DNA of 64,000 bases. Source: Rugalucina vietnamica (lineage: Eukaryota; Mollusca; Bivalvia; Lucinida; Lucinidae). The notes beneath the pieces are model-generated. The model searched no databases and was not told the DNA's origin. It was given only the letters and a program-made list of their open reading frames with translations. Both the position numbers and the translations under genes were made by a program. Location of the stretch: assembly GCA_964017185.1 (NCBI GenBank), contig OZ024874.1, positions 15,247,957 to 15,311,956 of the forward strand, in the 5' to 3' direction. Of the stretch, positions 1 through 64,000 are shown one piece after another. How positions within the stretch are numbered: the first letter of the stretch is position 1; every line of letters starts with the position of its first letter.

Positions 1-222
1 CATCAAAGCATACATTCGCCGTCCAATATGCGCCTTCTTCTCTGTATTCCCATTGCCCTTCAGATTTCTATCCACTCCCAGATGCACTGTATCACTCTCC
101 TGAGGGATCGGAATATCATCAAGTGTCACTTGTTCCATATCCAACAGCTTCTTAAATAGGCTCAGCAGGACCTCAACAGACTTTTGTGCATTTATAAGAT
201 AGCACTCCCTTCCTTTATAGAA
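1..222 (-). pseudogene. Reverse-transcriptase fragment, cut by the window edge
   Basis: Read on the minus strand, one frame stays open for about 70 codons to the window edge. It contains the phrase SDTVHLGVDRN followed by EKKAHIGRRMYALM, which resembles the 'HLG(V/I)...R...YALM' segment downstream of the polymerase domain in metazoan non-LTR reverse transcriptases. Upstream sequence (towards 225) shows no start, and the neighbouring fragment runs the opposite way, so this is a truncated relic. The family is inferred from motif memory only. Confidence 0.5.
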
Positions 223-224
223 CC

Positions 225-660
225 ACACAATGTACAGCAGTTCCCATAAATGCTTCTTACAGAGTCCAAGGAGTGCTACATCATCTTTCTATTTGACTGG
301 TATTAGGAAGTTAGGTTTACCAACATTAGAATACAGAAGACAACGTGCAGACATTATACAAGATATTAAAATGGCATTTCTAAAGTTGACAAGAATTTTT
401 CTCAGTGGTAACTTCGTACACGGGGTCACTCAAAAACTGTTTAAGGAAAGATCAAGGTTGAATGGTTGGGCAAACAATTTCAGCAACCGCGTTGTAAACA
501 TCTGGAATCAGCTCCTCGAGGACGTCGTCATGGCACACCCCGCCCTTCCCCCCACCCCTCCATGAACACTTTCAAGAGTCGATTGATCGGAATGAACAAA
601 CATTGGAGCAGACACCCATTTAAATTTACTGCTCCGTGCTATGAGCCTGACCAAACTTAA
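225..660 (+). pseudogene. 3' end of a CR1/L2-like reverse transcriptase ORF, frameshifted
   Basis: The translation carries the C-terminal signature of CR1/L2-like ORF2 proteins: a stretch about LPTLEYRRQRADII, then FSNRVVNIWNQL, then MNTFKSRL and NKHW near the stop. The last part lies in a second frame (about 466-660), and a C-rich insertion (about 540-560) separates the two, so the copy is broken by at least one frameshift. The polymerase core is absent. It may share its 3' tail with the (TTCTA)n tract at 1944-1969, 1.3 kb downstream, which would make 661-1943 its 3' UTR, but that is inference. Confidence 0.65.
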
Positions 661-1715
<1,055 letters not shown>

Positions 1716-1943
1716 TTCTTCTAAAAATATCGATGTATATTGCACGGACAGGTTTTCGAAATGTTGACTAGTTCAGTAATTGCTTCTCAAATGTATTATT
1801 TATGTGCTTTAGTTAATTGTTTTTACCTAATCAGAATCAAGCTTTTGTTACTTTATTGTTAATGTTATACTATTTCATTTCATCATTATTTATATGTGAT
1901 TCATAATTATGCTACTATGTGGTGGCCCATAATTGGAATTAAA

Positions 1944-1969
1944 TTTTATTCTATTCTATTCTATTCTAT
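1944..1969 (+). repeat. (TTCTA)n tail, likely 3' terminus of a CR1/L2-like element
   Basis: About five tandem copies of a TATTC pentamer follow the phrase GGTGGCCCATAATTGG. Many CR1/L2-like elements end in short tandem repeats of this kind instead of poly(A). It probably marks the 3' end of the relic starting near 225. Confidence 0.55.
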
Positions 1970-2588
1970 CACAGAGCCCACAAGGGTAAAATGAATAATC
2001 AGAACGGGAATCTGGACCAGGGTTTGTTTCAATGTCCCATAAATCGCTTCCCATAAATTGCTTATCAATACGACAAAAAAGTAAAAACCAAGAAAATTGC
2101 CAGAGCGATAGTCCTTAACTCCCTCCTTGCAAAGGTTCGGTTCGGCGACACGGACACAGAATTTTGAAAGAGAAGTTTTTTTCTATTATTTTTCGAATTT
2201 CCCATTGTTTTTGTTTGTAAAACTTCCCGACTTTATGTCAAGAAGTTTGGGATCTGCAATTTCTCATTGTTGGTCGCTGTTTTCCCCCAAATTAAGAGTC
2301 TAAGCATCGATTTTCTTAGTCGTGCGATTCGCGCCAAAACGATTCGTACTTTACTTGAAAATTTCTTTTCTTGAAACTTTTTGGCCTGAGAGCTGACAAG
2401 CTTTTGGACCAGAATTTGTTCAAGCTTCATTGACAGTGCCATTGAACGGCTCTAGCAGGGCTGCAACGATCTGTCATAAAATTTAAAGAATCTGAATAGT
2501 TTTTCTGGTTTGACCTTCCCCCACCCACTTTTTTTCATATAGTGATTGAAGGTCTTTTTGTTTAATCATTTGAATTGGAACTCATGGC
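1970..2588 (+). other. Probable 5' UTR of the CR1-like element, left of the hAT insertion
   Basis: No ORF of note. The bases immediately before the hAT-type element (2581-2588, CTCATGGC) are repeated on its far side, where they contain the start codon of the retrotransposon ORF. Sequence directly left of 2581 should therefore be continuous with that element's 5' UTR. The true 5' end is not visible. Confidence 0.5.
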
Positions 2589-3929
2589 TAGGGCTGAAAC
2601 GATTCAGATGAGCCTCGATTCGGTTCGATTTCGATTACAAACACTTCGATTCGATTATTTTCGATACGATTCGTTCGGGAATTCGAAACATTAACATCCA
2701 CACTACGCTTTCGTTTCAAATGGTATTGATTAAATCATGTTGCTAGTGTTACCTATACACATCGAAAAACTGGTGTGACATGTCGCAAAACCTTTATCAC
2801 AATGTTGAACAAATGATAATTGTCATTTTGAATAATTATAAGGTGACACAATTCATTGCCGGCAAGGATAGGCCAAAAAGTTGTGAAAACAAGCCAAGCG
2901 ATACACAGCATCTCTTCAGGGGATTATCATCAGACCGTAAACGAGATCATAAACAACGTTTTCTAACCGTTACATAATTGTCCTTTTATTCCTTATCAGA
3001 TAATCACCATCAATTACTCATGCACGCCAAACAATACGCTGACGTGATATCGGTCAAACATGTACACGACCCCAATTATCAATCATCACTTGACCACGTG
3101 TTGATGAAAAAGTAAACACAGATCCAGTAATTCACCTGTCAATCAAATATGTGGACAGCCAATTACTAAGCGCGGCCTGCATTCAACACGAGCGCTCATT
3201 GGCCGATCGATTTTTCTGAAAGTCACTACAAAACTTAACGCGCGTATGAGTTTTCAAAGCGGTACGATCAAACAGCACAAATTCTCCTAACCATTATAGC
3301 GGGTTGCACCTGAATTTTGAGGAATTTCATTGTCAACTACAGTAACTGTTGAACTACATGAAGCTAGAATTTCGACTTACGGAACTACAGAAACGGCGAG
3401 CAACCTGTTCGGACTTGGTTAATTAGCACCACACGCGACTTGCCTATAACGCATTCGAGATTTGTTGACCCCAACCAGCGCCTTATCACTGACGAAATGA
3501 ATAGGATTTAATGACAATTTCAGGGCTAAACACATCACAAAACGGAGAGACACCGATCTGACACTTCGACAGACACATATCAAATCACGCGTAGTATTGG
3601 TATCGATTTAATACATATATGTAATAAGCTTATTAAAAAATTCAAACACGACGTTATCGTCTTTCCCTTTGAACCTAATGGAAAAGTCAACGTTTGCAAA
3701 TAAACAATAATTCACTACGCGCGTAAGGTGGCGTTTTTGTGACGTCGCACATAAACATTCATGTCGTCCGAGAATCAGTCCACTGGAAAAGCTTATTAAA
3801 ATGTTTAATACAACCACCTGGAAATCATGCGAACGAACCGAACCGAACTACCTCGAGTGTGAATCGTGAATCGAACCGACGTCAGAGAACTCGGTTTTCG
3901 ATGCACCGCGATGAATCGTTTCACCACTA
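2589..3929. mobile_element. hAT-type non-autonomous DNA element, 1.34 kb, with 8-bp target duplication
   Basis: Left end TAGGGCTGAAACGATTC; right end read inward TAGTGGTGAAACGATTC. The element is flanked by a perfect 8-bp direct repeat CTCATGGC (2581-2588 and 3930-3937). An 8-bp duplication with short imperfect inverted ends fits the hAT superfamily. The subterminal regions are rich in GATTCG/CGAATC words on opposite strands, as expected of transposase binding sites. No transposase frame is present. The insertion point is the ATG of the CR1-like ORF, and the duplication leaves an ATG on both sides. Confidence 0.85.
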
Positions 3930-3932
3930 CTC

Positions 3933-6900
3933 ATGGCTTCAGGTTTTGTCGGTCCAACTGTGGGGCGGTTGACTTGTCGGGGTGGAAAAGAGCTGGTATG
4001 TTGTTTCCATACACCGAAGTCTTGTCCGCTGCTCCTCAGGTTGGCTTTGTTGTTGGTTTTTGGGCTCTGTGTTTGGAAGTGGACAACATCAGGAGATATT
4101 TTAGATGCGAACCAGGACTGTAGTATAGGATTTGGTAAATCAGTTGGTGGAATTGCTCAGAGCTTGGCTCTCACAAGGAAAATTGGTAACCGAAGAGGCT
4201 CCGAAGGATTACGCAGTTTCAATCCTTCAAAGGGAACAAACTTGTTGATTCTTATTATTTTGGCTGGAGATATAGAAATGAACCCAGGCCCCAGGTTCCA
4301 GTGCCGCACGTGCAAGAAGTATTGTAAGGCGGCCGAGAAAGCAGTTAAATGTGAAGATTGCGAGAAACGCTTCCATGCGTCTTGCGTAAATCTTGGTCCC
4401 GTTGAGTTACAAAAGATTGAGTCGGGTAATGATTCTTGGTATTGTTCAAACTGCAAAGCTGAGTGCAGCCTATGCAGTGGTGCTGTTTTGAATTCCCATA
4501 AGGCTGTCCAGTGTGACAAATGTGAAATGTGGGTGCACAATAACTGTTCTTTTATGTCAGACTCAGAGTATGAAACGATGCAAAACTCAAACTGTACATG
4601 GATTTGCCCAAAATGTGACTTTTTCAATTTCTCAGACTCTTTTTTCAATGAACAGTTTAACTTGGAAAGTGAAAATAGGTTTGACCTACTTGCAAGAGGT
4701 CATGAAAACAAGTCCACTGAAACCTTGAATAGCAAAAACAGTTTTATTAGTGGTCTGAAATTTTCCAGTATCAACATAAACAGTATAAGAGGAAAAAAAC
4801 TTGAGTTGTTGGCCTTCATTGATTTTCATCAATCGCAGATTTTGGCGATTCAGGAAACAAAAATTGACAATTCCATATTAACGTCTGAATTATTTCCGGA
4901 ATCTTTTCCATACAGCGTGTACAGAAAGGATAGAACCTTACATGGTGGTGGTGTTATGCTTCTTGTACACAAGGACATCCCACACATGCCCCTCACAGAA
5001 TTGGACAATGACTCAGAGTCAGTTTGGGTCAAACTTTTTGTAAATAAGAAAACTCACTTTGTGGCTAGCTGGTATCGACCACCTGTCGATGGTCATTTAC
5101 CAGTATCGGACAATGGAAATGACTTATTGAATTCACTGGAAAAGTTTGACAATTTATTTAGAGAACAGCTTGACAAAATCAAAAATATTAATAAAGGCAA
5201 CAAACCCCCCTTAATTCATGTTTTAGGTGATTTCAACTTTAGAGATATTGAATGGCCGGACAGACTCAGCAAATCTGGGTCATCATTGAGTCAGACGGAG
5301 GGTCAGATTTTGATAGATATCATGAATGACCATGGTTTGGAACAATTAGTCAATTTCCCCACCAGAGAAAGAAATACTTTGGACTTAATTTTGACCTCTC
5401 TTCCTGGTCAGTTTGTAGACATTCATTCCCCGGATAAGCTCAGTGATCATGACATTGTTTCTGGCACATTGAAAATTGCTATCCCCCCTATAAAGAAACC
5501 TAGGAGAAAAGTGTATCGTTATCAGAAAGGTGATTATGAATCTATGAGAGCAGAAACACTTAAATTTGCAAAGGAAAGATACTTCAACGGTTACTCAGAT
5601 ACTCGGTCGGTCCAGGAAAATTTCAATCTCATTACATCGTTTATTCAGGAATCGGCAGATAAACATATCCCCTCAAAAACTAGTCGCTCAGTTTCCTCTG
5701 TCCCTTGGATAACACCTGAAATAAGAAGGAAGATTCGCAGAAAAAATGCAACTCATGCAAAAGCTAAAAAGACTGGTAGTGCAAAATTTAGATCTAAATT
5801 TGAATCTTTACGGAAAGAGATCAAAGCTGATATCAGAAAGCAGCATGATCTTTATGTGAACAACTTGGTAGGAGATGTTAAGGCTAATCCTAGAGATTTT
5901 TACAGGTACATAAACAGTCAGAAAAAAGATACCCAAGGTATTCCCCCGTTGAAAAAGAGAAATGGAAGTGGAATAGCTCAATCTGAATTTGAGAAGGCGG
6001 AAGAATTTAATGGTCAGTTCTCGGATGTTTTCACTAAAAGTGAATACAAACAGGTCCCTCTTATGGATAGATCTGCCCCATTCATGCATGATATTGTGGT
6101 CACAAAGGAAGGGGTGACCAAACTTCTCAAAGGTCTAAACCCGTCTAAAGCCTTAGGGCCTGATGAGCTTCATCCTGGAGTCCTAAAGGAACTGGCTATG
6201 GAATTAGGGCCAGTATTCGCCCATCTCTTCCAGCAGTCAATTGATACAGGTGAAATTCCTAAAGAATGGTCTCTTGCTAATATTTGCCCCCTGTTTAAGA
6301 AGGGCGACAGGTCACTTGCCCGCAATTACCGCCCTGTTTCTTTGACATGCATTCCTTGTAAGCTTCTTGAACATATTGTATGCTCAAATATTATGGCCCA
6401 TCTTGATGAACATGAACTCCTGTCGGACAGGCAACACGCATTTAGGAAATGGCATAGCTGTGAAACTCAGTTGACTACAGTGATAAATGACTGGGCCAAA
6501 ATCTTAGACAAAAAAGGCCAGGTCGACACTTTTATACTCGATTTTGAAAAGGCTTTCGATACTCCTCCCCATGAACTCCTTGAAAGCAAATTGTTCAGCT
6601 ATGGAATAGGTGGAACAACACTGAATTGGATAAATGCTTTCCTTTGTTTCAGACAACAAAGGGTAGTGGTTAATGGTATTAAATCGGATTGGGCTCCAGT
6701 TGTGTCGGGTGTCCCTCAGGGCACCGTTCTCGGCCCCTTGCTGTTTTCCTTGTATATAAATGACATCTCAGCAGACATCGAGTCTGAAATAAGACTCTTT
6801 GCTGATGATTGTGTTTGCTATCGTGAAATCAAGAATGAAGAGGATACATTGAAACTTCAAAGAGACATTGATCGCCTAGGCAGTTGGGCTAGAAAATGGG

Positions 6901-7619
6901 GAATGAGATTTCAACCCGTCAAATGCAACATGATGCAGCTGACAAATAAACGGTCTAGTAAGATACAGGCTAACTACACCCTTGAGGGCACTTTACTGGA
7001 AAATGTTGAAAGCATAAAATACCTGGGTGTAACTATCACAAATGATTTGAAATGGAATACTCATATTTCCAATGTTTGTACAAAGGCTAACAGAACTCTC
7101 GGATTCTTGAGGAGAAATTTGTATTCTTGTCCCCCAGATGTGAAAGAAGCAGCTTATAAAGGACTGGTGCGGCCGGTCTTGGAATATGGAAGCTCAGTTT
7201 GGGACCCTCACACTCATGGCCTCCAGGAAGAACTGGAAAAGGTCCAAAATCGTGCGGCAAGGTTTGTGACGGGAAATTATGTTTTTGAAACTGGGAGCAT
7301 GACTGGCATTTTAGGTCAACTGAAATGGGAATCTCTTAAGAAAAGGAGGAAGGATAGTAGACTTATATTGCTATACAAAGGTCTATAGGGTAAAGCCAGA
7401 ATACCCACAGATGACCTTATCCCAAAGAATAGGCGTTGTAGAAATCAACACTCTTTGGCTTTTCAGATACCTTCAGCTAGCAAAGAAGCGTACAAAAGTA
7501 GTTTCTTTCCACAGACTATCAGGGACTGGAATGACCTCCCTGATTCACTTGTCTCCTCTGCTGAAATGTCTGATGACTGTGTGTCCAAGTTCGCTTCACT
7601 CGTGCGTTCAAGGGACTAA
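3933..7619 (+). pseudogene. CR1-like non-LTR retrotransposon ORF (2A, PHD-PHD, endonuclease, reverse transcriptase) with one late stop
   Basis: The ORF opens at 3933 and runs 1151 codons to TAG at 7386-7388. The same frame then stays open 76 more codons to TAA at 7617-7619 with typical CR1-type C-terminal sequence, so a single amber codon is the visible lesion. Order of parts: hydrophobic N-terminus (about residues 33-50); 2A-like motif ending NPG-P at 117-120; two PHD-type zinc fingers (C124-C174 and C178-C228); an APE-type endonuclease from about 275 (N281, QETK with E308, GDFN at 432-435, SDHD at 504-507); reverse transcriptase from about 700, with DFEKAF at 870-875 and FADD at 956-959. 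It probably encodes target-primed reverse transcription. The start codon lies in the hAT target duplication. Otherwise it looks young: no other frameshift or stop is seen. Confidence 0.9.
4266..4292 (+). other. 2A-like ribosome-skipping motif in the retrotransposon ORF
   Basis: Codons 112-120 read G-D-I-E-M-N-P-G-P, matching the 2A consensus D(V/I)ExNPG|P, preceded by the hydrophobic run LLILIILA as in active 2A peptides. Skipping between Gly119 and Pro120 would release a leader of about 119 residues and restart translation at the first PHD finger. 2A-like sequences are documented in APE-type non-LTR elements of several invertebrates, some doubling as signal sequences. Activity here is inferred. 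Confidence 0.85.
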
Positions 7620-7692
7620 TTTCCCCCCATCCGAACCCCCTGGTGAAATAATGTCATTTGGCGTGTCACCAGTAAACTATTCAGATTCAGAA
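7620..7692 (+). other. 3' UTR and end of the CR1-like element
   Basis: The phrase AGTAAACTATTCAGATTCAG at 7671-7690 recurs, with one difference, at the 3' end of the second copy (reverse complement near 24143-24170). Beyond the following AAAGG/AAAGGG the two copies differ. The element therefore ends about 7690-7695 with a short ATTCAG-type repeat. Confidence 0.6.
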
Positions 7693-8533
7693 AGGTCAGA
7701 GACATCTTTATCTCAGCAAAGGTGCACAAGTATCCCTAGAATATTTATTCTACTAATTAATCATATTTTTTATTTGAATACTTATTACTCGAATAATTAA
7801 CGCCTAAAAAATACACCCAGGTGGAGATCTGGTAATCTGTATTTCCAATTGCTTAAATTTAGATGTCCCGGTAAAAACCGACTTAGGTCTTGGCTCCAGG
7901 TGACCCGCCCAGGAATTGTCAAGACACGATATCTGTACGACTAGTAATTTTGATTTTGTTAGCGATATAAGCGACTTAGCTGGCGCCAATTATCAACAAA
8001 GTGAAAGGCACTTATTAGAGTAATCGTGATCTTACTGTGATTTAATTAAATAACGCGACCCGTCTGGTATCATATGCCTAGATTTAGGATTTGCAGTTGC
8101 CTTTAACTGGCCTTGTCATTACCTTACCCTTTAGAATTTTTTGTGGTGGTTCATGTTTTCAGTCATTCCAAAAATAACGTGAATTCCTATGTCCCTGTGG
8201 TATTTATCGGGATATATCACAAAATAAGCAAACTAATTTGGATTTTTTGATGTGTTTCATTAAACTAATATGCATACATTAATTTAAACATGCTTGTTTT
8301 GCAACAGGCAACATTTTCTAAGAAAGCCATCGACGGAACAACCCCCACATATGCAAAATCAGCATGTCCCTTTCACAGGTTTGCGGAATGTTTGAGTATT
8401 TCTTTCAGATTAATTATCAAAATGATGCAGGTCTTTACCAGTAATTGTTAGTTAAGATGTAATCTAAGCTAAATAACTCCAGTAAATCAATGCTCGCCGT
8501 TGTATGTGTGCTTTATCACATCCGTAACACGTG
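7693..8533. other. No recognisable gene or repeat
   Basis: AT-rich spacer with no convincing ORF, RNA gene or repeat structure seen. Confidence 0.5.
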
Positions 8534-9560
8534 TCCCTCACTTTTATGTCAACTCCGTTACGGTCGATATATTTTTAGCCATAATTTGGTAATTACTTAT
8601 TTGTAAACAAAATTGGTGATCAGTATGTGCAGATATTGTACTGTGAAAATAGGAAATAATATGCAAGTGAAGACTCTTATGTAGCTAATAGTGAAAAAAA
8701 TTGCTTTTAAGTGATTCCTATGATTCGTATACTAATATTTGGTCCACTCCGTTCATACTGTTTCATACAGATAAGATACAGCAAGTCAAAATCAATAAAA
8801 CACATAGAATATTGATCATATTCAGGTGTGGTGAATGTTCAGTTTTCACGATAACACTCACTAATAAAGAAGCTTAATCACAAAATGTTACTAAATTGTC
8901 AACTCCGTTACAGTCAACTCCGTTACAAAAAGCCTAAAATGTCAACTCCGTTACGGTCAACTCCGTTACAATGAGTTTTGTAACGGAGTTGACAGATTTT
9001 ACTTTTAACAGTCTGATGACAACAACATGACAGTTTATGAGTGATGCACATGTGAGTTACAGTCAAACAAAAGTGAGTAGAGTAATATAGATAAAAGAAA
9101 TTGAATGAAACATTTACATTATTTGTTGAAAAAGCCGTTTTAGAATTGTCAACTCCGTTACAATGTCCACTCCGTTACTAAAATGTCCACTCCGTTACAT
9201 GGGGTAAAATATTTAAAAAATATGAAATAGCTTACTTAAAAATATAAAATTGCTTTCATTTCCGTATCTCTACTATGTAATCATCATCAAAATGTCGAAA
9301 TTCCAATTTAAATTCATTTCTTAATTGCAGCAATCACCATTTTGGACAACAAAACTGTCCAAGTTTCTCTAAATATTGCTAATCTTGGTCATACAAGTGA
9401 AAAATTTGCTTCTTAAATTATCTGGAATTGTTTATTTTGCATTTGAACAATAAGAAATTGTAAACTCTTCTTTCATAACAAATCGTTTTATATATTTCAT
9501 TAACATGCAGTGATTTTTAGACAAGAAAATGTTCGTAACGGAGTTGACACTTGAGGGTCA
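8534..9560. mobile_element. Inverted-repeat element with ten copies of a 14-bp motif
   Basis: The word GTCAACTCCGTTAC occurs forward at 8548, 8898, 8913, 8941, 8956 and 9148, with a one-base variant (GTCCACTCCGTTAC) at 9165 and 9185, and reversed at 8980 and 9535. The outermost copies face each other, and their flanks also match (CCCTCA...left, TGAGGG right). This gives inverted termini made of repeated binding-site-like words around a non-coding core, which fits a non-autonomous DNA transposon. Boundaries are approximate, and no target duplication was identified. Confidence 0.65.
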
Positions 9561-9925
9561 AGACCATACATAAAACTTTTGATATAGGTCAAATCAATCA
9601 AGAACAATAAAACATTTGAGTTATTTTGGTTTCTGAATGGATGTATCTAATGATATCAACCACTAGGGGAACAATTAGTTGTCATCACTTCTGATTCATT
9701 TTCATTACTCAGAATGCACGTTTTTTCTGGAATGACTGTTTTACGTCCCACTCAACAAACTTTACACCACAGGTTACAGATGTCAAAATGCCCTGCACAC
9801 ATTTATGAATCATCATCTGTCGACAAAACAGATGTGTCTGTGCTAATTTTTCAATCAGAAAACCGCTCTGGTCACACACCTGAAAGCTGTTCATGTCACA
9901 GAATTTGCGCGCTGTGACGCAAGTG
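9561..9925. other. No recognisable feature
   Basis: AT-rich sequence between two repeats. Short overlapping frames on both strands around 9709-9917 resemble nothing known. Confidence 0.4.
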
Positions 9926-10018
9926 TTTCCCCCAGCCCTTTTTACTATGGCGCTGCGCCATGCCCTTTTTCACCAGCGCCATGCCCTTTTCCCACAGCGC
10001 CATGCCCTTTTTCTGAAT
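9926..10018. repeat. Short minisatellite of a GCGCCATGCCCTTTT unit
   Basis: Three to four imperfect tandem copies of about 20 bp, each with GCGCCATGCCCTTTT. GC-richer than its surroundings. Confidence 0.7.
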
Positions 10019-10768
10019 CTACATTATGTGCCCTACATTTTGGTAAAAAGTTTATCAAAATCGGACAAAAAATAAGGAAGTTACAAGACTTCTTACTTGA
10101 AGTCTGCAGAGACAAATTTGGCAAAATTTATGATCATGACTTCCACAGTTGTTAATTGCTTTAATCCCTTGTTGATTGTCACTTAAATTGCAGTGGAAAA
10201 TGTTGATAATTACTCAATGACAGGTACCCAATTTGACACCAAATGAGCTGTTTATAAGAAAAGGTGTGAAAATTTAATGCCCTACCTGGTGATATAAGTG
10301 TGCCATTTAATTAGTTTCAATTATAGTTTACTTTTCAAAACGAATCATGAATGAGGTTAGTTCTTATGGTTAATCCAGTATTAAAGTAATGTGACGTAGA
10401 GGGAAAAGAAACTTCCTAAGTTGTCTCTGGTAAAAGTGAACCCTGGAACATGGAAATTGAGGAAAGAACAATTTAAGCTGAAAAGCAAATTTGAAATTAT
10501 AGAGAATATATAAAAACATGGGTGAAAATTTTCCGGATTTTTGACCTTCACAAAGGTCATTTTTGTGAATCTGTAAATACGAGATTTACGCCGGTATAGT
10601 TTGGAGGCACTCACCTGACACCGCGTGCCAACCACATGTATTCTTTTTTTATTCAATTGTAATTCATAAATAGTTTTTATCAAATCGAACCATCAAGGCC
10701 CGCAACGGAACTTAATTAGTGGAGTGAGGTTTCACAACTAGTTTTCAGTGAATTGGCTGGTGGTCAGG
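10019..10768. other. No recognisable feature
   Basis: Unique-looking AT-rich sequence. A 100-codon minus-strand frame (10381-10683) has no recognisable domain and low-complexity composition. Confidence 0.4.
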
Positions 10769-11551
10769 TGCAAGTCAGGATTGAGGTACTGTACCTCATT
10801 CGAGGTTTGAAATATGCATAGACTGACATCTGAAAATTTTCAAAAAATAAAACAAAGTTGAAAATTGCAAAACTATTTTTTGATAAATCTGTAAACCTTA
10901 GTCATTTACTTATTTTGATACTTAACTGTTTTGAAAATTCATCAGGGAATATTTTTACAAACATGTTTTTTTACCTAATGTTACCATGGATTTCTGCAAT
11001 TTCCATATATAATTTTGTTGAGAAGGTTAAAATTCTCCTTTTTACTGGTAGAAGTGGTTTCTGTCAACCATTGATGTGTTTCTGATTGACTTATACTGGC
11101 TTCTGCCACTGATACCAGGGGTAAGGGGTAAGCCTTTTTAAAAAGCTTATACATGTACTTGTTTTCATTTTTCGTTTAATAGCATGTCAGCAATTTTAAA
11201 CATCAAATAATGATATTCTCAGAAAAAAAGTTTAAATATACAGAAAGCAGCAGAAATACTGATACACTATCTAAATATATGCCATACATTGAAGAATATT
11301 GTTTTAAATTTCAAAAATTACCCCTTCCACTTATGAAATTTGAGGAATTTGCAAAAGATTTCCTAACAGATTTTGCTGAAAAATGATACATTTAAAAGCT
11401 GCACATTTTGCAACCAACTTTTGCTGGGAATGATGTTGCAATTTTTGCATAGCTGTTTGTTTTTCTCAATTTAAGTAATTTCATGTACATTTTCAAACCT
11501 CATTGGAGGTTAAAAACCTAAATTGAGGTATACTACCTCAATCCTGACTTG
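10769..11551. mobile_element. MITE-like element with GAGGTA-rich inverted termini
   Basis: Left terminus CAAGTCAGGATTGAGGTA (10771 on) is matched inverted at the right end (TACCTCAATCCTGACTTG ending 11551). Inner palindromic words (GAGGTA/TACCTC, CCTCATT/AATGAGG) occur at both ends. The 0.74-kb interior is non-coding. No clear target duplication. Confidence 0.7.
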
Positions 11552-11740
11552 GACCGGACCTGGTGGTTGAAGCAGAAAGTAGGACTTTGGACAGTGAGGT
11601 CCTAGTTCAAACCATCAGAAGAGGAACCTTTTGTTGTGGGCTTGACTTGAGCAAGTCCTATTTATCTCCCGAGATAATAGTAAGAAATTGATCCACTCAG
11701 TACAACAAGAATCAGTATGACAGTAAATTGATGTTCTTTG

Positions 11741-13266
11741 TTAGCTCACCTGAGCCGAAGGCTCACAGGTGAGCTTATAGTATACCCATGCTCCGGCGTC
11801 CGTCCGGCGTCCGTCCGTCGTTCACATTTTCAAAGATCTTCTCCTCTGAAACCGCTTGGCCAATTAAAGCCAAACTTCAGGTGGAGCATCCTATGGAAGG
11901 GGGAACGAAAGTTTATATAAATGGTCCAGGTCACATGACCAAGATGGCCGCCATGACTATAAATAGCAAAAACCTTTTAAAAATCTTCTTCTCCAGAACC
12001 AGTGGGCCGATTTCCACGAAACTTGGTATGTAGCATCGGGGACGTGGGCCCATCATAGTTTATATAAATCATGACCCTAGGATGACCTTGACCTATTTTA
12101 CGGCAAGGTCAACTTAGGTCGCCAATGCATTTGAATGGGAAAAAATGGTAAATGGCTATTTAATGGGTAAAACTTACTGGGAATAGGCAAATTGACAGAA
12201 GATTAATGTTAATGGAAAATTTTAGCCCCTGGGGGGTTGTCTGCCCCTGCCCCGGGGTTATATACATGTATATTTCCATAAAAATGAAACATCTTCTCCC
12301 CTGAAACCGCATGGCCAATCAAAGCCAAACTTCATTTGGAGCATCCTTGGGAAGGGGGAAAGAAAGGTTATATAAATGGTCAAGGTCACATGACCAAGAT
12401 GGCCGCCATGGCTATAAATAGAAAAAAACTTTAAAAATCTTCTTCTCCAGAATCAGAAGGCCAATGATTTTGAAACTTGGTGTGAAGCATCAGTGACTGG
12501 AGCTCTACAAGGTTAATATAAATCATGACCCTGGGATGACCTTGACCTATTTTACGGCAAGGTCAACATAGGTCGCTCATGCATTTGAATGGGAAAAAGT
12601 GTTAAAATGTCATTTGTAGGGAAAAACTTGCAGGAAATGGGCAAATGGACTTAAGATTGATGATTCTGAAAATATTTGGACCCCAGGGGTATGTCAGCCC
12701 CCACCCCGGGGCAATATACATGTATATTACAGTGATATTCAAAGATCTTCTTCTCTGACACTGCTTGGCCAATCAAAGCCAAACTTTATGTGGAGCATTA
12801 TTAGGAAGTGGGAATGAAAGTATATATAAATGGTCATGGTCACATGTCCAAGATGGCTGCCATGGCTATAAATAGCAAAAACCTTTAAAAATTTTTTCCT
12901 CCAGAACCAGAAGGCCTATGATTTTGAAACTAGGCATGAAGCATCAGGCAATGGAGCTCTACAAAGTTTATATAAATTGTGACCCTTTGATGACCTTGAC
13001 CTATTTTACAGCAAGGTCAAGGTCATCACAGGTCGCCAATGCATTTGAATGGGGAAAATTGTTAAAATGTCATTTGAAGGGCAAAACTTGCAGTTAATTG
13101 GCAAATGCACTGCAGTTTTATGTTTTCAAAAAGAAATTGACTCCAGGGGTTGCTCTGACCAAGCGCTTGGCTTACATACTTGGATTTTCCCATTCTAGTC
13201 AAACAAATTTATTGGTATATATCTCAGGTTTCAGGTGAGCGTTTACAGGACCATTGGTCCTCTGGT
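11741..13266 (+). mobile_element. Family A tandem-core element, copy A1
   Basis: Starts TTAGCTCACCTG with a two-tier hairpin (AGCTCACCT outer arm, inner GAGCC-GAA-GGCTC, then AGGTGAGCT). GTC-rich sequence (GTCCGTCCGGCGTCC type) and a body of about three divergent units of roughly 450 bp follow; each unit contains AAGATCTTCTTCTC-, CAAGATGGCCGCC- and TGACCTTGACCTATTTT-like phrases. The 3' end has CAGGTGAGC (complement of the 5' terminus), the hairpin AGGACC-ATT-GGTCCT, then CTCTGGT. The end lies 4-5 bp before a putative acceptor AG (13270-13271) for the CHAF1B start-codon exon. Confidence 0.85.
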
Positions 13267-13279
13267 TTTAGATTGTGAC

Positions 13280-13402
13280 ATGAAGGTGACCACGCCAGAG
13301 ATCAGTTGGCATGAGAGGGACCCAATCTACAGTGTTGATATACAGCCAGGGAGACGGAAGATCAGGAGACTGGTGTCAGGAGGGGTGGACAAGTTTGTTA
13401 GG
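13280..13402 (+). CDS. CHAF1B: CHAF1B coding exon 1 (residues 1-41)
   Basis: Starts at the ATG of [15 protein letters not shown] and ends AGG|GTAGGA, phase 0. A possible acceptor AG at 13270-13271 would give an 8-nt 5' UTR segment on this exon and imply an upstream non-coding exon, not located here. A MITE begins about 6 bp after the donor. Confidence 0.92.
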
Positions 13403-16400
13403 GTAGGATATGACCCGCCGCATGGGAAAACCAACAATGTGGTTTTCGAACAGGTCTGACACAAACCAGCCTGTACAGTCACAGAAGATGGCTAGAGACT
13501 GAAAGTTCTGGATTTAGAAAGTAGAGGACTTGTACTATTCATGTAACCGCGAAGCTGATCTGGGTCTTTGTTTTCGCCTATGCAAATTGTTGGTTTTCTC
13601 ATGAGCTGGCTCATATGTCTCAGGATTGTCTCAGTCAGTGGTAGAGTGTAGGACTAGGACTTAGAGCAAGAGGTTGGCGGTATGAAACCTACTAAGTACT
13701 TATGTCACTGAGGAAGGTTGTGGTGGCGTGTGTGGCCTAGTTGTAGAAGAGCTTCATACTCCTAAATCAAGATTGCCTGGGTTTGACCCCCACTGGTACC
13801 AGGGTTGTGTCCTTGAGCAAGACACATTATCTCCCCATAGTTCAACTTACAGTTAATAACTAGGATGGAGCAACAATCTTTCCACTGAGACTACAAATGA
13901 GTAACATCATTTTGTGTTTTGTTGATTTGAAAAAAAAAAAGAAAACAAAAAAAGCACAAAATGTTTAAAGTAGTATGATGAAAACAAGCAAACCTAAGAA
14001 AAATCATTAAAACCCTTAAAACTTTACACATTTTGTGTATCAACCTTTTTACAGATCTGGCAGATTAAGAAGGACATAGATGGTAAAGCTGTTGTAGAGT
14101 TTCTAGCTAATCTAAAGAGACACACCAAGGCTGTGAATGTATGCAGGTTCTCTCCAGATGGTAGGTTGTACTCATATTTTTCTAAATTTCTAATCTTTAT
14201 ACCATTTAGTCATTTATTTCATCCGTTTATTCCAGTTCCGTTTTAACCTTTAAGAGCATGATGTCATGTTTGTTGGACACTGCAACCAAGTTCAGATTCT
14301 TGTATATATAATCATAAGAATGTTGCCTGGATTTCCTAGAGGCTCATTTATCCAAAGGGAGCATGGTGGTATAGTGGTATAGCATCTGACTCCGAACCCA
14401 GAGGTCCTGGGTTCGATCCCCACTGGCGGCATCGTGTTGTGTCCTTGAGCAAGGCGCATTTACTCCTTAAAGTACTGGTGACTGGTCAATACCCAGGAAG
14501 CAGAGACTTCGTCCCAACATGACGGAAAATTTTTGGACTTGGATGTTAAATCTCAATACAAATAAACAAATAATTTATCCAAGTACATGTACAGAAGATA
14601 TAATGTTTAAAAAATAATGCTTGACAATATTTAAGAATTTTGAACTGCCAATTTCTAACCATTTGTAAATACAGTAAATATGTGTAGCAACCCCAGCTAC
14701 CACAGATAAAGAATTGGAATTGTGGAAAAATTACATACTATTGCAATATAAGTCCAATTGTCATAAAAACCATTTATATAATCCCATTAATTTTTATGTC
14801 TTTAGAAAGTCAATAAAAGTATCTTTCAGAAAATGTATTGTTTGTGGTGATTGAATTTCCAATAATGTGATAATTGACAGGTAATTATCGATAATTAGTG
14901 TTTTTTTTGCACCTGAGATACCTGTCCCATTTTCGGTGTGAATCTAGGTCGGGTAGGTATAAATAAATCAACATGCGATAAACATGTGTTAATTTGCATA
15001 AATAAAAATAGCATGACCAATCAGCTGAGATTTCAAGCTATCCCACAATCCTTGCCCCTTTTCATTCCGACAGCTCAAACCCACGCTATGATGAAGCAAA
15101 GTCATGGCATGTTTACTTAAAAAGTAACAGGAATTTTTTTAAAGGGCATATAAATTCTTTTTCTACTCAGTCTCATCTTTAATTTGATGTAAAAATTACT
15201 ATATTTTAACCTTTTTAAGCGCCTCGCAAAACGTCACAAAGTTCATGACCTTAATGGAAATCCCCAGTCAATGTTGTGAAAACCGGCCGCCATTGTTTGC
15301 CAGTAGATAAAATTCCAATATTTAACCCCTCGAAATAGTCCATTAATAGACAGTTTTTATTATAAAAACACCACAGAAATCTCCAATAATCATTCATCTT
15401 CTGATGCACGCTTATATCATCATCCAAACAAGAATAATAATTCATATTTTCGAAGTTTCATAAGTGTCACAAAAATAATTTGCTTGCGAGTTGAAATCCA
15501 AGATAGCGGCCAAAAAATTTGGGAGCCGGACAAAACATCCCATGGACAAAACATCCCAGGCATTTTTTGCCCAGGTGAACAAAACATCCCACCAAAATTT
15601 GCCAGGGTGGACAAAACATCCCACCAAAATTTGTCAGGGTGAACAAAACATCCCACCCAGATTTGACAGGGTGGACATAACATCCCATTTTAGATTATAG
15701 ACACACAATGCAGCATAGATCAGGGTTTCCACTGTTAGCCATCAATGCAAGCGATGATCAGGCTTTTGTTCACTGTTTACCATACAAACAAGCCTCCAAT
15801 TCAATGAATGCCAGAAAATCTCAGTAAATCGGTGTTAAATAGAGGAAAAAAGTAAGATTTAACAGCATTCTGGGTAATTATTCATTACTCTGCTTCATTG
15901 CACTCCTGTGTTCTGGGTAAGGAAAATATCAATATTTTTTCATCTTATATTTCAATTTCTTAATTTGCAAATGTTTTTTGTATGGTTATTTTAAGAAAAC
16001 TATACCTAGCCAGATGGACTCTTTTAGTATATAAGAATTTAAATGACCAACCAGAGACAAATTATCTGTATGTTCTGGGTAAGGAAAATATCAATGTTTT
16101 TTCATCTGATTTTTTTTTTCAAATTCTTAATTTCTTGATGCAAATGTTTTTGGTATGGTTATACCTAGCCAGATGGACTCTTTTAGTATATAAGAATTTA
16201 AATGACCAACCAGAGACAAAATTATCTGTATGTACAAACACCCTTATTGATCAAAGTTTGTTTGTACTAATTGGGCCAATTATGACAAATTTCCTTAATC
16301 AAATTACAGGGTTTATTACTCATTTAAACTGTTTGTCCCAAACTGTTAAATACTTTAATTCATTGATAAATAGCTACATAATTGAATTATTAAAGACTGT

Positions 16401-19400
16401 TGATTAGTTTAACCAGTAATAACCATTCATTGTATTTTAATGCACTGATCATTATGGATTTGTAGTAGCTATTTATCATTAAATTATAGTAATGTTTTAA
16501 ATAAACAAATAAGATATCATCTTGTCAAATTTTAATTTCCACAAACAGGACATACAAAATGATTTTGAAATACAAATAACATTATGTTTTCAAAGAAAAA
16601 AAATCAGTCACTATTGAAATCAATTTAAATCAAATATCTGTATTTTAGCATAATTTATATTGCACCTCAACAAATACTATACATGACAACATTTTTGTTT
16701 GCCACATCCCAAGGTCTCTAAAATTGCAATTTCTTTCAGCATGGATTTTACGTTTTTAAATTGTAAACCATTTATCAGCTATAAGAGATCAGTCTGTACA
16801 TTTACAACAGCATATAGACGTTCAGTGTTTAGGCCCCATCTACCATCTTACCGAAACGAAATGCAAGATTGGTGAATGGGTACCATCTTTAATATACATG
16901 CTAAATGTTATCACTTATCATGATGATCATTAAATTTAATTGGATAAACAGAATCTGTGATTGGATTGAGACCAAGACAATGACTTGGAAATTTCAAGTG
17001 ATTTTTTCAAATTATACTGCCTTTTGGACTTTGTTTGCATACATTACATTTTTCCATGTTGAAAATATATTTCTGTATGTTCACAATAAAGATCACAATA
17101 ATTAATCCTTTGCCAGTGTCTAAAAAAACAAAATGGGACCTTTTGTCTACCCTGTCATACCTTACTGGGATGTTTTGTCCACCCCAATAAATATAGGTGG
17201 GATGTTATGTCCACCCAGGCAAATATAGGTGGGATATTTTGTCCACCCTGGCCAAAAAACACCTGGGATGTTTTGTCCATGGGATGTTTTGTCCTATATT
17301 CAAAAATTTTGTCACAAAAAGTCCCAATAGAATGGTTGATTTTAAGCCTATTCCGATTATCGGAAAAGATGGCGTGACGTCATCAGCCAGCATCCGGGTC
17401 ACTCTCACGGGTACAAATCAGTAATGGCGGCTTCATTAAAAGCCTATATACGTATGGTTTATTCGCACAAATGACCCAAAACGCCCAAAGCTTTAAACGT
17501 TTTGTTGTGTAATGAGGCAAGATTGTTTCCAGAATGCATATTTTTTTAATTTTGAAGGAAAATATCTTGAATAGTGCAATATTTCCGTGTTTATTTATAG
17601 TTAAATATTTTGATTTTTCGGCAAGCGCGGGCGGCTTTGATCTTTCGTTATTGAACATGCATACAATATCAGACACTTCAGTCACAAATTACATTGAAAT
17701 TTTATATGACAATTTAGCGCCGTAGTATTTCTGCTGTCGTTTTGTAGTATCTGTTTTTGGAGGAGACATATTTAAGATTCTAAATAACATATCACACATG
17801 CTTAGATATTAAAACTCCAACAACTTCAACGGCACGGTTATTGTACATTTCTATCTATTTTTCTATTAAATAATCGTTACAAAATAGAATCGTGGAATAT
17901 AAGCTGCGGTTAAATAAAAACAAATCTAGAAAAATGTGAACTGAAAATAATAAGTGAATAAATTGGACAAAGTTATCCAATTACATGTATCTCTTTCTAA
18001 GAAACGCATTCAATTTTCCGAGATTAAGACAACCTTGCCAAAATATATATTTTTTTTTTTTCAGACAGATGGTGGATAATTCTTTTTCAGTGGTTCTATC
18101 ATTAAGTTAAATTTATTTTAGTTATTTTAGCTTACATTCAACGTACACGTATTAACAATTTAAGACACATTTTCCGGCACAAATATGTGTATTAAGTCTG
18201 TTGACTTTGTACCCGTGAGTTCACGGGTAATTTATCGATGACGTCATCGCCATCTTTTCCGATAAGCGGAATAAAACCCATTTCAACTAGATTTTTTGTA
18301 AGAAATTGCAACAACAGACCTGTTGAATGCTAACATGGCAGTTCATATCCAGTTTTAATGTAGGTTGGATACAAAACGTAGTGATAATGTGGATTTGATA
18401 GCTTTCCCATTACAAGTACTAACTTTTGGAAAAAACGAAACAGTGGTGAAAAATGAGATTTTTTGTGGCCAAGATTATTATTATTATTATTTTTTGTGCA
18501 TTATTAGCTCACCTGAGCCGAAGGCTCACAAGGTGAGCTAATAGGATAGCCATGATCCGTCGTCCGTCCGTCGTCCGTCGTCGTCCACAATTTCAAAGAT
18601 CTTCTTCTCTGAAACCACATGGCCGATCTAGTTGAAATTTTATGTGGAGCCTCCTTGGGTAGTGGCATTTCAAGTTTGATCGCGAAATCCAGGTCTCATG
18701 ACCAAGATGGCCGCCACGCCCATATATGGTAAAAACCCTTCGAAAATCTTCTTCTCCAGAACCGGTGGGCCGATTTCCACGAAACTTGGCATGTAGCATT
18801 GGGGACTTCAGCCCATCATAGTTTGATAAAATGATGACCCTTGGATGACCTTGACCTATTTTACGGCAAGGTCAAATTTGGAAACATAGGCTTTTACATA
18901 GGAAAAAGTGAAAACTATGGATTTTTTGAAAACTATTGCAGCCTGAGGCCTGAAAAGTGGTAGCTGCAAACAACTAATGGAGTAGATGAAGGTATGTGGT
19001 TAATATAGGTCAAGGTCATCTCTTGACCTTGGCCAGTCTGTTGTCCATACACACTTTTCAAAGATCTTCTTCTCTGAAACTGCTTGGCCAATCAAAGTGA
19101 AATTTTATTTGGAGCATCCATGGGTAGGGGAGACAAAAGTATGATCGCGAAATCCAGGTCACATGACCAAGATGGCCTCCACGCCCATATATGGTAAAAA
19201 CCACTCAAAAATCTTCTTCTCCAGAATCGGTGGGCCGATTTCCATGAAACTTGGTATGTAGCATCAAGAACTTCAGCCCATCATAGTTTGATAAAATGAT
19301 GACCCTTGGATGACCTTGACCTATTTTACGGCAAGGTCAAATTTGGAAACATAGGCTTTTACATGGGAAAAAGTGAAAACTATGGACTTTTTGAAAACAA

Positions 19401-22400
19401 TTGCAGCCTGAAGCCTGAAAAGTGGTAGATGCAAACAACTAATGGAGTAGATGAAGGTATGTGATAAATTTAGGTCAAGGTCATCTCTTGACCTTGCCCA
19501 GTCTGTCATCCATACACACTTTTCAAAGATCTTCTTCTCTGAAACTGCTTGTCCAATCAAAGTGAAATTTTATGTGGAGCATCCATGGGTAGGGAAGACG
19601 AAAATTGAATCGCAAAATCTAGGTCACATGACCAAGATGGCCGCCACGCCCATATATGGTAAAAACCACTCAAAAATCTTCTCCTCCAGAACCGGCTGGC
19701 CGATTTTCATGAAACTTGGTATGTAGCATTTGGGACTCCAGCCCATCATAGTTTGTTGAAATGATGACCCTTGGATGACCTTGACCTATTTTACGGCAAG
19801 GTCAATTTTGGAAACATAGGCTTTCACATGGAAAAAGGTGAAAACAATGGATATTTTGGAAACTCTTGCAGCCTGAGACCTGAAAGTTGCTAGATGCAGA
19901 CAACTAATGGAGTCAATGAAGGTAAGTAATTAATGAAGGCCAAGGTCATTTGTTGACCTTGACCCAAGGTCATTTAAATATCAAAATTAAAATTAAAGTT
20001 TTCTCAGAAATCACTGGGTTTGGAAACTATTGCAGCCTGAGACATGAAACTTTGCAGATGCAGACAACTTATTAAGTCAATAAAGGTGTGTGAGTATTCA
20101 AGGTCAAGGTCATGTAATGATGACTTAATACTCCAAGATCAGGCTTCAGGTGAGGGTTCTCAGGACCAATGGTCCTCTGGTATTGCATTAAAGTCAAAGT
20201 AACCATGTATTGTTTAAGAGACTGAGAACATTAATCAAATACATATGGATAGACACTACTTACTTACATGTATTTTTATCACCAGAGTATTATATGTTTT
20301 TAAAACATTAACCTGGAGGGGGTAACTGGATGTGGGTAAACTTATAACATTTTTGTGCCCAATTTTATAAACAATTGTCTATGCCTGTCACAATTCCAAG
20401 CAGTCTCATCAACTTGTTTGAGGATTTGATTCATTGAAATTATTTATCTGTTTATGGGATGTTCTCATTTTATATTATTGACTTTTGCTTTACTGCGACT
20501 GTCCAACCGATTAACAGCTTTGGTCATATGGAGCTGTCCGAGTTAGAGCTGAGGTCTATCCAGGATTTTTCGAAAGGGTTTCATATTGACCAAATGGGAT
20601 ATGTTTGCATAATCTGATCTACTATGCAAAACTATCCCAATGAATTGATCTCAAGGAGGGGTTCAAACAACACCCTGTGCTACTCCAGAGGGGAAACTTG
20701 TTTCTTTTTTTCTTAAATCGGAAAAACTGGATGCAGCCAGGGCAGTGATATATATATTTATAACAACTGCTGCTTAATACATGGCAAGCAGGTCTTACAG
20801 GAACTTCTTTGACAAGACAAACAAAATTGAATTTTATGCATTTTAATGTATTTTAAAACAAGTTTTATTTCATCAATAATTTATTTAGCTTTTCTATCAA
20901 CTCTTTATCTGATATGCTGAATGTTTGAACGAGACTTGAATGTTAAAAATCCAAAACAACTTTAAATCTTGAATTATTTTCATAATAACTTCCTTCCCAT
21001 GTTAGATACAGCAAAAACAACAACAGAAATGAAAAGAACAGGAAAAGGGAGCGCGGTGGCGTAGTGGTAGAGCGTCGGACTCCGAATCGAGAGGTCCTGG
21101 GTTCGAACCCCACAAGCGTCACCGTGTTGTGTCCTTGAGCAAGGCACATCTACTCCCTACAGTACTGGTTAAACCCAGGAAGCGTTGGCTCCGTCCCGAC
21201 ATGACTGAAAAATTGTTGACTGGGACGTTAAGCCTCAACACAAACAAACAAACAAAAGAACAGGAAAAAATACACTAAAATATCAAGTTTCATACAGATA
21301 CCTTGAAAAATAAAGAAGTTACAGCATTTTATTTAGAATTTTCAACCGTGACGGTTCCATCATCGCGCGCTGTCAAAGAGCTTCCGCAATAGCAGAAAAA
21401 TTCCAGGAAAAGTGCGATTTCCAGGAACTTCAAAATGCTATAACTTTGGTTCTAGTAGACATATTTTAAAAAACTAAACTGTTCTGTGCAGCTTTTTTAA
21501 AGCTGTACTCAATGCAATTTGATTTAAACACATAGCTATTAAATGAAAAATCAGCTGGGGTTGCTAATATGTGTATTGTGTAATAAATGTAATAACCTTA
21601 AAAAATGATATGATTTCAGGTGAAATTCTTGCCACTGCTGGAGATGGTGAGTAACAGGTTATGAGTAATTTTCTCACCAACTATAATAGAATTTTTCAAT
21701 GATTCATATAAATTTAATGTTTTCAAAGATGCTTTCATGCTATTTTGGTAATTTTAAAGATGAATGGAAAAATTGCAAACCCTAAAGACAGGATACCTTA
21801 CAGTATGACTTCTTTTACTCTAGGGAGAGTGGTGGCCTAGTAGAAGAGTACAGGGCTCTGGAGCTAGAGGTCCTGGGTTTGATACCTACCTTAACTTTAT
21901 AGTGTTCTTGAGCAAATCACTAAGTGCTGATTAATACCCAGTAAGTGATGGCTCTACAGTTCTTGGCCTGACTGAAAAAACACCAAATCAAATCTTTCAG
22001 ACAATGCAATAATTCTGTGGACGTTGAGTGAGCAGTTGGGGTCAGAAAACATATTTCAAGAGGATGAAGAAGAAAATAAAGAAAACTGGTCTCTGGTCAA
22101 GGTTCTCAGGTAATGTACAGTCACTGACAAAATGAGCCATGATGCGACAAAACTGGTATTTGGGGTTTCCTACTAGGTCTGACACAAACCGGTCTGTGCA
22201 GTCACAGAAGAAGTAAAATACTTTGACCGTGCAGCTTAGCCTCTGACATAAATATGCATTTGTTGATCGGACTGCTTAAATAACTATGTTATCAATGATG
22301 GGACTCTATGACGGTAAACAATATATGACCACGTGCTTCACATGACAGTGGGAAAATGTGTAAACTAAATAGGTTTCCCTTTTACAGTGTTTACAAAATT

Positions 22401-25400
22401 TCATCGTGTGAGAGTTTAAGCGGCAGGGTCAAAGTATTTTACCAATAGAAGCTTGAAATTTCAGATTTAACAAGATGTGGGATTTTACTGTCAGTAGTGA
22501 AAACAAGTATGCTGATCAGCTGTGCAGTGTGACTGCACAGCTGATCTGCGTCTTTGTTTTTGCATAGACAAAAACCCGGTTGTCCATAATGCAGCTAATT
22601 GTTACTTGATGCTGTGAAAGTGTCAGTTAATGACACTGACAACCTGGTCATAAACTACACAGCTTAATATAACTCAAACAGTTTCTTTTACTGTCCTCCA
22701 ATACTTGTAATGTATACAGGTGCATGATCCTAAAGTAACTGTTTAGTTATTCTGACTGTTTCAGGGGTCATTTGGAGGACATTTCAGACCTGTGCTGGTC
22801 TGGTGACGGGAAAAATATGATCTCTGCTTCAGTAGATACTAGTGCAATATTATGGGATGTCAAAAAAGGTGAGTTGATACTCTTACGAATATGAAAATTG
22901 ATTGAAAAACTCCGTCCCTGATGGGATTTGAACCCAGGATCCTCTGGACAGAAATCCAATGCTCTAACCACTGAGCCAAAGAGTCGACTCTCTGACACAG
23001 TATGTCAGAGATTGTACTTACAAATAGCTTTGCTATTTATAGAAGCTATGCATAATGTTATCTGCCAACCTGACCTTCCAACCACGACAGATAATCTTGA
23101 AAGAATGACGGTGCAATGGAACATAACACCCACCGCCCATTTCGAGACAGTCATGATTATGAGAAAGTAATTTTTTATGACTCATTTGGTCCATCCCGGA
23201 GAATATGAAAATTTGCAAATAAGAGATGATGCATAGTTTGAAAAACTCCGCGACCCTGAAGGGATTTGAACCCAGAAATCCAATGCTCTAACCCATGGGG
23301 GAGAACGTACGTCACAGTCACGTGACCAAAACATTGAAACAGGCTATATTTCAGTGCTGGATATCGGAAATTTTGTTCACTTCGAACCGGTAAGATTGTT
23401 TTTTTCAAGTCATTTTATTGGGTCTGTATGGTAATGTCATCTGTACCGTACTGAAAATGCTTCATGCTGGAGATCTCGGCAAAGAATATCAATGAAAATA
23501 TCTTTCTTTTTGTAATCATCCAACTACAAATGCGAAATTGTCCCGGATACTTTCACACCCTTTGTTGAAACTATATGAAATTTCACTTTTTGCATAACTT
23601 AAAAGGATGCCGAGTTATCGCACGGCTTTTGACCAGTCCAAAAATGACAGAGATAAGCCTGAACCCTGAAAAAAATTGTTAAAATGAATTTTATGAGCAT
23701 TTAGAGAAAATGATACCTTTAACACCACAGCAATTTGGAGATACCTGATACACATTCTGTAATACATTTGTTACCATTTACATCTGCATATGTACGTACA
23801 TTGCTTATAATTTATTGATTTCAGATTCAATCTTAATCATGAGGAAAAAAATCCAAATTGAATCTACATAGGCGGAAGAAGAAGCACTTTTACCCAAAAC
23901 AGGCTTTTGGCGCAAGTTCGGCCAAAAAAGTGCCATCAGCGAGAAAAATCAGAAGCACACCTCTGAAAACTTCTCCAGTGCTGAAACGTATGAACGTTTC
24001 AAGCATAACCTCACCCATGAGAGTATCTTCGAAAAAGAAGCTAAACTTAAAACGAAGTCAATTGAAAGGATCGCCACGTAAAATACAGTTCACGCCAACA
24101 AAGTCATCACACCACTAACGAATCAAGCCGTCGAAGTTGCCCTTTCTGAATCTGAATGGTTTACTAGCTGCTTCTTTCACATCTGGGGGACAAGAATACA
24201 AATTTCTCCTCAAGAATTTGAGAGTTCTGTTAGCCTTTGTACAAACATTGGAAATATGAGTATTTCATTTCAAATCATTTGTGATAGCTACACCCGGGTA
24301 TTTTATGCTTTCAACGTTTTCCAGTACAGTGCCCTCAAGGGTGTAGTTAGCCTGTATCTTATTAGACCGTTTATTTGTCAGCTGCATCATGTTGCATTTG
24401 ACGGGTTGAAATCTCATTCCCCATTTCCTAACCCAACTGCCTAAACGATCAATGTAGGGCTCTCTGCAGTTTCAATGTATCCTCTTCATTCTTGATTTCA
24501 CGATAGCAAACACAATCATCAGCAAAGAGTCTTATTTCAGACTCAATGTCTGCTGAGATGTCATTTATATACAAGGAAAACAGCAAGGGGCTGAGAACGG
24601 TGCCCTGAGGGACACCCGACACAACTGGGGCCCAGTCCGATTTAATACCATTTACCACTACCCGTTGTCTGAAACAAAGGAAAGCATTTACCCAATTCAG
24701 TGTTGTTCCACCTATTCCATAGCTAAACAATTTGCTTTTAAGGAGTTAATGGGGAGGAGTATCGAAAGCCTTTTCAAAATCCAGTATAAAAGTGTCAACC
24801 TGGCCTTTTTTGTCTAAGATTTTTGCCCAATCATTTATCACTGTAGTCAACTGAGTTTCACAGCTATGCCATTTCATAAATGCATGTTGCCTGTCCGACA
24901 AGAGTTCATGTTCATCAAGATGGGCCATAATATTTGAGCATACAATATGTTCAAGAAGCTTACAAGGAATGCATGTCAAAGAAAGAAACAGGGCGGTAAT
25001 TGCGGGCAAGTGACCTGTCGCCCTTCTTTAACAGGGGGCAAATATTAGCAAGAGACCATTCTTTAGGAATTTCACCTGTATCAATTGACTGCTGGAAGAG
25101 ATAGGCGAATACCGGACCTAATTCCATAGCCAGTTCCTTACACCACAATATCATGCATGAATGGGGCATATCTATCCATAAGAGGGACCTGTTTGTATTC
25201 ACTTTTAGTGAAAACATCCGAGAACTGACCATTAAATTCTTCCGCCTTCTCAAATTCGGATTGTGCAATTCCATTTCCATTTCTCTTTTTCAACGTGGGG
25301 ATACCTTGGGTATCTTTTTTTCTGACTGTTTATGTACATATAAAAATCTCTAGGATTAGCCTCAACATCTCCTACCAAGTTGTTCACGTAAAGATCGTGC

Positions 25401-28400
25401 TGCTTCCTGATATCAGCTTTGATTTCTCTCCGTAAAGATTCAAATGTACTGGTATACATACAGAATTAAACAACCATGAAAGAAAACTGCCTTATGGCTA
25501 TGAATGGCCTCATGTCGAGTGTGGTTGAACTTGCTGAAGGACACTTTCTGGCAGCATGAGCATTTGTATGGACCTGTCTGTGTATGTCGGAGCTCATGCT
25601 GCCGATGGGACGATCTGTTGTTGAAAACTTTCCCACAAAAGCGGCACACACGGCAATCCATATCTGAAACATAAAGAATTTGCAAAAATTGGTATCAAGC
25701 CCGAGCATACTAGGCAGTCATAAGCTATATGTGTCAAGTCCGCACCAAGAGTCTGATCAAACAGAATAGATGACAGGGATGATTTTTCACTTCGTTCGGC
25801 GAACATTTACTATTTTGTTGTTTTAATATTCGGCTGTTTTGTAGAACTGAAAAAAGTGTCACGGGTATCTATGTGTGTCAATGGTATCATTTACGTTTTT
25901 TAGCTCACCTGAGCCGAAGGCTCATAGGTGAGCTTATAGTATACCCATGCTCCGTCGTCCGTCGTCCACAATTTCAAAGATCTTCTTCTCTGAAACCGCT
26001 GGGCTGATTGTTCTCATATTACACATACACCATCTACAGGTAGGGGGAAAGAATAATTGTTTTTTGTTTTGATCGGATAAGGACTCTGGTTGCTATGGCA
26101 ACTTATGCTTCCCATAGACTTATAATGGAAAAAAAGTGAAAATTGCCAGTTTTTGCTGTCTTGTTGGAGATATTTGAATTTTGTTTTTGCAGAAATGTTT
26201 ATTGAGTAGTCCTCTACGTTTCATGTGACTTTTGTCCTAATCCTTCATTTTGATTGGTTGCAGGGGCCCCATATAGGGCAAAATTTCGAAAAACATTCAA
26301 AAATCTTCTTCTCAGAAACTGTCATGGGGATGAAGCCTATACTTTGTATACATGTTTCTGACAGTGGCCTCTACATAATTTGTGTTTTTTATTCCAGGCG
26401 GATAAGAACTCTGGTTGCTATGGCAACTTAAAGTTTCCATAGACTTATAATGGGAAAAGTGGAAATTGGCTATTTATGCGCTAAAATTGCAGACATTTGA
26501 ATTTTGTTTTTGCAGAAATGTTTATTGAGTAGTGTTTGACGTTTCTTGCGAGTTTTGTCCTAATCCTTTATTTTGATTGGTTGCTGGGGCCCCATAAAGG
26601 GCAAAATTTTGAAAAAAACATTCAAAAATCTTCTCCTCAGAAACTGTCAAGTGGATGAATCCTGTACTTTGTATACATGTTCCTGACAGTAGCCTCTACA
26701 TAATTTGTGTTTTTTATTCCAGTGGGATAAGAACTCTGGTTGCTATGGTAACTTTAAGTTTCCATAGACTTATAGTGGGAAAAGTGGAAATTAGCTATTT
26801 TTTGAAAACTATTGTAGCCTGAGATCTGAAAAGTGGTAGATGCAAACAATTAATGGATTAGATGAAGGTATATGATTAATTTAGGTCAAGGTCATCTCTT
26901 GACCTTGGCCGGTCTGTCGTCCATACACACTTTTCAAAGATTTTTTTCTCTGAAACCACTCGGCCAATCAAAGCCAAATTTTATATGAAGCATCTATAGG
27001 AAGTGGGAACCAATGTATATATAAATAATCCAGGTCACATGACCAAGATGGCTGCCATGCCCATATATGGTAAAAACCCTTAAAATATCTTCTCCAGAAC
27101 CGGTGAACCGATTTCAATGAAGCTTTGCATGAAGTATGGATGATCCAAGTACTACAATGTGTATATAAAACATGACCCTGTGGTTACCTTGACCTATTTT
27201 ATGGCAAGGTCAACATAGGTCGTCAATGCATTTGAATGGGGAAAACTTTTTAAACTGTCATTTTAAGTGAAAGTCTCGCAGGAAATGGGCAGTAGGACCG
27301 AAATTTAATGATTCTGAAAAAAAAAATGGACCCCAGGGGCTCATCTGCTTTTAAAATGTTATTTGAAGGGGAAAATCAGCAGGAAATTGGCAAATGGACA
27401 GAATATTGATTATTCTGAAAAAAGAAAATGGCCCAAGGGCTTCAGCTGTCCCTGCACTGGGGTTAAATACCATAATATTCAAATATGTTTATTGGTATAT
27501 GAAGCAGATTTCAGGTGAGCGTTTACAGGACCATTGGTCCTCTGGTTCAGGTTTAAACTCCCAAAGAAATCGCATTTTTAGTACCAATTTAATGGAATTT
27601 CTTTCTTTAGACGGTTTGTATATAGAACATATGCATTAGTGGTTTATTATAGCAATTTATGACAATTATTCCCAAAACTAATAGATTCTATTACAAGAGT
27701 GTAAGGGTATCCGACACAAAAAACCATTTGTAGTTAAGTGTTCCAAAGAACAGAAATGGGTCAACTTATCGAGGATTCACGGATCATAAGGTAGAAGTTA
27801 GTATCGTACGGTACCAGTGTCATTTGCTCCAAAAACACAGTTATTAGCGAAAAAATACGCTTACCATATCCGAAACGACTCCTTCAACACTTGGATTTTT
27901 CAAAAATATAGCCTGTTTCAATGTTTTGGTCACGTGACAGTGACGTACGTTCTCCCCCTTGTAACCACTAAGCCAAAAGAGTTGACTCTTGACTCAGTAT
28001 GTCAGAGATTGTACTTATCAGATGCATTGTATCGAATAGCTGTGCTATTTATAGACGCTACGCATCATGTGATCTGACAATGCGACCTTCCAACCATGGT
28101 ATGAATGAATGAAGGTGCAATGGGACATAACAATACCGTTTTGGAACTTAGTTTGTTGTTATTTTAATACTCTTCAAGAAACTTTTGCTAATTGTTTGAT
28201 TTTGGTTGTTGCTAGAAGTGCCTTAGCTGAGGTACTTATAAGAATTTTTGATCACAATGTTATGTTTTGGCAAAATCGCTCATTAGTTCTATTATCACCA
28301 TTTCTGCCAAGAAACAAGTTAACAGGTATAATTGCAAAATATGCAGACCCTGTCAAATGATAACTAAGTTACGAAATTTTCATGTGTAAATTTTCTATTT

Positions 28401-31400
28401 CCAAATTATTAGTGAGTCCTTGAATTTAATAGCAAGTACTTGGGTTATAGTAAGAATTTTTAGGAGAAAATTTGAATTTGCGAGCGAACAAATTTATTTT
28501 ATTAGCAAAAGAAGTTCAGCTCTTGCGAACATTGCCAAACTTAATGTATTACAATTATGTGACTTGTTTTCAGGTACAAAGTTAGCAATTCTTCATGAAC
28601 ACAAAAGTTTTGTCCAGGGAGTGACATTCGATCCATTGAATGAGTTTGCAGCTAGTCTAAGTGCGGACAGGTAAATTATTGACATAAGATGATGATAACA
28701 GGTTGCAATACTCATTGCCATATTTATAGTTTCATGTAAAACCTTACATTTTGAAAAAAGTTGTTGTAATTTTAGCAAACAACACAGAAAACCATTTAAA
28801 AATGGCAAAAAAGAGCCTTCTTTGTGAACTGAGGCCATGCCTCTATATGCCCTCTTGGTAGAAATTAAACATTATAATACTTGCCATTGTCAACAAGACC
28901 TTGAAGTCCATATGAGCCGCCTCATGGAAAAACCAACAATGTGGTTTACGAACAGGTCCGACACAAACTGGCCTGTATAGTCACAGAAAAAGAGCTAGAA
29001 GCTTGAAATTTTGGAGTTAAGTAGAAGAAGAATTGTACTATCCGAGTAGCGAAAACAAAGGCACTGATCAGCTTCGCGGTTACCGCGAAGCTGATCTGCG
29101 TCTTTGTTTTCGCATATGCTTATTGTTGGTTTTCCCATGTGGCGGCTCATATCATGTCTTGAGAGATAAGAATTATGAAATTTCTGTTGTAGTCCATAAC
29201 TCTTCCAATGTACTATCAACTTTCAAAATGAATTTTCTAATTTTTCAGGTCATGTAGAATATACAATGTATCAACGCGACAGTGTTTACACAATGTACAT
29301 AAAATGTCACTACCTCAACCAGTTAAAAAAGACAATGAGGAAAATAAAGACATTAAGCCGAAGTCTTTTCGAATGTTTCATGATGATACCATGAGATCGT
29401 TCTTCCGACGGTTGACTTTTACGCCAGACGGTGAACTGTTGATAGTGCCCGCTGGGTGTGTGGAGGGGGAGAGTGTTGTTAATGCTACTTTTGTGTTTAC
29501 AAGGAAATGTCTTACAAAGTAAGTGTCTTATGGTTTTAACTTTTTTCATCAAAACATATTAATATATTTTCTATCACCAAAAAAAGCTTTTGTAGAGCTT
29601 CTTATTGTGGCTTACATATTTTGAAATAAAAAGCATTTAGCCTTCTTTGTCTACAAACATACATGTGTTTGTGTTCCAGAGGCAGTTTTTCTTTTAACAC
29701 AGACAGGGTTGGCATAGACCTGGAAAAAACCTTGAATTTGACCTTTGTCCTGGATCACTCCTGGAATTTCATAAAACTCATTTTTCCTGGCATTGTCCTG
29801 GAACTTATAAAAAATGTCATTGAAAATGAAAATTTATCCTTGAATTTCTTGAAACTTCAAGATTTCCTCGAGAAAATATCAAGACAATATGACATACCTG
29901 GCTTAAAAAATAAAATAAATGAATTGCTGTTTTCATAGCGGAATGAGGTGTGACACGTATTTGAGTTCATTACGTCCTGTAGTACCGGCATTTATCACCA
30001 CAACGATTAAAACGCGGGACCGCAAAATCAAGTGCAACTATACGCTTTGCCATTTCGGTCAAAGAAAAGTTAAACAATTGGTGAAACTTTATGCTTGAAA
30101 GATGTGAAAATATCATAGATGATGACATTATGATATGGTCGAGAAAGCCTGAGGAGTAAATCTCCGTTTTATGACCAATATACGTCACAAGATATGATAG
30201 ACATTTCTGTTAACATATCACGCTATTCACTTAATCATTAAGCCATAAGACTTCAGCATTTTTCTTACCTGAATCTACTGAAATTTGTCCTATGCATATA
30301 ATAACTAACTGATGTCTAAAATAGGAACTATATACAATCATTTGACATTGTCTAATTCTTAACCAAGACACTCATTTCACTATTGTCGACCAAGTCTTAT
30401 TACATGTACCTCATTTCTTAAGTTGCTAAGTAACGTCAATACTATTTTTAGAACAATACGATCACATGACCTAAGACAACCGCTATTCTTTACTTCAGGG
30501 AATGAAATCTGTCTTGCAAACCATCCTGAAGAAGGTCTTTGAAAGACTGAAACGCGTCGATCTCATTAAACATCTTTGAAAGACTGAAATGCGTCGATCT
30601 CATTAAACAAACAGTTAAATGTATCGTTGTTGTTTGTTTGTTCTGTTATATACCCTTAATAAATGATATCATGGAAAAGTCCTGGCATTTAGCTTTTCCA
30701 TTTCTATATGAACCCTGACAGATATGTATGTTTGGAGAACCTTGAAAGTATTGCCTTCATCATCCATATTTTACAGACCAGCCCTGTATCTACCCAGCCC
30801 AGACAAAGTAACTATAGCTGTCAGATGTTGTCCTACACTGTTTGAACTGAGGAAAGTTCCCAGAGAATTATCTGAAGGTAATTGTGCGGACTAGATCTGA
30901 GCCTTTGCGTGAGAAAATCGGTCTTCTGGGTTTCTGACCAGGTCTGACACAGACCGGCTTGTACAGTCACAGAAAAAGGCTAGAAGCTTGAAACTTTAAG
31001 ACAGATTTAAGAATTATCTGAAGGTAATTGATGTGGGAAATTGCTGGGCGGACTAGATATGAGCCTTTGTGTGAGAAAACCAGTCTTTGTTGTTTCCGAC
31101 CAGGTCTGACAAAGACCGGCCTGTACAGTCACAGAAAAGAAGCTTTTAAAAGCTTGAAACTGGACTTAGTAGAAAAGGAAAGTACTATCTGATTCGCTAG
31201 AACAAAGGCGCTGATCAGCTGTACTGTTACTGCACAGCTGATCTGTACCTTTTTTTCGCCTATGCAAAAATCTGGTTTTCTCATGACCCGGCTCATATAA
31301 GAGTAAAAAACCTATCATGATAAACTCATAGACATTTGCATAACGGTCAAAACTTTGGCAGGATTTCTTTAGTATCGCAATAATCACAACTGATGGTTTC

Positions 31401-34400
31401 AAATGAATTTTCATTTATAATATGTTAAAAAATCAAATTATAGAAATTATATAAAGCTCTAGAATGTGAAAGCAACTGGACATTTCATATCAAGCCTCTG
31501 TTATCACTGGTTATAAGCCTAAAAAAATTGCTTATTGACTTATTTTCCTTTTGCAGACAAGAAAAACAACAATTTAAAAGAATGGGAGAAATACTCAACC
31601 ATATTCTGGTATGATTGTGTTAGTTATTTTTTGTTTTTGATGAAACTTTGGCTTGAAAGCGAGAGTAAAAATCAGGCTTCTTGAGCTAATTTCAAGTACT
31701 ACATTGTTGATGCTTTAGAATCTACATGTATTGGTTATGTATCAAGTGAAGTTCTATGATTTTCTTCACTTTAAACATTCTTAATAAAAGGTACTAAAAA
31801 CATTGTGTTTATAATTATGATTGTAATGCAGAGATAGTAATGCCTTAGAAATGTGATGACTCTGGAAAAATCAACGTTGACTGATCAGCCTGCTGCTCTT
31901 GTTGGAGCAGAGGGTATATGGTGGCCAGGTGGTTAGAATACCAGGCTCTGGATTGGTCCCCATCCTATCTAAGCCAGTTTGTGTCCTTGAAATAGACACA
32001 TTAGATCTCACTTGTAACATTGGTTAATGCCTATTAAGTGGCGGCTCCTTCCAGAAATGGCTGAAAACTGTTTTCCCACTTGTAACATTGTTTAATGACC
32101 ATTAAGCAGTGGCTCCTAGAAATGGCTGAAATTTTTTGTAGACAGATATTTATTCACAAAACAAACTGAATCAGAAACAGTCTAATCTAGTTCATCACAA
32201 CAAATCTAAACCTATGTTTCAGTTTACCTTACCGGATAGTGTTTGCCGTTGCAACAGAAGATTCTATCCTGCTATATGACACACAGCAACAACAGCCGTT
32301 TGGATATGTTTCTAATGTACATTATCACCAGCTCAGCGATCTCTCATGGTATGTTGTTTTAGTAAAGAATTGAAAAGGAAAATACACTCATAAAGCTTTT
32401 AAGTACTTCCAGCATTCTTTTGAAATTGCAATTTCACGAATCACAATAAAATTTTCCAATCTGTTTGTGGTACTATTAAAGATATCGAGTTTGAGCTCTG
32501 ACAAGTCAGGCCCTGCTAGTACAAATGTCAGATGTTTTAAGCTCACCTGAGCCGAAGGCTCACAAGGTGAGCTTATAGGATGGCCATGCTCCGTCGTCCG
32601 TCCGTCGTCGTCCGTTCACAATTTCAAAGATCTTCTCCTCTGAAACCGCTAGGCCAATCAAAGCCAAACTTCATGTGGAGCATCCTTAGGAAGGGGGAAC
32701 GAAAGTTTATATAAACGGTCGAGGTCACATGACCAAGATGGCCGCCATGGCTATAAATAGCAAAAACCTTTAAAAATCTTCTCCAGAACCAGTGGGCCGA
32801 TTTTCACGAAACTTGGTATGTAGCATCGGGGACACAGGCCCATCATAGTTTATATAAATCATGACCCTAGGATGACCTTGACCTATTTTATGGCAAGGTC
32901 AACTTAGGTCGCCAATGCATTTGAATGGGAAAAAATGGTAAAATGCTATTTAATGGGTAAAACTTACTGGGAATAGGCATATGGACAGAAGATTAATGTT
33001 AATGGAAAATTTTAGCCCCTGGGGGGTTGTCTGCCCCTGCCCCGGGGCTATATACATGTATATGACCAAATATTCAAACATCTTCTTCTCTGAAACCGCT
33101 AGGCCAATCAAAGCCAAACTTCATGTGGAGCACTTGGGAAGGGGGAATGAAAGTTTATATAAGTGGTCAAGGTCACATGACCAAGATGGCCGCCATGGCT
33201 ATAAATAGCAAAAATGTTTAAAAATCTTTTTCAGAACCAGAAGGCCTGTGATTTTGAAACTTGATGTGAAGCATCTGGGAATGGAGCTCCACAAAGTTTA
33301 TATAAATCATGACCCTGGGATGACCTTGACCTGTTTTACGGCAAGGTCAACTTAGGTCTCCCATGCATTTGAATGGGAAAAAAATGGGAAATGTAATAAA
33401 ATGGCAGAATACTTGCTAGAAATGAGCAAATGGACAAAAGATTTATGTTTAAGAAAATATTTTGGGCCCAGGTGGTTGTCTGCCCCTGCCCCGGGGCTAT
33501 GTACATGTATATGACCATAATATTGAAACATCTTCTTCTCTGAAACCGCTAGGCCAATCAAAGCCAAACTTTTTGTGGAGCATCCTTAGGGAGAGGGAAT
33601 GAAAATTTGTATAAATGGTCAAGGTCACATGACCGAGATGGCCGCCATGGCTATAAATATCAAAAACGTTTAAAAATCTTCTTTTTCAGAACCAGAAGAC
33701 CTATGATTTTGAAACTTGGTATGAAGCATCTGGGAATGGAGCTCTACAAAGTTTATATAAATCATGACCCTGGGATGACCTTGACCTATTTTACGGCAAG
33801 GTCAACTTAGGTCGCCCATGCATTTGAATGGGAAAAAATAGGAAAATGTCATGGCAGAAAACTTGCTAGAAATGAGCAAATGGACAGAAGATTTATGCTT
33901 ATGAAAATATTTTAGGCCCAGGGGTTGTCTGCCCCTGTCCCGGAGCTTTATACATGTAGATGACCATAATATTCAAACATTTTTTTCTTAGAAACTGCTT
34001 AGCCAATCAAAGCCAAACTTTATGTGGAGCATCCTTAGGAATAGGAAATGAAAGTTTATATAAATGGTCAAGGTCACATAACCAAGATGGCCACCATGGC
34101 TATAAATAGCAAATTTTTTTTAAAAATCTTCTTCTTCAGAACCAGAAGGCCTATGATTTTGAAACTTGGCATGAAGCATTAAGGAACGGAGGTCTACAAA
34201 ATTTGTATAAATCAGGACACTGGCATGACCTTGACCTATTTCATGGCAAGGTCAACTTAGATCGCCCATGTATTTGAATGTTAAAATGTCATTTGAAGGA
34301 CAAAACTTGCAGTTAATTGGCAAATGGACTGAATTTTTATGATTTGAAAAAGACATTGACTCCAGGAGTTATTCTGACCCTGCCCTAGGGTTATATACAT

Positions 34401-35997
34401 GCATTGTACCATTCTAGTCTAACAAGTTTATTGGTACATGTATATATCTCAGGTCTCAGGTGAGCGTTTACAGGACCATTGGTCCTCTGGTTTGTTTTTC
34501 TATCATTTTAGGTCTACTGACGGTACCACACTAGTGGTATCCTCAACAGATGGCTACTGTACCATAGTGACTTTTGACGAGGGTGAACTGGGTAAACCGT
34601 ACGTAGAAACATCGTCGGAGCAGTCTGCACAGTCGTCAGAAATAAGAGGAGATAACACAAATACAGTAAAGGAACTGGCTGAAGAGAATGGGCTTGAACA
34701 GGTAATTGACCTTCAGATCTTTCTTGGGATTTTTTTTTCTTTCAAATAAAGGAGCTCCACAGCTTCAAGGCAGAGATTTGGACTCCAGATAGACAGATTA
34801 TGGGTCTTAACATTTCCAGTGTATTTGCTTCTCATAGCCTATGGCATGGGGTTAAAGTTAATTTTTGATTTGGTCAGACATGATGTCTAACTGAAAATTT
34901 GTTGACCAGAATTTAAGAATCCAACCAGACAAAACAAATAAATAAAAGAATAAAAAAGAAATCATCTGACCTCCTTATGGTTCAGTGCTTGTGTTGGCTG
35001 TTTTCAACTTTAGGTGTTGGCTGTTTTCAACTTTAGATTATGAATGTTGATTTTGAGGAATTTTGAATGCATTCTTACTAAAATATGAGAAATCCAAGCT
35101 TTCTTCAGCATTAAAATATGAAATGAGATTGATGGACATGAAGAATTTGTGGCATTCTGCAGTATACCTCCAGAACCATGACATTGGATGAAATTGTATC
35201 TTGTCATTTTATAATCTCATAAAAAGCTATCATGTGTCCTTATACATATATTTCTGCAGGAGGAAATACAAGATGTTGCCATGGAGACAGACCCGTGTAG
35301 TGAAGACCTTCACCTTGTGCTGGACACGTCGACCGACGCCAGTGACAACAAGGATGCCACTGAGAGCGAGTCTGAGGGACCCAGTGTCAACTCTCCCAGA
35401 CCAGTACTGCCCAAACCGATGGGTATCCAGGTCAAATCAGCTGATGGAAAACCCAAAAAAGTTCAGATAACAACACTTAGTACGTTTGCAAGTCCTTCGG
35501 CAGTGAAGCAGAAAAGTCAGCCGGAGAGCCCTTCGACTGTGAAAGTGAAAAATCCACCAGCAGTCATGAAGTCTCCATCAACTTCAGGGATTCAAGTCAA
35601 ATCAGCTGATGGGAAGCCAAAGAAAATTCAGATCACGACGCTTGCTACTTTTTCAAGTCCCAAATCAAAATCGGAAAATAAAACAATGAGCATCTCTGGG
35701 GATAATGCGGGTGCTTTGAAAGCTGTTGAAAACACTATGAGTGATAAGAAAGACAAACAGGGAGTAAAGTCAGCAACAAACAATGACAGTTCCAAGGGAC
35801 AGGCAGAATCAGCTCTTATAGACCTGACAGACAATGAAAGGGGGGATAACTGTGGTGCTACAGCTGGGAAAGGGGCCCCCGAGACAGCTCCAAGTCCTGT
35901 AGGGGCCAAAACTAATAAAGAAGGGAAGTCAACGCCAAAACGTGTGCAGCTCACCACCATAAAGTTGTTCAATACGCCAAGTAAAGATGACAAATAG
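13280..35997 (+). CDS. CHAF1B: Chromatin assembly factor 1 subunit B (CAF-1 p60), complete 12-exon gene
   Basis: WD40 histone chaperone subunit that, with p150 and p48, deposits H3-H4 on newly replicated or repaired DNA in the nucleus. Coding exons: 13280-13402, 14055-14160, 21620-21646, 22001-22109, 22765-22868, 28574-28670, 29249-29518, 30777-30877, 31557-31608, 32223-32348, 34512-34701, 35260-35997. All introns are GT-AG, all phases match, and they sum to 2043 nt (680 aa plus TAG). The start [11 protein letters not shown] matches the usual CHAF1B N-terminus. Recognisable family segments include [78 protein letters not shown] and [18 protein letters not shown]. The C-terminal tail (436-680) is Ser/Pro/Lys-rich and carries three B-domain-like motifs. 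It is longer than human p60 (559 aa), mostly in this tail. The introns are packed with transposons. Confidence 0.95.
13409..13616. mobile_element. Palindromic MITE family D, internally deleted copy
   Basis: Ends GACCCGCCGCATGGGAAAACC and GGTTTTCTCATGAGCTGGCTCA (inverted). Only half of the central palindrome remains (ACCGCGAAGCTGATC). It starts next to the CHAF1B exon 1 donor. Confidence 0.8.
13718..13885 (+). repeat. Degraded tRNA-derived SINE
   Basis: Contains a box-B-like GGGTTTGACCCCC and the conserved body word GTGTCCTTGAGCAAGACAC shared with the better SINE copies at 14356 and 21048. The tRNA-like 5' part is eroded. Confidence 0.6.
14055..14160 (+). CDS. CHAF1B: CHAF1B exon 2 (residues 42-77)
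   Basis: Acceptor TTTTTACAG; encodes [20 protein letters not shown] then [13 protein letters not shown], the end of WD1 and start of WD2. The donor GATG|GTAGGT leaves phase 1. Confidence 0.95.
14356..14575 (+). repeat. tRNA-derived SINE
   Basis: The tRNA-like head has an A-box-like TGGTATAGTGGTATAGCATC and B box GGTTCGATCCC. The body has GTGTCCTTGAGCAAGGCGC, and the 3' end has CCCAACATGACGGAAAA before an A-rich tail (AATACAAATAAACAAATAA). Sense strand relative to CHAF1B, in intron 2. Confidence 0.85.
14576..15520. other. Intron 2 sequence with no recognised feature
   Basis: AT-rich, no coding or repeat signature seen apart from short A/T runs. Confidence 0.4.
15529..17300. mobile_element. 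Foldback-like element with ACATCCCA minisatellite termini
   Basis: The left end holds about six copies of GGACAAAACATCCCA spaced about 31 bp (15529-15690). The right end (17145-17300) holds the same words inverted (TGGGATGTTTTGTCC). The outermost 33 bp are near-perfect inverted repeats, beginning GGACAAAACATCCCATGG on each side. The 1.4-kb interior is non-coding and carries a partial tandem duplication (about 16001 and 16160, offset 159 bp). Tandem-repeat termini in inverted orientation fit a foldback element. Confidence 0.8.
17308..18312. mobile_element. 1.0-kb element with inverted termini of about 110 bp
   Basis: The left arm (about 17308-17425, with CGGAAAAGATGGCG, TGACGTCAT and CACGGGTACAAA) recurs inverted at 18190-18312 (TTTGTACCCGTGAG, TGACGTCATCGCC, ATCTTTTCCGATAAGCGG). 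Non-coding interior. It abuts the foldback-like element on its left with about 8 bp between them. Confidence 0.8.
18504..20181 (+). mobile_element. Family A tandem-core element, copy A2 (intron 2)
   Basis: Same terminal hairpin (GAGCC-GAA-GGCTC inside AGCTCACCT/AGGTGAGCT) and CGTCCGTCGTCC stretch. Three divergent body units of roughly 430 bp start near 18590, 19045 and 19515. The 3' end has CAGGTGAGGG, the hairpin AGGACCAATGGTCCT and CTCTGGT. The 3' complement box is slightly eroded. Confidence 0.85.
20182..21045. other. Intron 2 sequence with no recognised feature
   Basis: No domain-bearing frame, RNA gene or repeat recognised. Confidence 0.4.
21048..21262 (+). repeat. tRNA-derived SINE, best-preserved copy
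   Basis: The tRNA-like head GGGAGCGCGGTGGCGTAGTG is followed by AGAGCGTCGGACTCCGAATC and a B box GGTTCGAACCCC. The body has TGTGTCCTTGAGCAAGGCAC, and the 3' end has GTTGACTGGGACGTTAAGCC with a (CAAA)n tail. The head could pass for a tRNA gene, but the attached body and tail identify a SINE. Confidence 0.9.
21620..21646 (+). CDS. CHAF1B: CHAF1B exon 3, 27-nt micro-exon (residues 77-86)
   Basis: Acceptor GATTTCAG, donor GATG|GTGAGT. Encodes GEILATAGD across its junctions, matching the WD2 segment EILASGGD of vertebrate p60. Too short to stand as an ORF; placed by phase and homology. Confidence 0.9.
21822..21985 (+). repeat. Degraded SINE abutting the exon 4 acceptor
   Basis: Carries GTGGTGGCCTAGTAGAAGAG, GGTCCTGGGTTTGATACC, GTTCTTGAGCAAATCAC and GGCCTGACTGAAAAA. 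It lies about 15 bp before the acceptor AG of CHAF1B exon 4, so its decayed 3' end probably supplies the branch-point region. Confidence 0.7.
22001..22109 (+). CDS. CHAF1B: CHAF1B exon 4 (residues 86-122)
   Basis: Acceptor AATCTTTCAG, donor CTCAG|GTAATG. Encodes DNAIILW, then an acidic loop (EDEEENKEN), then WSLVKVLR, matching the acidic insert of vertebrate p60. Confidence 0.95.
22128..22605. mobile_element. Palindromic MITE family D, split by a nested MITE
   Basis: The left part (22128-22212) has AGGTCTGACACAAACCGG; the right part (22443-22605) has the palindrome GATCAGCTGTGCAGT...ACTGCACAGCTGATC. Between them lies an unrelated 230-bp element. Confidence 0.8.
22213..22442. mobile_element. 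230-bp MITE nested inside a family D MITE
   Basis: Perfect inverted termini GTAAAATACTTTGACC / GGTCAAAGTATTTTAC enclose a non-coding interior. It interrupts the family D consensus between CACAGAAG and AGAAGCTTGAAA, so it inserted later. Confidence 0.85.
22765..22868 (+). CDS. CHAF1B: CHAF1B exon 5 (residues 122-157)
   Basis: Acceptor CTGTTTCAG; encodes [18 protein letters not shown] then [14 protein letters not shown], a typical WD repeat with GH and WD-like ends. Donor AAAG|GTGAGT. Confidence 0.95.
22903..23180 (-). repeat. tRNA-derived SINE-like repeat, minus strand
   Basis: On the minus strand the tRNA-like part reads TGGCTCAGTGGTTAGAGC (A box) and GGGTTCAAATCCC (B box). A shared 170-bp extension with AGTATGTCAGAGATTGTAC recurs in the second copy (23235-23293 plus 27962-28130). 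Confidence 0.75.
23235..23293 (-). repeat. First part of a SINE-like copy split by a DNA transposon
   Basis: Matches the neighbouring copy up to AATCCAATGCTCTAACC, then stops. It resumes at 27962 (TAACCACTAAGCC). Confidence 0.8.
23858..24118 (+). CDS. Basic Ser/Pro-rich open frame inside the 4.67-kb transposon, function unknown
   Basis: About 90 codons, open after a TGA at 23840, with a possible acceptor (GATTTCAG) ending at 23824. Composition is strongly basic with repeated SP/TP steps ([33 protein letters not shown]) and a stop before the CR1-like insertion. It could be the last exon of a transposon gene or a chance frame. No ATG in good context, and no domain recognised. Confidence 0.3.
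   Translation: MNLHRRKKKHFYPKQAFGASSAKKVPSARKIRSTPLKTSPVLKRMNVSSITSPMRVSSKKKLNLKRSQLKGSPRKIQFTPTKSSHH
24143..25444 (-). pseudogene. Second CR1-like copy, 5'-truncated, frameshifted, with internal deletion
   Basis: Closely matches the 3.9-7.7 kb element from its base about 5800 to its 3' end. Reverse-transcriptase motifs are present ([34 protein letters not shown]) but spread over several frames. Near 24170 the sequence jumps from GAAGCAGCT (about 7150 of copy 1) directly to AGTAAACCATTCAG (about 7671), an internal deletion of roughly 520 bp. It lacks the endonuclease, PHD and 2A parts. Confidence 0.9.
25470..25663 (-). CDS. Orphan exon with two C2H2 zinc fingers
   Basis: Preceded on the minus strand by a good acceptor (TTATGTTTCAG at 25664-25674). 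It encodes [20 protein letters not shown] then [13 protein letters not shown] and [12 protein letters not shown]. Finger 1 is C-x2-C-x12-H-x3-H and finger 2 has the same spacing, joined by a TGPYKC linker. It may leave at a donor CT|GTATGT near 25470. No partner exon was found, and the CR1-like copy begins 25 bp further on. It lies inside the DNA transposon, so it is either a transposon gene exon or captured host sequence. Confidence 0.6.
25900..27546 (+). mobile_element. Family A tandem-core element, copy A3 (intron 5)
   Basis: Standard family A ends: two-tier GAA hairpin at 25902, CAGGTGAGC then AGGACC-ATT-GGTCCT and CTCTGGT at 27513-27546. The first part of the body is a different subunit (GACTCTGGTTGCTATGGCAA, repeated about 310 bp apart); the later part is the common unit with TGACCTTGACCTATTTT. 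Lies inside the 4.67-kb transposon. Confidence 0.85.
27962..28130 (-). repeat. Second part of the split SINE-like copy
   Basis: Continues the 23235-23293 fragment: ACTAAGCCAAAAGAGTTGAC, AGTATGTCAGAGATTGTAC, TGCTATTTATAGACGC. Confidence 0.8.
28131..28573. other. End of intron 5, A/T-rich, possible fragment of a CTGTAAATT-type MITE
   Basis: The stretch 28380-28530 (GTGTAAATTTTCTATTTCCAA, TTTGCGAGCGAAC) resembles the element at 62877-63072 but is eroded. Nothing else seen. Confidence 0.35.
28574..28670 (+). CDS. CHAF1B: CHAF1B exon 6 (residues 157-189)
   Basis: Acceptor TTGTTTTCAG; encodes [20 protein letters not shown] then [13 protein letters not shown] across the junction, matching the family segment HKSYVQGVTWDPL. 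Donor ACAG|GTAAAT. Confidence 0.95.
28911..29152. mobile_element. Palindromic MITE family D, complete
   Basis: Inverted ends TATGAGCCGCCTCATGG / GTGGCGGCTCATA. The central palindrome GATCAGCTTCGCGGT / ACCGCGAAGCTGATC is perfect. In intron 6. Confidence 0.9.
29249..29518 (+). CDS. CHAF1B: CHAF1B exon 7 (residues 189-279)
   Basis: Acceptor ATTTTTCAG; encodes [18 protein letters not shown], then the family hallmark [18 protein letters not shown] and [20 protein letters not shown]. Donor ACAAA|GTAAGT. Confidence 0.96.
29699..30722. mobile_element. hAT-like element relic in intron 7 (uncertain)
   Basis: The left end CAGACAGGGTTGGCATAGAC resembles the inverted right end CTGTCAGGGTTCATATAGA, both followed by TGGAAAA. 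The interior has no transposase. It contains a 39-bp tandem duplication and a hammerhead-like motif near 30526. The match between termini is modest. Confidence 0.45.
30526..30612 (+). repeat. 39-bp tandem duplication with hammerhead-like core
   Basis: CTTTGAAAGACTGAAACGCG and the following TCGATCTCATTAAACA occur twice (30537 on and 30575 on). The first copy follows CTGAAGA (30526-30532), giving CTGANGA, a stem GTCTT/AAGAC, GAAAC, then GTC, the order of a hammerhead core. Similar words occur at the ends of Penelope-like elements. Stem I is weak, so activity is doubtful. Confidence 0.35.
30777..30877 (+). CDS. CHAF1B: CHAF1B exon 8 (residues 279-313)
   Basis: Acceptor ATATTTTACAG; encodes [20 protein letters not shown] then [13 protein letters not shown]. 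Donor GAAG|GTAATT, with a second copy of the donor 146 bp downstream. Confidence 0.95.
30865..31160 (+). repeat. 146-bp tandem duplication covering the exon 8 donor
   Basis: The 20-mer GAATTATCTGAAGGTAATTG (exon 8 end plus donor) occurs at 30865-30884 and again at 31011-31030. Each copy is followed by a family D MITE left half. The second copy belongs to a complete MITE and keeps about 15 bp absent from the first. Confidence 0.85.
31050..31300. mobile_element. Palindromic MITE family D, complete (right copy of the duplication)
   Basis: Ends TATGAGCCTTTGTGTGAG / CTCATGACCCGGCTCATA. The centre GATCAGCTGTACTGTTACTG continues CACAGCTGATC. Confidence 0.85.
31557..31608 (+). CDS. CHAF1B: CHAF1B exon 9 (residues 313-330)
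   Basis: Acceptor CCTTTTGCAG; encodes [17 protein letters not shown], a lineage-variable linker inside the propeller. Donor TTCTG|GTATGA. Confidence 0.85.
31915..32130 (+). repeat. Degraded SINE with partial tandem 3' duplication
   Basis: GTATATGGTGGCCAGGTGG, TTGTGTCCTTGAAATAGACAC and a twice-repeated 3' segment (ACTTGTAACATTG...TGGCTCCT...GAAATGGCTGAAA). Confidence 0.6.
32223..32348 (+). CDS. CHAF1B: CHAF1B exon 10 (residues 330-372)
   Basis: Acceptor ATGTTTCAG; encodes [20 protein letters not shown] then [20 protein letters not shown], the most conserved part of the p60 propeller. Donor TCATG|GTATGT. Confidence 0.96.
32537..34491 (+). mobile_element. Family A tandem-core element, copy A4 (intron 10), four body units
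   Basis: Two-tier GAA hairpin at 32540, GTCCGTCCGTCGTCGTCC, then four units starting near 32625, 33070, 33525 and 33970 (about 450 bp each). Each has AGGTCACATGACCAAGATGG and TGACCTTGACCTATTTT or a close variant. The 3' end has CAGGTGAGC, AGGACC-ATT-GGTCCT and CTCTGGT, 19-20 bp before the exon 11 acceptor. Confidence 0.88.
34512..34701 (+). CDS. CHAF1B: CHAF1B exon 11 (residues 372-435)
   Basis: Acceptor TATCATTTTAG; encodes [20 protein letters not shown] then [12 protein letters not shown] and the start of the acidic tail. Donor ACAG|GTAATT. The polypyrimidine tract lies between family A copy A4 and the exon. Confidence 0.95.
34702..35259. other. CHAF1B intron 11, no recognised repeat
   Basis: About 0.56 kb of AT-rich sequence; a 19-bp local duplication (GTTGGCTGTTTTCAACTTTA, about 34992-35035) is the only structure seen. 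Confidence 0.6.
35260..35997 (+). CDS. CHAF1B: CHAF1B exon 12, C-terminal tail (residues 436-680) with three B-domain-like motifs
   Basis: Acceptor TTTCTGCAG; stop TAG 35995-35997. Two near-identical 22-residue blocks lie at 490-511 and 545-566 ([13 protein letters not shown] followed by VQITTLSTF or IQITTLATF). A third related motif [10 protein letters not shown] is at 663-672, near the C-terminus. These resemble the ASF1-binding B-domain-like motifs of HIRA and p60 (basic pair, then alternating hydrophobics). ALIDLTD (620-626) looks like a SUMO-interacting motif. The tail is otherwise low-complexity and probably disordered. Confidence 0.93.
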   Translation, partial: EEIQDVAMETDPCSEDLHLVLDTSTDASDNKDATESESEGPSVNSPRPVLPKPMGIQVKSADGKPKKVQITTLSTFASPSAVKQKSQPESPSTVKVKNPPAVMKSPSTSGIQVKSADGKPKKIQITTLATFSSPKSKSENKTMSISGDNAGALKAVENTMSDKKDKQGVKSATNNDSSKGQAESALIDLTDNERGDNCGATAGKGAPETAPSPVGAKTNKEGKSTPKRVQLTTIKLFNTPSKDDK

Positions 35998-36087
35998 GAC
36001 CATGTTGTGTTGTGTAAAAGCCTGACATTGTGATGTGTCATGAGAATACCTAACCTGTGCTCATACAAAAATATTTTTTCACATCGA

Positions 36088-36316
36088 GTGAGCTACGTTG
36101 CGAGAAAACTGGTCTTTGGGGCCTCCGACCAGGTCCGACACAAACCGACCTGTATGGTCTGAGAAGGCTAGAAGCTGTAAATTATAGATTTAACAAGAAA
36201 AGTGATTTTACTATGTGTAGCGAAAACAAATGCGCTGATCAGCTGTGCAGTTACTGCAGACCTGGATCTTTCTTTTTCGCATAGCCAAAAAGCTGGTTTC
36301 TAATGACAGGGTTCAA
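36088..36316. mobile_element. Palindromic MITE family D, degraded, just 3' of CHAF1B
   Basis: TGAGCTACGTTGCGAGAAAAC at the left, ACAGACCTGG-type erosion of the palindrome, right end eroded. It starts 91 bp after the stop, so the CHAF1B 3' UTR may run through it; no AATAAA was seen before it. Confidence 0.75.
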
Positions 36317-36446
36317 GTCTAGTTGTCTGTAGCATGACATGTGCCTGATCAAAAAGTAAGAATTTGAACATCAACCTGGGATTATAGCATTTGAGCAGGG
36401 ATTTGACAAGCAGGCAAATTAATCTTTGTGCTCAACTAAACATAAT

Positions 36447-36692
36447 CATTTGTGCCGCATCGTGAGAAAACCAGATTTTGGCCTATGCGAAAACAAAGGC
36501 GCAGATCAGCTTCGCAGTAACTGCTAAGCTGATCAGCGCTTTTGTTTTCGCTACACGGATAGTACAATTTCTCTTCTTCTTGAATCCGAAATTTCAAGCT
36601 TCTAGCCTGCTTCTGTGACTTTACAGGTTGGTATGTGTCAGACCTGGTCGGAAACCCCGAAGCCCGGTTTTCGCATCGCGGCTCATTTGTAA
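36447..36692. mobile_element. Palindromic MITE family D, complete
   Basis: Opposite orientation to 36088. Centre GATCAGCTTCGCAGTAACTG then CTAAGCTGATC; ends TGTGCCGCATCGTGAGAAAA / TTTTCGCATCGCGGCTCA. Confidence 0.88.
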
Positions 36693-36888
36693 ACAGCCAA
36701 ATCTTATGTTCTCTTTTTTGGCTGAATTCTGGTTGATAATTGTCAAAGTGGGCACACCACATCTGTTCACATGGAGGATAGTTGTTGAATCGTAGTAGCT
36801 GTAAAGTAGGAAAGCTGTCAAAGGCTTATGTGCCTACCTAGATGTGACTGGAACGGTCAACGGTTTCATGTGGTCATACTTCTCTGTT

Positions 36889-37801
36889 TATACCCCCGGC
36901 ATACGAAGTATTAGGGGGTATATAGTTTTTGCTTTTTCCGTCTGTCTGTTTGTCTGTAAACTTTTTTTGTGTCAAAGATTGCTCAGGAACTACTTAACCT
37001 AGAATTTTCAAAATTGGTACAAAGCTTGGGTATGTCAAGTTGTATTGTGTATTTGAGAATCAACAATCTCAGGCTTATCATTCCCTTTATTTATCCATTT
37101 TTCTCTCTATCCGAGAAAATTTTCCATCATATCAGCTCAGTCTGTATAAGAGTTAGAGACTTCAAATTTTATATGCATGTTCAGAATAACCAACTCTATT
37201 ACTGAAAACAAGATTGTGATTCTGTGGTTTACTTTTGTCTTCTTTTTTTACTTTGTTTCTTTTCCAATCTGTCACTCCTATACAAATCTGCACCATTTTG
37301 TGTCAAAGATTTCTCAGGGACTACTTAACCTAGAATTTTGAAATTTGGTACAAAGCTTGGGTATGACAAGTTGTATTGTGTATTTGAGAATCAACAATCT
37401 CTGGCTTATCATTCCCTTTATTTATCCATTTTTCTCTCTATCTGAGAAATTTTTCCATCATAACAGCTCAGTCTGTATAAGAGTTAGAGACTTCAAATTT
37501 TATATGCATGTTCAGAACGGCCTACTCTATTACTGAAAACAAGATAATGATTCTGTAGTTTACTTTTGTCTTCTTTTTTTTACTTTGTTTCTTTTACCAT
37601 CTGTCACTCCTATACAAATCTGCACCTTTTTGTCCGGCATAGAAAGTATTAGGGGGATATAGTTTTTGCTTTTTTATTTATGAATATATTTTTGTTGGAT
37701 GTAACACTAGATGTATACCTTTTTCTGTAATCTGCTTTTTGTCTCAAAGTGGTATGAACGCTGATGGCTACCGCCGGGGGTATGTGAGCTTTGCTCACTT
37801 T
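36889..37801 (+). mobile_element. Family C tandem-core element
   Basis: The 5' end TATACCCCC-GGC-ATAC-GAA-GTAT-TA-GGGGGTATA folds into the same two-tier GAA hairpin as families A and B. CCGTCTGTCTGTTTGTCTG follows, then two body units of about 330 bp (GTGTCAAAGATT...TATACAAATCTGCACC), 90% or more alike. The 3' end has CCGGGGGTAT (complement of the 5' end) and the hairpin GTGAGC-TTT-GCTCAC. Confidence 0.85.
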
Positions 37802-37884
37802 TCCTATATTTTTGTCAGTAATGACCAGCTCTTTGTTGGTTTTTTTAAGGTGTAGATCATGAACTGTTCTTAATAGCATCACTG

Positions 37885-38335
37885 CCTGGAGTTCGGTGGC
37901 GTAGTGGCAGAGCATCAGACTCTGAATGCATAGGTCCTGGGTTCGAGCACTGTGTTGTGTCCTTGAACAAGACACATTAACTCCCAGGGATGATAACATC
38001 CAGAATTTCTAAATCCTGAAATCCTTCGGAATGAACCCTGAAGTGATACCAAGATCTTATTGAATCACAAATGAAGAGCTTAAAATGACAAAATATCACA
38101 ACAGACATATGCTTTATTTGTGACAAATATCTGATTTAACTCTGTTAATACTGTATTTGACATTTATATGTATGAAATTACATGTACCATACAGGAGTGC
38201 TAACATACAGGAGTGCTAAATCCTGAACTTTATCACCCCTGAACTCCCCAGAATTCAGGAAGCGGTGGCTCTGTCCCAACATAACTGAAAAATTGTTGAC
38301 TGGGACATTAAACCTCAGTACAAACAAATAAAGCA
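37885..38335 (+). repeat. SINE interrupted by about 250 bp of foreign sequence
   Basis: The left part (37885-37990) has GGTGGCGTAGTGGCAGAGC and GGTCCTGGGTTCGAG. The right part (38255-38335) has CAGGAAGCGGTGGCTCTGTC and GTTGACTGGGACATTAAACC with an A-rich tail. The intervening piece includes a duplicated CATACAGGAGTGCTAA. Confidence 0.75.
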
Positions 38336-38780
38336 TCACTTATGTTACAAATTGAGGATATTACACTCATGGTCATTTATTAAACAACGAGCCTTCGGCG
38401 AACTTAATAAATTTCATATGAAAAGACCATGAGTGTAAGATTATTTTTATCATATGACTATTAACATTGTATTTTTTCGCCTTCAAAGTAGACATAATTT
38501 GATTGGAAAATAAAATTTTTGTCACGGACATTGTTGTGACATTACGAATTTCCACAAATTGTTAATACGCATGTGTTCATAACTCTTTTATTACTTGACA
38601 TTATCCACTGAATAACAGCAACATCATTATGATAAATTTGTTATTTTTTACATGTTAAAGATGCATGCTTCATATAGTAAAATTTTTAAGCTATTTATTG
38701 GTAAAATCGTGTATCATTTCTTAACATGAAAACTCGGAAATATGGAGCCATGTCATGAGATAAACAGCATTTTTCATAGG

Positions 38781-38934
38781 AGAGATCAGCTTCGCCGTAT
38801 CTGCTACACAGATAGTACAATTCCTCTTCTTTCTAAATCTAAAATTTCCAGCCTCTATCCATCTTCTGTGCTTGTACAGCTCAGTTTATGATGGACCTGT
38901 TCGGAAACCACATTGTTATTTTTTCTCATGAGTC
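38781..38934. mobile_element. Palindromic MITE family D, fragment
   Basis: AGATCAGCTTCGCCGTATCT, GGATGGACCTGTTCGG-type segment, TTTTTTCTCATGAG end. The left half is missing. Confidence 0.7.
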
Positions 38935-39125
38935 TTCTCACCGCTGTGTCTAGTGTGGGATCAAGCCCCGCACGGGGCACATATGAGACATGCCAAGTTC
39001 TGCTTGCAGGTGTGCCAGGTGGTTTTACTCAGGGATTTCTCCGGTTTTCGCCCCACCTACTGATTGGCCCATCTCATATGGGCTGAAATGATCTTGAAAA
39101 AAGGACATAAAACTGAATAAAAAAA
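38935..39125 (+). repeat. SINE-like repeat with A-rich tail
   Basis: GTGTGGGATCAAGCCCCGC resembles a B box; the end AAAAGGACATAAAACTGAAT leads to a poly(A)-like tail. An inverted copy lies at 40585-40800. Confidence 0.6.
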
Positions 39126-39215
39126 ATCTCTAATTGTTTTGTGATTAACTTAGTATAAATATGTTAATATATTTTGGCAATAAGAATTTAAGATTGAAAT
39201 ATGAAATATTATCAT

Positions 39216-39456
39216 TTGAACCACTGCATGAGAAAATCAACAATCTGCATATGCGAAAACAAAGGCGCAGATCAACTTTGCAGTAACTGCACAGCTGATC
39301 AGCGCCTTTGTTTTCACTACACGAATAGTACAAGCCCTCTTCTTCTCAAATCTGAAATTTCAATCATCTAACCTTCTTCTGTGACTATACAGGCCGGTTT
39401 CTGTCGGACCTGTTCGGAACCACAGATTGTTGGATTTCTCGTGCTTAGGCTCATTT
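39216..39456. mobile_element. Palindromic MITE family D, complete
   Basis: Ends TTTGAACCACTGCATGAGAAA / TTTCTCGTGCTTAGGCTCA; centre GATCAACTTTGCAGTAACTG then CACAGCTGATC, an imperfect palindrome. Confidence 0.88.
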
Positions 39457-39491
39457 TGTATTTATAAGGTAATTGTTTCAGTCTCCTTTTA

Positions 39492-39732
39492 TATGAGCCT
39501 GTGCGTGAGAAAAACAACAATTTGGGGTTCCGACCAGGTCCGACACAAACCGGTCTGTACAGTCACAGAAGATGGTTAGAGGCTTGAAATTTTGTATTTA
39601 AGTAGAAGAGGGAATGTACTATCCGTGTAGCGAAAACAAAGGCGCTGATCAGCTTCGCGGTTACCGCGAAGCTGATCTGCGCCTTTGTTTTCGCCTATGC
39701 AGATTGTTGGTTTTCTCATGCACTGGCTCAAT
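39492..39732. mobile_element. Palindromic MITE family D, complete, opposite orientation
   Basis: Ends TATGAGCCTGTGCGTGAG / CTCATGCACTGGCTCA; perfect centre GATCAGCTTCGCGGT / ACCGCGAAGCTGATC. Only 35 bp from the previous copy, so the pair can form a large hairpin. Confidence 0.9.
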
Positions 39733-40060
39733 TTTCAAACTCGGCTCCCATTCATTTATGGCTTTTATCAAATATTTTCTGTATACAACAAATTGACGCA
39801 ACTTATGAATTAGTGCTGTTAGCAATTTGTGCTATCAGAATGTAGCAATATACCTTTAAAATATATGTCAAAACTAGAAATGTGTTCAGTGTTCTGTTTT
39901 TCTCTCCCATTGCTTTTGTCAGAGTTAAGCTTTGCCTTCTTTTTACTGTGGTGAATTTAAACTTGTTGAGCAACAAACTTGTAAGAATGACATACCATAG
40001 GAACTTGTGGTAAATTGAGTGAGCAGCTATTGACCAAAGGTGGCCATTCAGCTACCCTAA

Positions 40061-40277
40061 ACCATTTGAGCCGCATCACTAGAAATCCGGATTTTTGCCA
40101 AGGCAAAAACAAAGGCGCAGATCAGCTTTGCAGTAACTGCAAATGCCTTTGTTTTCTCTCCTTAAATCTGAAATTTCAAGCATCTAGCCACCTTCTGTAG
40201 TTGCACAGGCCGGTTTGTCAGACCTGGTCTAGTCTGAAACCCTGAAGACAGGTTTTCTCGAGTCACCGCTCATTTAA
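40061..40277. mobile_element. Palindromic MITE family D, shortened centre
   Basis: TTTGAGCCGCATCACTAGAAA at the left, AGCTTTGCAGTAACTGCAAA without the second arm, TTTTCTCGAGTCACCGCTCA at the right. Confidence 0.82.
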
Positions 40278-40326
40278 GACGAATTATTTTCATTTTTAGG
40301 GGAATCGGGAGTGATTTTGATTTTTT

Positions 40327-40434
40327 AATTTTTTTTTATGGGATTTCTTGGCAAACCGGATAACCCTAGATGGGACGCCGCGTTCTGGGGAGTCACATCT
40401 TGGGCTATACTGTTTGCCTATGTCCCACTTTAAG
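40327..40434. repeat. Short palindromic repeat family E, copy 1
   Basis: TTGGCAAACCGGATAACCCT, GATGGGACGCCGC, CACATCTTGGGCTATACTG, TTTGCCTATGTCCCACTTT. It folds on itself and recurs at 53559. Confidence 0.7.
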
Positions 40435-40584
40435 GGTGCCAAGCTTATTCAAGTTAACCTTTCAAAATTCTAGGCTTTGAGCTACGTCATGAAAGCACCT
40501 GTTTTCAAGAAAATTATGGCCATTAAAACACATTGAATTACGTTCTTGAGTGCTGCAAAGATGTACGTTGATGAACCCATTGTT

Positions 40585-40800
40585 TTTTTTTTGTTTTTTT
40601 TTTGTTTTTTTTTATTCAGTTTTACATCACTTTCAAGATTTTTTCAGCTCATATGAGTCTGGCCAATCAGTAATTGGGCTAAAACGGGAGAGCCCCGAGA
40701 AAAAACACCTGGCACACCCGCAAGCGGAACTTGGCTTGTCTCGCATTTGACCAGTGCGGGGCTCGATCCCACACCAGACACAGCGGTGAGACGATAGAGT
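40585..40800 (-). repeat. SINE-like repeat, inverted copy
   Basis: Begins with a T-rich tract (poly(A) on the minus strand) and GCGGGGCTCGATCCCACACC, the reverse of the element at 38935. Confidence 0.6.
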
Positions 40801-41088
40801 GATTTAATGTGCTGAGTGATTCAAAATGGAAAATTCATAGCCAATTTTATTCATGTCTTTGTTTTAATGTTTCCACATTGCATGTCATGTTTTGGGAATA
40901 TTCATCAAAATGAGAATCCATTTCTTGCATTTTTATGTCTGATATCTAACAGACATATGCCATATGCACATTCCTTAAAATGTTAAAGATTGTCCAGAAA
41001 TAAGTGAAGAGTAGTTGTGGCCTTTCTTTTTGTTCAGTAAAAGAACCCACGCCAGAGTGGTGAGACAATCAAATAATTAAGCTTATTA

Positions 41089-41414
41089 TCAGGGGCCAGT
41101 TCAAAATTAACGATGTCGTTAACGATTCGTTAAAATTTCTATTTTTAAACATAAGTATTGCAAATACACTGTTATTTTTTGTTGAAAAAATGAGAGAATC
41201 CTTTGCAATGCAAAGGGATTCTCACATTTTATCAACAAAAAATAAGTGTATTTTATTTTTTGTTGAAAAAATGTGAGAATCCTTTGCAATGCAAAGGGAT
41301 TCTCACATTTTATCAACAAAAAATAACTATTTGCTTATGTAGTCGGCTTTTATTTAACGAGTTGAGGCCTTAACAATGACCTTAAGCTAACGAAGTTTTG
41401 AACAACTGGCCCTA
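41089..41414. mobile_element. MITE with GGGCCAGTT ends and a tandemly duplicated internal palindrome
   Basis: Ends AGGGGCCAGTTCAAAATTAA and, inverted, AGGGCCAGTTGTTCAAAA. Inside are two adjacent palindromes of about 75 bp (41173-41247, 41255-41325), each TTGTTGAAAAAATG then AGAATCC-TTTGCAATGCAAAG-GGATTCTC and CATTTTATCAACAAAAAATA. hAT-like ends, but no target duplication found. Confidence 0.82.
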
Positions 41415-41542
41415 GCACTCTTAACCTCTCAGCCACAGGGGCTGCTGAGGTCTTTACCTTTATCATTGAAGCATGTTATACTTCACAATATTAGGGTAAT
41501 AGTGCCATGACCTTTAGAAATTTTGAGGAGTGTAATTATACG

Positions 41543-41702
41543 TATCCCTATTTGCCTGACAAAATTGTGAAAAGTACAAAAAGAAACCATATCTTACATG
41601 CATGACGGATTCTTTTTCTTGCATCCCTATTTGCCTGACAAAATTGTGAAAAGTACAAAAAGAAACCATATCTTACATGCATGAAGGATTCTTTTTCTTG
41701 CA
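41543..41702. repeat. 79-bp tandem duplication
   Basis: ATCCCTATTTGCCTGACAAA through GGATTCTTTTTCTTGCA occurs twice with offset 79 bp and one or two differences, so it is recent. Confidence 0.95.
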
Positions 41703-41889
41703 CGCCTTAATGCAGTAAAGCTTGGTTTTCATACTATTTACCTTGAAAAATGCTAAAATCGCAGCCATTTTGAATTAAAACGTTTTGACGTCATTGTGAT
41801 GTGTGCGCTTATTGTGATGTGTCCTATACAACCAATGTTAAAAAAGAACACTTGAACACAGGGTGAGCCTTTTGGCAGGAGAGTTACAT

Positions 41890-43345
41890 TGTCAATTTGA
41901 AGCTGATTGAACAGACAATGAAAGTACTGGAGCGTGTAGTAGGACTCATCCGGCAAAGAGTTGAGATTGATGAGATGCAGTGTGGCTTTATGTCGGGTCG
42001 TGGCACTACGGATGCGATTTTCATTGTCCGTCAACTACAAGAGAAGCACTTAGCTGCTAACAAGCTGCTCTACATGGCCTTCATTGATCTGGAGAAAGCA
42101 TTCGATCGGGTCCCACGGGATGTCATTTGGTGGGCAATGCGAAAACTAGGAATCGAGTGGCTAGTGCGCCTTGTCCAGTCCATAATAAAGACGTGAGAAG
42201 TAGGGTAAGAGTTGGCAGTGGATACAGTGAGGAGTTTGGTGTCAATGTGGGTGTTCATCAAGGATCTGTCCTAAGTCCGCTACTCTTCATCATTGTGCTA
42301 GAGGCTTTATCCAGGGAGTTCCGAACAGGCTGCCCTTGGGAGCTGTTGTATGCAGATGACTTGATGATTAGTGCTGAGTCCATGGAGGAACTACTGGTTA
42401 AGCTGAAGACATGGAAAGCAGAGATGGAGAGGAAAGGCCTTCGAGTAACATGGGGAAGACAAAGATCATGGTCTCTGGCCCCAATCTGGACCTTCTGAAA
42501 AAATCTGGAAAGGATCCCTGTGGCGTCTGTCAGACAGGTGTAGGAAGAAATGCTATCTTCTGTGGTGGCTGCTTGTCCTGGATCCACAAGAAATGCAGTG
42601 GAATCAAAGGCCCCTTACGCCCTGATCCTGATTTCAGATGTGCTCGATGTCTGGGAAAGGCACGTCCAATAGATGGAAGACTAGTGAAGGAGGTTCAGGT
42701 TGATGACGAAACAGTTGAGGCTGTTCCGGAGTTCTGTTATCTAGGAGACGTGCTTTCTGCTGGTGGTGGTTGTGAACTGGCTGCAGTTACGCGTTGCAAA
42801 TCCGCTTGGGGCAAGTTCCGACAACTACTCCCCCTCCTCACCAACCGCAATCTGCCACTTTTGACCAGAGGTTGAGTGTATTCAACTTGTGTGAGAAGTG
42901 TAATGCTGCATGCGGCAGAAACATGGGCCATGACTGTGGCTACACTTAACCGCCTATGGCGCAATGACCGTGCAATGATCCGCTGGATCTGTAATGTCAA
43001 GGCGAGTGATGAAGTAAGCTCAGACTCCCTTCTCTCAAAGCTTGGACTCCAGGATATAGATGTGGTGCTTCGCTCCAGCAGAATGAGATGGTATGGACAC
43101 ATAGAGCGCAGCAAAGGCTGGATTGCTCAAGTACGCAAGCTAAACATAGTTGCACAGAAAAGATCTGGCAAGCCAAGGAAATCATGGGATGAAGTGTTGT
43201 TAGACGACAGAAAAAAGCTAGGAATGGATACTGCTGATCCTCAGAATCGCTCAGAGTGGAGAGGTCGTCTAAGAAGGAGACTTGTCAAACAAGTCCAACC
43301 CTCAGTAGAGGACAACGGACTATAAAACGGATATGATGATGATGA
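41890..43345 (+). pseudogene. RTE-like retrotransposon relic with a zinc finger between palm and thumb
   Basis: 5'-truncated. Reading frames shift near 42150-42190 and 42450, and a stop interrupts at 42873. Motifs: MQCGFMSGRGTTDAIF, FIDLEKAFDRVPRDVIW, GVHQGSVLSPLLF, LYADDLMI; then CGVCQTGVGRNAIFCGGC with WIHKKCSGI and RCARC, a PHD/RING-like finger; then FCYLGDVLSAGGGC, HAAETWAM, RMRWYGHIERS and KPRKSWDEVL before the stop at 43323-43325. It ends in a GATGATGATGATG microsatellite typical of RTE-like 3' ends. Confidence 0.88.
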
Positions 43346-46008
43346 TGGGGTGAGATAACAAGGGTGAGATAAGAATTTCTCACATAGGGTAAAACTAGTG
43401 CGGTACATGAATCCTGTACGACGCTTAAATCGAACGAAAAATGCACCTCTGTAGGGAAAGGTTGAAATTAGTCTCAAATTAAAGCTTATCATCTTTTCTT
43501 TCATTTACCGGTTGTCGTAGTGTCCGAAAAGTGTAGCGTCATATTGTAAATTGGGGAGATAACTCTGTACTAAAATCTTATAAAATGCAATATTCTAAAG
43601 GGTGCATAATGCTAAATCGTCCATATCTCCACTGTTAGTTATCTTAGATGACTAAACTTGGTCTCATTCTAAAGCGTAGACATCCCCCTTTCATCTACAG
43701 GTAAGTTATGCAAATTATCTAATTTGCATATTCATGATTATTGATAAAATCATTAAAATGTCATAACAAAGCATGGTTTCAAAATCATTTAAAATAAAAA
43801 AAATAAATCAAATAAGACCAAAATCATCATTGTGGCAAATTTTTATTGCACTGGTAGATATAATATAATTTTACAGCTTCTATCATGTCATGTACCTGTA
43901 GGAAAATCGTCTCATTTACATATGCATGATTGAATTTTATTGGTATCCGAGATAAATCATACAAAAATTGAGGGACTATACCTATAAAACACATGTACCT
44001 GGGTTGTTGTTAGACATAGGGTTTTCAGAGTAACTTTCCAAAGAATGCTCAGACAATGAACTTTTGCACAAATAGTCAGGTATACAATCATGAGATTTTA
44101 GTTTCATGAATATTAATGAAAACATCAAAATGCAGAAAAAGGCGGAAAAAACTAAACAGTATACTAACACAAATGACTTGCATCTCGGCTAGAAATAGCA
44201 ACAGAGTGCTAAAAAGTATGTCATATTAAAGATTATCGTCCCTCCTTTCTGTTATTCCTTATCGCCGTGTCCGGAATGTGTACCGTCATATCGTTAATTG
44301 GGGGAGATAACACTATACCATAACACTTAGAAATACGATATTTTGTATGTATTTTTTTTTTGTTTTGGGTGTAAAATATTAAATCAATATTATTGCCACT
44401 GCTTGTAATCCCAGACCACTAATTAGGTCTCAGTTTAGAGCTTAAATATAGTTTTCCATCTGGTTAAGTCAACTAATCTAATGCATATTCATGAAACATC
44501 AATAAAATATCAATAATGAAAGAAACGCATTCAAACCCCAAATATATCAGACCCAAACCATTATTGTGGCACATTGCTATTGTACCAGTGATACCATTCG
44601 ACACATTTGCTAATAACATGGTCCTGAATAAAATAATCTTATTTACATATCCATTAATATTTATCAAAACATCACTGATCAGGGAAAGTAATGGAAAATC
44701 TGTCACTAAAGAGATTGGGGTGGTATATAGATTTAAGATCTACCTTATAACTGTAGATCGATTCCTCATATATATCAAAATGTTCAGAGGGACCACCAAA
44801 ATGAAAAAAAAAAATATTGCCCTGGCAGCGAAACGTTGGTATGACATAAATTTACAAGTTTTCCATATTTTCTACCAATAACATGGTTCTTTAAAACGGT
44901 GTGAACCTACTGAATTGCTATTTCTCCATTAACAATTAACAAAATTACTTAGATTGGTATTATATTAATACTTGGACCTGACACTTTTACCTGGGCTGTA
45001 CACAAACATACAACACTGAAGATAGTATCAAATACATGCTATGATAATATATAAGCCTTACCTGATTTTCAATTTCATGAATATTAATGAAAAATAGAAA
45101 TTGGTGAGAATAGACTTGAAAACAAAATGGGTATACCCAGAAGATGACTTGTATCTCAGCAACCAAAGGTTCTGATGTACTGAAATTGGTATAAAAATAT
45201 TACTTAGACACCCTGCACTATGTCATTTGACTGTATTCGTTTTATGACTATGAATAAACTCTTAAGAAAATGGAGAAATATTGCGGAAAAAAGGCGGTAT
45301 ACCTATAAAACCACACGTATCTTAGCTAGTAATATCCCTGGAGAATTAGACTTTGTATAAGATAATAGCCACGACAATGCACTATACACATTTAATCTTA
45401 TTGATGATCATATGAATGTTTGCTTCATGCATTTTCATGAAAACCACAAAATATGTAAAAATCGAGGAAAATTAAAGGGGTATACCAACAAAATCACCTG
45501 TTTATCAGTTGTAAACATCCACAAATTATTCAAAATTGCATCAAATAATTTCTACGACTACTAGTCTTTGTTATATGGCCAGATTTACAATATCAATTAG
45601 TTAAAGCAAATGAACAAATTATTTTGTTTGAGCACAACTCTATTTTTTCTGTTATGTTTACATTTTTTGAAGTTTTACGTAACACTCACTAAACGCTATC
45701 TAAAGTGGTTAATATATCATACTGCAAGGCAATAGTGCCATTTACAACACTCTAAGGGTTTTGCTAGTTGAGATATAAGGGATTTCGTTGGTATAGTCCC
45801 TTTATTTCTGGTGACGTTTACTTAAATTTCTAATGTTCCAATTAATATTCGAACAACAAAGAGTCAGATGATTTATATATCTTATAGCATGGATATAGTA
45901 CATTGATCTAGCAATCAATTCGTACCATTTTCAAACGCTATGACATTGGGTAGCTGAGATATTTGTGATGTTGTTGGTTAACGCCCTTCATTTTTCTACG
46001 TTTTTTCT

Positions 46009-46385
46009 ATGATAAATCAAATCAAATCAAATCAAATCAAATTTATTCAACCAATTCAGGCCACCGGCCTATGATAGAACAACATATATACAATCTATAC
46101 GAGTAGCAATTTAACAAAGAAGGAAAAGATAATTGCATGCATACATATTTGAATTTACATAAACAGTTTATATGTGTAAGGCATTGAATCGTGAAATACT
46201 TGTATAATTTGGAATAGCTGCTAAAGAAATACATTTAACTGAATATACCAAATACCTATGATAATTTGACTTTACATAAACAGTTTATATGTGTAAGGCA
46301 TTGAATCGTGAAATACTTGTATAATTTGGAATAGCTGCTAAAGAGATACATCTAACTGAACATACCAAATACCAATGATCATTTG
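46009..46385 (-). mobile_element. CR1/L2-like 3' tail inserted in the foldback element
   Basis: Begins with (ATCAA)n and AATTTATTCAACC, then GGCCACCGGCCTATG, the reverse of a CR1/L2-type 3' end with pentamer tail. It contains a 117-bp tandem duplication (46157 and 46274, ACATAAACAGTTTATATGTG). Confidence 0.65.
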
Positions 46386-46709
46386 ACATTTCGTTTCCCA
46401 ACATCAAAACTAAAACTCATATCAATTTCAAACTAGCATAATTTTTCGTCTTTCGAAAGCATAGTATAAGTATTTTGCTAATGATGTAATCATCTGCTCA
46501 GTTCTTTTTAGTTTTCGTTAACGTTCGAACATAAAGAAAGTCAAATTGCTTACATATCTTATTACATGATTATTGCACATTGTCCAAGCAAGTACTTGGT
46601 GCCATTTTCAACACTCTATAGCGTTTGGTAGCTGAGATATAAGCGATTTGGTTGGTACACCCCCTTCATTTTTCTATGATTTTTCTCTAATATCTATATT
46701 TCTTATTCA

Positions 46710-47511
46710 AATAAGAGCTGTCGCAGGACAGCGTAGCTCGCCTGACTTGTGCTTTGCCACTAAATTTATAAAAATCTATGACCCATGACCTTGACCTCAA
46801 GGTCGCTCAGGTGGGTCGTAAAAGCATAAAATTTCAGACCAATTTCTACAAACATGTAAAGTATCAACTTGATCCATCAACATGTTCAAGAGTTGAAGAC
46901 TTCTAACAACTTTAACGAAAAATTTCAACAAAAAATTTCTAAATCTGTGACCTTGACCTCACGGTCACCCAGGGTGGATCATGATGGTACTCCATAAAAC
47001 TTCAGACAAATATCTTCAAACGTGCAAGGTATCAACTTGATCCATCAACATGTTCAAGAGATATAGACTTCTTAAATCTTTAATGAAAAACTTTAACATA
47101 AAATTTCTAAGTCCGTGACCTTGACCTCAAGATCACCCAGGTTAGACCACGATGGTACTGCATAAAACTTCAGACCAATATTTACCAACATGCAAAGTAT
47201 CAACTTGATCCGTCAACATCTTCAAGAGATATAGACTTCTAAAAACTTTAATGAAAAACTTTAACATAAAATTTTTAACTCTGTGACCTTGACCTCAAGG
47301 TCATCCAGGATGGGTCATGATGGTACTGCATAAAACTTCAGACCAATATCTACCAATATGCAAAGTATCAACTTGATACATATACATGTTCAAGAGATAT
47401 AGACTTCTAAAAACTTTAACCGAAAGTGTGACGCGGACGTACACGTAAACGTAAACGGGGACGACCGAGGTGACAACAATAGCTCTGTGCGCTTCGTGCA
47501 GGCGAGCTAAT
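46710..47511 (-). mobile_element. Family B tandem-core element, copy B1
   Basis: Read on the minus strand it starts TTAGCTCGCCTG, then a GAA-loop hairpin (TGCAC-GAA-GCGCA, one mismatch) closed by AGCTC/GAGCT, then GTCGTCC and a TTTACG/GTACG repeat. The body has three to four units of about 165 bp with TGACCTTGACCTCA-like sites (AAGGTCA inverted). It ends CAGGCGAGC, hairpin GCTGTC-CTGC-GACAGC, CTCTTATT. Inserted in the right arm of the foldback element. Confidence 0.85.
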
Positions 47512-49530
47512 AAAAACAACACGAATTTCAGCTGATCAACATATCTGATTACATGGTTATAGCAAAATGTCATAGCAATCATTTGGTACCATTCACAAAA
47601 ATCTAAAGTTTTTACTAGCTGAGATATAAGCGATTTTGTTGACATACACTTCATTTTTCAGTGAATTTTCAAAATACACTCATAAGTTACTGTTATATTA
47701 ACAATTGAACAATACTTTAGTCAGCCGATTTATATTTCTTAGTATTTGGTTCAGTGTCCTAGCAAACAACTTATTCCAATTTCAGCTCTCTGGGTATATC
47801 AGTAGCCCAGATGGGTGTGGTAATATAGGTATACCCCCTTCATTTTTCTGCATTTTTCTCCAATTTCTATAGATTTAATTAAAAACAAAAATAAATGACT
47901 AAGATATTGTAGAATAGAGTGATATAATTTTGCTATAGCAATCGTTTGATACCAATTTCAGCACTTTAGGACTTTGGGTTGCTGAGAAGTCATTTTATAG
48001 ATATTCCCGTTTATTTTATTTTATTTTTATCTCCAATTTCAAGTTTTCATTAATATTCATGAAAAAAGAAAATCAGATGAGTCTTATATCAGACATGAGG
48101 GTGATCTATCATTGTCATAGCATTCATTTGATACCACTTTAAGTGTTCTGTGTTTATAAACAGCTCAGATTCGAGTGATTTTGAAACTATTCCCCCATAT
48201 TGTGCCGATTTTCTTATGCTTTATTAATTTCATGAATATGCAAAATCAATGATTTGAATATTAATATGTATTTATGTAAAAGTTTTATCTCCGTGTGTTA
48301 CTATTGCAAAATCTATAATCTTCAAGAGAATGCTGTTGATGGTATATGAGTAAGTACACCCCCATTATTTATGATTACATTCTGGGTGGGTTGGCATTCG
48401 GGATGGGTTGGGAAAACTTTTCATAATATAAATGTGTTCAGTGTTGAAGGCAATACATTTGGCCATTCTGGTATTCTTCTGACAAAACTGGCCGCCATGA
48501 AAATGTGTCTAAAAGTGCAAGGTAGATCAAATTACCCGCCCCAAAATTCGTCAATGGCTAAATATTTTTCCCTAGTTTTTCCTGATTGTTGAAATTTTCA
48601 TTAATATTCATGAAAATACTAACAATATAATTTTCTTTGCGGAAAATGACATCAACAATTTTGTCAAATGGTATTATTGGTGCAATAACAATGTGTCATA
48701 GCAATAGTTTATGTATAGAATAAGTTCATTTATTGTTTTTATGATTTGTACTGTCATTTTGATGAATTAATTAAAAGCGATGAATATGCAACTGAGGTAA
48801 TTTTACTAATTTATTTATAATTTTATCATACTATATCAGAAATATGTCTCCGCTTTAAAATGAGACCAAGTTATGTGATCTAGGATACAAAACAGCTGAG
48901 ATATGGTCTATTTTCTTTGTGTACCTCCATTATCTATTCACCAAAATGTGCACGTTTTTAAAGGGGGATGCCATAATTCAAAGGGATGTAACTCAATTAA
49001 TAAAAATTGCACAGAAACGTAGTTTGTATGGCTGAAAAGCTTATGAAATTCTCTATACGAAAAAAGAAAATTCGTTTCAAAATTATGTAAATGAATTGCG
49101 CAAATTAAATTGAAAATATTCTTTTACATCGATTTTATGAGTATATTACGTAATATTACGTAATAACATCGCCTTGACGTTCAAGGAACCTAAACAGCAA
49201 CCACTCGCCGCGAAATACATGTTTGTATTATATAACTTGAAAATTAACGTTGTTCCATGAATAATTCAATGACTTTTTCTAACGGAAACAACTGTCTGTC
49301 GAAACTTGCTTTGTTATAGTAGGGAGTTATCTCCCCTTTTTCTAATATGACGCTACACTTTTGGAAAGCTACGACAACCGGGAATCAATAGCAGGGGTAA
49401 TAAGCTTTCATTTGAGACCAAGTTTGTCCTTTCCCCTTATGGGTGCATTTTATCGCCAAGTTTCAGTTTCATGTACCGTACTAAACATAGGATTTCTCTA
49501 TTTGGTGTGCAAGAATTTGAGATCTCACCC

Positions 49531-49934
49531 AGACACTAAACAGGAAAGTGTCTTAGTTTTAACCAAAGTACATGTACAGCGAAAAATTTAAAGAATGCAT
49601 ACTTTGACTAAAACTTCGACATTAATTCTACAAAGAAACAAACTAACGCTAGTCTGTCAGATATTCAAGTTTTTGACACTCAAGGGGAGGCAACTCAAAG
49701 ATTGATCGATCTGGCCCCATATTGTGTTTACATTTTCTTCATTATATGTCAATGGGAGCTATCTGTTGCCATTGAAACCATCTGCTTCAAAACCTAATGC
49801 ATGGGATCTCCCACCCCAGTGATGCTTCATGTAAAAATGTGATTGCATTTAGCCTACTGGTCTGGGAGATACATATTTGAAAGTCTTAACAGATGCACAG
49901 ACGAGTCACATTCGGCTCGGTTGAGTTTAAAATT
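49531..49934. other. Spacer, no recognised feature
   Basis: Sequence between the foldback element and copy B2, with no gene or repeat recognised. Confidence 0.4.
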
Positions 49935-52386
49935 AATAAGAGCTGTCGCAGGACAGCGTGCTCGACTGCTTCTGACCATTGTCAAACATAAGGCAAACCC
50001 GACCAGTAACCCAAAGCATTATGCTCATACATCTTTTTGCCTTGATGCAATATGGCAAAATCACTGAACCATGAAGGTTAACTATAACTAAGATTTAAAG
50101 GTCTCACTCATATTGTGAAAGAAGTGTGTTCATATACCAACTGAGTGCTAAGACACAAGGCAAAATCACTGAACCGTGAAAAAAGGTCACACTGACCTAT
50201 AAGTATTTCAGGGTCAAAGGTCTAGTGATACTTACTCATAATGTGAAAGAAATATGATCATATACCCATTCAGTGTTGAGATATAAAGCAAAATCACTGA
50301 ACCATGAAATTAGGTCATAGTGACCTATAAGTATGTTTGGGTTAAAGGTGTGGTCATACTCATTCATAATCAGAAAGAAGTATGAAAAAATACCAACTGA
50401 GTGTCGAGATATAAGGCAAAATCACTGAACCATGAAATTAGGTCACAGTGACCCAGGACTACTTTATGGTCAAAGGTCTTGTCATACTCATACATATCGT
50501 GAAAGAAGTATGTTCATATACCAATTGAGTGCCGAGATATAAAGGAAAATCACTGAACCGTGAAATTAGGTCATATTGACCTAGGACTACTTTAGGGTCA
50601 AAGGTCTTGTCATACGCAAACATAGTGTGAAAGAAGTTTGTTCATAAACCACTTGAGTGCCGAGATATAAGGCAAAGTCACTGAACCATGAAATTAGGTC
50701 ACAGTGACCTATAAGTATATTTGGGTCAAAGGTCTGGTCATACTTACTCATAATCTGAAAAAAGTATGAAAATATACTAATTGAGTGTCAAGATATAAGG
50801 CAAAATCACTGAACCGTGAAATTAGGTCACAGTGACCTAGGACTACTTCAGGGTCAAAGGTCTTGTCATATGCAAACATACTTTGAAAGAAGTTTGTTCA
50901 TAAACCATTTGAGTACCGAGATATAAGGCAAAATCACTGAACCGTGAAATTAGGTCACAGTGACCTATAAGTATATTGGGGTCAAAGGTCTGGTCATACT
51001 CACTCATAATCTGAAAAAAGTATGAAAATATACTAATTGAGTGTCAAGATATAAGGCAAAATCACTGAACCGTGAAATTAGGTCACAGTGACCTAGGACT
51101 ACTTCAGGGTCAAAGGTCTTGTCATATGCAAACATACTTTGAAAGAAGTTTGTTCATAAACCATTTGAGTACCGAGATATAAGGCAAAATCACTGAACCG
51201 TGAAATTAGGTCACAGTGACCTATAAGTATATTGGGGTCAAAGGTCTGGTCATACTCACTCATAATCTGAAAAAAGTATGAAAATATACTAATTGAGTGT
51301 CAAGATATAAGGCAAAATCACTGAACCGTGAAATTAGGTCACAGTGACCTATAAGTATATTGGGGTCAAAGGCCTGGTCGTACTAACTCATAATCTGAAA
51401 GAAGTAAGAAAATATACTAATTGAGTGTCAAGATACATGTATAAGGCAAAATCACTGAACCATGGAAAGTAGGTCAACCGACCCTTACCGTCATGACACA
51501 CAAGTCAGTGTCACAAAGTCAAAAGATGAATGACCAACCATCCTCCTAAGTTGTTTCTATTAAGAAATAAAAAGAAAAAAAAATCGAAGAGTTCTAGATT
51601 TTGACCTCTAGCCCCGCCCCCTGACTCCGACCCAGAGGTCCGATGTCATGGAACCTAAAGTGTATGAAGTATGAATGCTTTATGATAGGTTGTTGTCAAG
51701 ATATGCCTCCTTGTAAAAGTTACACAGCAGTACATCTATTTTTTAGTGTTCTAGTTTTTAACCTCCAGCCCCACCCCACAGGCATGGACCCAGGGGCCCG
51801 ATGCCATGGAATGAAACTCAACCCTACAGGGTACCTATGGTCCGAGTATGAAAGCCCTCTGATAAAAAGTTTTCAAGATATAGACTTCTAGAATACTATA
51901 TCACAGAAAAGCCATTATTATTAATGGTGTTCTAGATTTTAACCTCTAGCCCCACCCCCTGGCATGAACCCAGGGATCTGATGCCATGGAATGAAAGCCG
52001 ACCCTACAGGGTGTCAATGGCCCGAGTATCAATGCTTTCTGATGAGTGGTTGTCAAGATATGGACTTCTAGAAAACTTTAACATAAGAATTGCCATTTTT
52101 GAAGGTGTTCTAGATTTTAACCTCCAGCCCCACCCCCTGGCCTGGACCCAGGGGCCCGATGCCATGGAATGAAAGCTAACCCTACAGGGTATCTATGGTC
52201 CAAGTATGAATGCTTTCTGATGAGTGGTTGTCAAGATATGGACTTCTAGAAAACTTTAACGCAAGTGTGACGCGCACGCGCACGGGAACGCGCACGGGAA
52301 CGCGCACGGGAACGGGAACGGGAACGGGAACGTGGACGACCGGGGTGACTGCAATAGCTCTATGCACTTCGTGCAGTCGAGCTAAA
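49935..52386 (-). mobile_element. Family B tandem-core element, copy B2, with two kinds of tandem array
   Basis: On the minus strand: TTAGCTCGACTG start, perfect TGCAC-GAA-GTGCA hairpin inside AGCTC/GAGCT, then GTCGTCC and a (GTTCCC)n/(GCGTGC)n stretch (52262-52335). Next come about four units of roughly 160-180 bp (51590-52260, with AGCCCCACCCCCTGG and GTCAAGATATGGACTTCTAG), then ten units of exactly 128 bp (50184-51350). It ends GCAGTCGAGC, hairpin GCTGTC-CTGC-GACAGC, CTCTTATT. Confidence 0.87.
50184..51350. repeat. 128-bp tandem array with palindromic AGGTCAnnnTGACCT sites
   Basis: The 15-bp palindrome starts at 50184, 50312, 50440, 50568, 50696, 50824, 50952, 51080, 51208 and 51336, exactly 128 bp apart. 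Nine match AGGTCAnnnTGACCT perfectly and one (50440) differs at the last base. Each unit also has GGGTCAAAGGTCT or a variant, about 12 bp after the palindrome: two half-sites with one-base spacing. A degenerate eleventh site lies near 51471. This is the inverted-repeat-3 arrangement of oestrogen-receptor-type sites plus a DR1-like site. Confidence 0.93.
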
Positions 52387-52690
52387 AATTGACAAGGGAC
52401 AAAATTATAAACTCATAAGCTACACTTTGAAATTTATTGCGTAGAAATGGACTTAACGTAACATATAATACACTTAACATTTGACATTTACAAAGTTACA
52501 CATATATTTTTAATATTGGTTGCAAATTGGCAGGAAATTTAAAACTCTGAAAAAAAAAAAAGAACATGAACTAGTGTGTATTAAATCAGTTCAAAACTTA
52601 TATTCACTAAGCAACACTCATGTTCTTTTTAAGATGGACTAGACTTGGTTTTGTTGCATTGCATAAGCTATCAAACATTTTTGACCAACA
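52387..52690. other. No recognised feature
   Basis: AT-rich spacer with a 12-A run. Confidence 0.4.
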
Positions 52691-52691
52691 G

Positions 52692-52786
52692 TACACCCCA
52701 GCGGGCACATGGCGTCAGAATGACGTCATATCAACGTCGATGCGACGTTGATATGACGTCGATCTGACGTCATGTGCCTGCTGGGA
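52692..52786. repeat. 95-bp near-perfect palindrome with TGACGTCA words
   Basis: CCCAGCGGGCACATGGCGTC at the left pairs with GACGTCATGTGCCTGCTGGG at the right; inner ATATCAACGTCGATGCGACGTTGATAT is also palindromic. It has several ATGACGTCAT-like steps. Resembles very short palindromic MITEs known from marine animals. Confidence 0.85.
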
Positions 52787-53080
52787 CTACATAAGATGGC
52801 AAGAAGCTAAACATTTTAGAGTTAAGATGTTGGTGGATCTTATTTTTCTACATGGACAAAGCAAATACCCTGATCGATGTTATTGCTACAAAGAAGTTGT
52901 CTGTGTTACCTTTTGCATGAGGCATGCTTACTGAGTGAAATTATTTCTAAGTGTCATAAGTTGCAACTGCTTTGCTATGAAATGTAATTTATACTACTTG
53001 GAAGTTGGGAATGTCCTTATATTTTGGCCAACGATTCCAGCCAAAATTGATCCAATTTGGTAATGTGACCATAAAATGAT

Positions 53081-53242
53081 CCACTTCGTGAGAAAACCGG
53101 ATTTTTGCATATGCAAAAACGGTCGCAGATCATCAGAGCGCCTTTTTTTTGGCTTAAATTTGACATTCCAAGCTTCTAGCCTTCTATGACCGTACAGTAT
53201 GCGTCTGCCTCAGACCAGTTTTCTCGCATCTCGGCTCAAATG
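53081..53242. mobile_element. Palindromic MITE family D, shortened
   Basis: CACTTCGTGAGAAAACCGG at the left, TTTTCTCGCATCTCGGCTCA at the right; the central palindrome is mostly deleted. Confidence 0.78.
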
Positions 53243-53272
53243 TGACAGATCAAAGCCACTGATGTTTAAAAT

Positions 53273-53492
53273 TGAGCTGCCTCATGAGAAAACCAACAAT
53301 CTGCATATGCAAAACCAAAGGCGCAGATCAGCTTCGCAGTAACTGCAAAGCTGATCAGTGCCTTTGTTTTCGCTACAGGGATAGTATAATTCCTCTACTT
53401 TCTAAATCCAATATTTCCAGCCTCCAGCCATCTTCAGTGACTGAACAGCCTTGTATGTGTCGGACCTGTTTTCTCATGACGTGGCTCATTTG
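53273..53492. mobile_element. Palindromic MITE family D, complete
   Basis: TGAGCTGCCTCATGAGAAAA / TTTTCTCATGACGTGGCTCA; centre GATCAGCTTCGCAGTAACTG then CAAAGCTGATC. Confidence 0.9.
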
Positions 53493-53558
53493 TATGAATT
53501 TACTTAAGTTGGACTGTCTGCTTGTTTTGTCAATTAAAATTTTGATGAAAATCTTCTT

Positions 53559-53652
53559 AGCAAACAGAATAGCTCCAGATGGGACGCCGCATACTGCATA
53601 CTGCGGCATCACATCTGGGGCTATGCTATTTGCCTATGTCCCACTAAAAGGA
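53559..53652. repeat. Short palindromic repeat family E, copy 2
   Basis: TTAGCAAACAGAATAGCTCC pairs with GGGGCTATGCTATTTGCC; the inner GACGCCGCAT...GCGGCATCACATC hairpin is also present. It matches 40327-40434. Confidence 0.75.
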
Positions 53653-53794
53653 CCCAGGCTTATATGGATTAAAATTGTATGAATTTACTCAGTGCTGAAA
53701 GTTGGACTGCCTGGTTGAATTTTTGTCAAGCTATAGGAGTCCTATCTCAAGCTTTCTAGTTTTAAGCAAGTTCAGACAAAAAATCTTTTTTGTT

Positions 53795-53860
53795 TGAATT
53801 GATGCTTAGCGTCCCAGTCAACAGTTAATGACCATGTCGGGATGCTGCCTCCATTTTATG
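53795..53860 (-). repeat. SINE 3'-end fragment, minus strand
   Basis: GCTTAGCGTCCCAGTCAACA and GACCATGTCGGGATGC are the reverse of the SINE tail seen at 21200-21240. Confidence 0.65.
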
Positions 53861-54064
53861 GGACTTTTACCCAAAACTAGGATGCCATGACATCCAAAAA
53901 GTGCTTCGAATAATCTGCACAGCTATAGAGAAACTTTTAACAGGCTTCTTGAAATTTCAAACTAAAGTTTTTATTCAAACTCTGCAAAACAGACCCATAA
54001 AATAAAAGCAACCTCTCGACATGAACATAGCTGTTGACTATTACATTAAGCAACAAATCCATCA

Positions 54065-54245
54065 GGAAAACATGTCATTGTGATGTATACCCCCTTGAAC
54101 CCCACTTTTATATAGAACAAATGGGGTTTCCAGGGGTATACATATTGTTCTTATTTTTGCTCAAAGACATAGATTGTGGGTACTCGTTAGAACCGCCTTT
54201 TTCATTTTTTTACAGATGAAAAAATTTCCATATATTGCATGGGCA
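54065..54245. repeat. Dispersed repeat family F, copy 1
   Basis: GTATACCCCCTTGAACCCCA, AATGGGGTTTCCAGGGGTAT and TTGTGGGTACTCGTTAGAAC recur in inverse order and orientation at 61385-61530. Confidence 0.75.
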
Positions 54246-54392
54246 TTAGTTTTCTCAATGAACAAGCAAAACGTTTGAACTTCAAGGTTCAAAATGTTTT
54301 TAGATGGTCTGAGTATTCTTTCACTTTATGAAATTACAGTAGAAACGTATAAATAATTCCTCTAAAGACGATTTTCAAAACAATGTTGAGAA

Positions 54393-54509
54393 TTATTTAA
54401 GTCGTTGTGTAACATTGGCGAGGGCCACAGCAAAGGCCTGTATGGCTGTAAACGGATACTGGAAATCTAGGGTGTAGGCGTTGCTGTCTATACGACCAAA
54501 CTGCATCAC
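54393..54509 (-). CDS. TULP4: TULP4 last exon (38 codons plus stop)
   Basis: Acceptor TGTGTTTCCAG; encodes [20 protein letters not shown] then [18 protein letters not shown]. The tubby-family C-terminal helix ends at the stop, as in vertebrate TULP4. A possible poly(A) signal on the minus strand (AATAAA near 53970) is not verified. Confidence 0.9.
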   Translation of the reverse strand: MMQFGRIDSNAYTLDFQYPFTAIQAFAVALANVTQRLK

Positions 54510-57500
54510 CTGGAAACACAAAATACGCAGTTTTAAACAAATATTTTGAAAATAAATAAAAACCATCATGCGTCTGAACACAGTCCTGTATATAATTATA
54601 ATCATACTGTATGTCAAAATTGACCTTTAGACACTACCATAAATCTGATGATTTTCGGGTCACTAATATAACTTCAAGCGCCTATGGTCTGAAGACGTAT
54701 GCACTCATGATCAACTCTTATGATAGGACTATTTCATTTGTGATGTGAGAAAAACGGTCTTCAGGGTTTCCGACCAGGTCTGACACAACCGACCTGTACA
54801 GTCACAGAAGCAGACTAGATAGAGCTTGAAATTTTGGATATTTGAAGAAGAGAAAAGCTGATCTGCGCCTTTGTTTTCGCATAGGCAAAAATCCGCTTTT
54901 CTCATGATGCAGCTCATTTAATACAGTAAATTAGATTTTGCTATTATTTGTTACCCCTCAAATCACGGTTCTTGCTTATTATAAGAAGTATATTTACTAC
55001 AAACCCTCTTCTAAATATGAAATTTGGAATTTCTGTGACTATAAGGGCCAGTTTGTGTCAGACATGATCAGGAATTCCGAAGGCAGATGCAACTCCATTT
55101 GAGCCGCATCATGAGAAAACAAGTTTTGCCTAGGCAAAAAACAAAGGCGCAGATCTGCACAGCTGATCAGCGCCTTTATTTTCACTACACAGATAGTATA
55201 CTTCCTCTTCTTCTTAACTCCGAAATTTCAGTCTTCTAGCCTTTCATTCCATAGCACAGGTTTATTATAGAAAAGGCTAAAATTTATCCTGCTTATAAAT
55301 GTTAAAATGCCAACAATTGTTGTCATTTTAACATTTATTAGCAGGATGAATTACAGGCTTTGTTGATCTCCAAATGATGTTAACCGTTGAGTGGGACCAA
55401 CAAATCTTTTCTTCAATCACTTGTAAAGCAAAAATTTCATATTATCTTACCTGCTTCCCCTTGAACTCTATCTGGAAGTTCTTGGCTGATTCCTGAGTGA
55501 CCCGGCCACCAAAGTCTAGTTGATAAACTTGACTATTCTCATTCCACAGCGGGGCTTTATTATGCATGGCAAACTGACGACTATACTGACGTGAGACTTG
55601 GCGATCGTCTCCCTTGGTACGAGCTCTCTTCATCTGAAGGAAAGAAGAAATCAAGTGAGCCACAATGTGGGAAATCCGGTGTTCAGGGTTTCCAACCATG
55701 TCTGAAACAAACCAGCCTGTCTCTCAGAACAAGACTAGAAGCTTGAATTGAACCATCCTTGTAGCGAAAACAAAGGCCCTGATCAGCTGTGCAGTTATTG
55801 CACAGCTGATCTGCATCTGTTTTCGCATAGATCTAGTTGATAAACCCAATGGTTCTCATTCCATAGTGAGGCTTTATTATGCATGACAAACTAATGACTG
55901 AACTGCACCGAGACTCAATGATCGTCTCCCTTGGTATGAGCTCGCTTCATCTGAAGGAAAGAGGAAATAAAGTTAGATTAATTATTTTCGAATTGACTAA
56001 TTTAAATTTCTAGCATCTTGATAAGATGACAAGATTGTCTTACATGTAACAAGATCGTCTCACAACCAATGCATTCAAGGAAGAAAATGCGCATATACAT
56101 GTACACAAAAAACATCTCACAGACCAAAGGAAAAGGTTCACGAAAGGTAAAAATCACATGTACACAAAAAATATCTCACAGACCAAAGAACAAGGTTCAT
56201 GAAAGGTAAAAATCACATGTACACAAAAAACATTTCACAGACCAAAGGACAAGGTTCACGAAAGGTAAAAATCGGCCCTGTCTAAGAAATTCATGAAATG
56301 AATAGTAGATGTAGGTGTCCTGTGATCGAAAATGCATTTTTGAAATGTGACATCATTCTCAAGTATTTCTAGCATCATTTTTTTTATTTCTTCTCATTAC
56401 AAATGTATCATACATGACCATTGTCTGTGTCTCTGATCAATTCTCTTATCATGCCAAGAGTAATATTGTTCCCACCCAACGGGGACAAAATGGTCTCAAG
56501 CTGCGTCTATTAGGAGCCATTTGTTGGCTCAACATTGGAGACTAATACATGGAAAATATGAGCTGCATGATGAGAAAACCGGATATTTCATGTGTGGAAA
56601 CAAAGATGCAGATCAGCTGTGCAGTAACTGCACAGCTGATCAGGGCCTTTGTTTTTGCTACCCAGATAGAACAATTCCTCTTCTTGTTAAAACCAAAATT
56701 TTAAGCTTCTAGCCCTCTTCTGCTACTGTACAGGCTGGTTTGTGTCAGACCTGGTCAGAAACCTCGAAAATGTGTTTTCTGGCGTCTTAGCTCAAACGGA
56801 AATATGTCTCAAGATATAACGCTATTAAGATAATGGCTTTGCAACAGAACAAAAAGAGGCGCATCATAAAATCTGCTTACTACATTTATATTGCGAAAAC
56901 AGATGCAGATTAGCTGTGTCATCCACTTCCTCCTAAAATTTGTTTTTCCCTACATTAGAGTTCAGCTCTCTCGGCTGTCTTTAATGCAAATTCAAAGCCT
57001 CTCTGGGGGCTGTACCACCTTCTGTCTGACCCTACCATAAACCTTAGCGGCAGATTTACTTGCACCGTGGCTGAAGTAGCCACAATATCCATCTAGCACT
57101 GGCTAGACAGAGCATTGCATATCACGGAAATGTTTTATTTCATGCAGTGCATCTATTGCAATGTAATTTGGTATTAAATTAAAGTATTGAGATGTAAGCT
57201 TTTAGTGAAATGTAAATGGAATTCCATTTAAGATTAAATTCAATATTCTAATGCACTTGAGAATGTAACGCGACGTCTGATTGGATAACGTCAAAACATT
57301 GCGACGGTATATTCTGCGATATACCGTCGGAAACCCAACGTCATGAGCAACGTCGCTTGTGATTGGTTAACGTCGTATTTTTCGTCGCTGGTGACGCTCA
57401 CGTTTCGCGAAAAACAATGCATTTTTTCGATGTTTATAGATAAAAAGTACATTAGAATGGGGATAACAATATTCAAATTTTTCATTTGGGGTGGTATATC

Positions 57501-60500
57501 GTCGGATATACGGTCGGAAATCATGTTTTACGGCTCCGCTTACGCGTCGCCGTAAAACAAAATTTCCGACCGTATATCCGACGATATACCGCCCAAAATG
57601 AAAAATTTGAATACAGTTATCCCCTAAGTATGTGGTTTGTCAGAAAAGTTCATGGACACCATTAATATTTTCAACAGAAAAAGAGATGCAAGTAAAATGA
57701 ATTTATCAGTTTGTTTTTTTTCAAACATGAGCAAGTTTGACAGGTGCCCTTACGATCTTTTTATTGTCACAGGTGCTGTTCGGAGCATCTGAAAATTGTC
57801 TATGCCACTTGCAAACTAGTCACCAACAAGTGCTGATGCTGTTACTAATTAGTAGCATTTCAATCATAATTATTTATAATATTGTCACTTTTCCTAAACA
57901 AACACACAACTTAATGATTGTTCGTTGTTCTCCACCATCAAATTACGCCACTTTTCAAACAAATCTTTTTCGGACTCGGCTTCTGAACTTTTATTCACAG
58001 GATTCAAACTACACTGCAGCTAATGCTCAAACCTTCGGAATATTAGAAAATGTGTTTATGAGACACTATGCTCCAACAGGTTTAAGACCGCCTCTGTGGC
58101 CAAGTAGTTGACAGTGCTGTTCCTGCACAGCTGATCTGCGCCTTTGTTTTTGCATATGCGAAAATTTGGTTTTCTCAATTAATGTCATGTAGCATATTTC
58201 CCTCTGCAAATCATTTTGGAATTAAAAAAACAACAACTTGGAATTAAGAAAACAACAACAGTCAATGTCTCACTGCATTAAATTTTCTTGTCTTTTCAAG
58301 CAAAAAACCAAAGCTTACTGGAAAGAATTTCATATGGAAGTGAAAATGATCCTAATATCTCATGATTGTCTGGATATTGATGTTGGCGTACAGTAATTAC
58401 ATTGGCGCCTGGACATCTTAGACTTTGTTAGTATTAATGATAGAATGCAAAACTGAGAGGAAAACTAATAAATATAATATAAAACATTTTTCATTCTCAA
58501 CTCGGCTGAGCATGAAAGAGGAAATGCTCATAATTGCTGAAATATCTAAATAAATGGAATTCAAGGTATCGATCACCGAAGCCGTAATTTATCCTGCTAA
58601 TAAATGTTTAACACTCATGAGCAGTATAAAGTTTAGTCTCAGCCTAGTTGAGCATGAAAAAAGTTCTATAACCACAGGGCCTGGTTGGAAACCCTGAAAA
58701 GTTTTTGCATGACACTACTCATTAAGTAACCATGAGAATTGCTGTCAGTCCGTGGTGATTAGAGTCGGAGAAGACGACAGTTCTATAATTAGATTTCAGC
58801 TTGAAAATCTTGTTTTAATTCGGCGGAGAAAAATAAGACGGACTAAAAATTCACTTTGCATAGATTCTTAATGACGAGACAAATTAAGATGACGACATGT
58901 TTTGAATAATGGCTCGTACCGTGGGAGTTACGTCTATGAATAATGTGAGCTGCCGCATGAGAAAACCAACAATCTGTATATGCAAAAAAAAAGGCGCAGA
59001 TCAGCTTCACAGTAACTGCTAAGCTGATCAGTGCCTTTGTTTTCGGTACACAGATAGTACACTTTCTCTACTTTCTAAATCCAAAATTTCCAGCCCATAA
59101 CCATCTTTTGTGACAGCACAGACCGCTTCGTGTCGGACCTGTTCGGAAACCACTTTGTTGGTTTTCTCATGACGCGGCTCACGTAATCAATCTGACGGTA
59201 GCCCATTCATCACTCAACTCACTTTAAAGTCTCTACTTGTAAACGAAATGTACTTTAGGACACAAAGCATAGATCTGTAGTTTGATTTGTTTTGTATAAT
59301 TTCTCTTTTTCTCCTAGTGAGAATGTTTGAAATTGTATAATTTCTCTTCTTATGTGGCATATATGTAAGGCTCACAAACTGGGCCAGTCCCACAAACAGG
59401 GGCAAATCCCACAAACTGGGCCAATCCCACAAACTCGGCTGAAAAATATCTTGAATTTCAACAAACTGGGCCAATTTTCTTTCTGCCTGTGAATTAGCTT
59501 GACGTTACTTTGCGCCCTTTCGATGCCATCTTCATATCAGATTCTGTGACGTCAGCTATCCCATCAAGCATTGAAATTTTGACATTAAACGTGTAACATC
59601 AGTTCAGCGCTTAAAATTGTGTATCCATAACACAGTCAAACATTTGGTCGAATTTCTACAGTGCAATGGTAAAATGGCTGAATAATTTCTAAGTTTTAAG
59701 CAGCATGATATTCTGTTTACCCGGTATTTTGTGTTATAATCAAAAAGTATAAGCTCTAGTGCGAGATTTGTCGACTAATGAATCACTGTTTGTCGGTCAG
59801 TTGTAAAAATGCATCATATTGTACCCAATGAAAAGATTTGCGGACATTTATAATATTGGTCCACTTTGTGGAAATTGGCTCTGAATTTAGCCCTGTATGT
59901 GGGATTGGCCCTGTCTGTGGGATCAAGGATTGTATGTGGGATTGGCCCTGTATTTGGGATTGGCCCTGTATGTGGGATTGGCCCTGTATGTGGGATGTGG
60001 GATTGTATGTGGGATTGGCCCTGTATGTGGGATTGGCCCAGTTTGTGGGACTGGCCCAGTTTGTGAGTCCTACATACACTGTATATAGTTATAGATTTGA
60101 AAGTAGGAATCTAACTCGATTGTTCGATGTCTTGATTTGGAAATTGTGAGATTGTTCGATGTCTTGATTTTACACTCTACCACTCGGCAATTCTGCTTTC
60201 TGCATTGGTATTGAAATTGTTTCTGCTGTTAAAGCACATACATTTTTTTCTAATTCTGCATCAACTGAAACTGTTAGATGATTGAATTTACCGTAAAAAC
60301 CTCTTCCAACAAACGAGCAACCACATGCTAAAATGGTAATGTACACTTCAACCTCATTATAACGCGCCTCATTATAGTGCGGTTTTCAATATAACACGGC
60401 CATGCCATGGCTCCCAAATTGATTATTTTGCTATTTATCTATAGTAAATAACCTCATTATAACATGGTTCACTTACAACACGGTCTGTTTCTATGGACCC

Positions 60501-63160
60501 CAAAGATAGCGTTATAATGAGGTTTGCCCGTATTTTACAACTTATGAAAAACAGACACCTCTGTACACCAAGCATTCGCGAGTTTCATTAATGTTCTGCA
60601 CAGATAGTGTCTACACTACTTTTTACATTCAAAATTCCAAGCATGCTGACCAGATTTTACTGCCTAATAGGCTGGTTTGTGTCTGCTTTTGATGTAATGC
60701 TATTGGTAGGCTTTTTTCTTCAATGCTCGAATCAATCCCTCGACGACAGAGAAACTGAAAGTTGATTATGTAAAGGAGGCAAAAGACTTGTTAATTTTAC
60801 ACCAGATTAGAGTTTAGCACATAGAATGATCTTGCAAAGTGAGAGGTTTGCTAGAAATTACAAGTGCAATTTATCTGCAGCCTAGCATAAAGATATAGGT
60901 CAATCAGTCAAATATTTCTAGATGTTAAAGCTTTCGCATTTTCAAGAATGATTTACATTTTGAGCCGACGTACCACAAAACCAACAATCTGCAAAAACAA
61001 AAAGCGCAGATCAGCTGTGCAGGACTGTACAGCTGACCAGCGCCTTTGTTTTCACTACACGGATTGTACAATACCTCTTAATTTCAAGGTTCTAGCCATC
61101 TTCTGTAGCTGCACAGACCCTGGTTTTCTCACTCCATGAATCATTTGGTTTTCATACAGAAAATTGAGATTGCATGTCTCTTCATTTCAAACACTGGCTT
61201 ATACTTCATGCATGCAAATTTGCAATTTATCACAATGCACCCCCTAATGTTTACCATTATGACTTGAAAATCTGCATCCATTCATTACGAAAACTCACCC
61301 ATGCAGAGAATTTTTCAGCGGTAAAAATTGAAAAAAATTAAAGGAAAATTTTTTGATATTTTTCTTATTTTTGTTCAAAAAGCGCCTCGCCGACGCGGTT
61401 CTAACGAGTACCCACAATCTATGTTTTGAAGCAAAAATAAGAAAAATAGGTATACCCCTGCAAACCCCATTTTCAACAATATAAAAGTGGGGTTTAAGAG
61501 GGTATACATTTCACGGACATGTTTTTCTGATGTAATTCTGCTAGAATCTGTAATTTTATAACATGAAATTTAAATATTTTCCCGGGAGCAATAAGGCTAT
61601 TTATTATTATTAAAAGTTGAAATGTATATATGATTCATGGCTGTAAAACATGCAGATATTAAAAACATTGGAATTTGATTAGCATTGATAGTTCTAAACC
61701 ATCTGACATATTAAACAGAAAAGGTTTATTCCATAAACTTACAATGAGCATCTATAGCAGTGCATTTTTCTTATCAGCTGATATTTGAGCCGCAATGCGA
61801 GAAAACCGGTCTTCGGAATGCGAGAAAACCGGTCTTCGGGGTTTCCCACCAGGTCGGACACTAACCGACCTGTACAGTTACAGAAGCAGGCTAGAAGCTT
61901 GAAATTTCGGATTTAAGAAGAAGAGAATTTGTACAATCCTAGTAGCGAAAACAAATGCGCTGATCAGCTTCACAGTTACTGCGAAGCTGATCTGCGCCTT
62001 TGTTTTCGCAAAGGCAAAATTCGGGTCTTCTCACGACGCGGCTCATTTATTACTGCAGCGAAATAGATAACGATGCGTACTGCGTATGTACGCACGATTT
62101 TTTGCTCTGTACGCATTAAAAATTCAGACCTGTGCTTACCATGTACGCAGTAAAAATCAGTGGTACGCTAACAGTTTTCGGTTTTATGCGTACTCAGATA
62201 AAAATACCTTTAAAATTGTCACAAAATGACAATTTTTCAACCAGTTTTGTCTGGCTGATCTGTCAACAATCGAAAAGTAGTAACAATATTAATGCAGCTT
62301 TGATCGTTCCATATTACATATGCAATATATTATGTATCATCAGTAGCTTTACCATATACATGCTCTCCGTTCAGTATCTCGACCAGACAAATTGTTTATC
62401 AAAGGTTCAATCATGAAGATTAATGATAATCTGTCACTTTGGTTTATTGAATAGGCATTTTGCATCGATTTCTGGTCATTGTTTTCAATTTAAAAACTTG
62501 ATGTATCCATGTTCTACAGCCATCCCAGTCTTTAATGTTTTTCTCGTTTGGTTCTTTTATTATCTATGCACGGGACAAAAGTATAGATTAACATGCCTAA
62601 ATGATAGAATGACATGTAATTACAGGATTATCAACCAGTTTACTTGAATTGTCATACTTGATTCAATGGTCTTTATCCACATGTGTACCTTTATCTATAA
62701 GTTTGATTCTAAAAAATGAGAGGTTAGAATAAGAATTCTCAGAAAACTTGTACACAGTTGTGTTGTCGGTACGCACTGAACATTTATTTTGATGCGTACA
62801 GTACGCATTGTGAAAAATAATTATCTACATCACTGTACTGTATGTATGCACTGTATGTATGCATTCAGAAGATACTGTAAATTCAGCAATTTTCATTAAC
62901 TTTTATTTCGCAAATTTTCTATTTCAAATTATTTGCGAGGACTTGAATTCGCGAACTAGTGTTTGTGAAGTCTTTTTGGCTTACAGAAATTCTTTATTAG
63001 CGAGAGCCTTGAATTTGTGAGGTATCAAATGCACAAATATTCACGAAAATTAGTACTCATGAACATTTCTGACTTACAGTATGGCAAAGGTGAATTATGA
63101 GTGGGACAGTGACTTTTGTAAATCCTTTACAAGCTAAGGGAGTGACCATTTGATTTTTTT

Positions 63161-63192
<32 letters not shown>

Positions 63193-64000
63193 TTAACCGG
63201 ACTTAGACTGATCTAAGTTTACACCAGGTTCTCATTCAGTTCCCTTAAGTTTCATTTACCTTTTGTTTAACTTGAGCTTTCTGGAAGGACTCCAGATTCT
63301 TGAAGTTGAAAGCCATCCTCATATCTTCAACCGAGGAGAAATCTTCATCAGAGTTATCTACCCCTTTACCGAACTTAGATTTCCGCTTGAACAATGGGCT
63401 GTGATGTTTACATTTTGCCTTCAAGGCTTCCTCTTTGATGACTTTCGATGGGGAGTCTGGTTTATGAAGTCTGTGAACGGGCGAATTTGGAAGTGAAGCA
63501 CTGTGGGTGATGTCAAACTTATCCATATGTCTTGTCAGGGATGACTTCCTATTGCACGCACTTAGCAGGTCTAAACCAGTTTTCACTGATCCATTACCCT
63601 TGAGCACATTAATACCAGTTTCCATTGACCCAAGAGTCCCATTGAGCAGGTTTATTCCAGTTTCTAATGACCCATCTCCAGTGACTATGCTGTCTTTATC
63701 ACTTATATATTGGTCTGTGAGATTTTCAGATGAACTTGCTACAGTTCCATCATTTAAAGTTTCAACAGAGTCTACTGAGTTCTGATTGGACAGTTTCCAG
63801 TGTGAGATCAGGTCACGTGACGTGACAACTGGATCACATGACTTCACTTTGTCAGCTGATTCTACCTCCCAGCTCTGAAGATCTTCAGAATCTTGTAGAT
63901 ATAGTCTAGGAGATTCAGCAGTGGGGGTAACCACTTGGCTACTATCACAAATACTGTTGGTTTCATAAACCGTGTCTTTGTTCAAGCTACCGTCATCATC
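54393..64000 (-). CDS. TULP4: TULP4-like tubby superfamily protein, last three exons (5' part beyond window)
   Basis: Exons on the minus strand: 64000-63260 (partial), 55633-55451, 54509-54393 with TAA at 54393-54395. Junctions are GT-AG and all phase 0. The last two encode [20 protein letters not shown], then [20 protein letters not shown], then [20 protein letters not shown] and [15 protein letters not shown], the C-terminal tubby core that ends TULP4. TULP4 is described as a WD40/SOCS-box/tubby protein, a putative substrate receptor of a cullin-RING ligase; its N-terminal parts would lie to the right. The first visible exon (247 codons) is Ser/Asp-rich and low-complexity, ending [17 protein letters not shown]. 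The gene converges with CHAF1B. Introns are 7.6 and 0.94 kb, rich in MITEs. Confidence 0.85.
54734..54921. mobile_element. Palindromic MITE family D, shortened
   Basis: TTTGTGATGTGAGAAAAACGG / CTTTTCTCATGATGCAGCTCA; one arm of the central palindrome remains (AAAGCTGATCTGCGCC). In the last TULP4 intron. Confidence 0.8.
54990..55092. mobile_element. Palindromic MITE family D, fragment
   Basis: CTACAAACCCTCTTC, TCTGTGACTATAAGGGCCAG, GTGTCAGACATGATCAGGAA: the flank half only. Confidence 0.55.
55096..55246. mobile_element. Palindromic MITE family D, 3'-truncated
   Basis: TTTGAGCCGCATCATGAGAAAA, GGCGCAGATCTGCACAGCTGATCAGCGCC; stops after TTCTAGCC. Confidence 0.75.
55451..55633 (-). CDS. TULP4: TULP4 penultimate exon (61 codons)
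   Basis: Acceptor TTTCCTTCAG, donor AAGCAG|GTAAGA. Encodes [20 protein letters not shown] through [16 protein letters not shown] mutated duplicate lies 200 bp upstream (55833-55970). Confidence 0.92.
55656..55832. mobile_element. Palindromic MITE family D between the TULP4 exon and its duplicate
   Basis: GTGAGCCACAATGTGGGAAA at the left; perfect centre GATCAGCTGTGCAGTTATTG then CACAGCTGATC apart from one step; the right end is lost at the junction with the duplicate. Confidence 0.82.
55833..55970 (-). pseudogene. Decayed duplicate of the TULP4 penultimate exon
   Basis: Aligns with 55517-55650: CTAGTTGATAAAC, TTCTCATTCCA, GGCTTTATTATGCATG, GATCGTCTCCCTTGGTA and the acceptor CTGAAGGAAAGA are shared. 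Only the 5' two-thirds of the exon plus acceptor is copied. On the coding strand it begins ATGAAGCGAGCTCATACC and reaches a TGA at codon 12, so it cannot encode the domain. Confidence 0.88.
56098..56274. repeat. Three tandem copies of a 59-bp unit
   Basis: CATGTACACAAAAAA...TCTCACAGACCAAAG...GGTTCACGAAAGGTAAAAAT starts at 56098, 56157 and 56216, with few differences. Confidence 0.95.
56275..56557. other. No recognised feature
   Basis: Intron of the TULP4 gene; nothing seen. Confidence 0.4.
56558..56798. mobile_element. Palindromic MITE family D, complete
   Basis: TATGAGCTGCATGATGAGAA left, GTTTTCTGGCGTCTTAGCTCA right; perfect centre GATCAGCTGTGCAGT / ACTGCACAGCTGATC. Confidence 0.88.
57240..57630. 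mobile_element. Element with a 169-bp near-perfect hairpin
   Basis: 57459-57627 folds on itself: GGGGATAACAATATTCAAAT, GGTATATCGTCGGATATACG and TTTTACGGC pair with their complements, leaving a loop of about 20 bp (GGCTCCGCTTACGCGTCGCC). A smaller hairpin, CGACGGTATAT...ATATACCGTCGG, lies at 57302-57330. CG-rich in an AT-rich context, so perhaps recent. Confidence 0.8.
58112..58180. mobile_element. Palindromic MITE family D, fragment
   Basis: CTGCACAGCTGATCTGCGCC then TTTGTTTTTGCATATGCGAA and TTGGTTTTCTCA; right third only. Confidence 0.75.
58181..58946. other. TULP4 intron, little recognisable content
   Basis: A family D scrap may lie near 58655-58720 (GGGCCTGGTTGGAAACCCTG). Otherwise nothing seen. 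Confidence 0.4.
58947..59182. mobile_element. Palindromic MITE family D, complete
   Basis: GTGAGCTGCCGCATGAGAAA / TTTCTCATGACGCGGCTCAC; centre GATCAGCTTCACAGTAACTG then CTAAGCTGATC. Confidence 0.9.
59360..60080. mobile_element. Foldback-like element with GGGATTGGCCC minisatellite termini
   Basis: The left end holds four copies of CACAAACTGGGCCAATCC-like units (59370-59475). The right end holds about ten inverted copies (GGGATTGGCCCTGTATGTG, 59890-60065). The outer edges TATGTAAGGCTCACAAACTG and, inverted, TATGTAGGACTCACAAACTG match. Frames of repeated Trp/Gly/Val here are artefacts. Confidence 0.85.
60343..60535. mobile_element. Tc1/mariner (pogo-like) MITE
   Basis: Inverted ends CAACCTCATTATAACG / CGTTATAATGAGGTTTG flanked by TA on both sides; internal repeats of ACCTCATTATAAC. 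Ends of this type are seen in pogo/Tigger-class MITEs. Confidence 0.82.
60536..60957. other. Mostly unannotated, with a family D scrap
   Basis: 60601-60690 (CAGATAGTGTC, TAGGCTGGTTTGTGTCTG) looks like an eroded family D MITE half. Otherwise nothing seen. Confidence 0.4.
60958..61146. mobile_element. Palindromic MITE family D, shortened
   Basis: TTGAGCCGACGTACCACAAA left, CTGGTTTTCTCACTCCATGA right; centre GATCAGCTGTGCAGGACTGT then ACAGCTGACC. Confidence 0.82.
61385..61530. repeat. Dispersed repeat family F, copy 2 (inverted)
   Basis: GTTCTAACGAGTACCCACAA, GGTATACCCCTGCAAACCCC and GTGGGGTTTAAGAGGGTATA are the reverse of copy 1 at 54065. Confidence 0.75.
61786..62049. mobile_element. Palindromic MITE family D with a duplicated end
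   Basis: TTTGAGCCGCAATGCGAGAA left, TTCTCACGACGCGGCTCA right; centre GATCAGCTTCACAGTTACTG then CGAAGCTGATC. AATGCGAGAAAACCGGTCTT is tandemly duplicated near the left end. Confidence 0.9.
62064..62815. mobile_element. 0.75-kb element with GCGTAC-rich inverted termini
   Basis: Left TAGATAACGATGCGTACTGC, right GCGTACAGTACGCATTGTG followed by ATAATTATCTA. Several CGTACGC/GTACGCA words lie near both ends. The interior is AT-rich and non-coding. Confidence 0.65.
62877..63075. mobile_element. MITE-like repeat with CTGTAAATT / TTACAGTA ends
   Basis: TACTGTAAATTCAGCAATTT at the left and CTGACTTACAGTA at the right, with TTTCGCAAATT / AATTTGCG-type internal words; probably a TA-inserting MITE. Confidence 0.55.
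63154..63191. repeat. T17 G21 homopolymer tract
   Basis: Seventeen T followed by twenty-one G. The G run could form a quadruplex, but exact length is assembly-sensitive. Confidence 0.9.
63260..64000 (-). CDS. TULP4: TULP4 upstream exon, partial at window edge
   Basis: Open through the edge; donor CAAAAG|GTAAAT. The 247 codons are Ser/Asp/Asn-rich with a repeated theme [12 protein letters not shown](V/L)[19 protein letters not shown] (four copies), then [15 protein letters not shown] and [18 protein letters not shown] before the junction. Assigned to TULP4 by matching phase and strand with the tubby exons; this part itself is not recognisably conserved. Confidence 0.75.

Follow-up and report, generated by a model that had tools for sequence, protein, structure and literature searches.

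A two-tier 5' hairpin with a G-N-A or G-N-N-A apex at the ends of probable Helentron-derived repeats in the bivalve Rugalucina vietnamica

Results

Seven short repeats, with no genes of their own, in a 64,000-nucleotide stretch of the genome of Rugalucina vietnamica (contig OZ024874.1; the whole stretch is hereafter the window) are very probably HINEs, the non-autonomous elements derived from rolling-circle transposons of the Helentron (Helitron2) type, with ends read in the manner proposed below; the transposase most likely reads the 5' end as a folded single strand.

All seven elements (Table 1) carry the parts that a preliminary description of this DNA had listed: at the 5' end a hairpin whose triloop is GAA, and towards the 3' end a complementary box and a second, separate hairpin. 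The 5' end folds as an outer stem, a 5' loop of 0-3 nt, an inner stem, a G-N-A or G-N-N-A apex, a 3' bulge of 0-3 nt and the returning outer stem. Its box is doubly complementary, once within the hairpin and once to the near-3' box that lies ahead of the separate hairpin. Between the tiers, family A has a 3' bulge of 2-3 nt, and C and family B have an internal loop with 3 nt on the 5' side and 2 nt on the 3' side. Subterminal inverted repeats (subTIRs) with a stem-loop after the 3' subTIR are present in all seven, as is the inclusion of the 5'-ATIR in the 5' hairpin, a Helitron2 trait. The 3' end of A2 (20144-20182) has 6 mismatches in 39 positions, and its box, CAGGTGAGG, has one. A GTC-rich microsatellite and central repeats, traits of Helentrons and HINEs, were also found, except that a further family, F, mostly has GTGTGT instead. 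The bodies of the window elements are tandem repeats of differing units.

Some statements of the preliminary description had to be narrowed. That the stems stay paired holds for six of the seven elements, because the inner stem of B1 (TGCAC-GAA-GCGCA) contains an A.C mismatch; this hairpin folds poorly (-4.5 kcal/mol, versus -7.6 for B2) and folds well in the outer tier only. That the three families are unrelated is too strong, since A and B share the start TAGCTC. The first letters are T-AGCTC in elements of families A and B and TTATA in C, each with a 5' hairpin; canonical Helitrons (Helitron1), which have 5'-TC and CTRR-3' termini and no 5' hairpin, were rejected as a candidate class.

Table 1. 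Probable HINEs of the window and their terminal parts
Feature	Positions	Strand	Details
A1, HINE of family-A Helentron	11742..13266	+	ends; identity to Rep-bearing A element
A1 5' two-tier hairpin	11743..11775	+	apex GAGCC-GAA-GGCTC; -13.5 kcal/mol (DNA parameters)
A1 3' box and hairpin	13232..13261	+	CAGGTGAGC; AGGACC-ATT-GGTCCT
A2, HINE	18505..20182	+	degenerate 3' end
A2 5' two-tier hairpin	18506..18539	+	
A3, HINE	25901..27547	+	
A3 5' two-tier hairpin	25902..25934	+	
A3 3' box and hairpin	27512..27541	+	
A4, HINE	32539..34492	+	
A4 5' two-tier hairpin	32540..32573	+	
A4 3' box and hairpin	34457..34486	+	
C, HINE	36888..37803	+	TATACCCCC type
C 5' two-tier hairpin	36889..36922	+	apex ATAC-GAA-GTAT
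C 3' box and hairpin	37774..37798	+	CCGGGGGTAT; GTGAGC-TTT-GCTCAC
B1, HINE	46710..47509	-	
B1 5' hairpin	47480..47509	-	A.C mismatch in inner stem
B1 3' box and hairpin	46717..46744	-	CAGGCGAGC; GCTGTC-CTGC-GACAGC
B2, HINE	49935..52384	-	
B2 5' two-tier hairpin	52355..52384	-	apex TGCAC-GAA-GTGCA
B2 3' box and hairpin	49942..49968	-	CAGTCGAGC; GCTGTC-CTGC-GACAGC

Chance occurrence of these ends was assessed in the window and genome-wide. Across 60 controls generated from the window with a first-order Markov model, the best combined energy score for a 5' and a 3' hairpin was -12.2 (with a 9-nt box pair); A1-A4 scored -17.9 to -19.2. The energy-scored scan was unspecific, returning 43 window candidates at or below -12, many of the top ones representing a different family of palindromic repeats; none of B1, B2 and C was among the 25 candidates listed. 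A looser structural scan did not discriminate (41-72 matches in each of 20 controls). As neither scan could separate the elements from the other palindromic family, both serve as a chance control only. Genome-wide, GAGCCGAAGGCTC occurred 10,660 + 10,532 times, versus 0 + 2 for the reversed pattern, and about 29,100 family-A ends had an intact inner stem, against 0 control matches. These counts, together with the Rep-bearing carrier described below, refute the reading that unrelated tandem repeats happen to be flanked by hairpins; bodies built of different units would suit such a coincidence, whose probability we consider negligible.

Elsewhere, pattern scans of viral contigs for the 3' and 5' ends of family A gave 11 chance-looking matches or none, and a scan of genome contigs for A ends gave five loci, in bacterial records. 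In viral contigs, the DINE-1 end that the published subTIR predicts had no match, and Rep searches with a single protein and with an alignment of 13 sequences found no relatives.

An autonomous partner was sought by searching the window's own genome (1.09 Gb) with PF14214 (Helitron_like_N). Of 409 candidates, 150 were scored matches, all over the family cut-off, and 146 of these were free of stops (four had an internal stop); there were no matches in 14 control genomes. At one locus (C7), an element of ~13.9 kb, bracketed by family-A ends (5' end at 11862313, 3' end at 11876206-11876242), encloses an open frame of 2621 aa with DUF6570 (2e-21), Helitron_like_N (1e-14) and PIF1 (2.5e-18) domains. 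Its C-terminus matches PF03372 (Exo_endo_phos) below the cut-off (E 0.0011; 19.2 bits against 24.5), and this domain is present in several homologues among the matches listed. The 5' part of this element is 88.5% identical to A1 across 1474 bp, and it is likely the autonomous partner for family A. Another A 5' end lies 6.6 kb upstream of a second Rep locus (C9).

Three further Rep-bearing families, F, G and C2, share the 5' design, their frames being known by Rep match and length. Family C is represented among the Rep loci only by its relative C2, as judged from Rep match and frame length alone; the 3' hairpin of C2 is weak, and two sequences are candidates for its 3' box. Among the seven Rep loci of the 150 that were examined, no partner for family B was found, and two (C3 and C5) showed no ends within the stretches covered.

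The Rep-bearing A element at C7 is nested in a B element, with B sequence on both flanks. Another B copy (L029) preserves the empty site, AAAGTTTTTAAAATTG; the filled site reads AAAGTTTT-[T...GGT]-TAAAATTG. Insertion thus took place between T and T with no target-site duplication, as seen at one empty site that belongs to the Rep-bearing element; empty sites were established for none of the seven window elements. The hairpin lies at the element end in this site, not internally, and it is present on the genome-wide ends. The Helentron-like affinity suggested in the preliminary description is therefore supported by the Rep-helicase element with A ends, the three additional Rep families and the T/T empty site. 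MITE-like transposons that move by cut and paste, with target-site duplications and imperfect TIRs, would also have short inverted boxes at both ends, and elements of this kind were once annotated as MITEs (PMC4067079); we rejected that reading as very improbable, because the 3' box lies subterminally, ahead of a further hairpin, the one empty site shows no duplication and the partner is a Rep-helicase.

The apex proved more variable in sequence than first described. The GAA loop had been called constant; GAA does predominate, but GTTA, GTCA, GACA and GGA also occur, giving a rule of G-N-A or G-N-N-A, and such loops cap differing stems in eight families or subfamilies. In family A, the triloop form accounts for 20,500 ends genome-wide (GAA in 87 of 100 among the matches listed) and the tetraloop form for 8,596 (4,298 + 4,298; GNNA in 92 of 100 among the matches listed). 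Hairpins of the TATACCCCC type with 10-22 unconstrained inner bases number 2,300, with GAA in 49 of 50 among the matches listed, where these apices cap inner stems of four or more different sequences. The ends at the F, G and C2 Rep loci, located through box pairing or motifs of the outer stem and with no constraint on the loop, all have GAA, with the loops of F and G closed by a T-A pair. Scans in which the loop sequence was left free gave GAA for family H and GACA for family D, the latter apex being register-dependent (AGG in one scan reading, GACA by fold). One scan for two-tier hairpins with GTC returned 28, of which 20 had GAA; the other eight comprised one D hairpin, one A hairpin on the opposite strand and six judged non-ends. 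Copies lacking the apex include a broken D-like end (L028) and an A-like one (L049). A core motif after the GTC stretch, with H as query and 1000 shuffles (counts in brackets), was supported in G (0), B2 (0) and B1 (1), borderline in C2 (10) and unsupported in A (140), D (127), F (271) and C (821), and is therefore not claimed for all families.

Covariation within family A was weak. Among 271 copies changed at one inner pair, 100 were listed: 94 of these retained the original partner base, in many cases as a T.G pair, three were compensated and three had changed at both positions but were unpaired. The inner stem is thus not maintained by compensation within this family, as expected of dead copies. 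Such weak compensation would also fit a somewhat unlikely alternative, in which the elements are Helentrons and HINEs but the apex is a remnant of shared ancestry or a side effect of sequence-specific binding, with Rep reading duplex sequence or the subTIR only and folding incidental. While the families found have a T-TA or T-TAT start and the GAA apex in common, and the mite HINE-Mo was reported without a separate inverted repeat (PMC4067079), this alternative sits poorly with outer and inner stems that vary among families and still pair, and with a loop that switches between G-N-A and G-N-N-A, preserving G...A but not sequence.

Discussion

Tips of the form G-x-A or G-x-x-A adopt an unusually stable shape in single-stranded DNA. 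Under the folded-end reading that we prefer, the 5' end, when single-stranded or extruded by supercoiling, would form a hairpin with a sheared G.A pair as its cap. The shape of this hairpin would be what the Rep domain reads, leaving the stems free to drift while paired. At the 3' end, the 5' box would pair with the 3' box and so open the 5' hairpin, the 3' hairpin would mark termination, and HINEs with these ends could be mobilised in trans by the Rep-helicase protein. On energies that are not strictly comparable, the duplex between the boxes ranges from -11.9 to -16.6 kcal/mol versus -4.5 to -14.2 for the 5' hairpin, with a small gain in A1 (-14.1 versus -13.5) and a weaker duplex in A2 (-11.9 versus -13.8). 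B1 and B2 differ in a base of the hairpin internal loop, and each 3' box matches its own base; both ends were seen in four more B elements, three of which have a cognate pair of 5' and 3' boxes.

A broader reading, which we consider somewhat less likely than not, is that Helentrons in general carry a 5' two-tier single-stranded DNA hairpin with an obligatory sheared-G.A apex, d(cGNAg)- or d(cGNNAg)-like. As such shapes are exceptionally stable in DNA, the transposase would read fold rather than sequence, and the stems could diversify into new families that all obey a single recognition rule. The DINE-1 element of Drosophila melanogaster has a C-GTA-G apex in the same geometry. Helentron ends are difficult to define, and we know of no test of what the Helentron Rep recognises. 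If true, a fixed G-N(N)-A apex on changing stems would provide a testable recognition rule and a signature by which Helentrons could be searched for across animals, and would explain the rise of new HINE families served by a single transposase. The genome of R. vietnamica would be a good test system, with its many intact-stem A ends (about 29,100) and stop-free Rep matches (146 of 150).

The two hairpins and the complementary box, or subTIR, of these ends are already published for Helitron2 (PMC3627910), Helentrons and HINEs (PMC4067079) and the oyster Cg_HINE (PMC7492417), and so are not new; the G-N-A/G-N-N-A apex rule was not found in the portions of the literature on Helitron-type ends that were covered. 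In Helitron2 (Bao and Jurka 2013, PMC3627910), as in the window, the 5'-ATIR lies within the 5' hairpin and the 3'-ATIR just upstream of the 3' hairpin. The same work describes compensatory changes between two related elements, and proposes that, as replication ends, pairing of the ATIRs breaks up the 5' hairpin. The sections consulted, figures aside, state no apex rule, and the A partner described here differs in having a C-terminal endonuclease-like region (a PF03372 match under the cut-off).

Helentrons, HINEs and DINE-1 (Thomas 2014, PMC4067079; Yang and Barbash 2008, PMC2374699) resemble the window elements in their subTIRs, an inverted repeat beside the 5' subTIR, a GTCY microsatellite, central repeats, a 3' stem-loop, TT insertion and a Rep-helicase partner, which in Helentrons has an AP-endonuclease domain fused C-terminal to the helicase; the 13-nt subTIR of DINE-1 is ATACCCGTTACTC (PMC2374699, Table 1). 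In the sections consulted of these accounts, an inner tier with a G...A apex goes unmentioned. The Cg_HINEs of the Pacific oyster (PMC7492417), likewise from a bivalve, have subTIRs of 11-12 bp with a complementary inverted repeat 1-12 bp further on, a GTC-rich microsatellite in several cases, a satellite-like core, a 3' palindrome and TT insertion. The 1-12 bp between subTIR and inverted repeat is there called merely a short segment, with no inner hairpin or loop rule in the passages concerned.

Outside transposons, the nearest parallel is the set of promoters used by the phage N4 virion RNA polymerase (PMC4496689), where a C-G closing pair and a loop with 5' G and 3' A, forming a sheared G.A pair, are needed for extrusion; this precedent would predict poor extrusion of the F and G hairpins, given their T-A closing pair. 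These are promoters rather than transposon ends, and we claim no homology. The likeness is one of form: a small C-G-closed hairpin with a three-base 5'G...3'A loop, which in N4 extrudes under physiological supercoiling and is recognised as a shape (PMC4496689).

Terminal structure and the inner-tier apex

The 5' hairpin, 3' box and 3' hairpin that the preliminary description assigned to the repeats were present in all seven window copies (A1-A4, C, B1 and B2). Folded with DNA parameters, the 5' hairpins had energies of -13.5 to -14.2 kcal/mol in A1-A4, -8.0 kcal/mol in C, -7.6 kcal/mol in B2 and -4.5 kcal/mol in B1, where an A.C mismatch breaks the inner stem, so that the claim of inner stems staying paired fails for this copy. 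Under the same parameters, the duplexes between 5' and 3' boxes ranged from -11.9 to -16.6 kcal/mol across the seven. In an energy-scored scan, A1-A4 reached -17.9 to -19.2 against a best score of -12.2 among 60 Markov controls; because high scores also went to another palindromic repeat, and the matches listed included none of B1, B2 and C, this control is informative for family A only.

The apex (i.e., the loop of the inner tier of the two-tier 5' hairpin) was G-N(1-2)-A in all eight families or subfamilies. It is GAA in B, C (ATAC-GAA-GTAT), C2 (AAAAC-GAA-GTTTT), F (CCAACTTT-GAA-AAAGTTGG), G (GCTTT-GAA-AAAGT, with GGA in one copy, L031) and H (ACC-GAA-GGT); A carries GAA or a tetraloop form, GTTA/GTCA, and D carries CCC-GACA-GGG, or AGG if read in another register. 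GAA is therefore the commonest loop on differing stems, but not the constant one first described. DNA hairpins with d(cGNAg) or d(cGNNAg) loops have exceptional stability. The C2, F, G, H and D hairpins were found without fixing the loop sequence; the GTC-rich stretch after the hairpin, the Rep frame or the 3' box served to orient them. In one scan, element ends were chosen by eye from 125 hairpins, using outer-stem length, GTC and known ends. The chance of four GAA loops (C2, F, G and H) would be (1/64)^4 under random loops and independent descent of the families, which may instead share ancestry. In G and F the loop is closed by T-A, and degenerate copies lacking the apex occur in two genome pieces, L028 and L049. 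Upstream of a Rep locus on C5, GTGGACTATTGCCCGAGGCCGAAGGCCGAGGGCAATAGTCCAC forms an almost perfect 43-nt palindrome whose apex is C-GAA-G; it is without GTC repeats and is not a recognised element end.

Genome-wide counts and covariation

With the family-A stems fixed, 20,500 triloops and 4,298 + 4,298 tetraloops were counted genome-wide, relative to 0 in the control for each. Among 100 triloops listed, 87 were GAA and eight AAA, with TAA, GAG, TTC, CAA and GTA once each; 100 listed tetraloops comprised GNNA (92), ATTA (5), TTTA (2) and ACTA (1). Family-A ends throughout the genome thus do carry the hairpin, and the G-to-A apex losses look like decay, as these positions fall in CpG. When TATACCCCC/GGGGGTATA was fixed with 10-22 bases free, 2,300 places were found (control, 0), and their direction was set from the spacers of copies with known orientation, GC-rich on the 5' side and A-rich on the 3' side; 49 of the 50 listed had GAA and one AAA. 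As the outer stem is palindromic, a strict count would be of GAA-or-TTC. The inner stem was AAAAC/GTTTT in 41 of these 50, with two spacer types and including the AAA copy; the others had ATAC/GTAT (3), ATATAC/GTATAT (2), TATAAC/GTTATA (1), the similar ATAAC/GTTAT (1) or decayed stems (2).

Within family A, 271 copies were altered at one inner pair. Among 100 listed, 94 kept the old partner (many as T.G), three were compensated, and three were double changes that remained unpaired, indicating that the proposed stem covariation exists between families, but not within dead copies.

A likely autonomous partner and an empty site

A PF14214 search of the genome (1,089,854,562 bases, 47 contigs) gave 409 candidates and 150 scored matches, all over cut-off and four with internal stops; 14 control genomes yielded no PF14214 matches. 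Pieces around seven of the 150 were inspected. At one of these Rep loci, C7, a 2621-aa open frame is enclosed between family-A 5' and 3' ends, providing the Rep/helicase frame with window-family ends that had been sought. The halves of this frame, searched separately, matched DUF6570 (2e-21), PIF1 (2.5e-18), the Herpes_teg_N model (4e-6) and Helitron_like_N (second half, 1e-14; first half, 5e-6 and under cut-off), with an Exo_endo_phos match (0.0011) under cut-off. The 5' part of the element is 88.5% identical to A1 over 1474 bp. At another Rep locus, C9, an A 5' end lies 6.6 kb upstream. For families F (C13) and G (C12) and for the C-type C2, which has two candidate 3' boxes, both ends were likewise located by 5'/3' box pairing or outer-stem motifs, with the loop left free; none were found in the pieces inspected at C3 and C5 (for C5, one 3-kb piece).

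The named Helentron relatives, at 45-55% identity, were bivalve proteins, with Ruditapes, Saccostrea, Pinctada, Pecten and Mytilus among the sources. Relatives 52-69% identical are annotated in clam-symbiont drafts (P0150, P0153, P0194 and P0235; Ca. Thiodiazotropha and a Lucinoma symbiont), and are probably host contamination.

B-element sequence flanks the C7 unit on both sides. Comparison of an uninterrupted B copy (L029), CACACTTTCGGTTAAAGTTTTTAAAATTG, with the filled site, GGTTAAAGTTTT-[TAGCTC...CTCTGGT]-TAAAATTG, places the 5' hairpin at the element end rather than internally, and in this one empty site insertion is between T and T, with no duplication past the T run. L042 holds an apparent B nested in B, close to the same T run into which the Rep-bearing A element had inserted, and in L046 an A 5' end is inserted directly at a B 3' end, suggesting that the T run of B may attract insertions as a hot spot.

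Cores and neighbouring sequence

Nuclear-receptor half-sites abound in the tandem cores: AAGGTCA occurs 37 times in A1-A4, five in B1, once in B2 and never in C, relative to 12 in the remaining 53 kb of the window, and perfect AGGTCAnnnTGACCT palindromes number nine in B2 and 0 elsewhere in the window (palindrome counts halved). A degenerate core of ~40 nt after the GTC stretch (ATATCTTTTGAACCAGTGGATGG...) is common to H, G and B (L049, L056, B1 and B2), with no support in A, C, D or F. A second abundant repeat, MITE-like and with GATCAGCT-rich palindromes (e.g., GGCGCAGATCAGCTTCGCGGTAACCGCGAAGCTGATC), dominated the inverted-repeat scan. A reverse transcriptase encoded in the window shares 98% identity with proteins from megabase contigs and 45% with Mytilus; together with the bivalve Helentron relatives, this marks the host as bivalve-like.

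Locations of features in the window and in other pieces of the genome
Feature	Location	Strand	Remarks
A2 3' end	window 20144-20182		degenerate
Half-site-rich tandem cores	window 11830-13112, 18591-19966, 32623-34280, 46824-47419, 50103-51476
GATCAGCT-rich repeat	window 39230-39730, 36490-36660, 53270-53470, 56600-56770, 58940-59180, 61820-62050
1157-aa open frame	window 3915-7388		relatives with PHD, endonuclease and reverse transcriptase domains; 98% identity to unnamed proteins
Similar reverse transcriptase fragments	window near 24449-25289
Exon-like sequence	window 13277-13460 and on		A1 ends just upstream; presumably resembles chromatin assembly factor 1 subunit B
tRNA-like match	window 22913-22985	-	34.4 bits
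C7 family-A 5' end	11862313		then GTC repeats and A tandem core
C7 family-A 3' end	11876206-11876242
B 5' end flanking C7	11862189
B 3' box flanking C7	11877785
C-GAA-G palindrome	L058:1446-1488	reverse
Apparent nested B	L042:1519-7290	reverse
A 5' end at B 3' end	L046:3784-3860
Region with the ~40-nt core	L049:2699-4575

A possible switch and comparison with known systems

The 5' box has two alternative partners, its own outer-stem partner or the 3' box. By energy, B and C clearly favour the duplex over the 5' hairpin, whereas A barely does and A2 does not. The base that differs between B1 and B2 lies in the hairpin internal loop, where it is unpaired in B1 and forms a lone pair at most in the B2 fold, and it is matched in the 3' box. 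Both ends were seen in four more B elements: three are likewise cognate (two in L042, if nested, and one in L047/L046), and the fourth (L029) has a decayed 3' box; this cognate state may reflect a single evolutionary event. Together with the proposal of Bao and Jurka (PMC3627910), the box energetics and cognate bases lead us to favour a switch, in which the folded 5' end would serve initiation, and 5':3' box pairing with the 3' hairpin would serve termination. The apex has the shape seen in phage N4 promoters, which extrude when supercoiled to a physiological degree and in which the G.A pair is sheared (PMC4496689); the T-A loop closure in F and G counts against this parallel.

No literature linking triloops to Helitron was found, and the inner-tier apex rule was not found in the available text, figures aside, on Helitron2, Helentrons or oyster HINEs; as a structural rule, the G-N(1-2)-A apex looks unreported. 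The end architecture itself, as far as those texts describe it, is already published for Helitron2 (PMC3627910), Helentrons (PMC4067079, PMC2374699) and oyster HINEs (PMC7492417).
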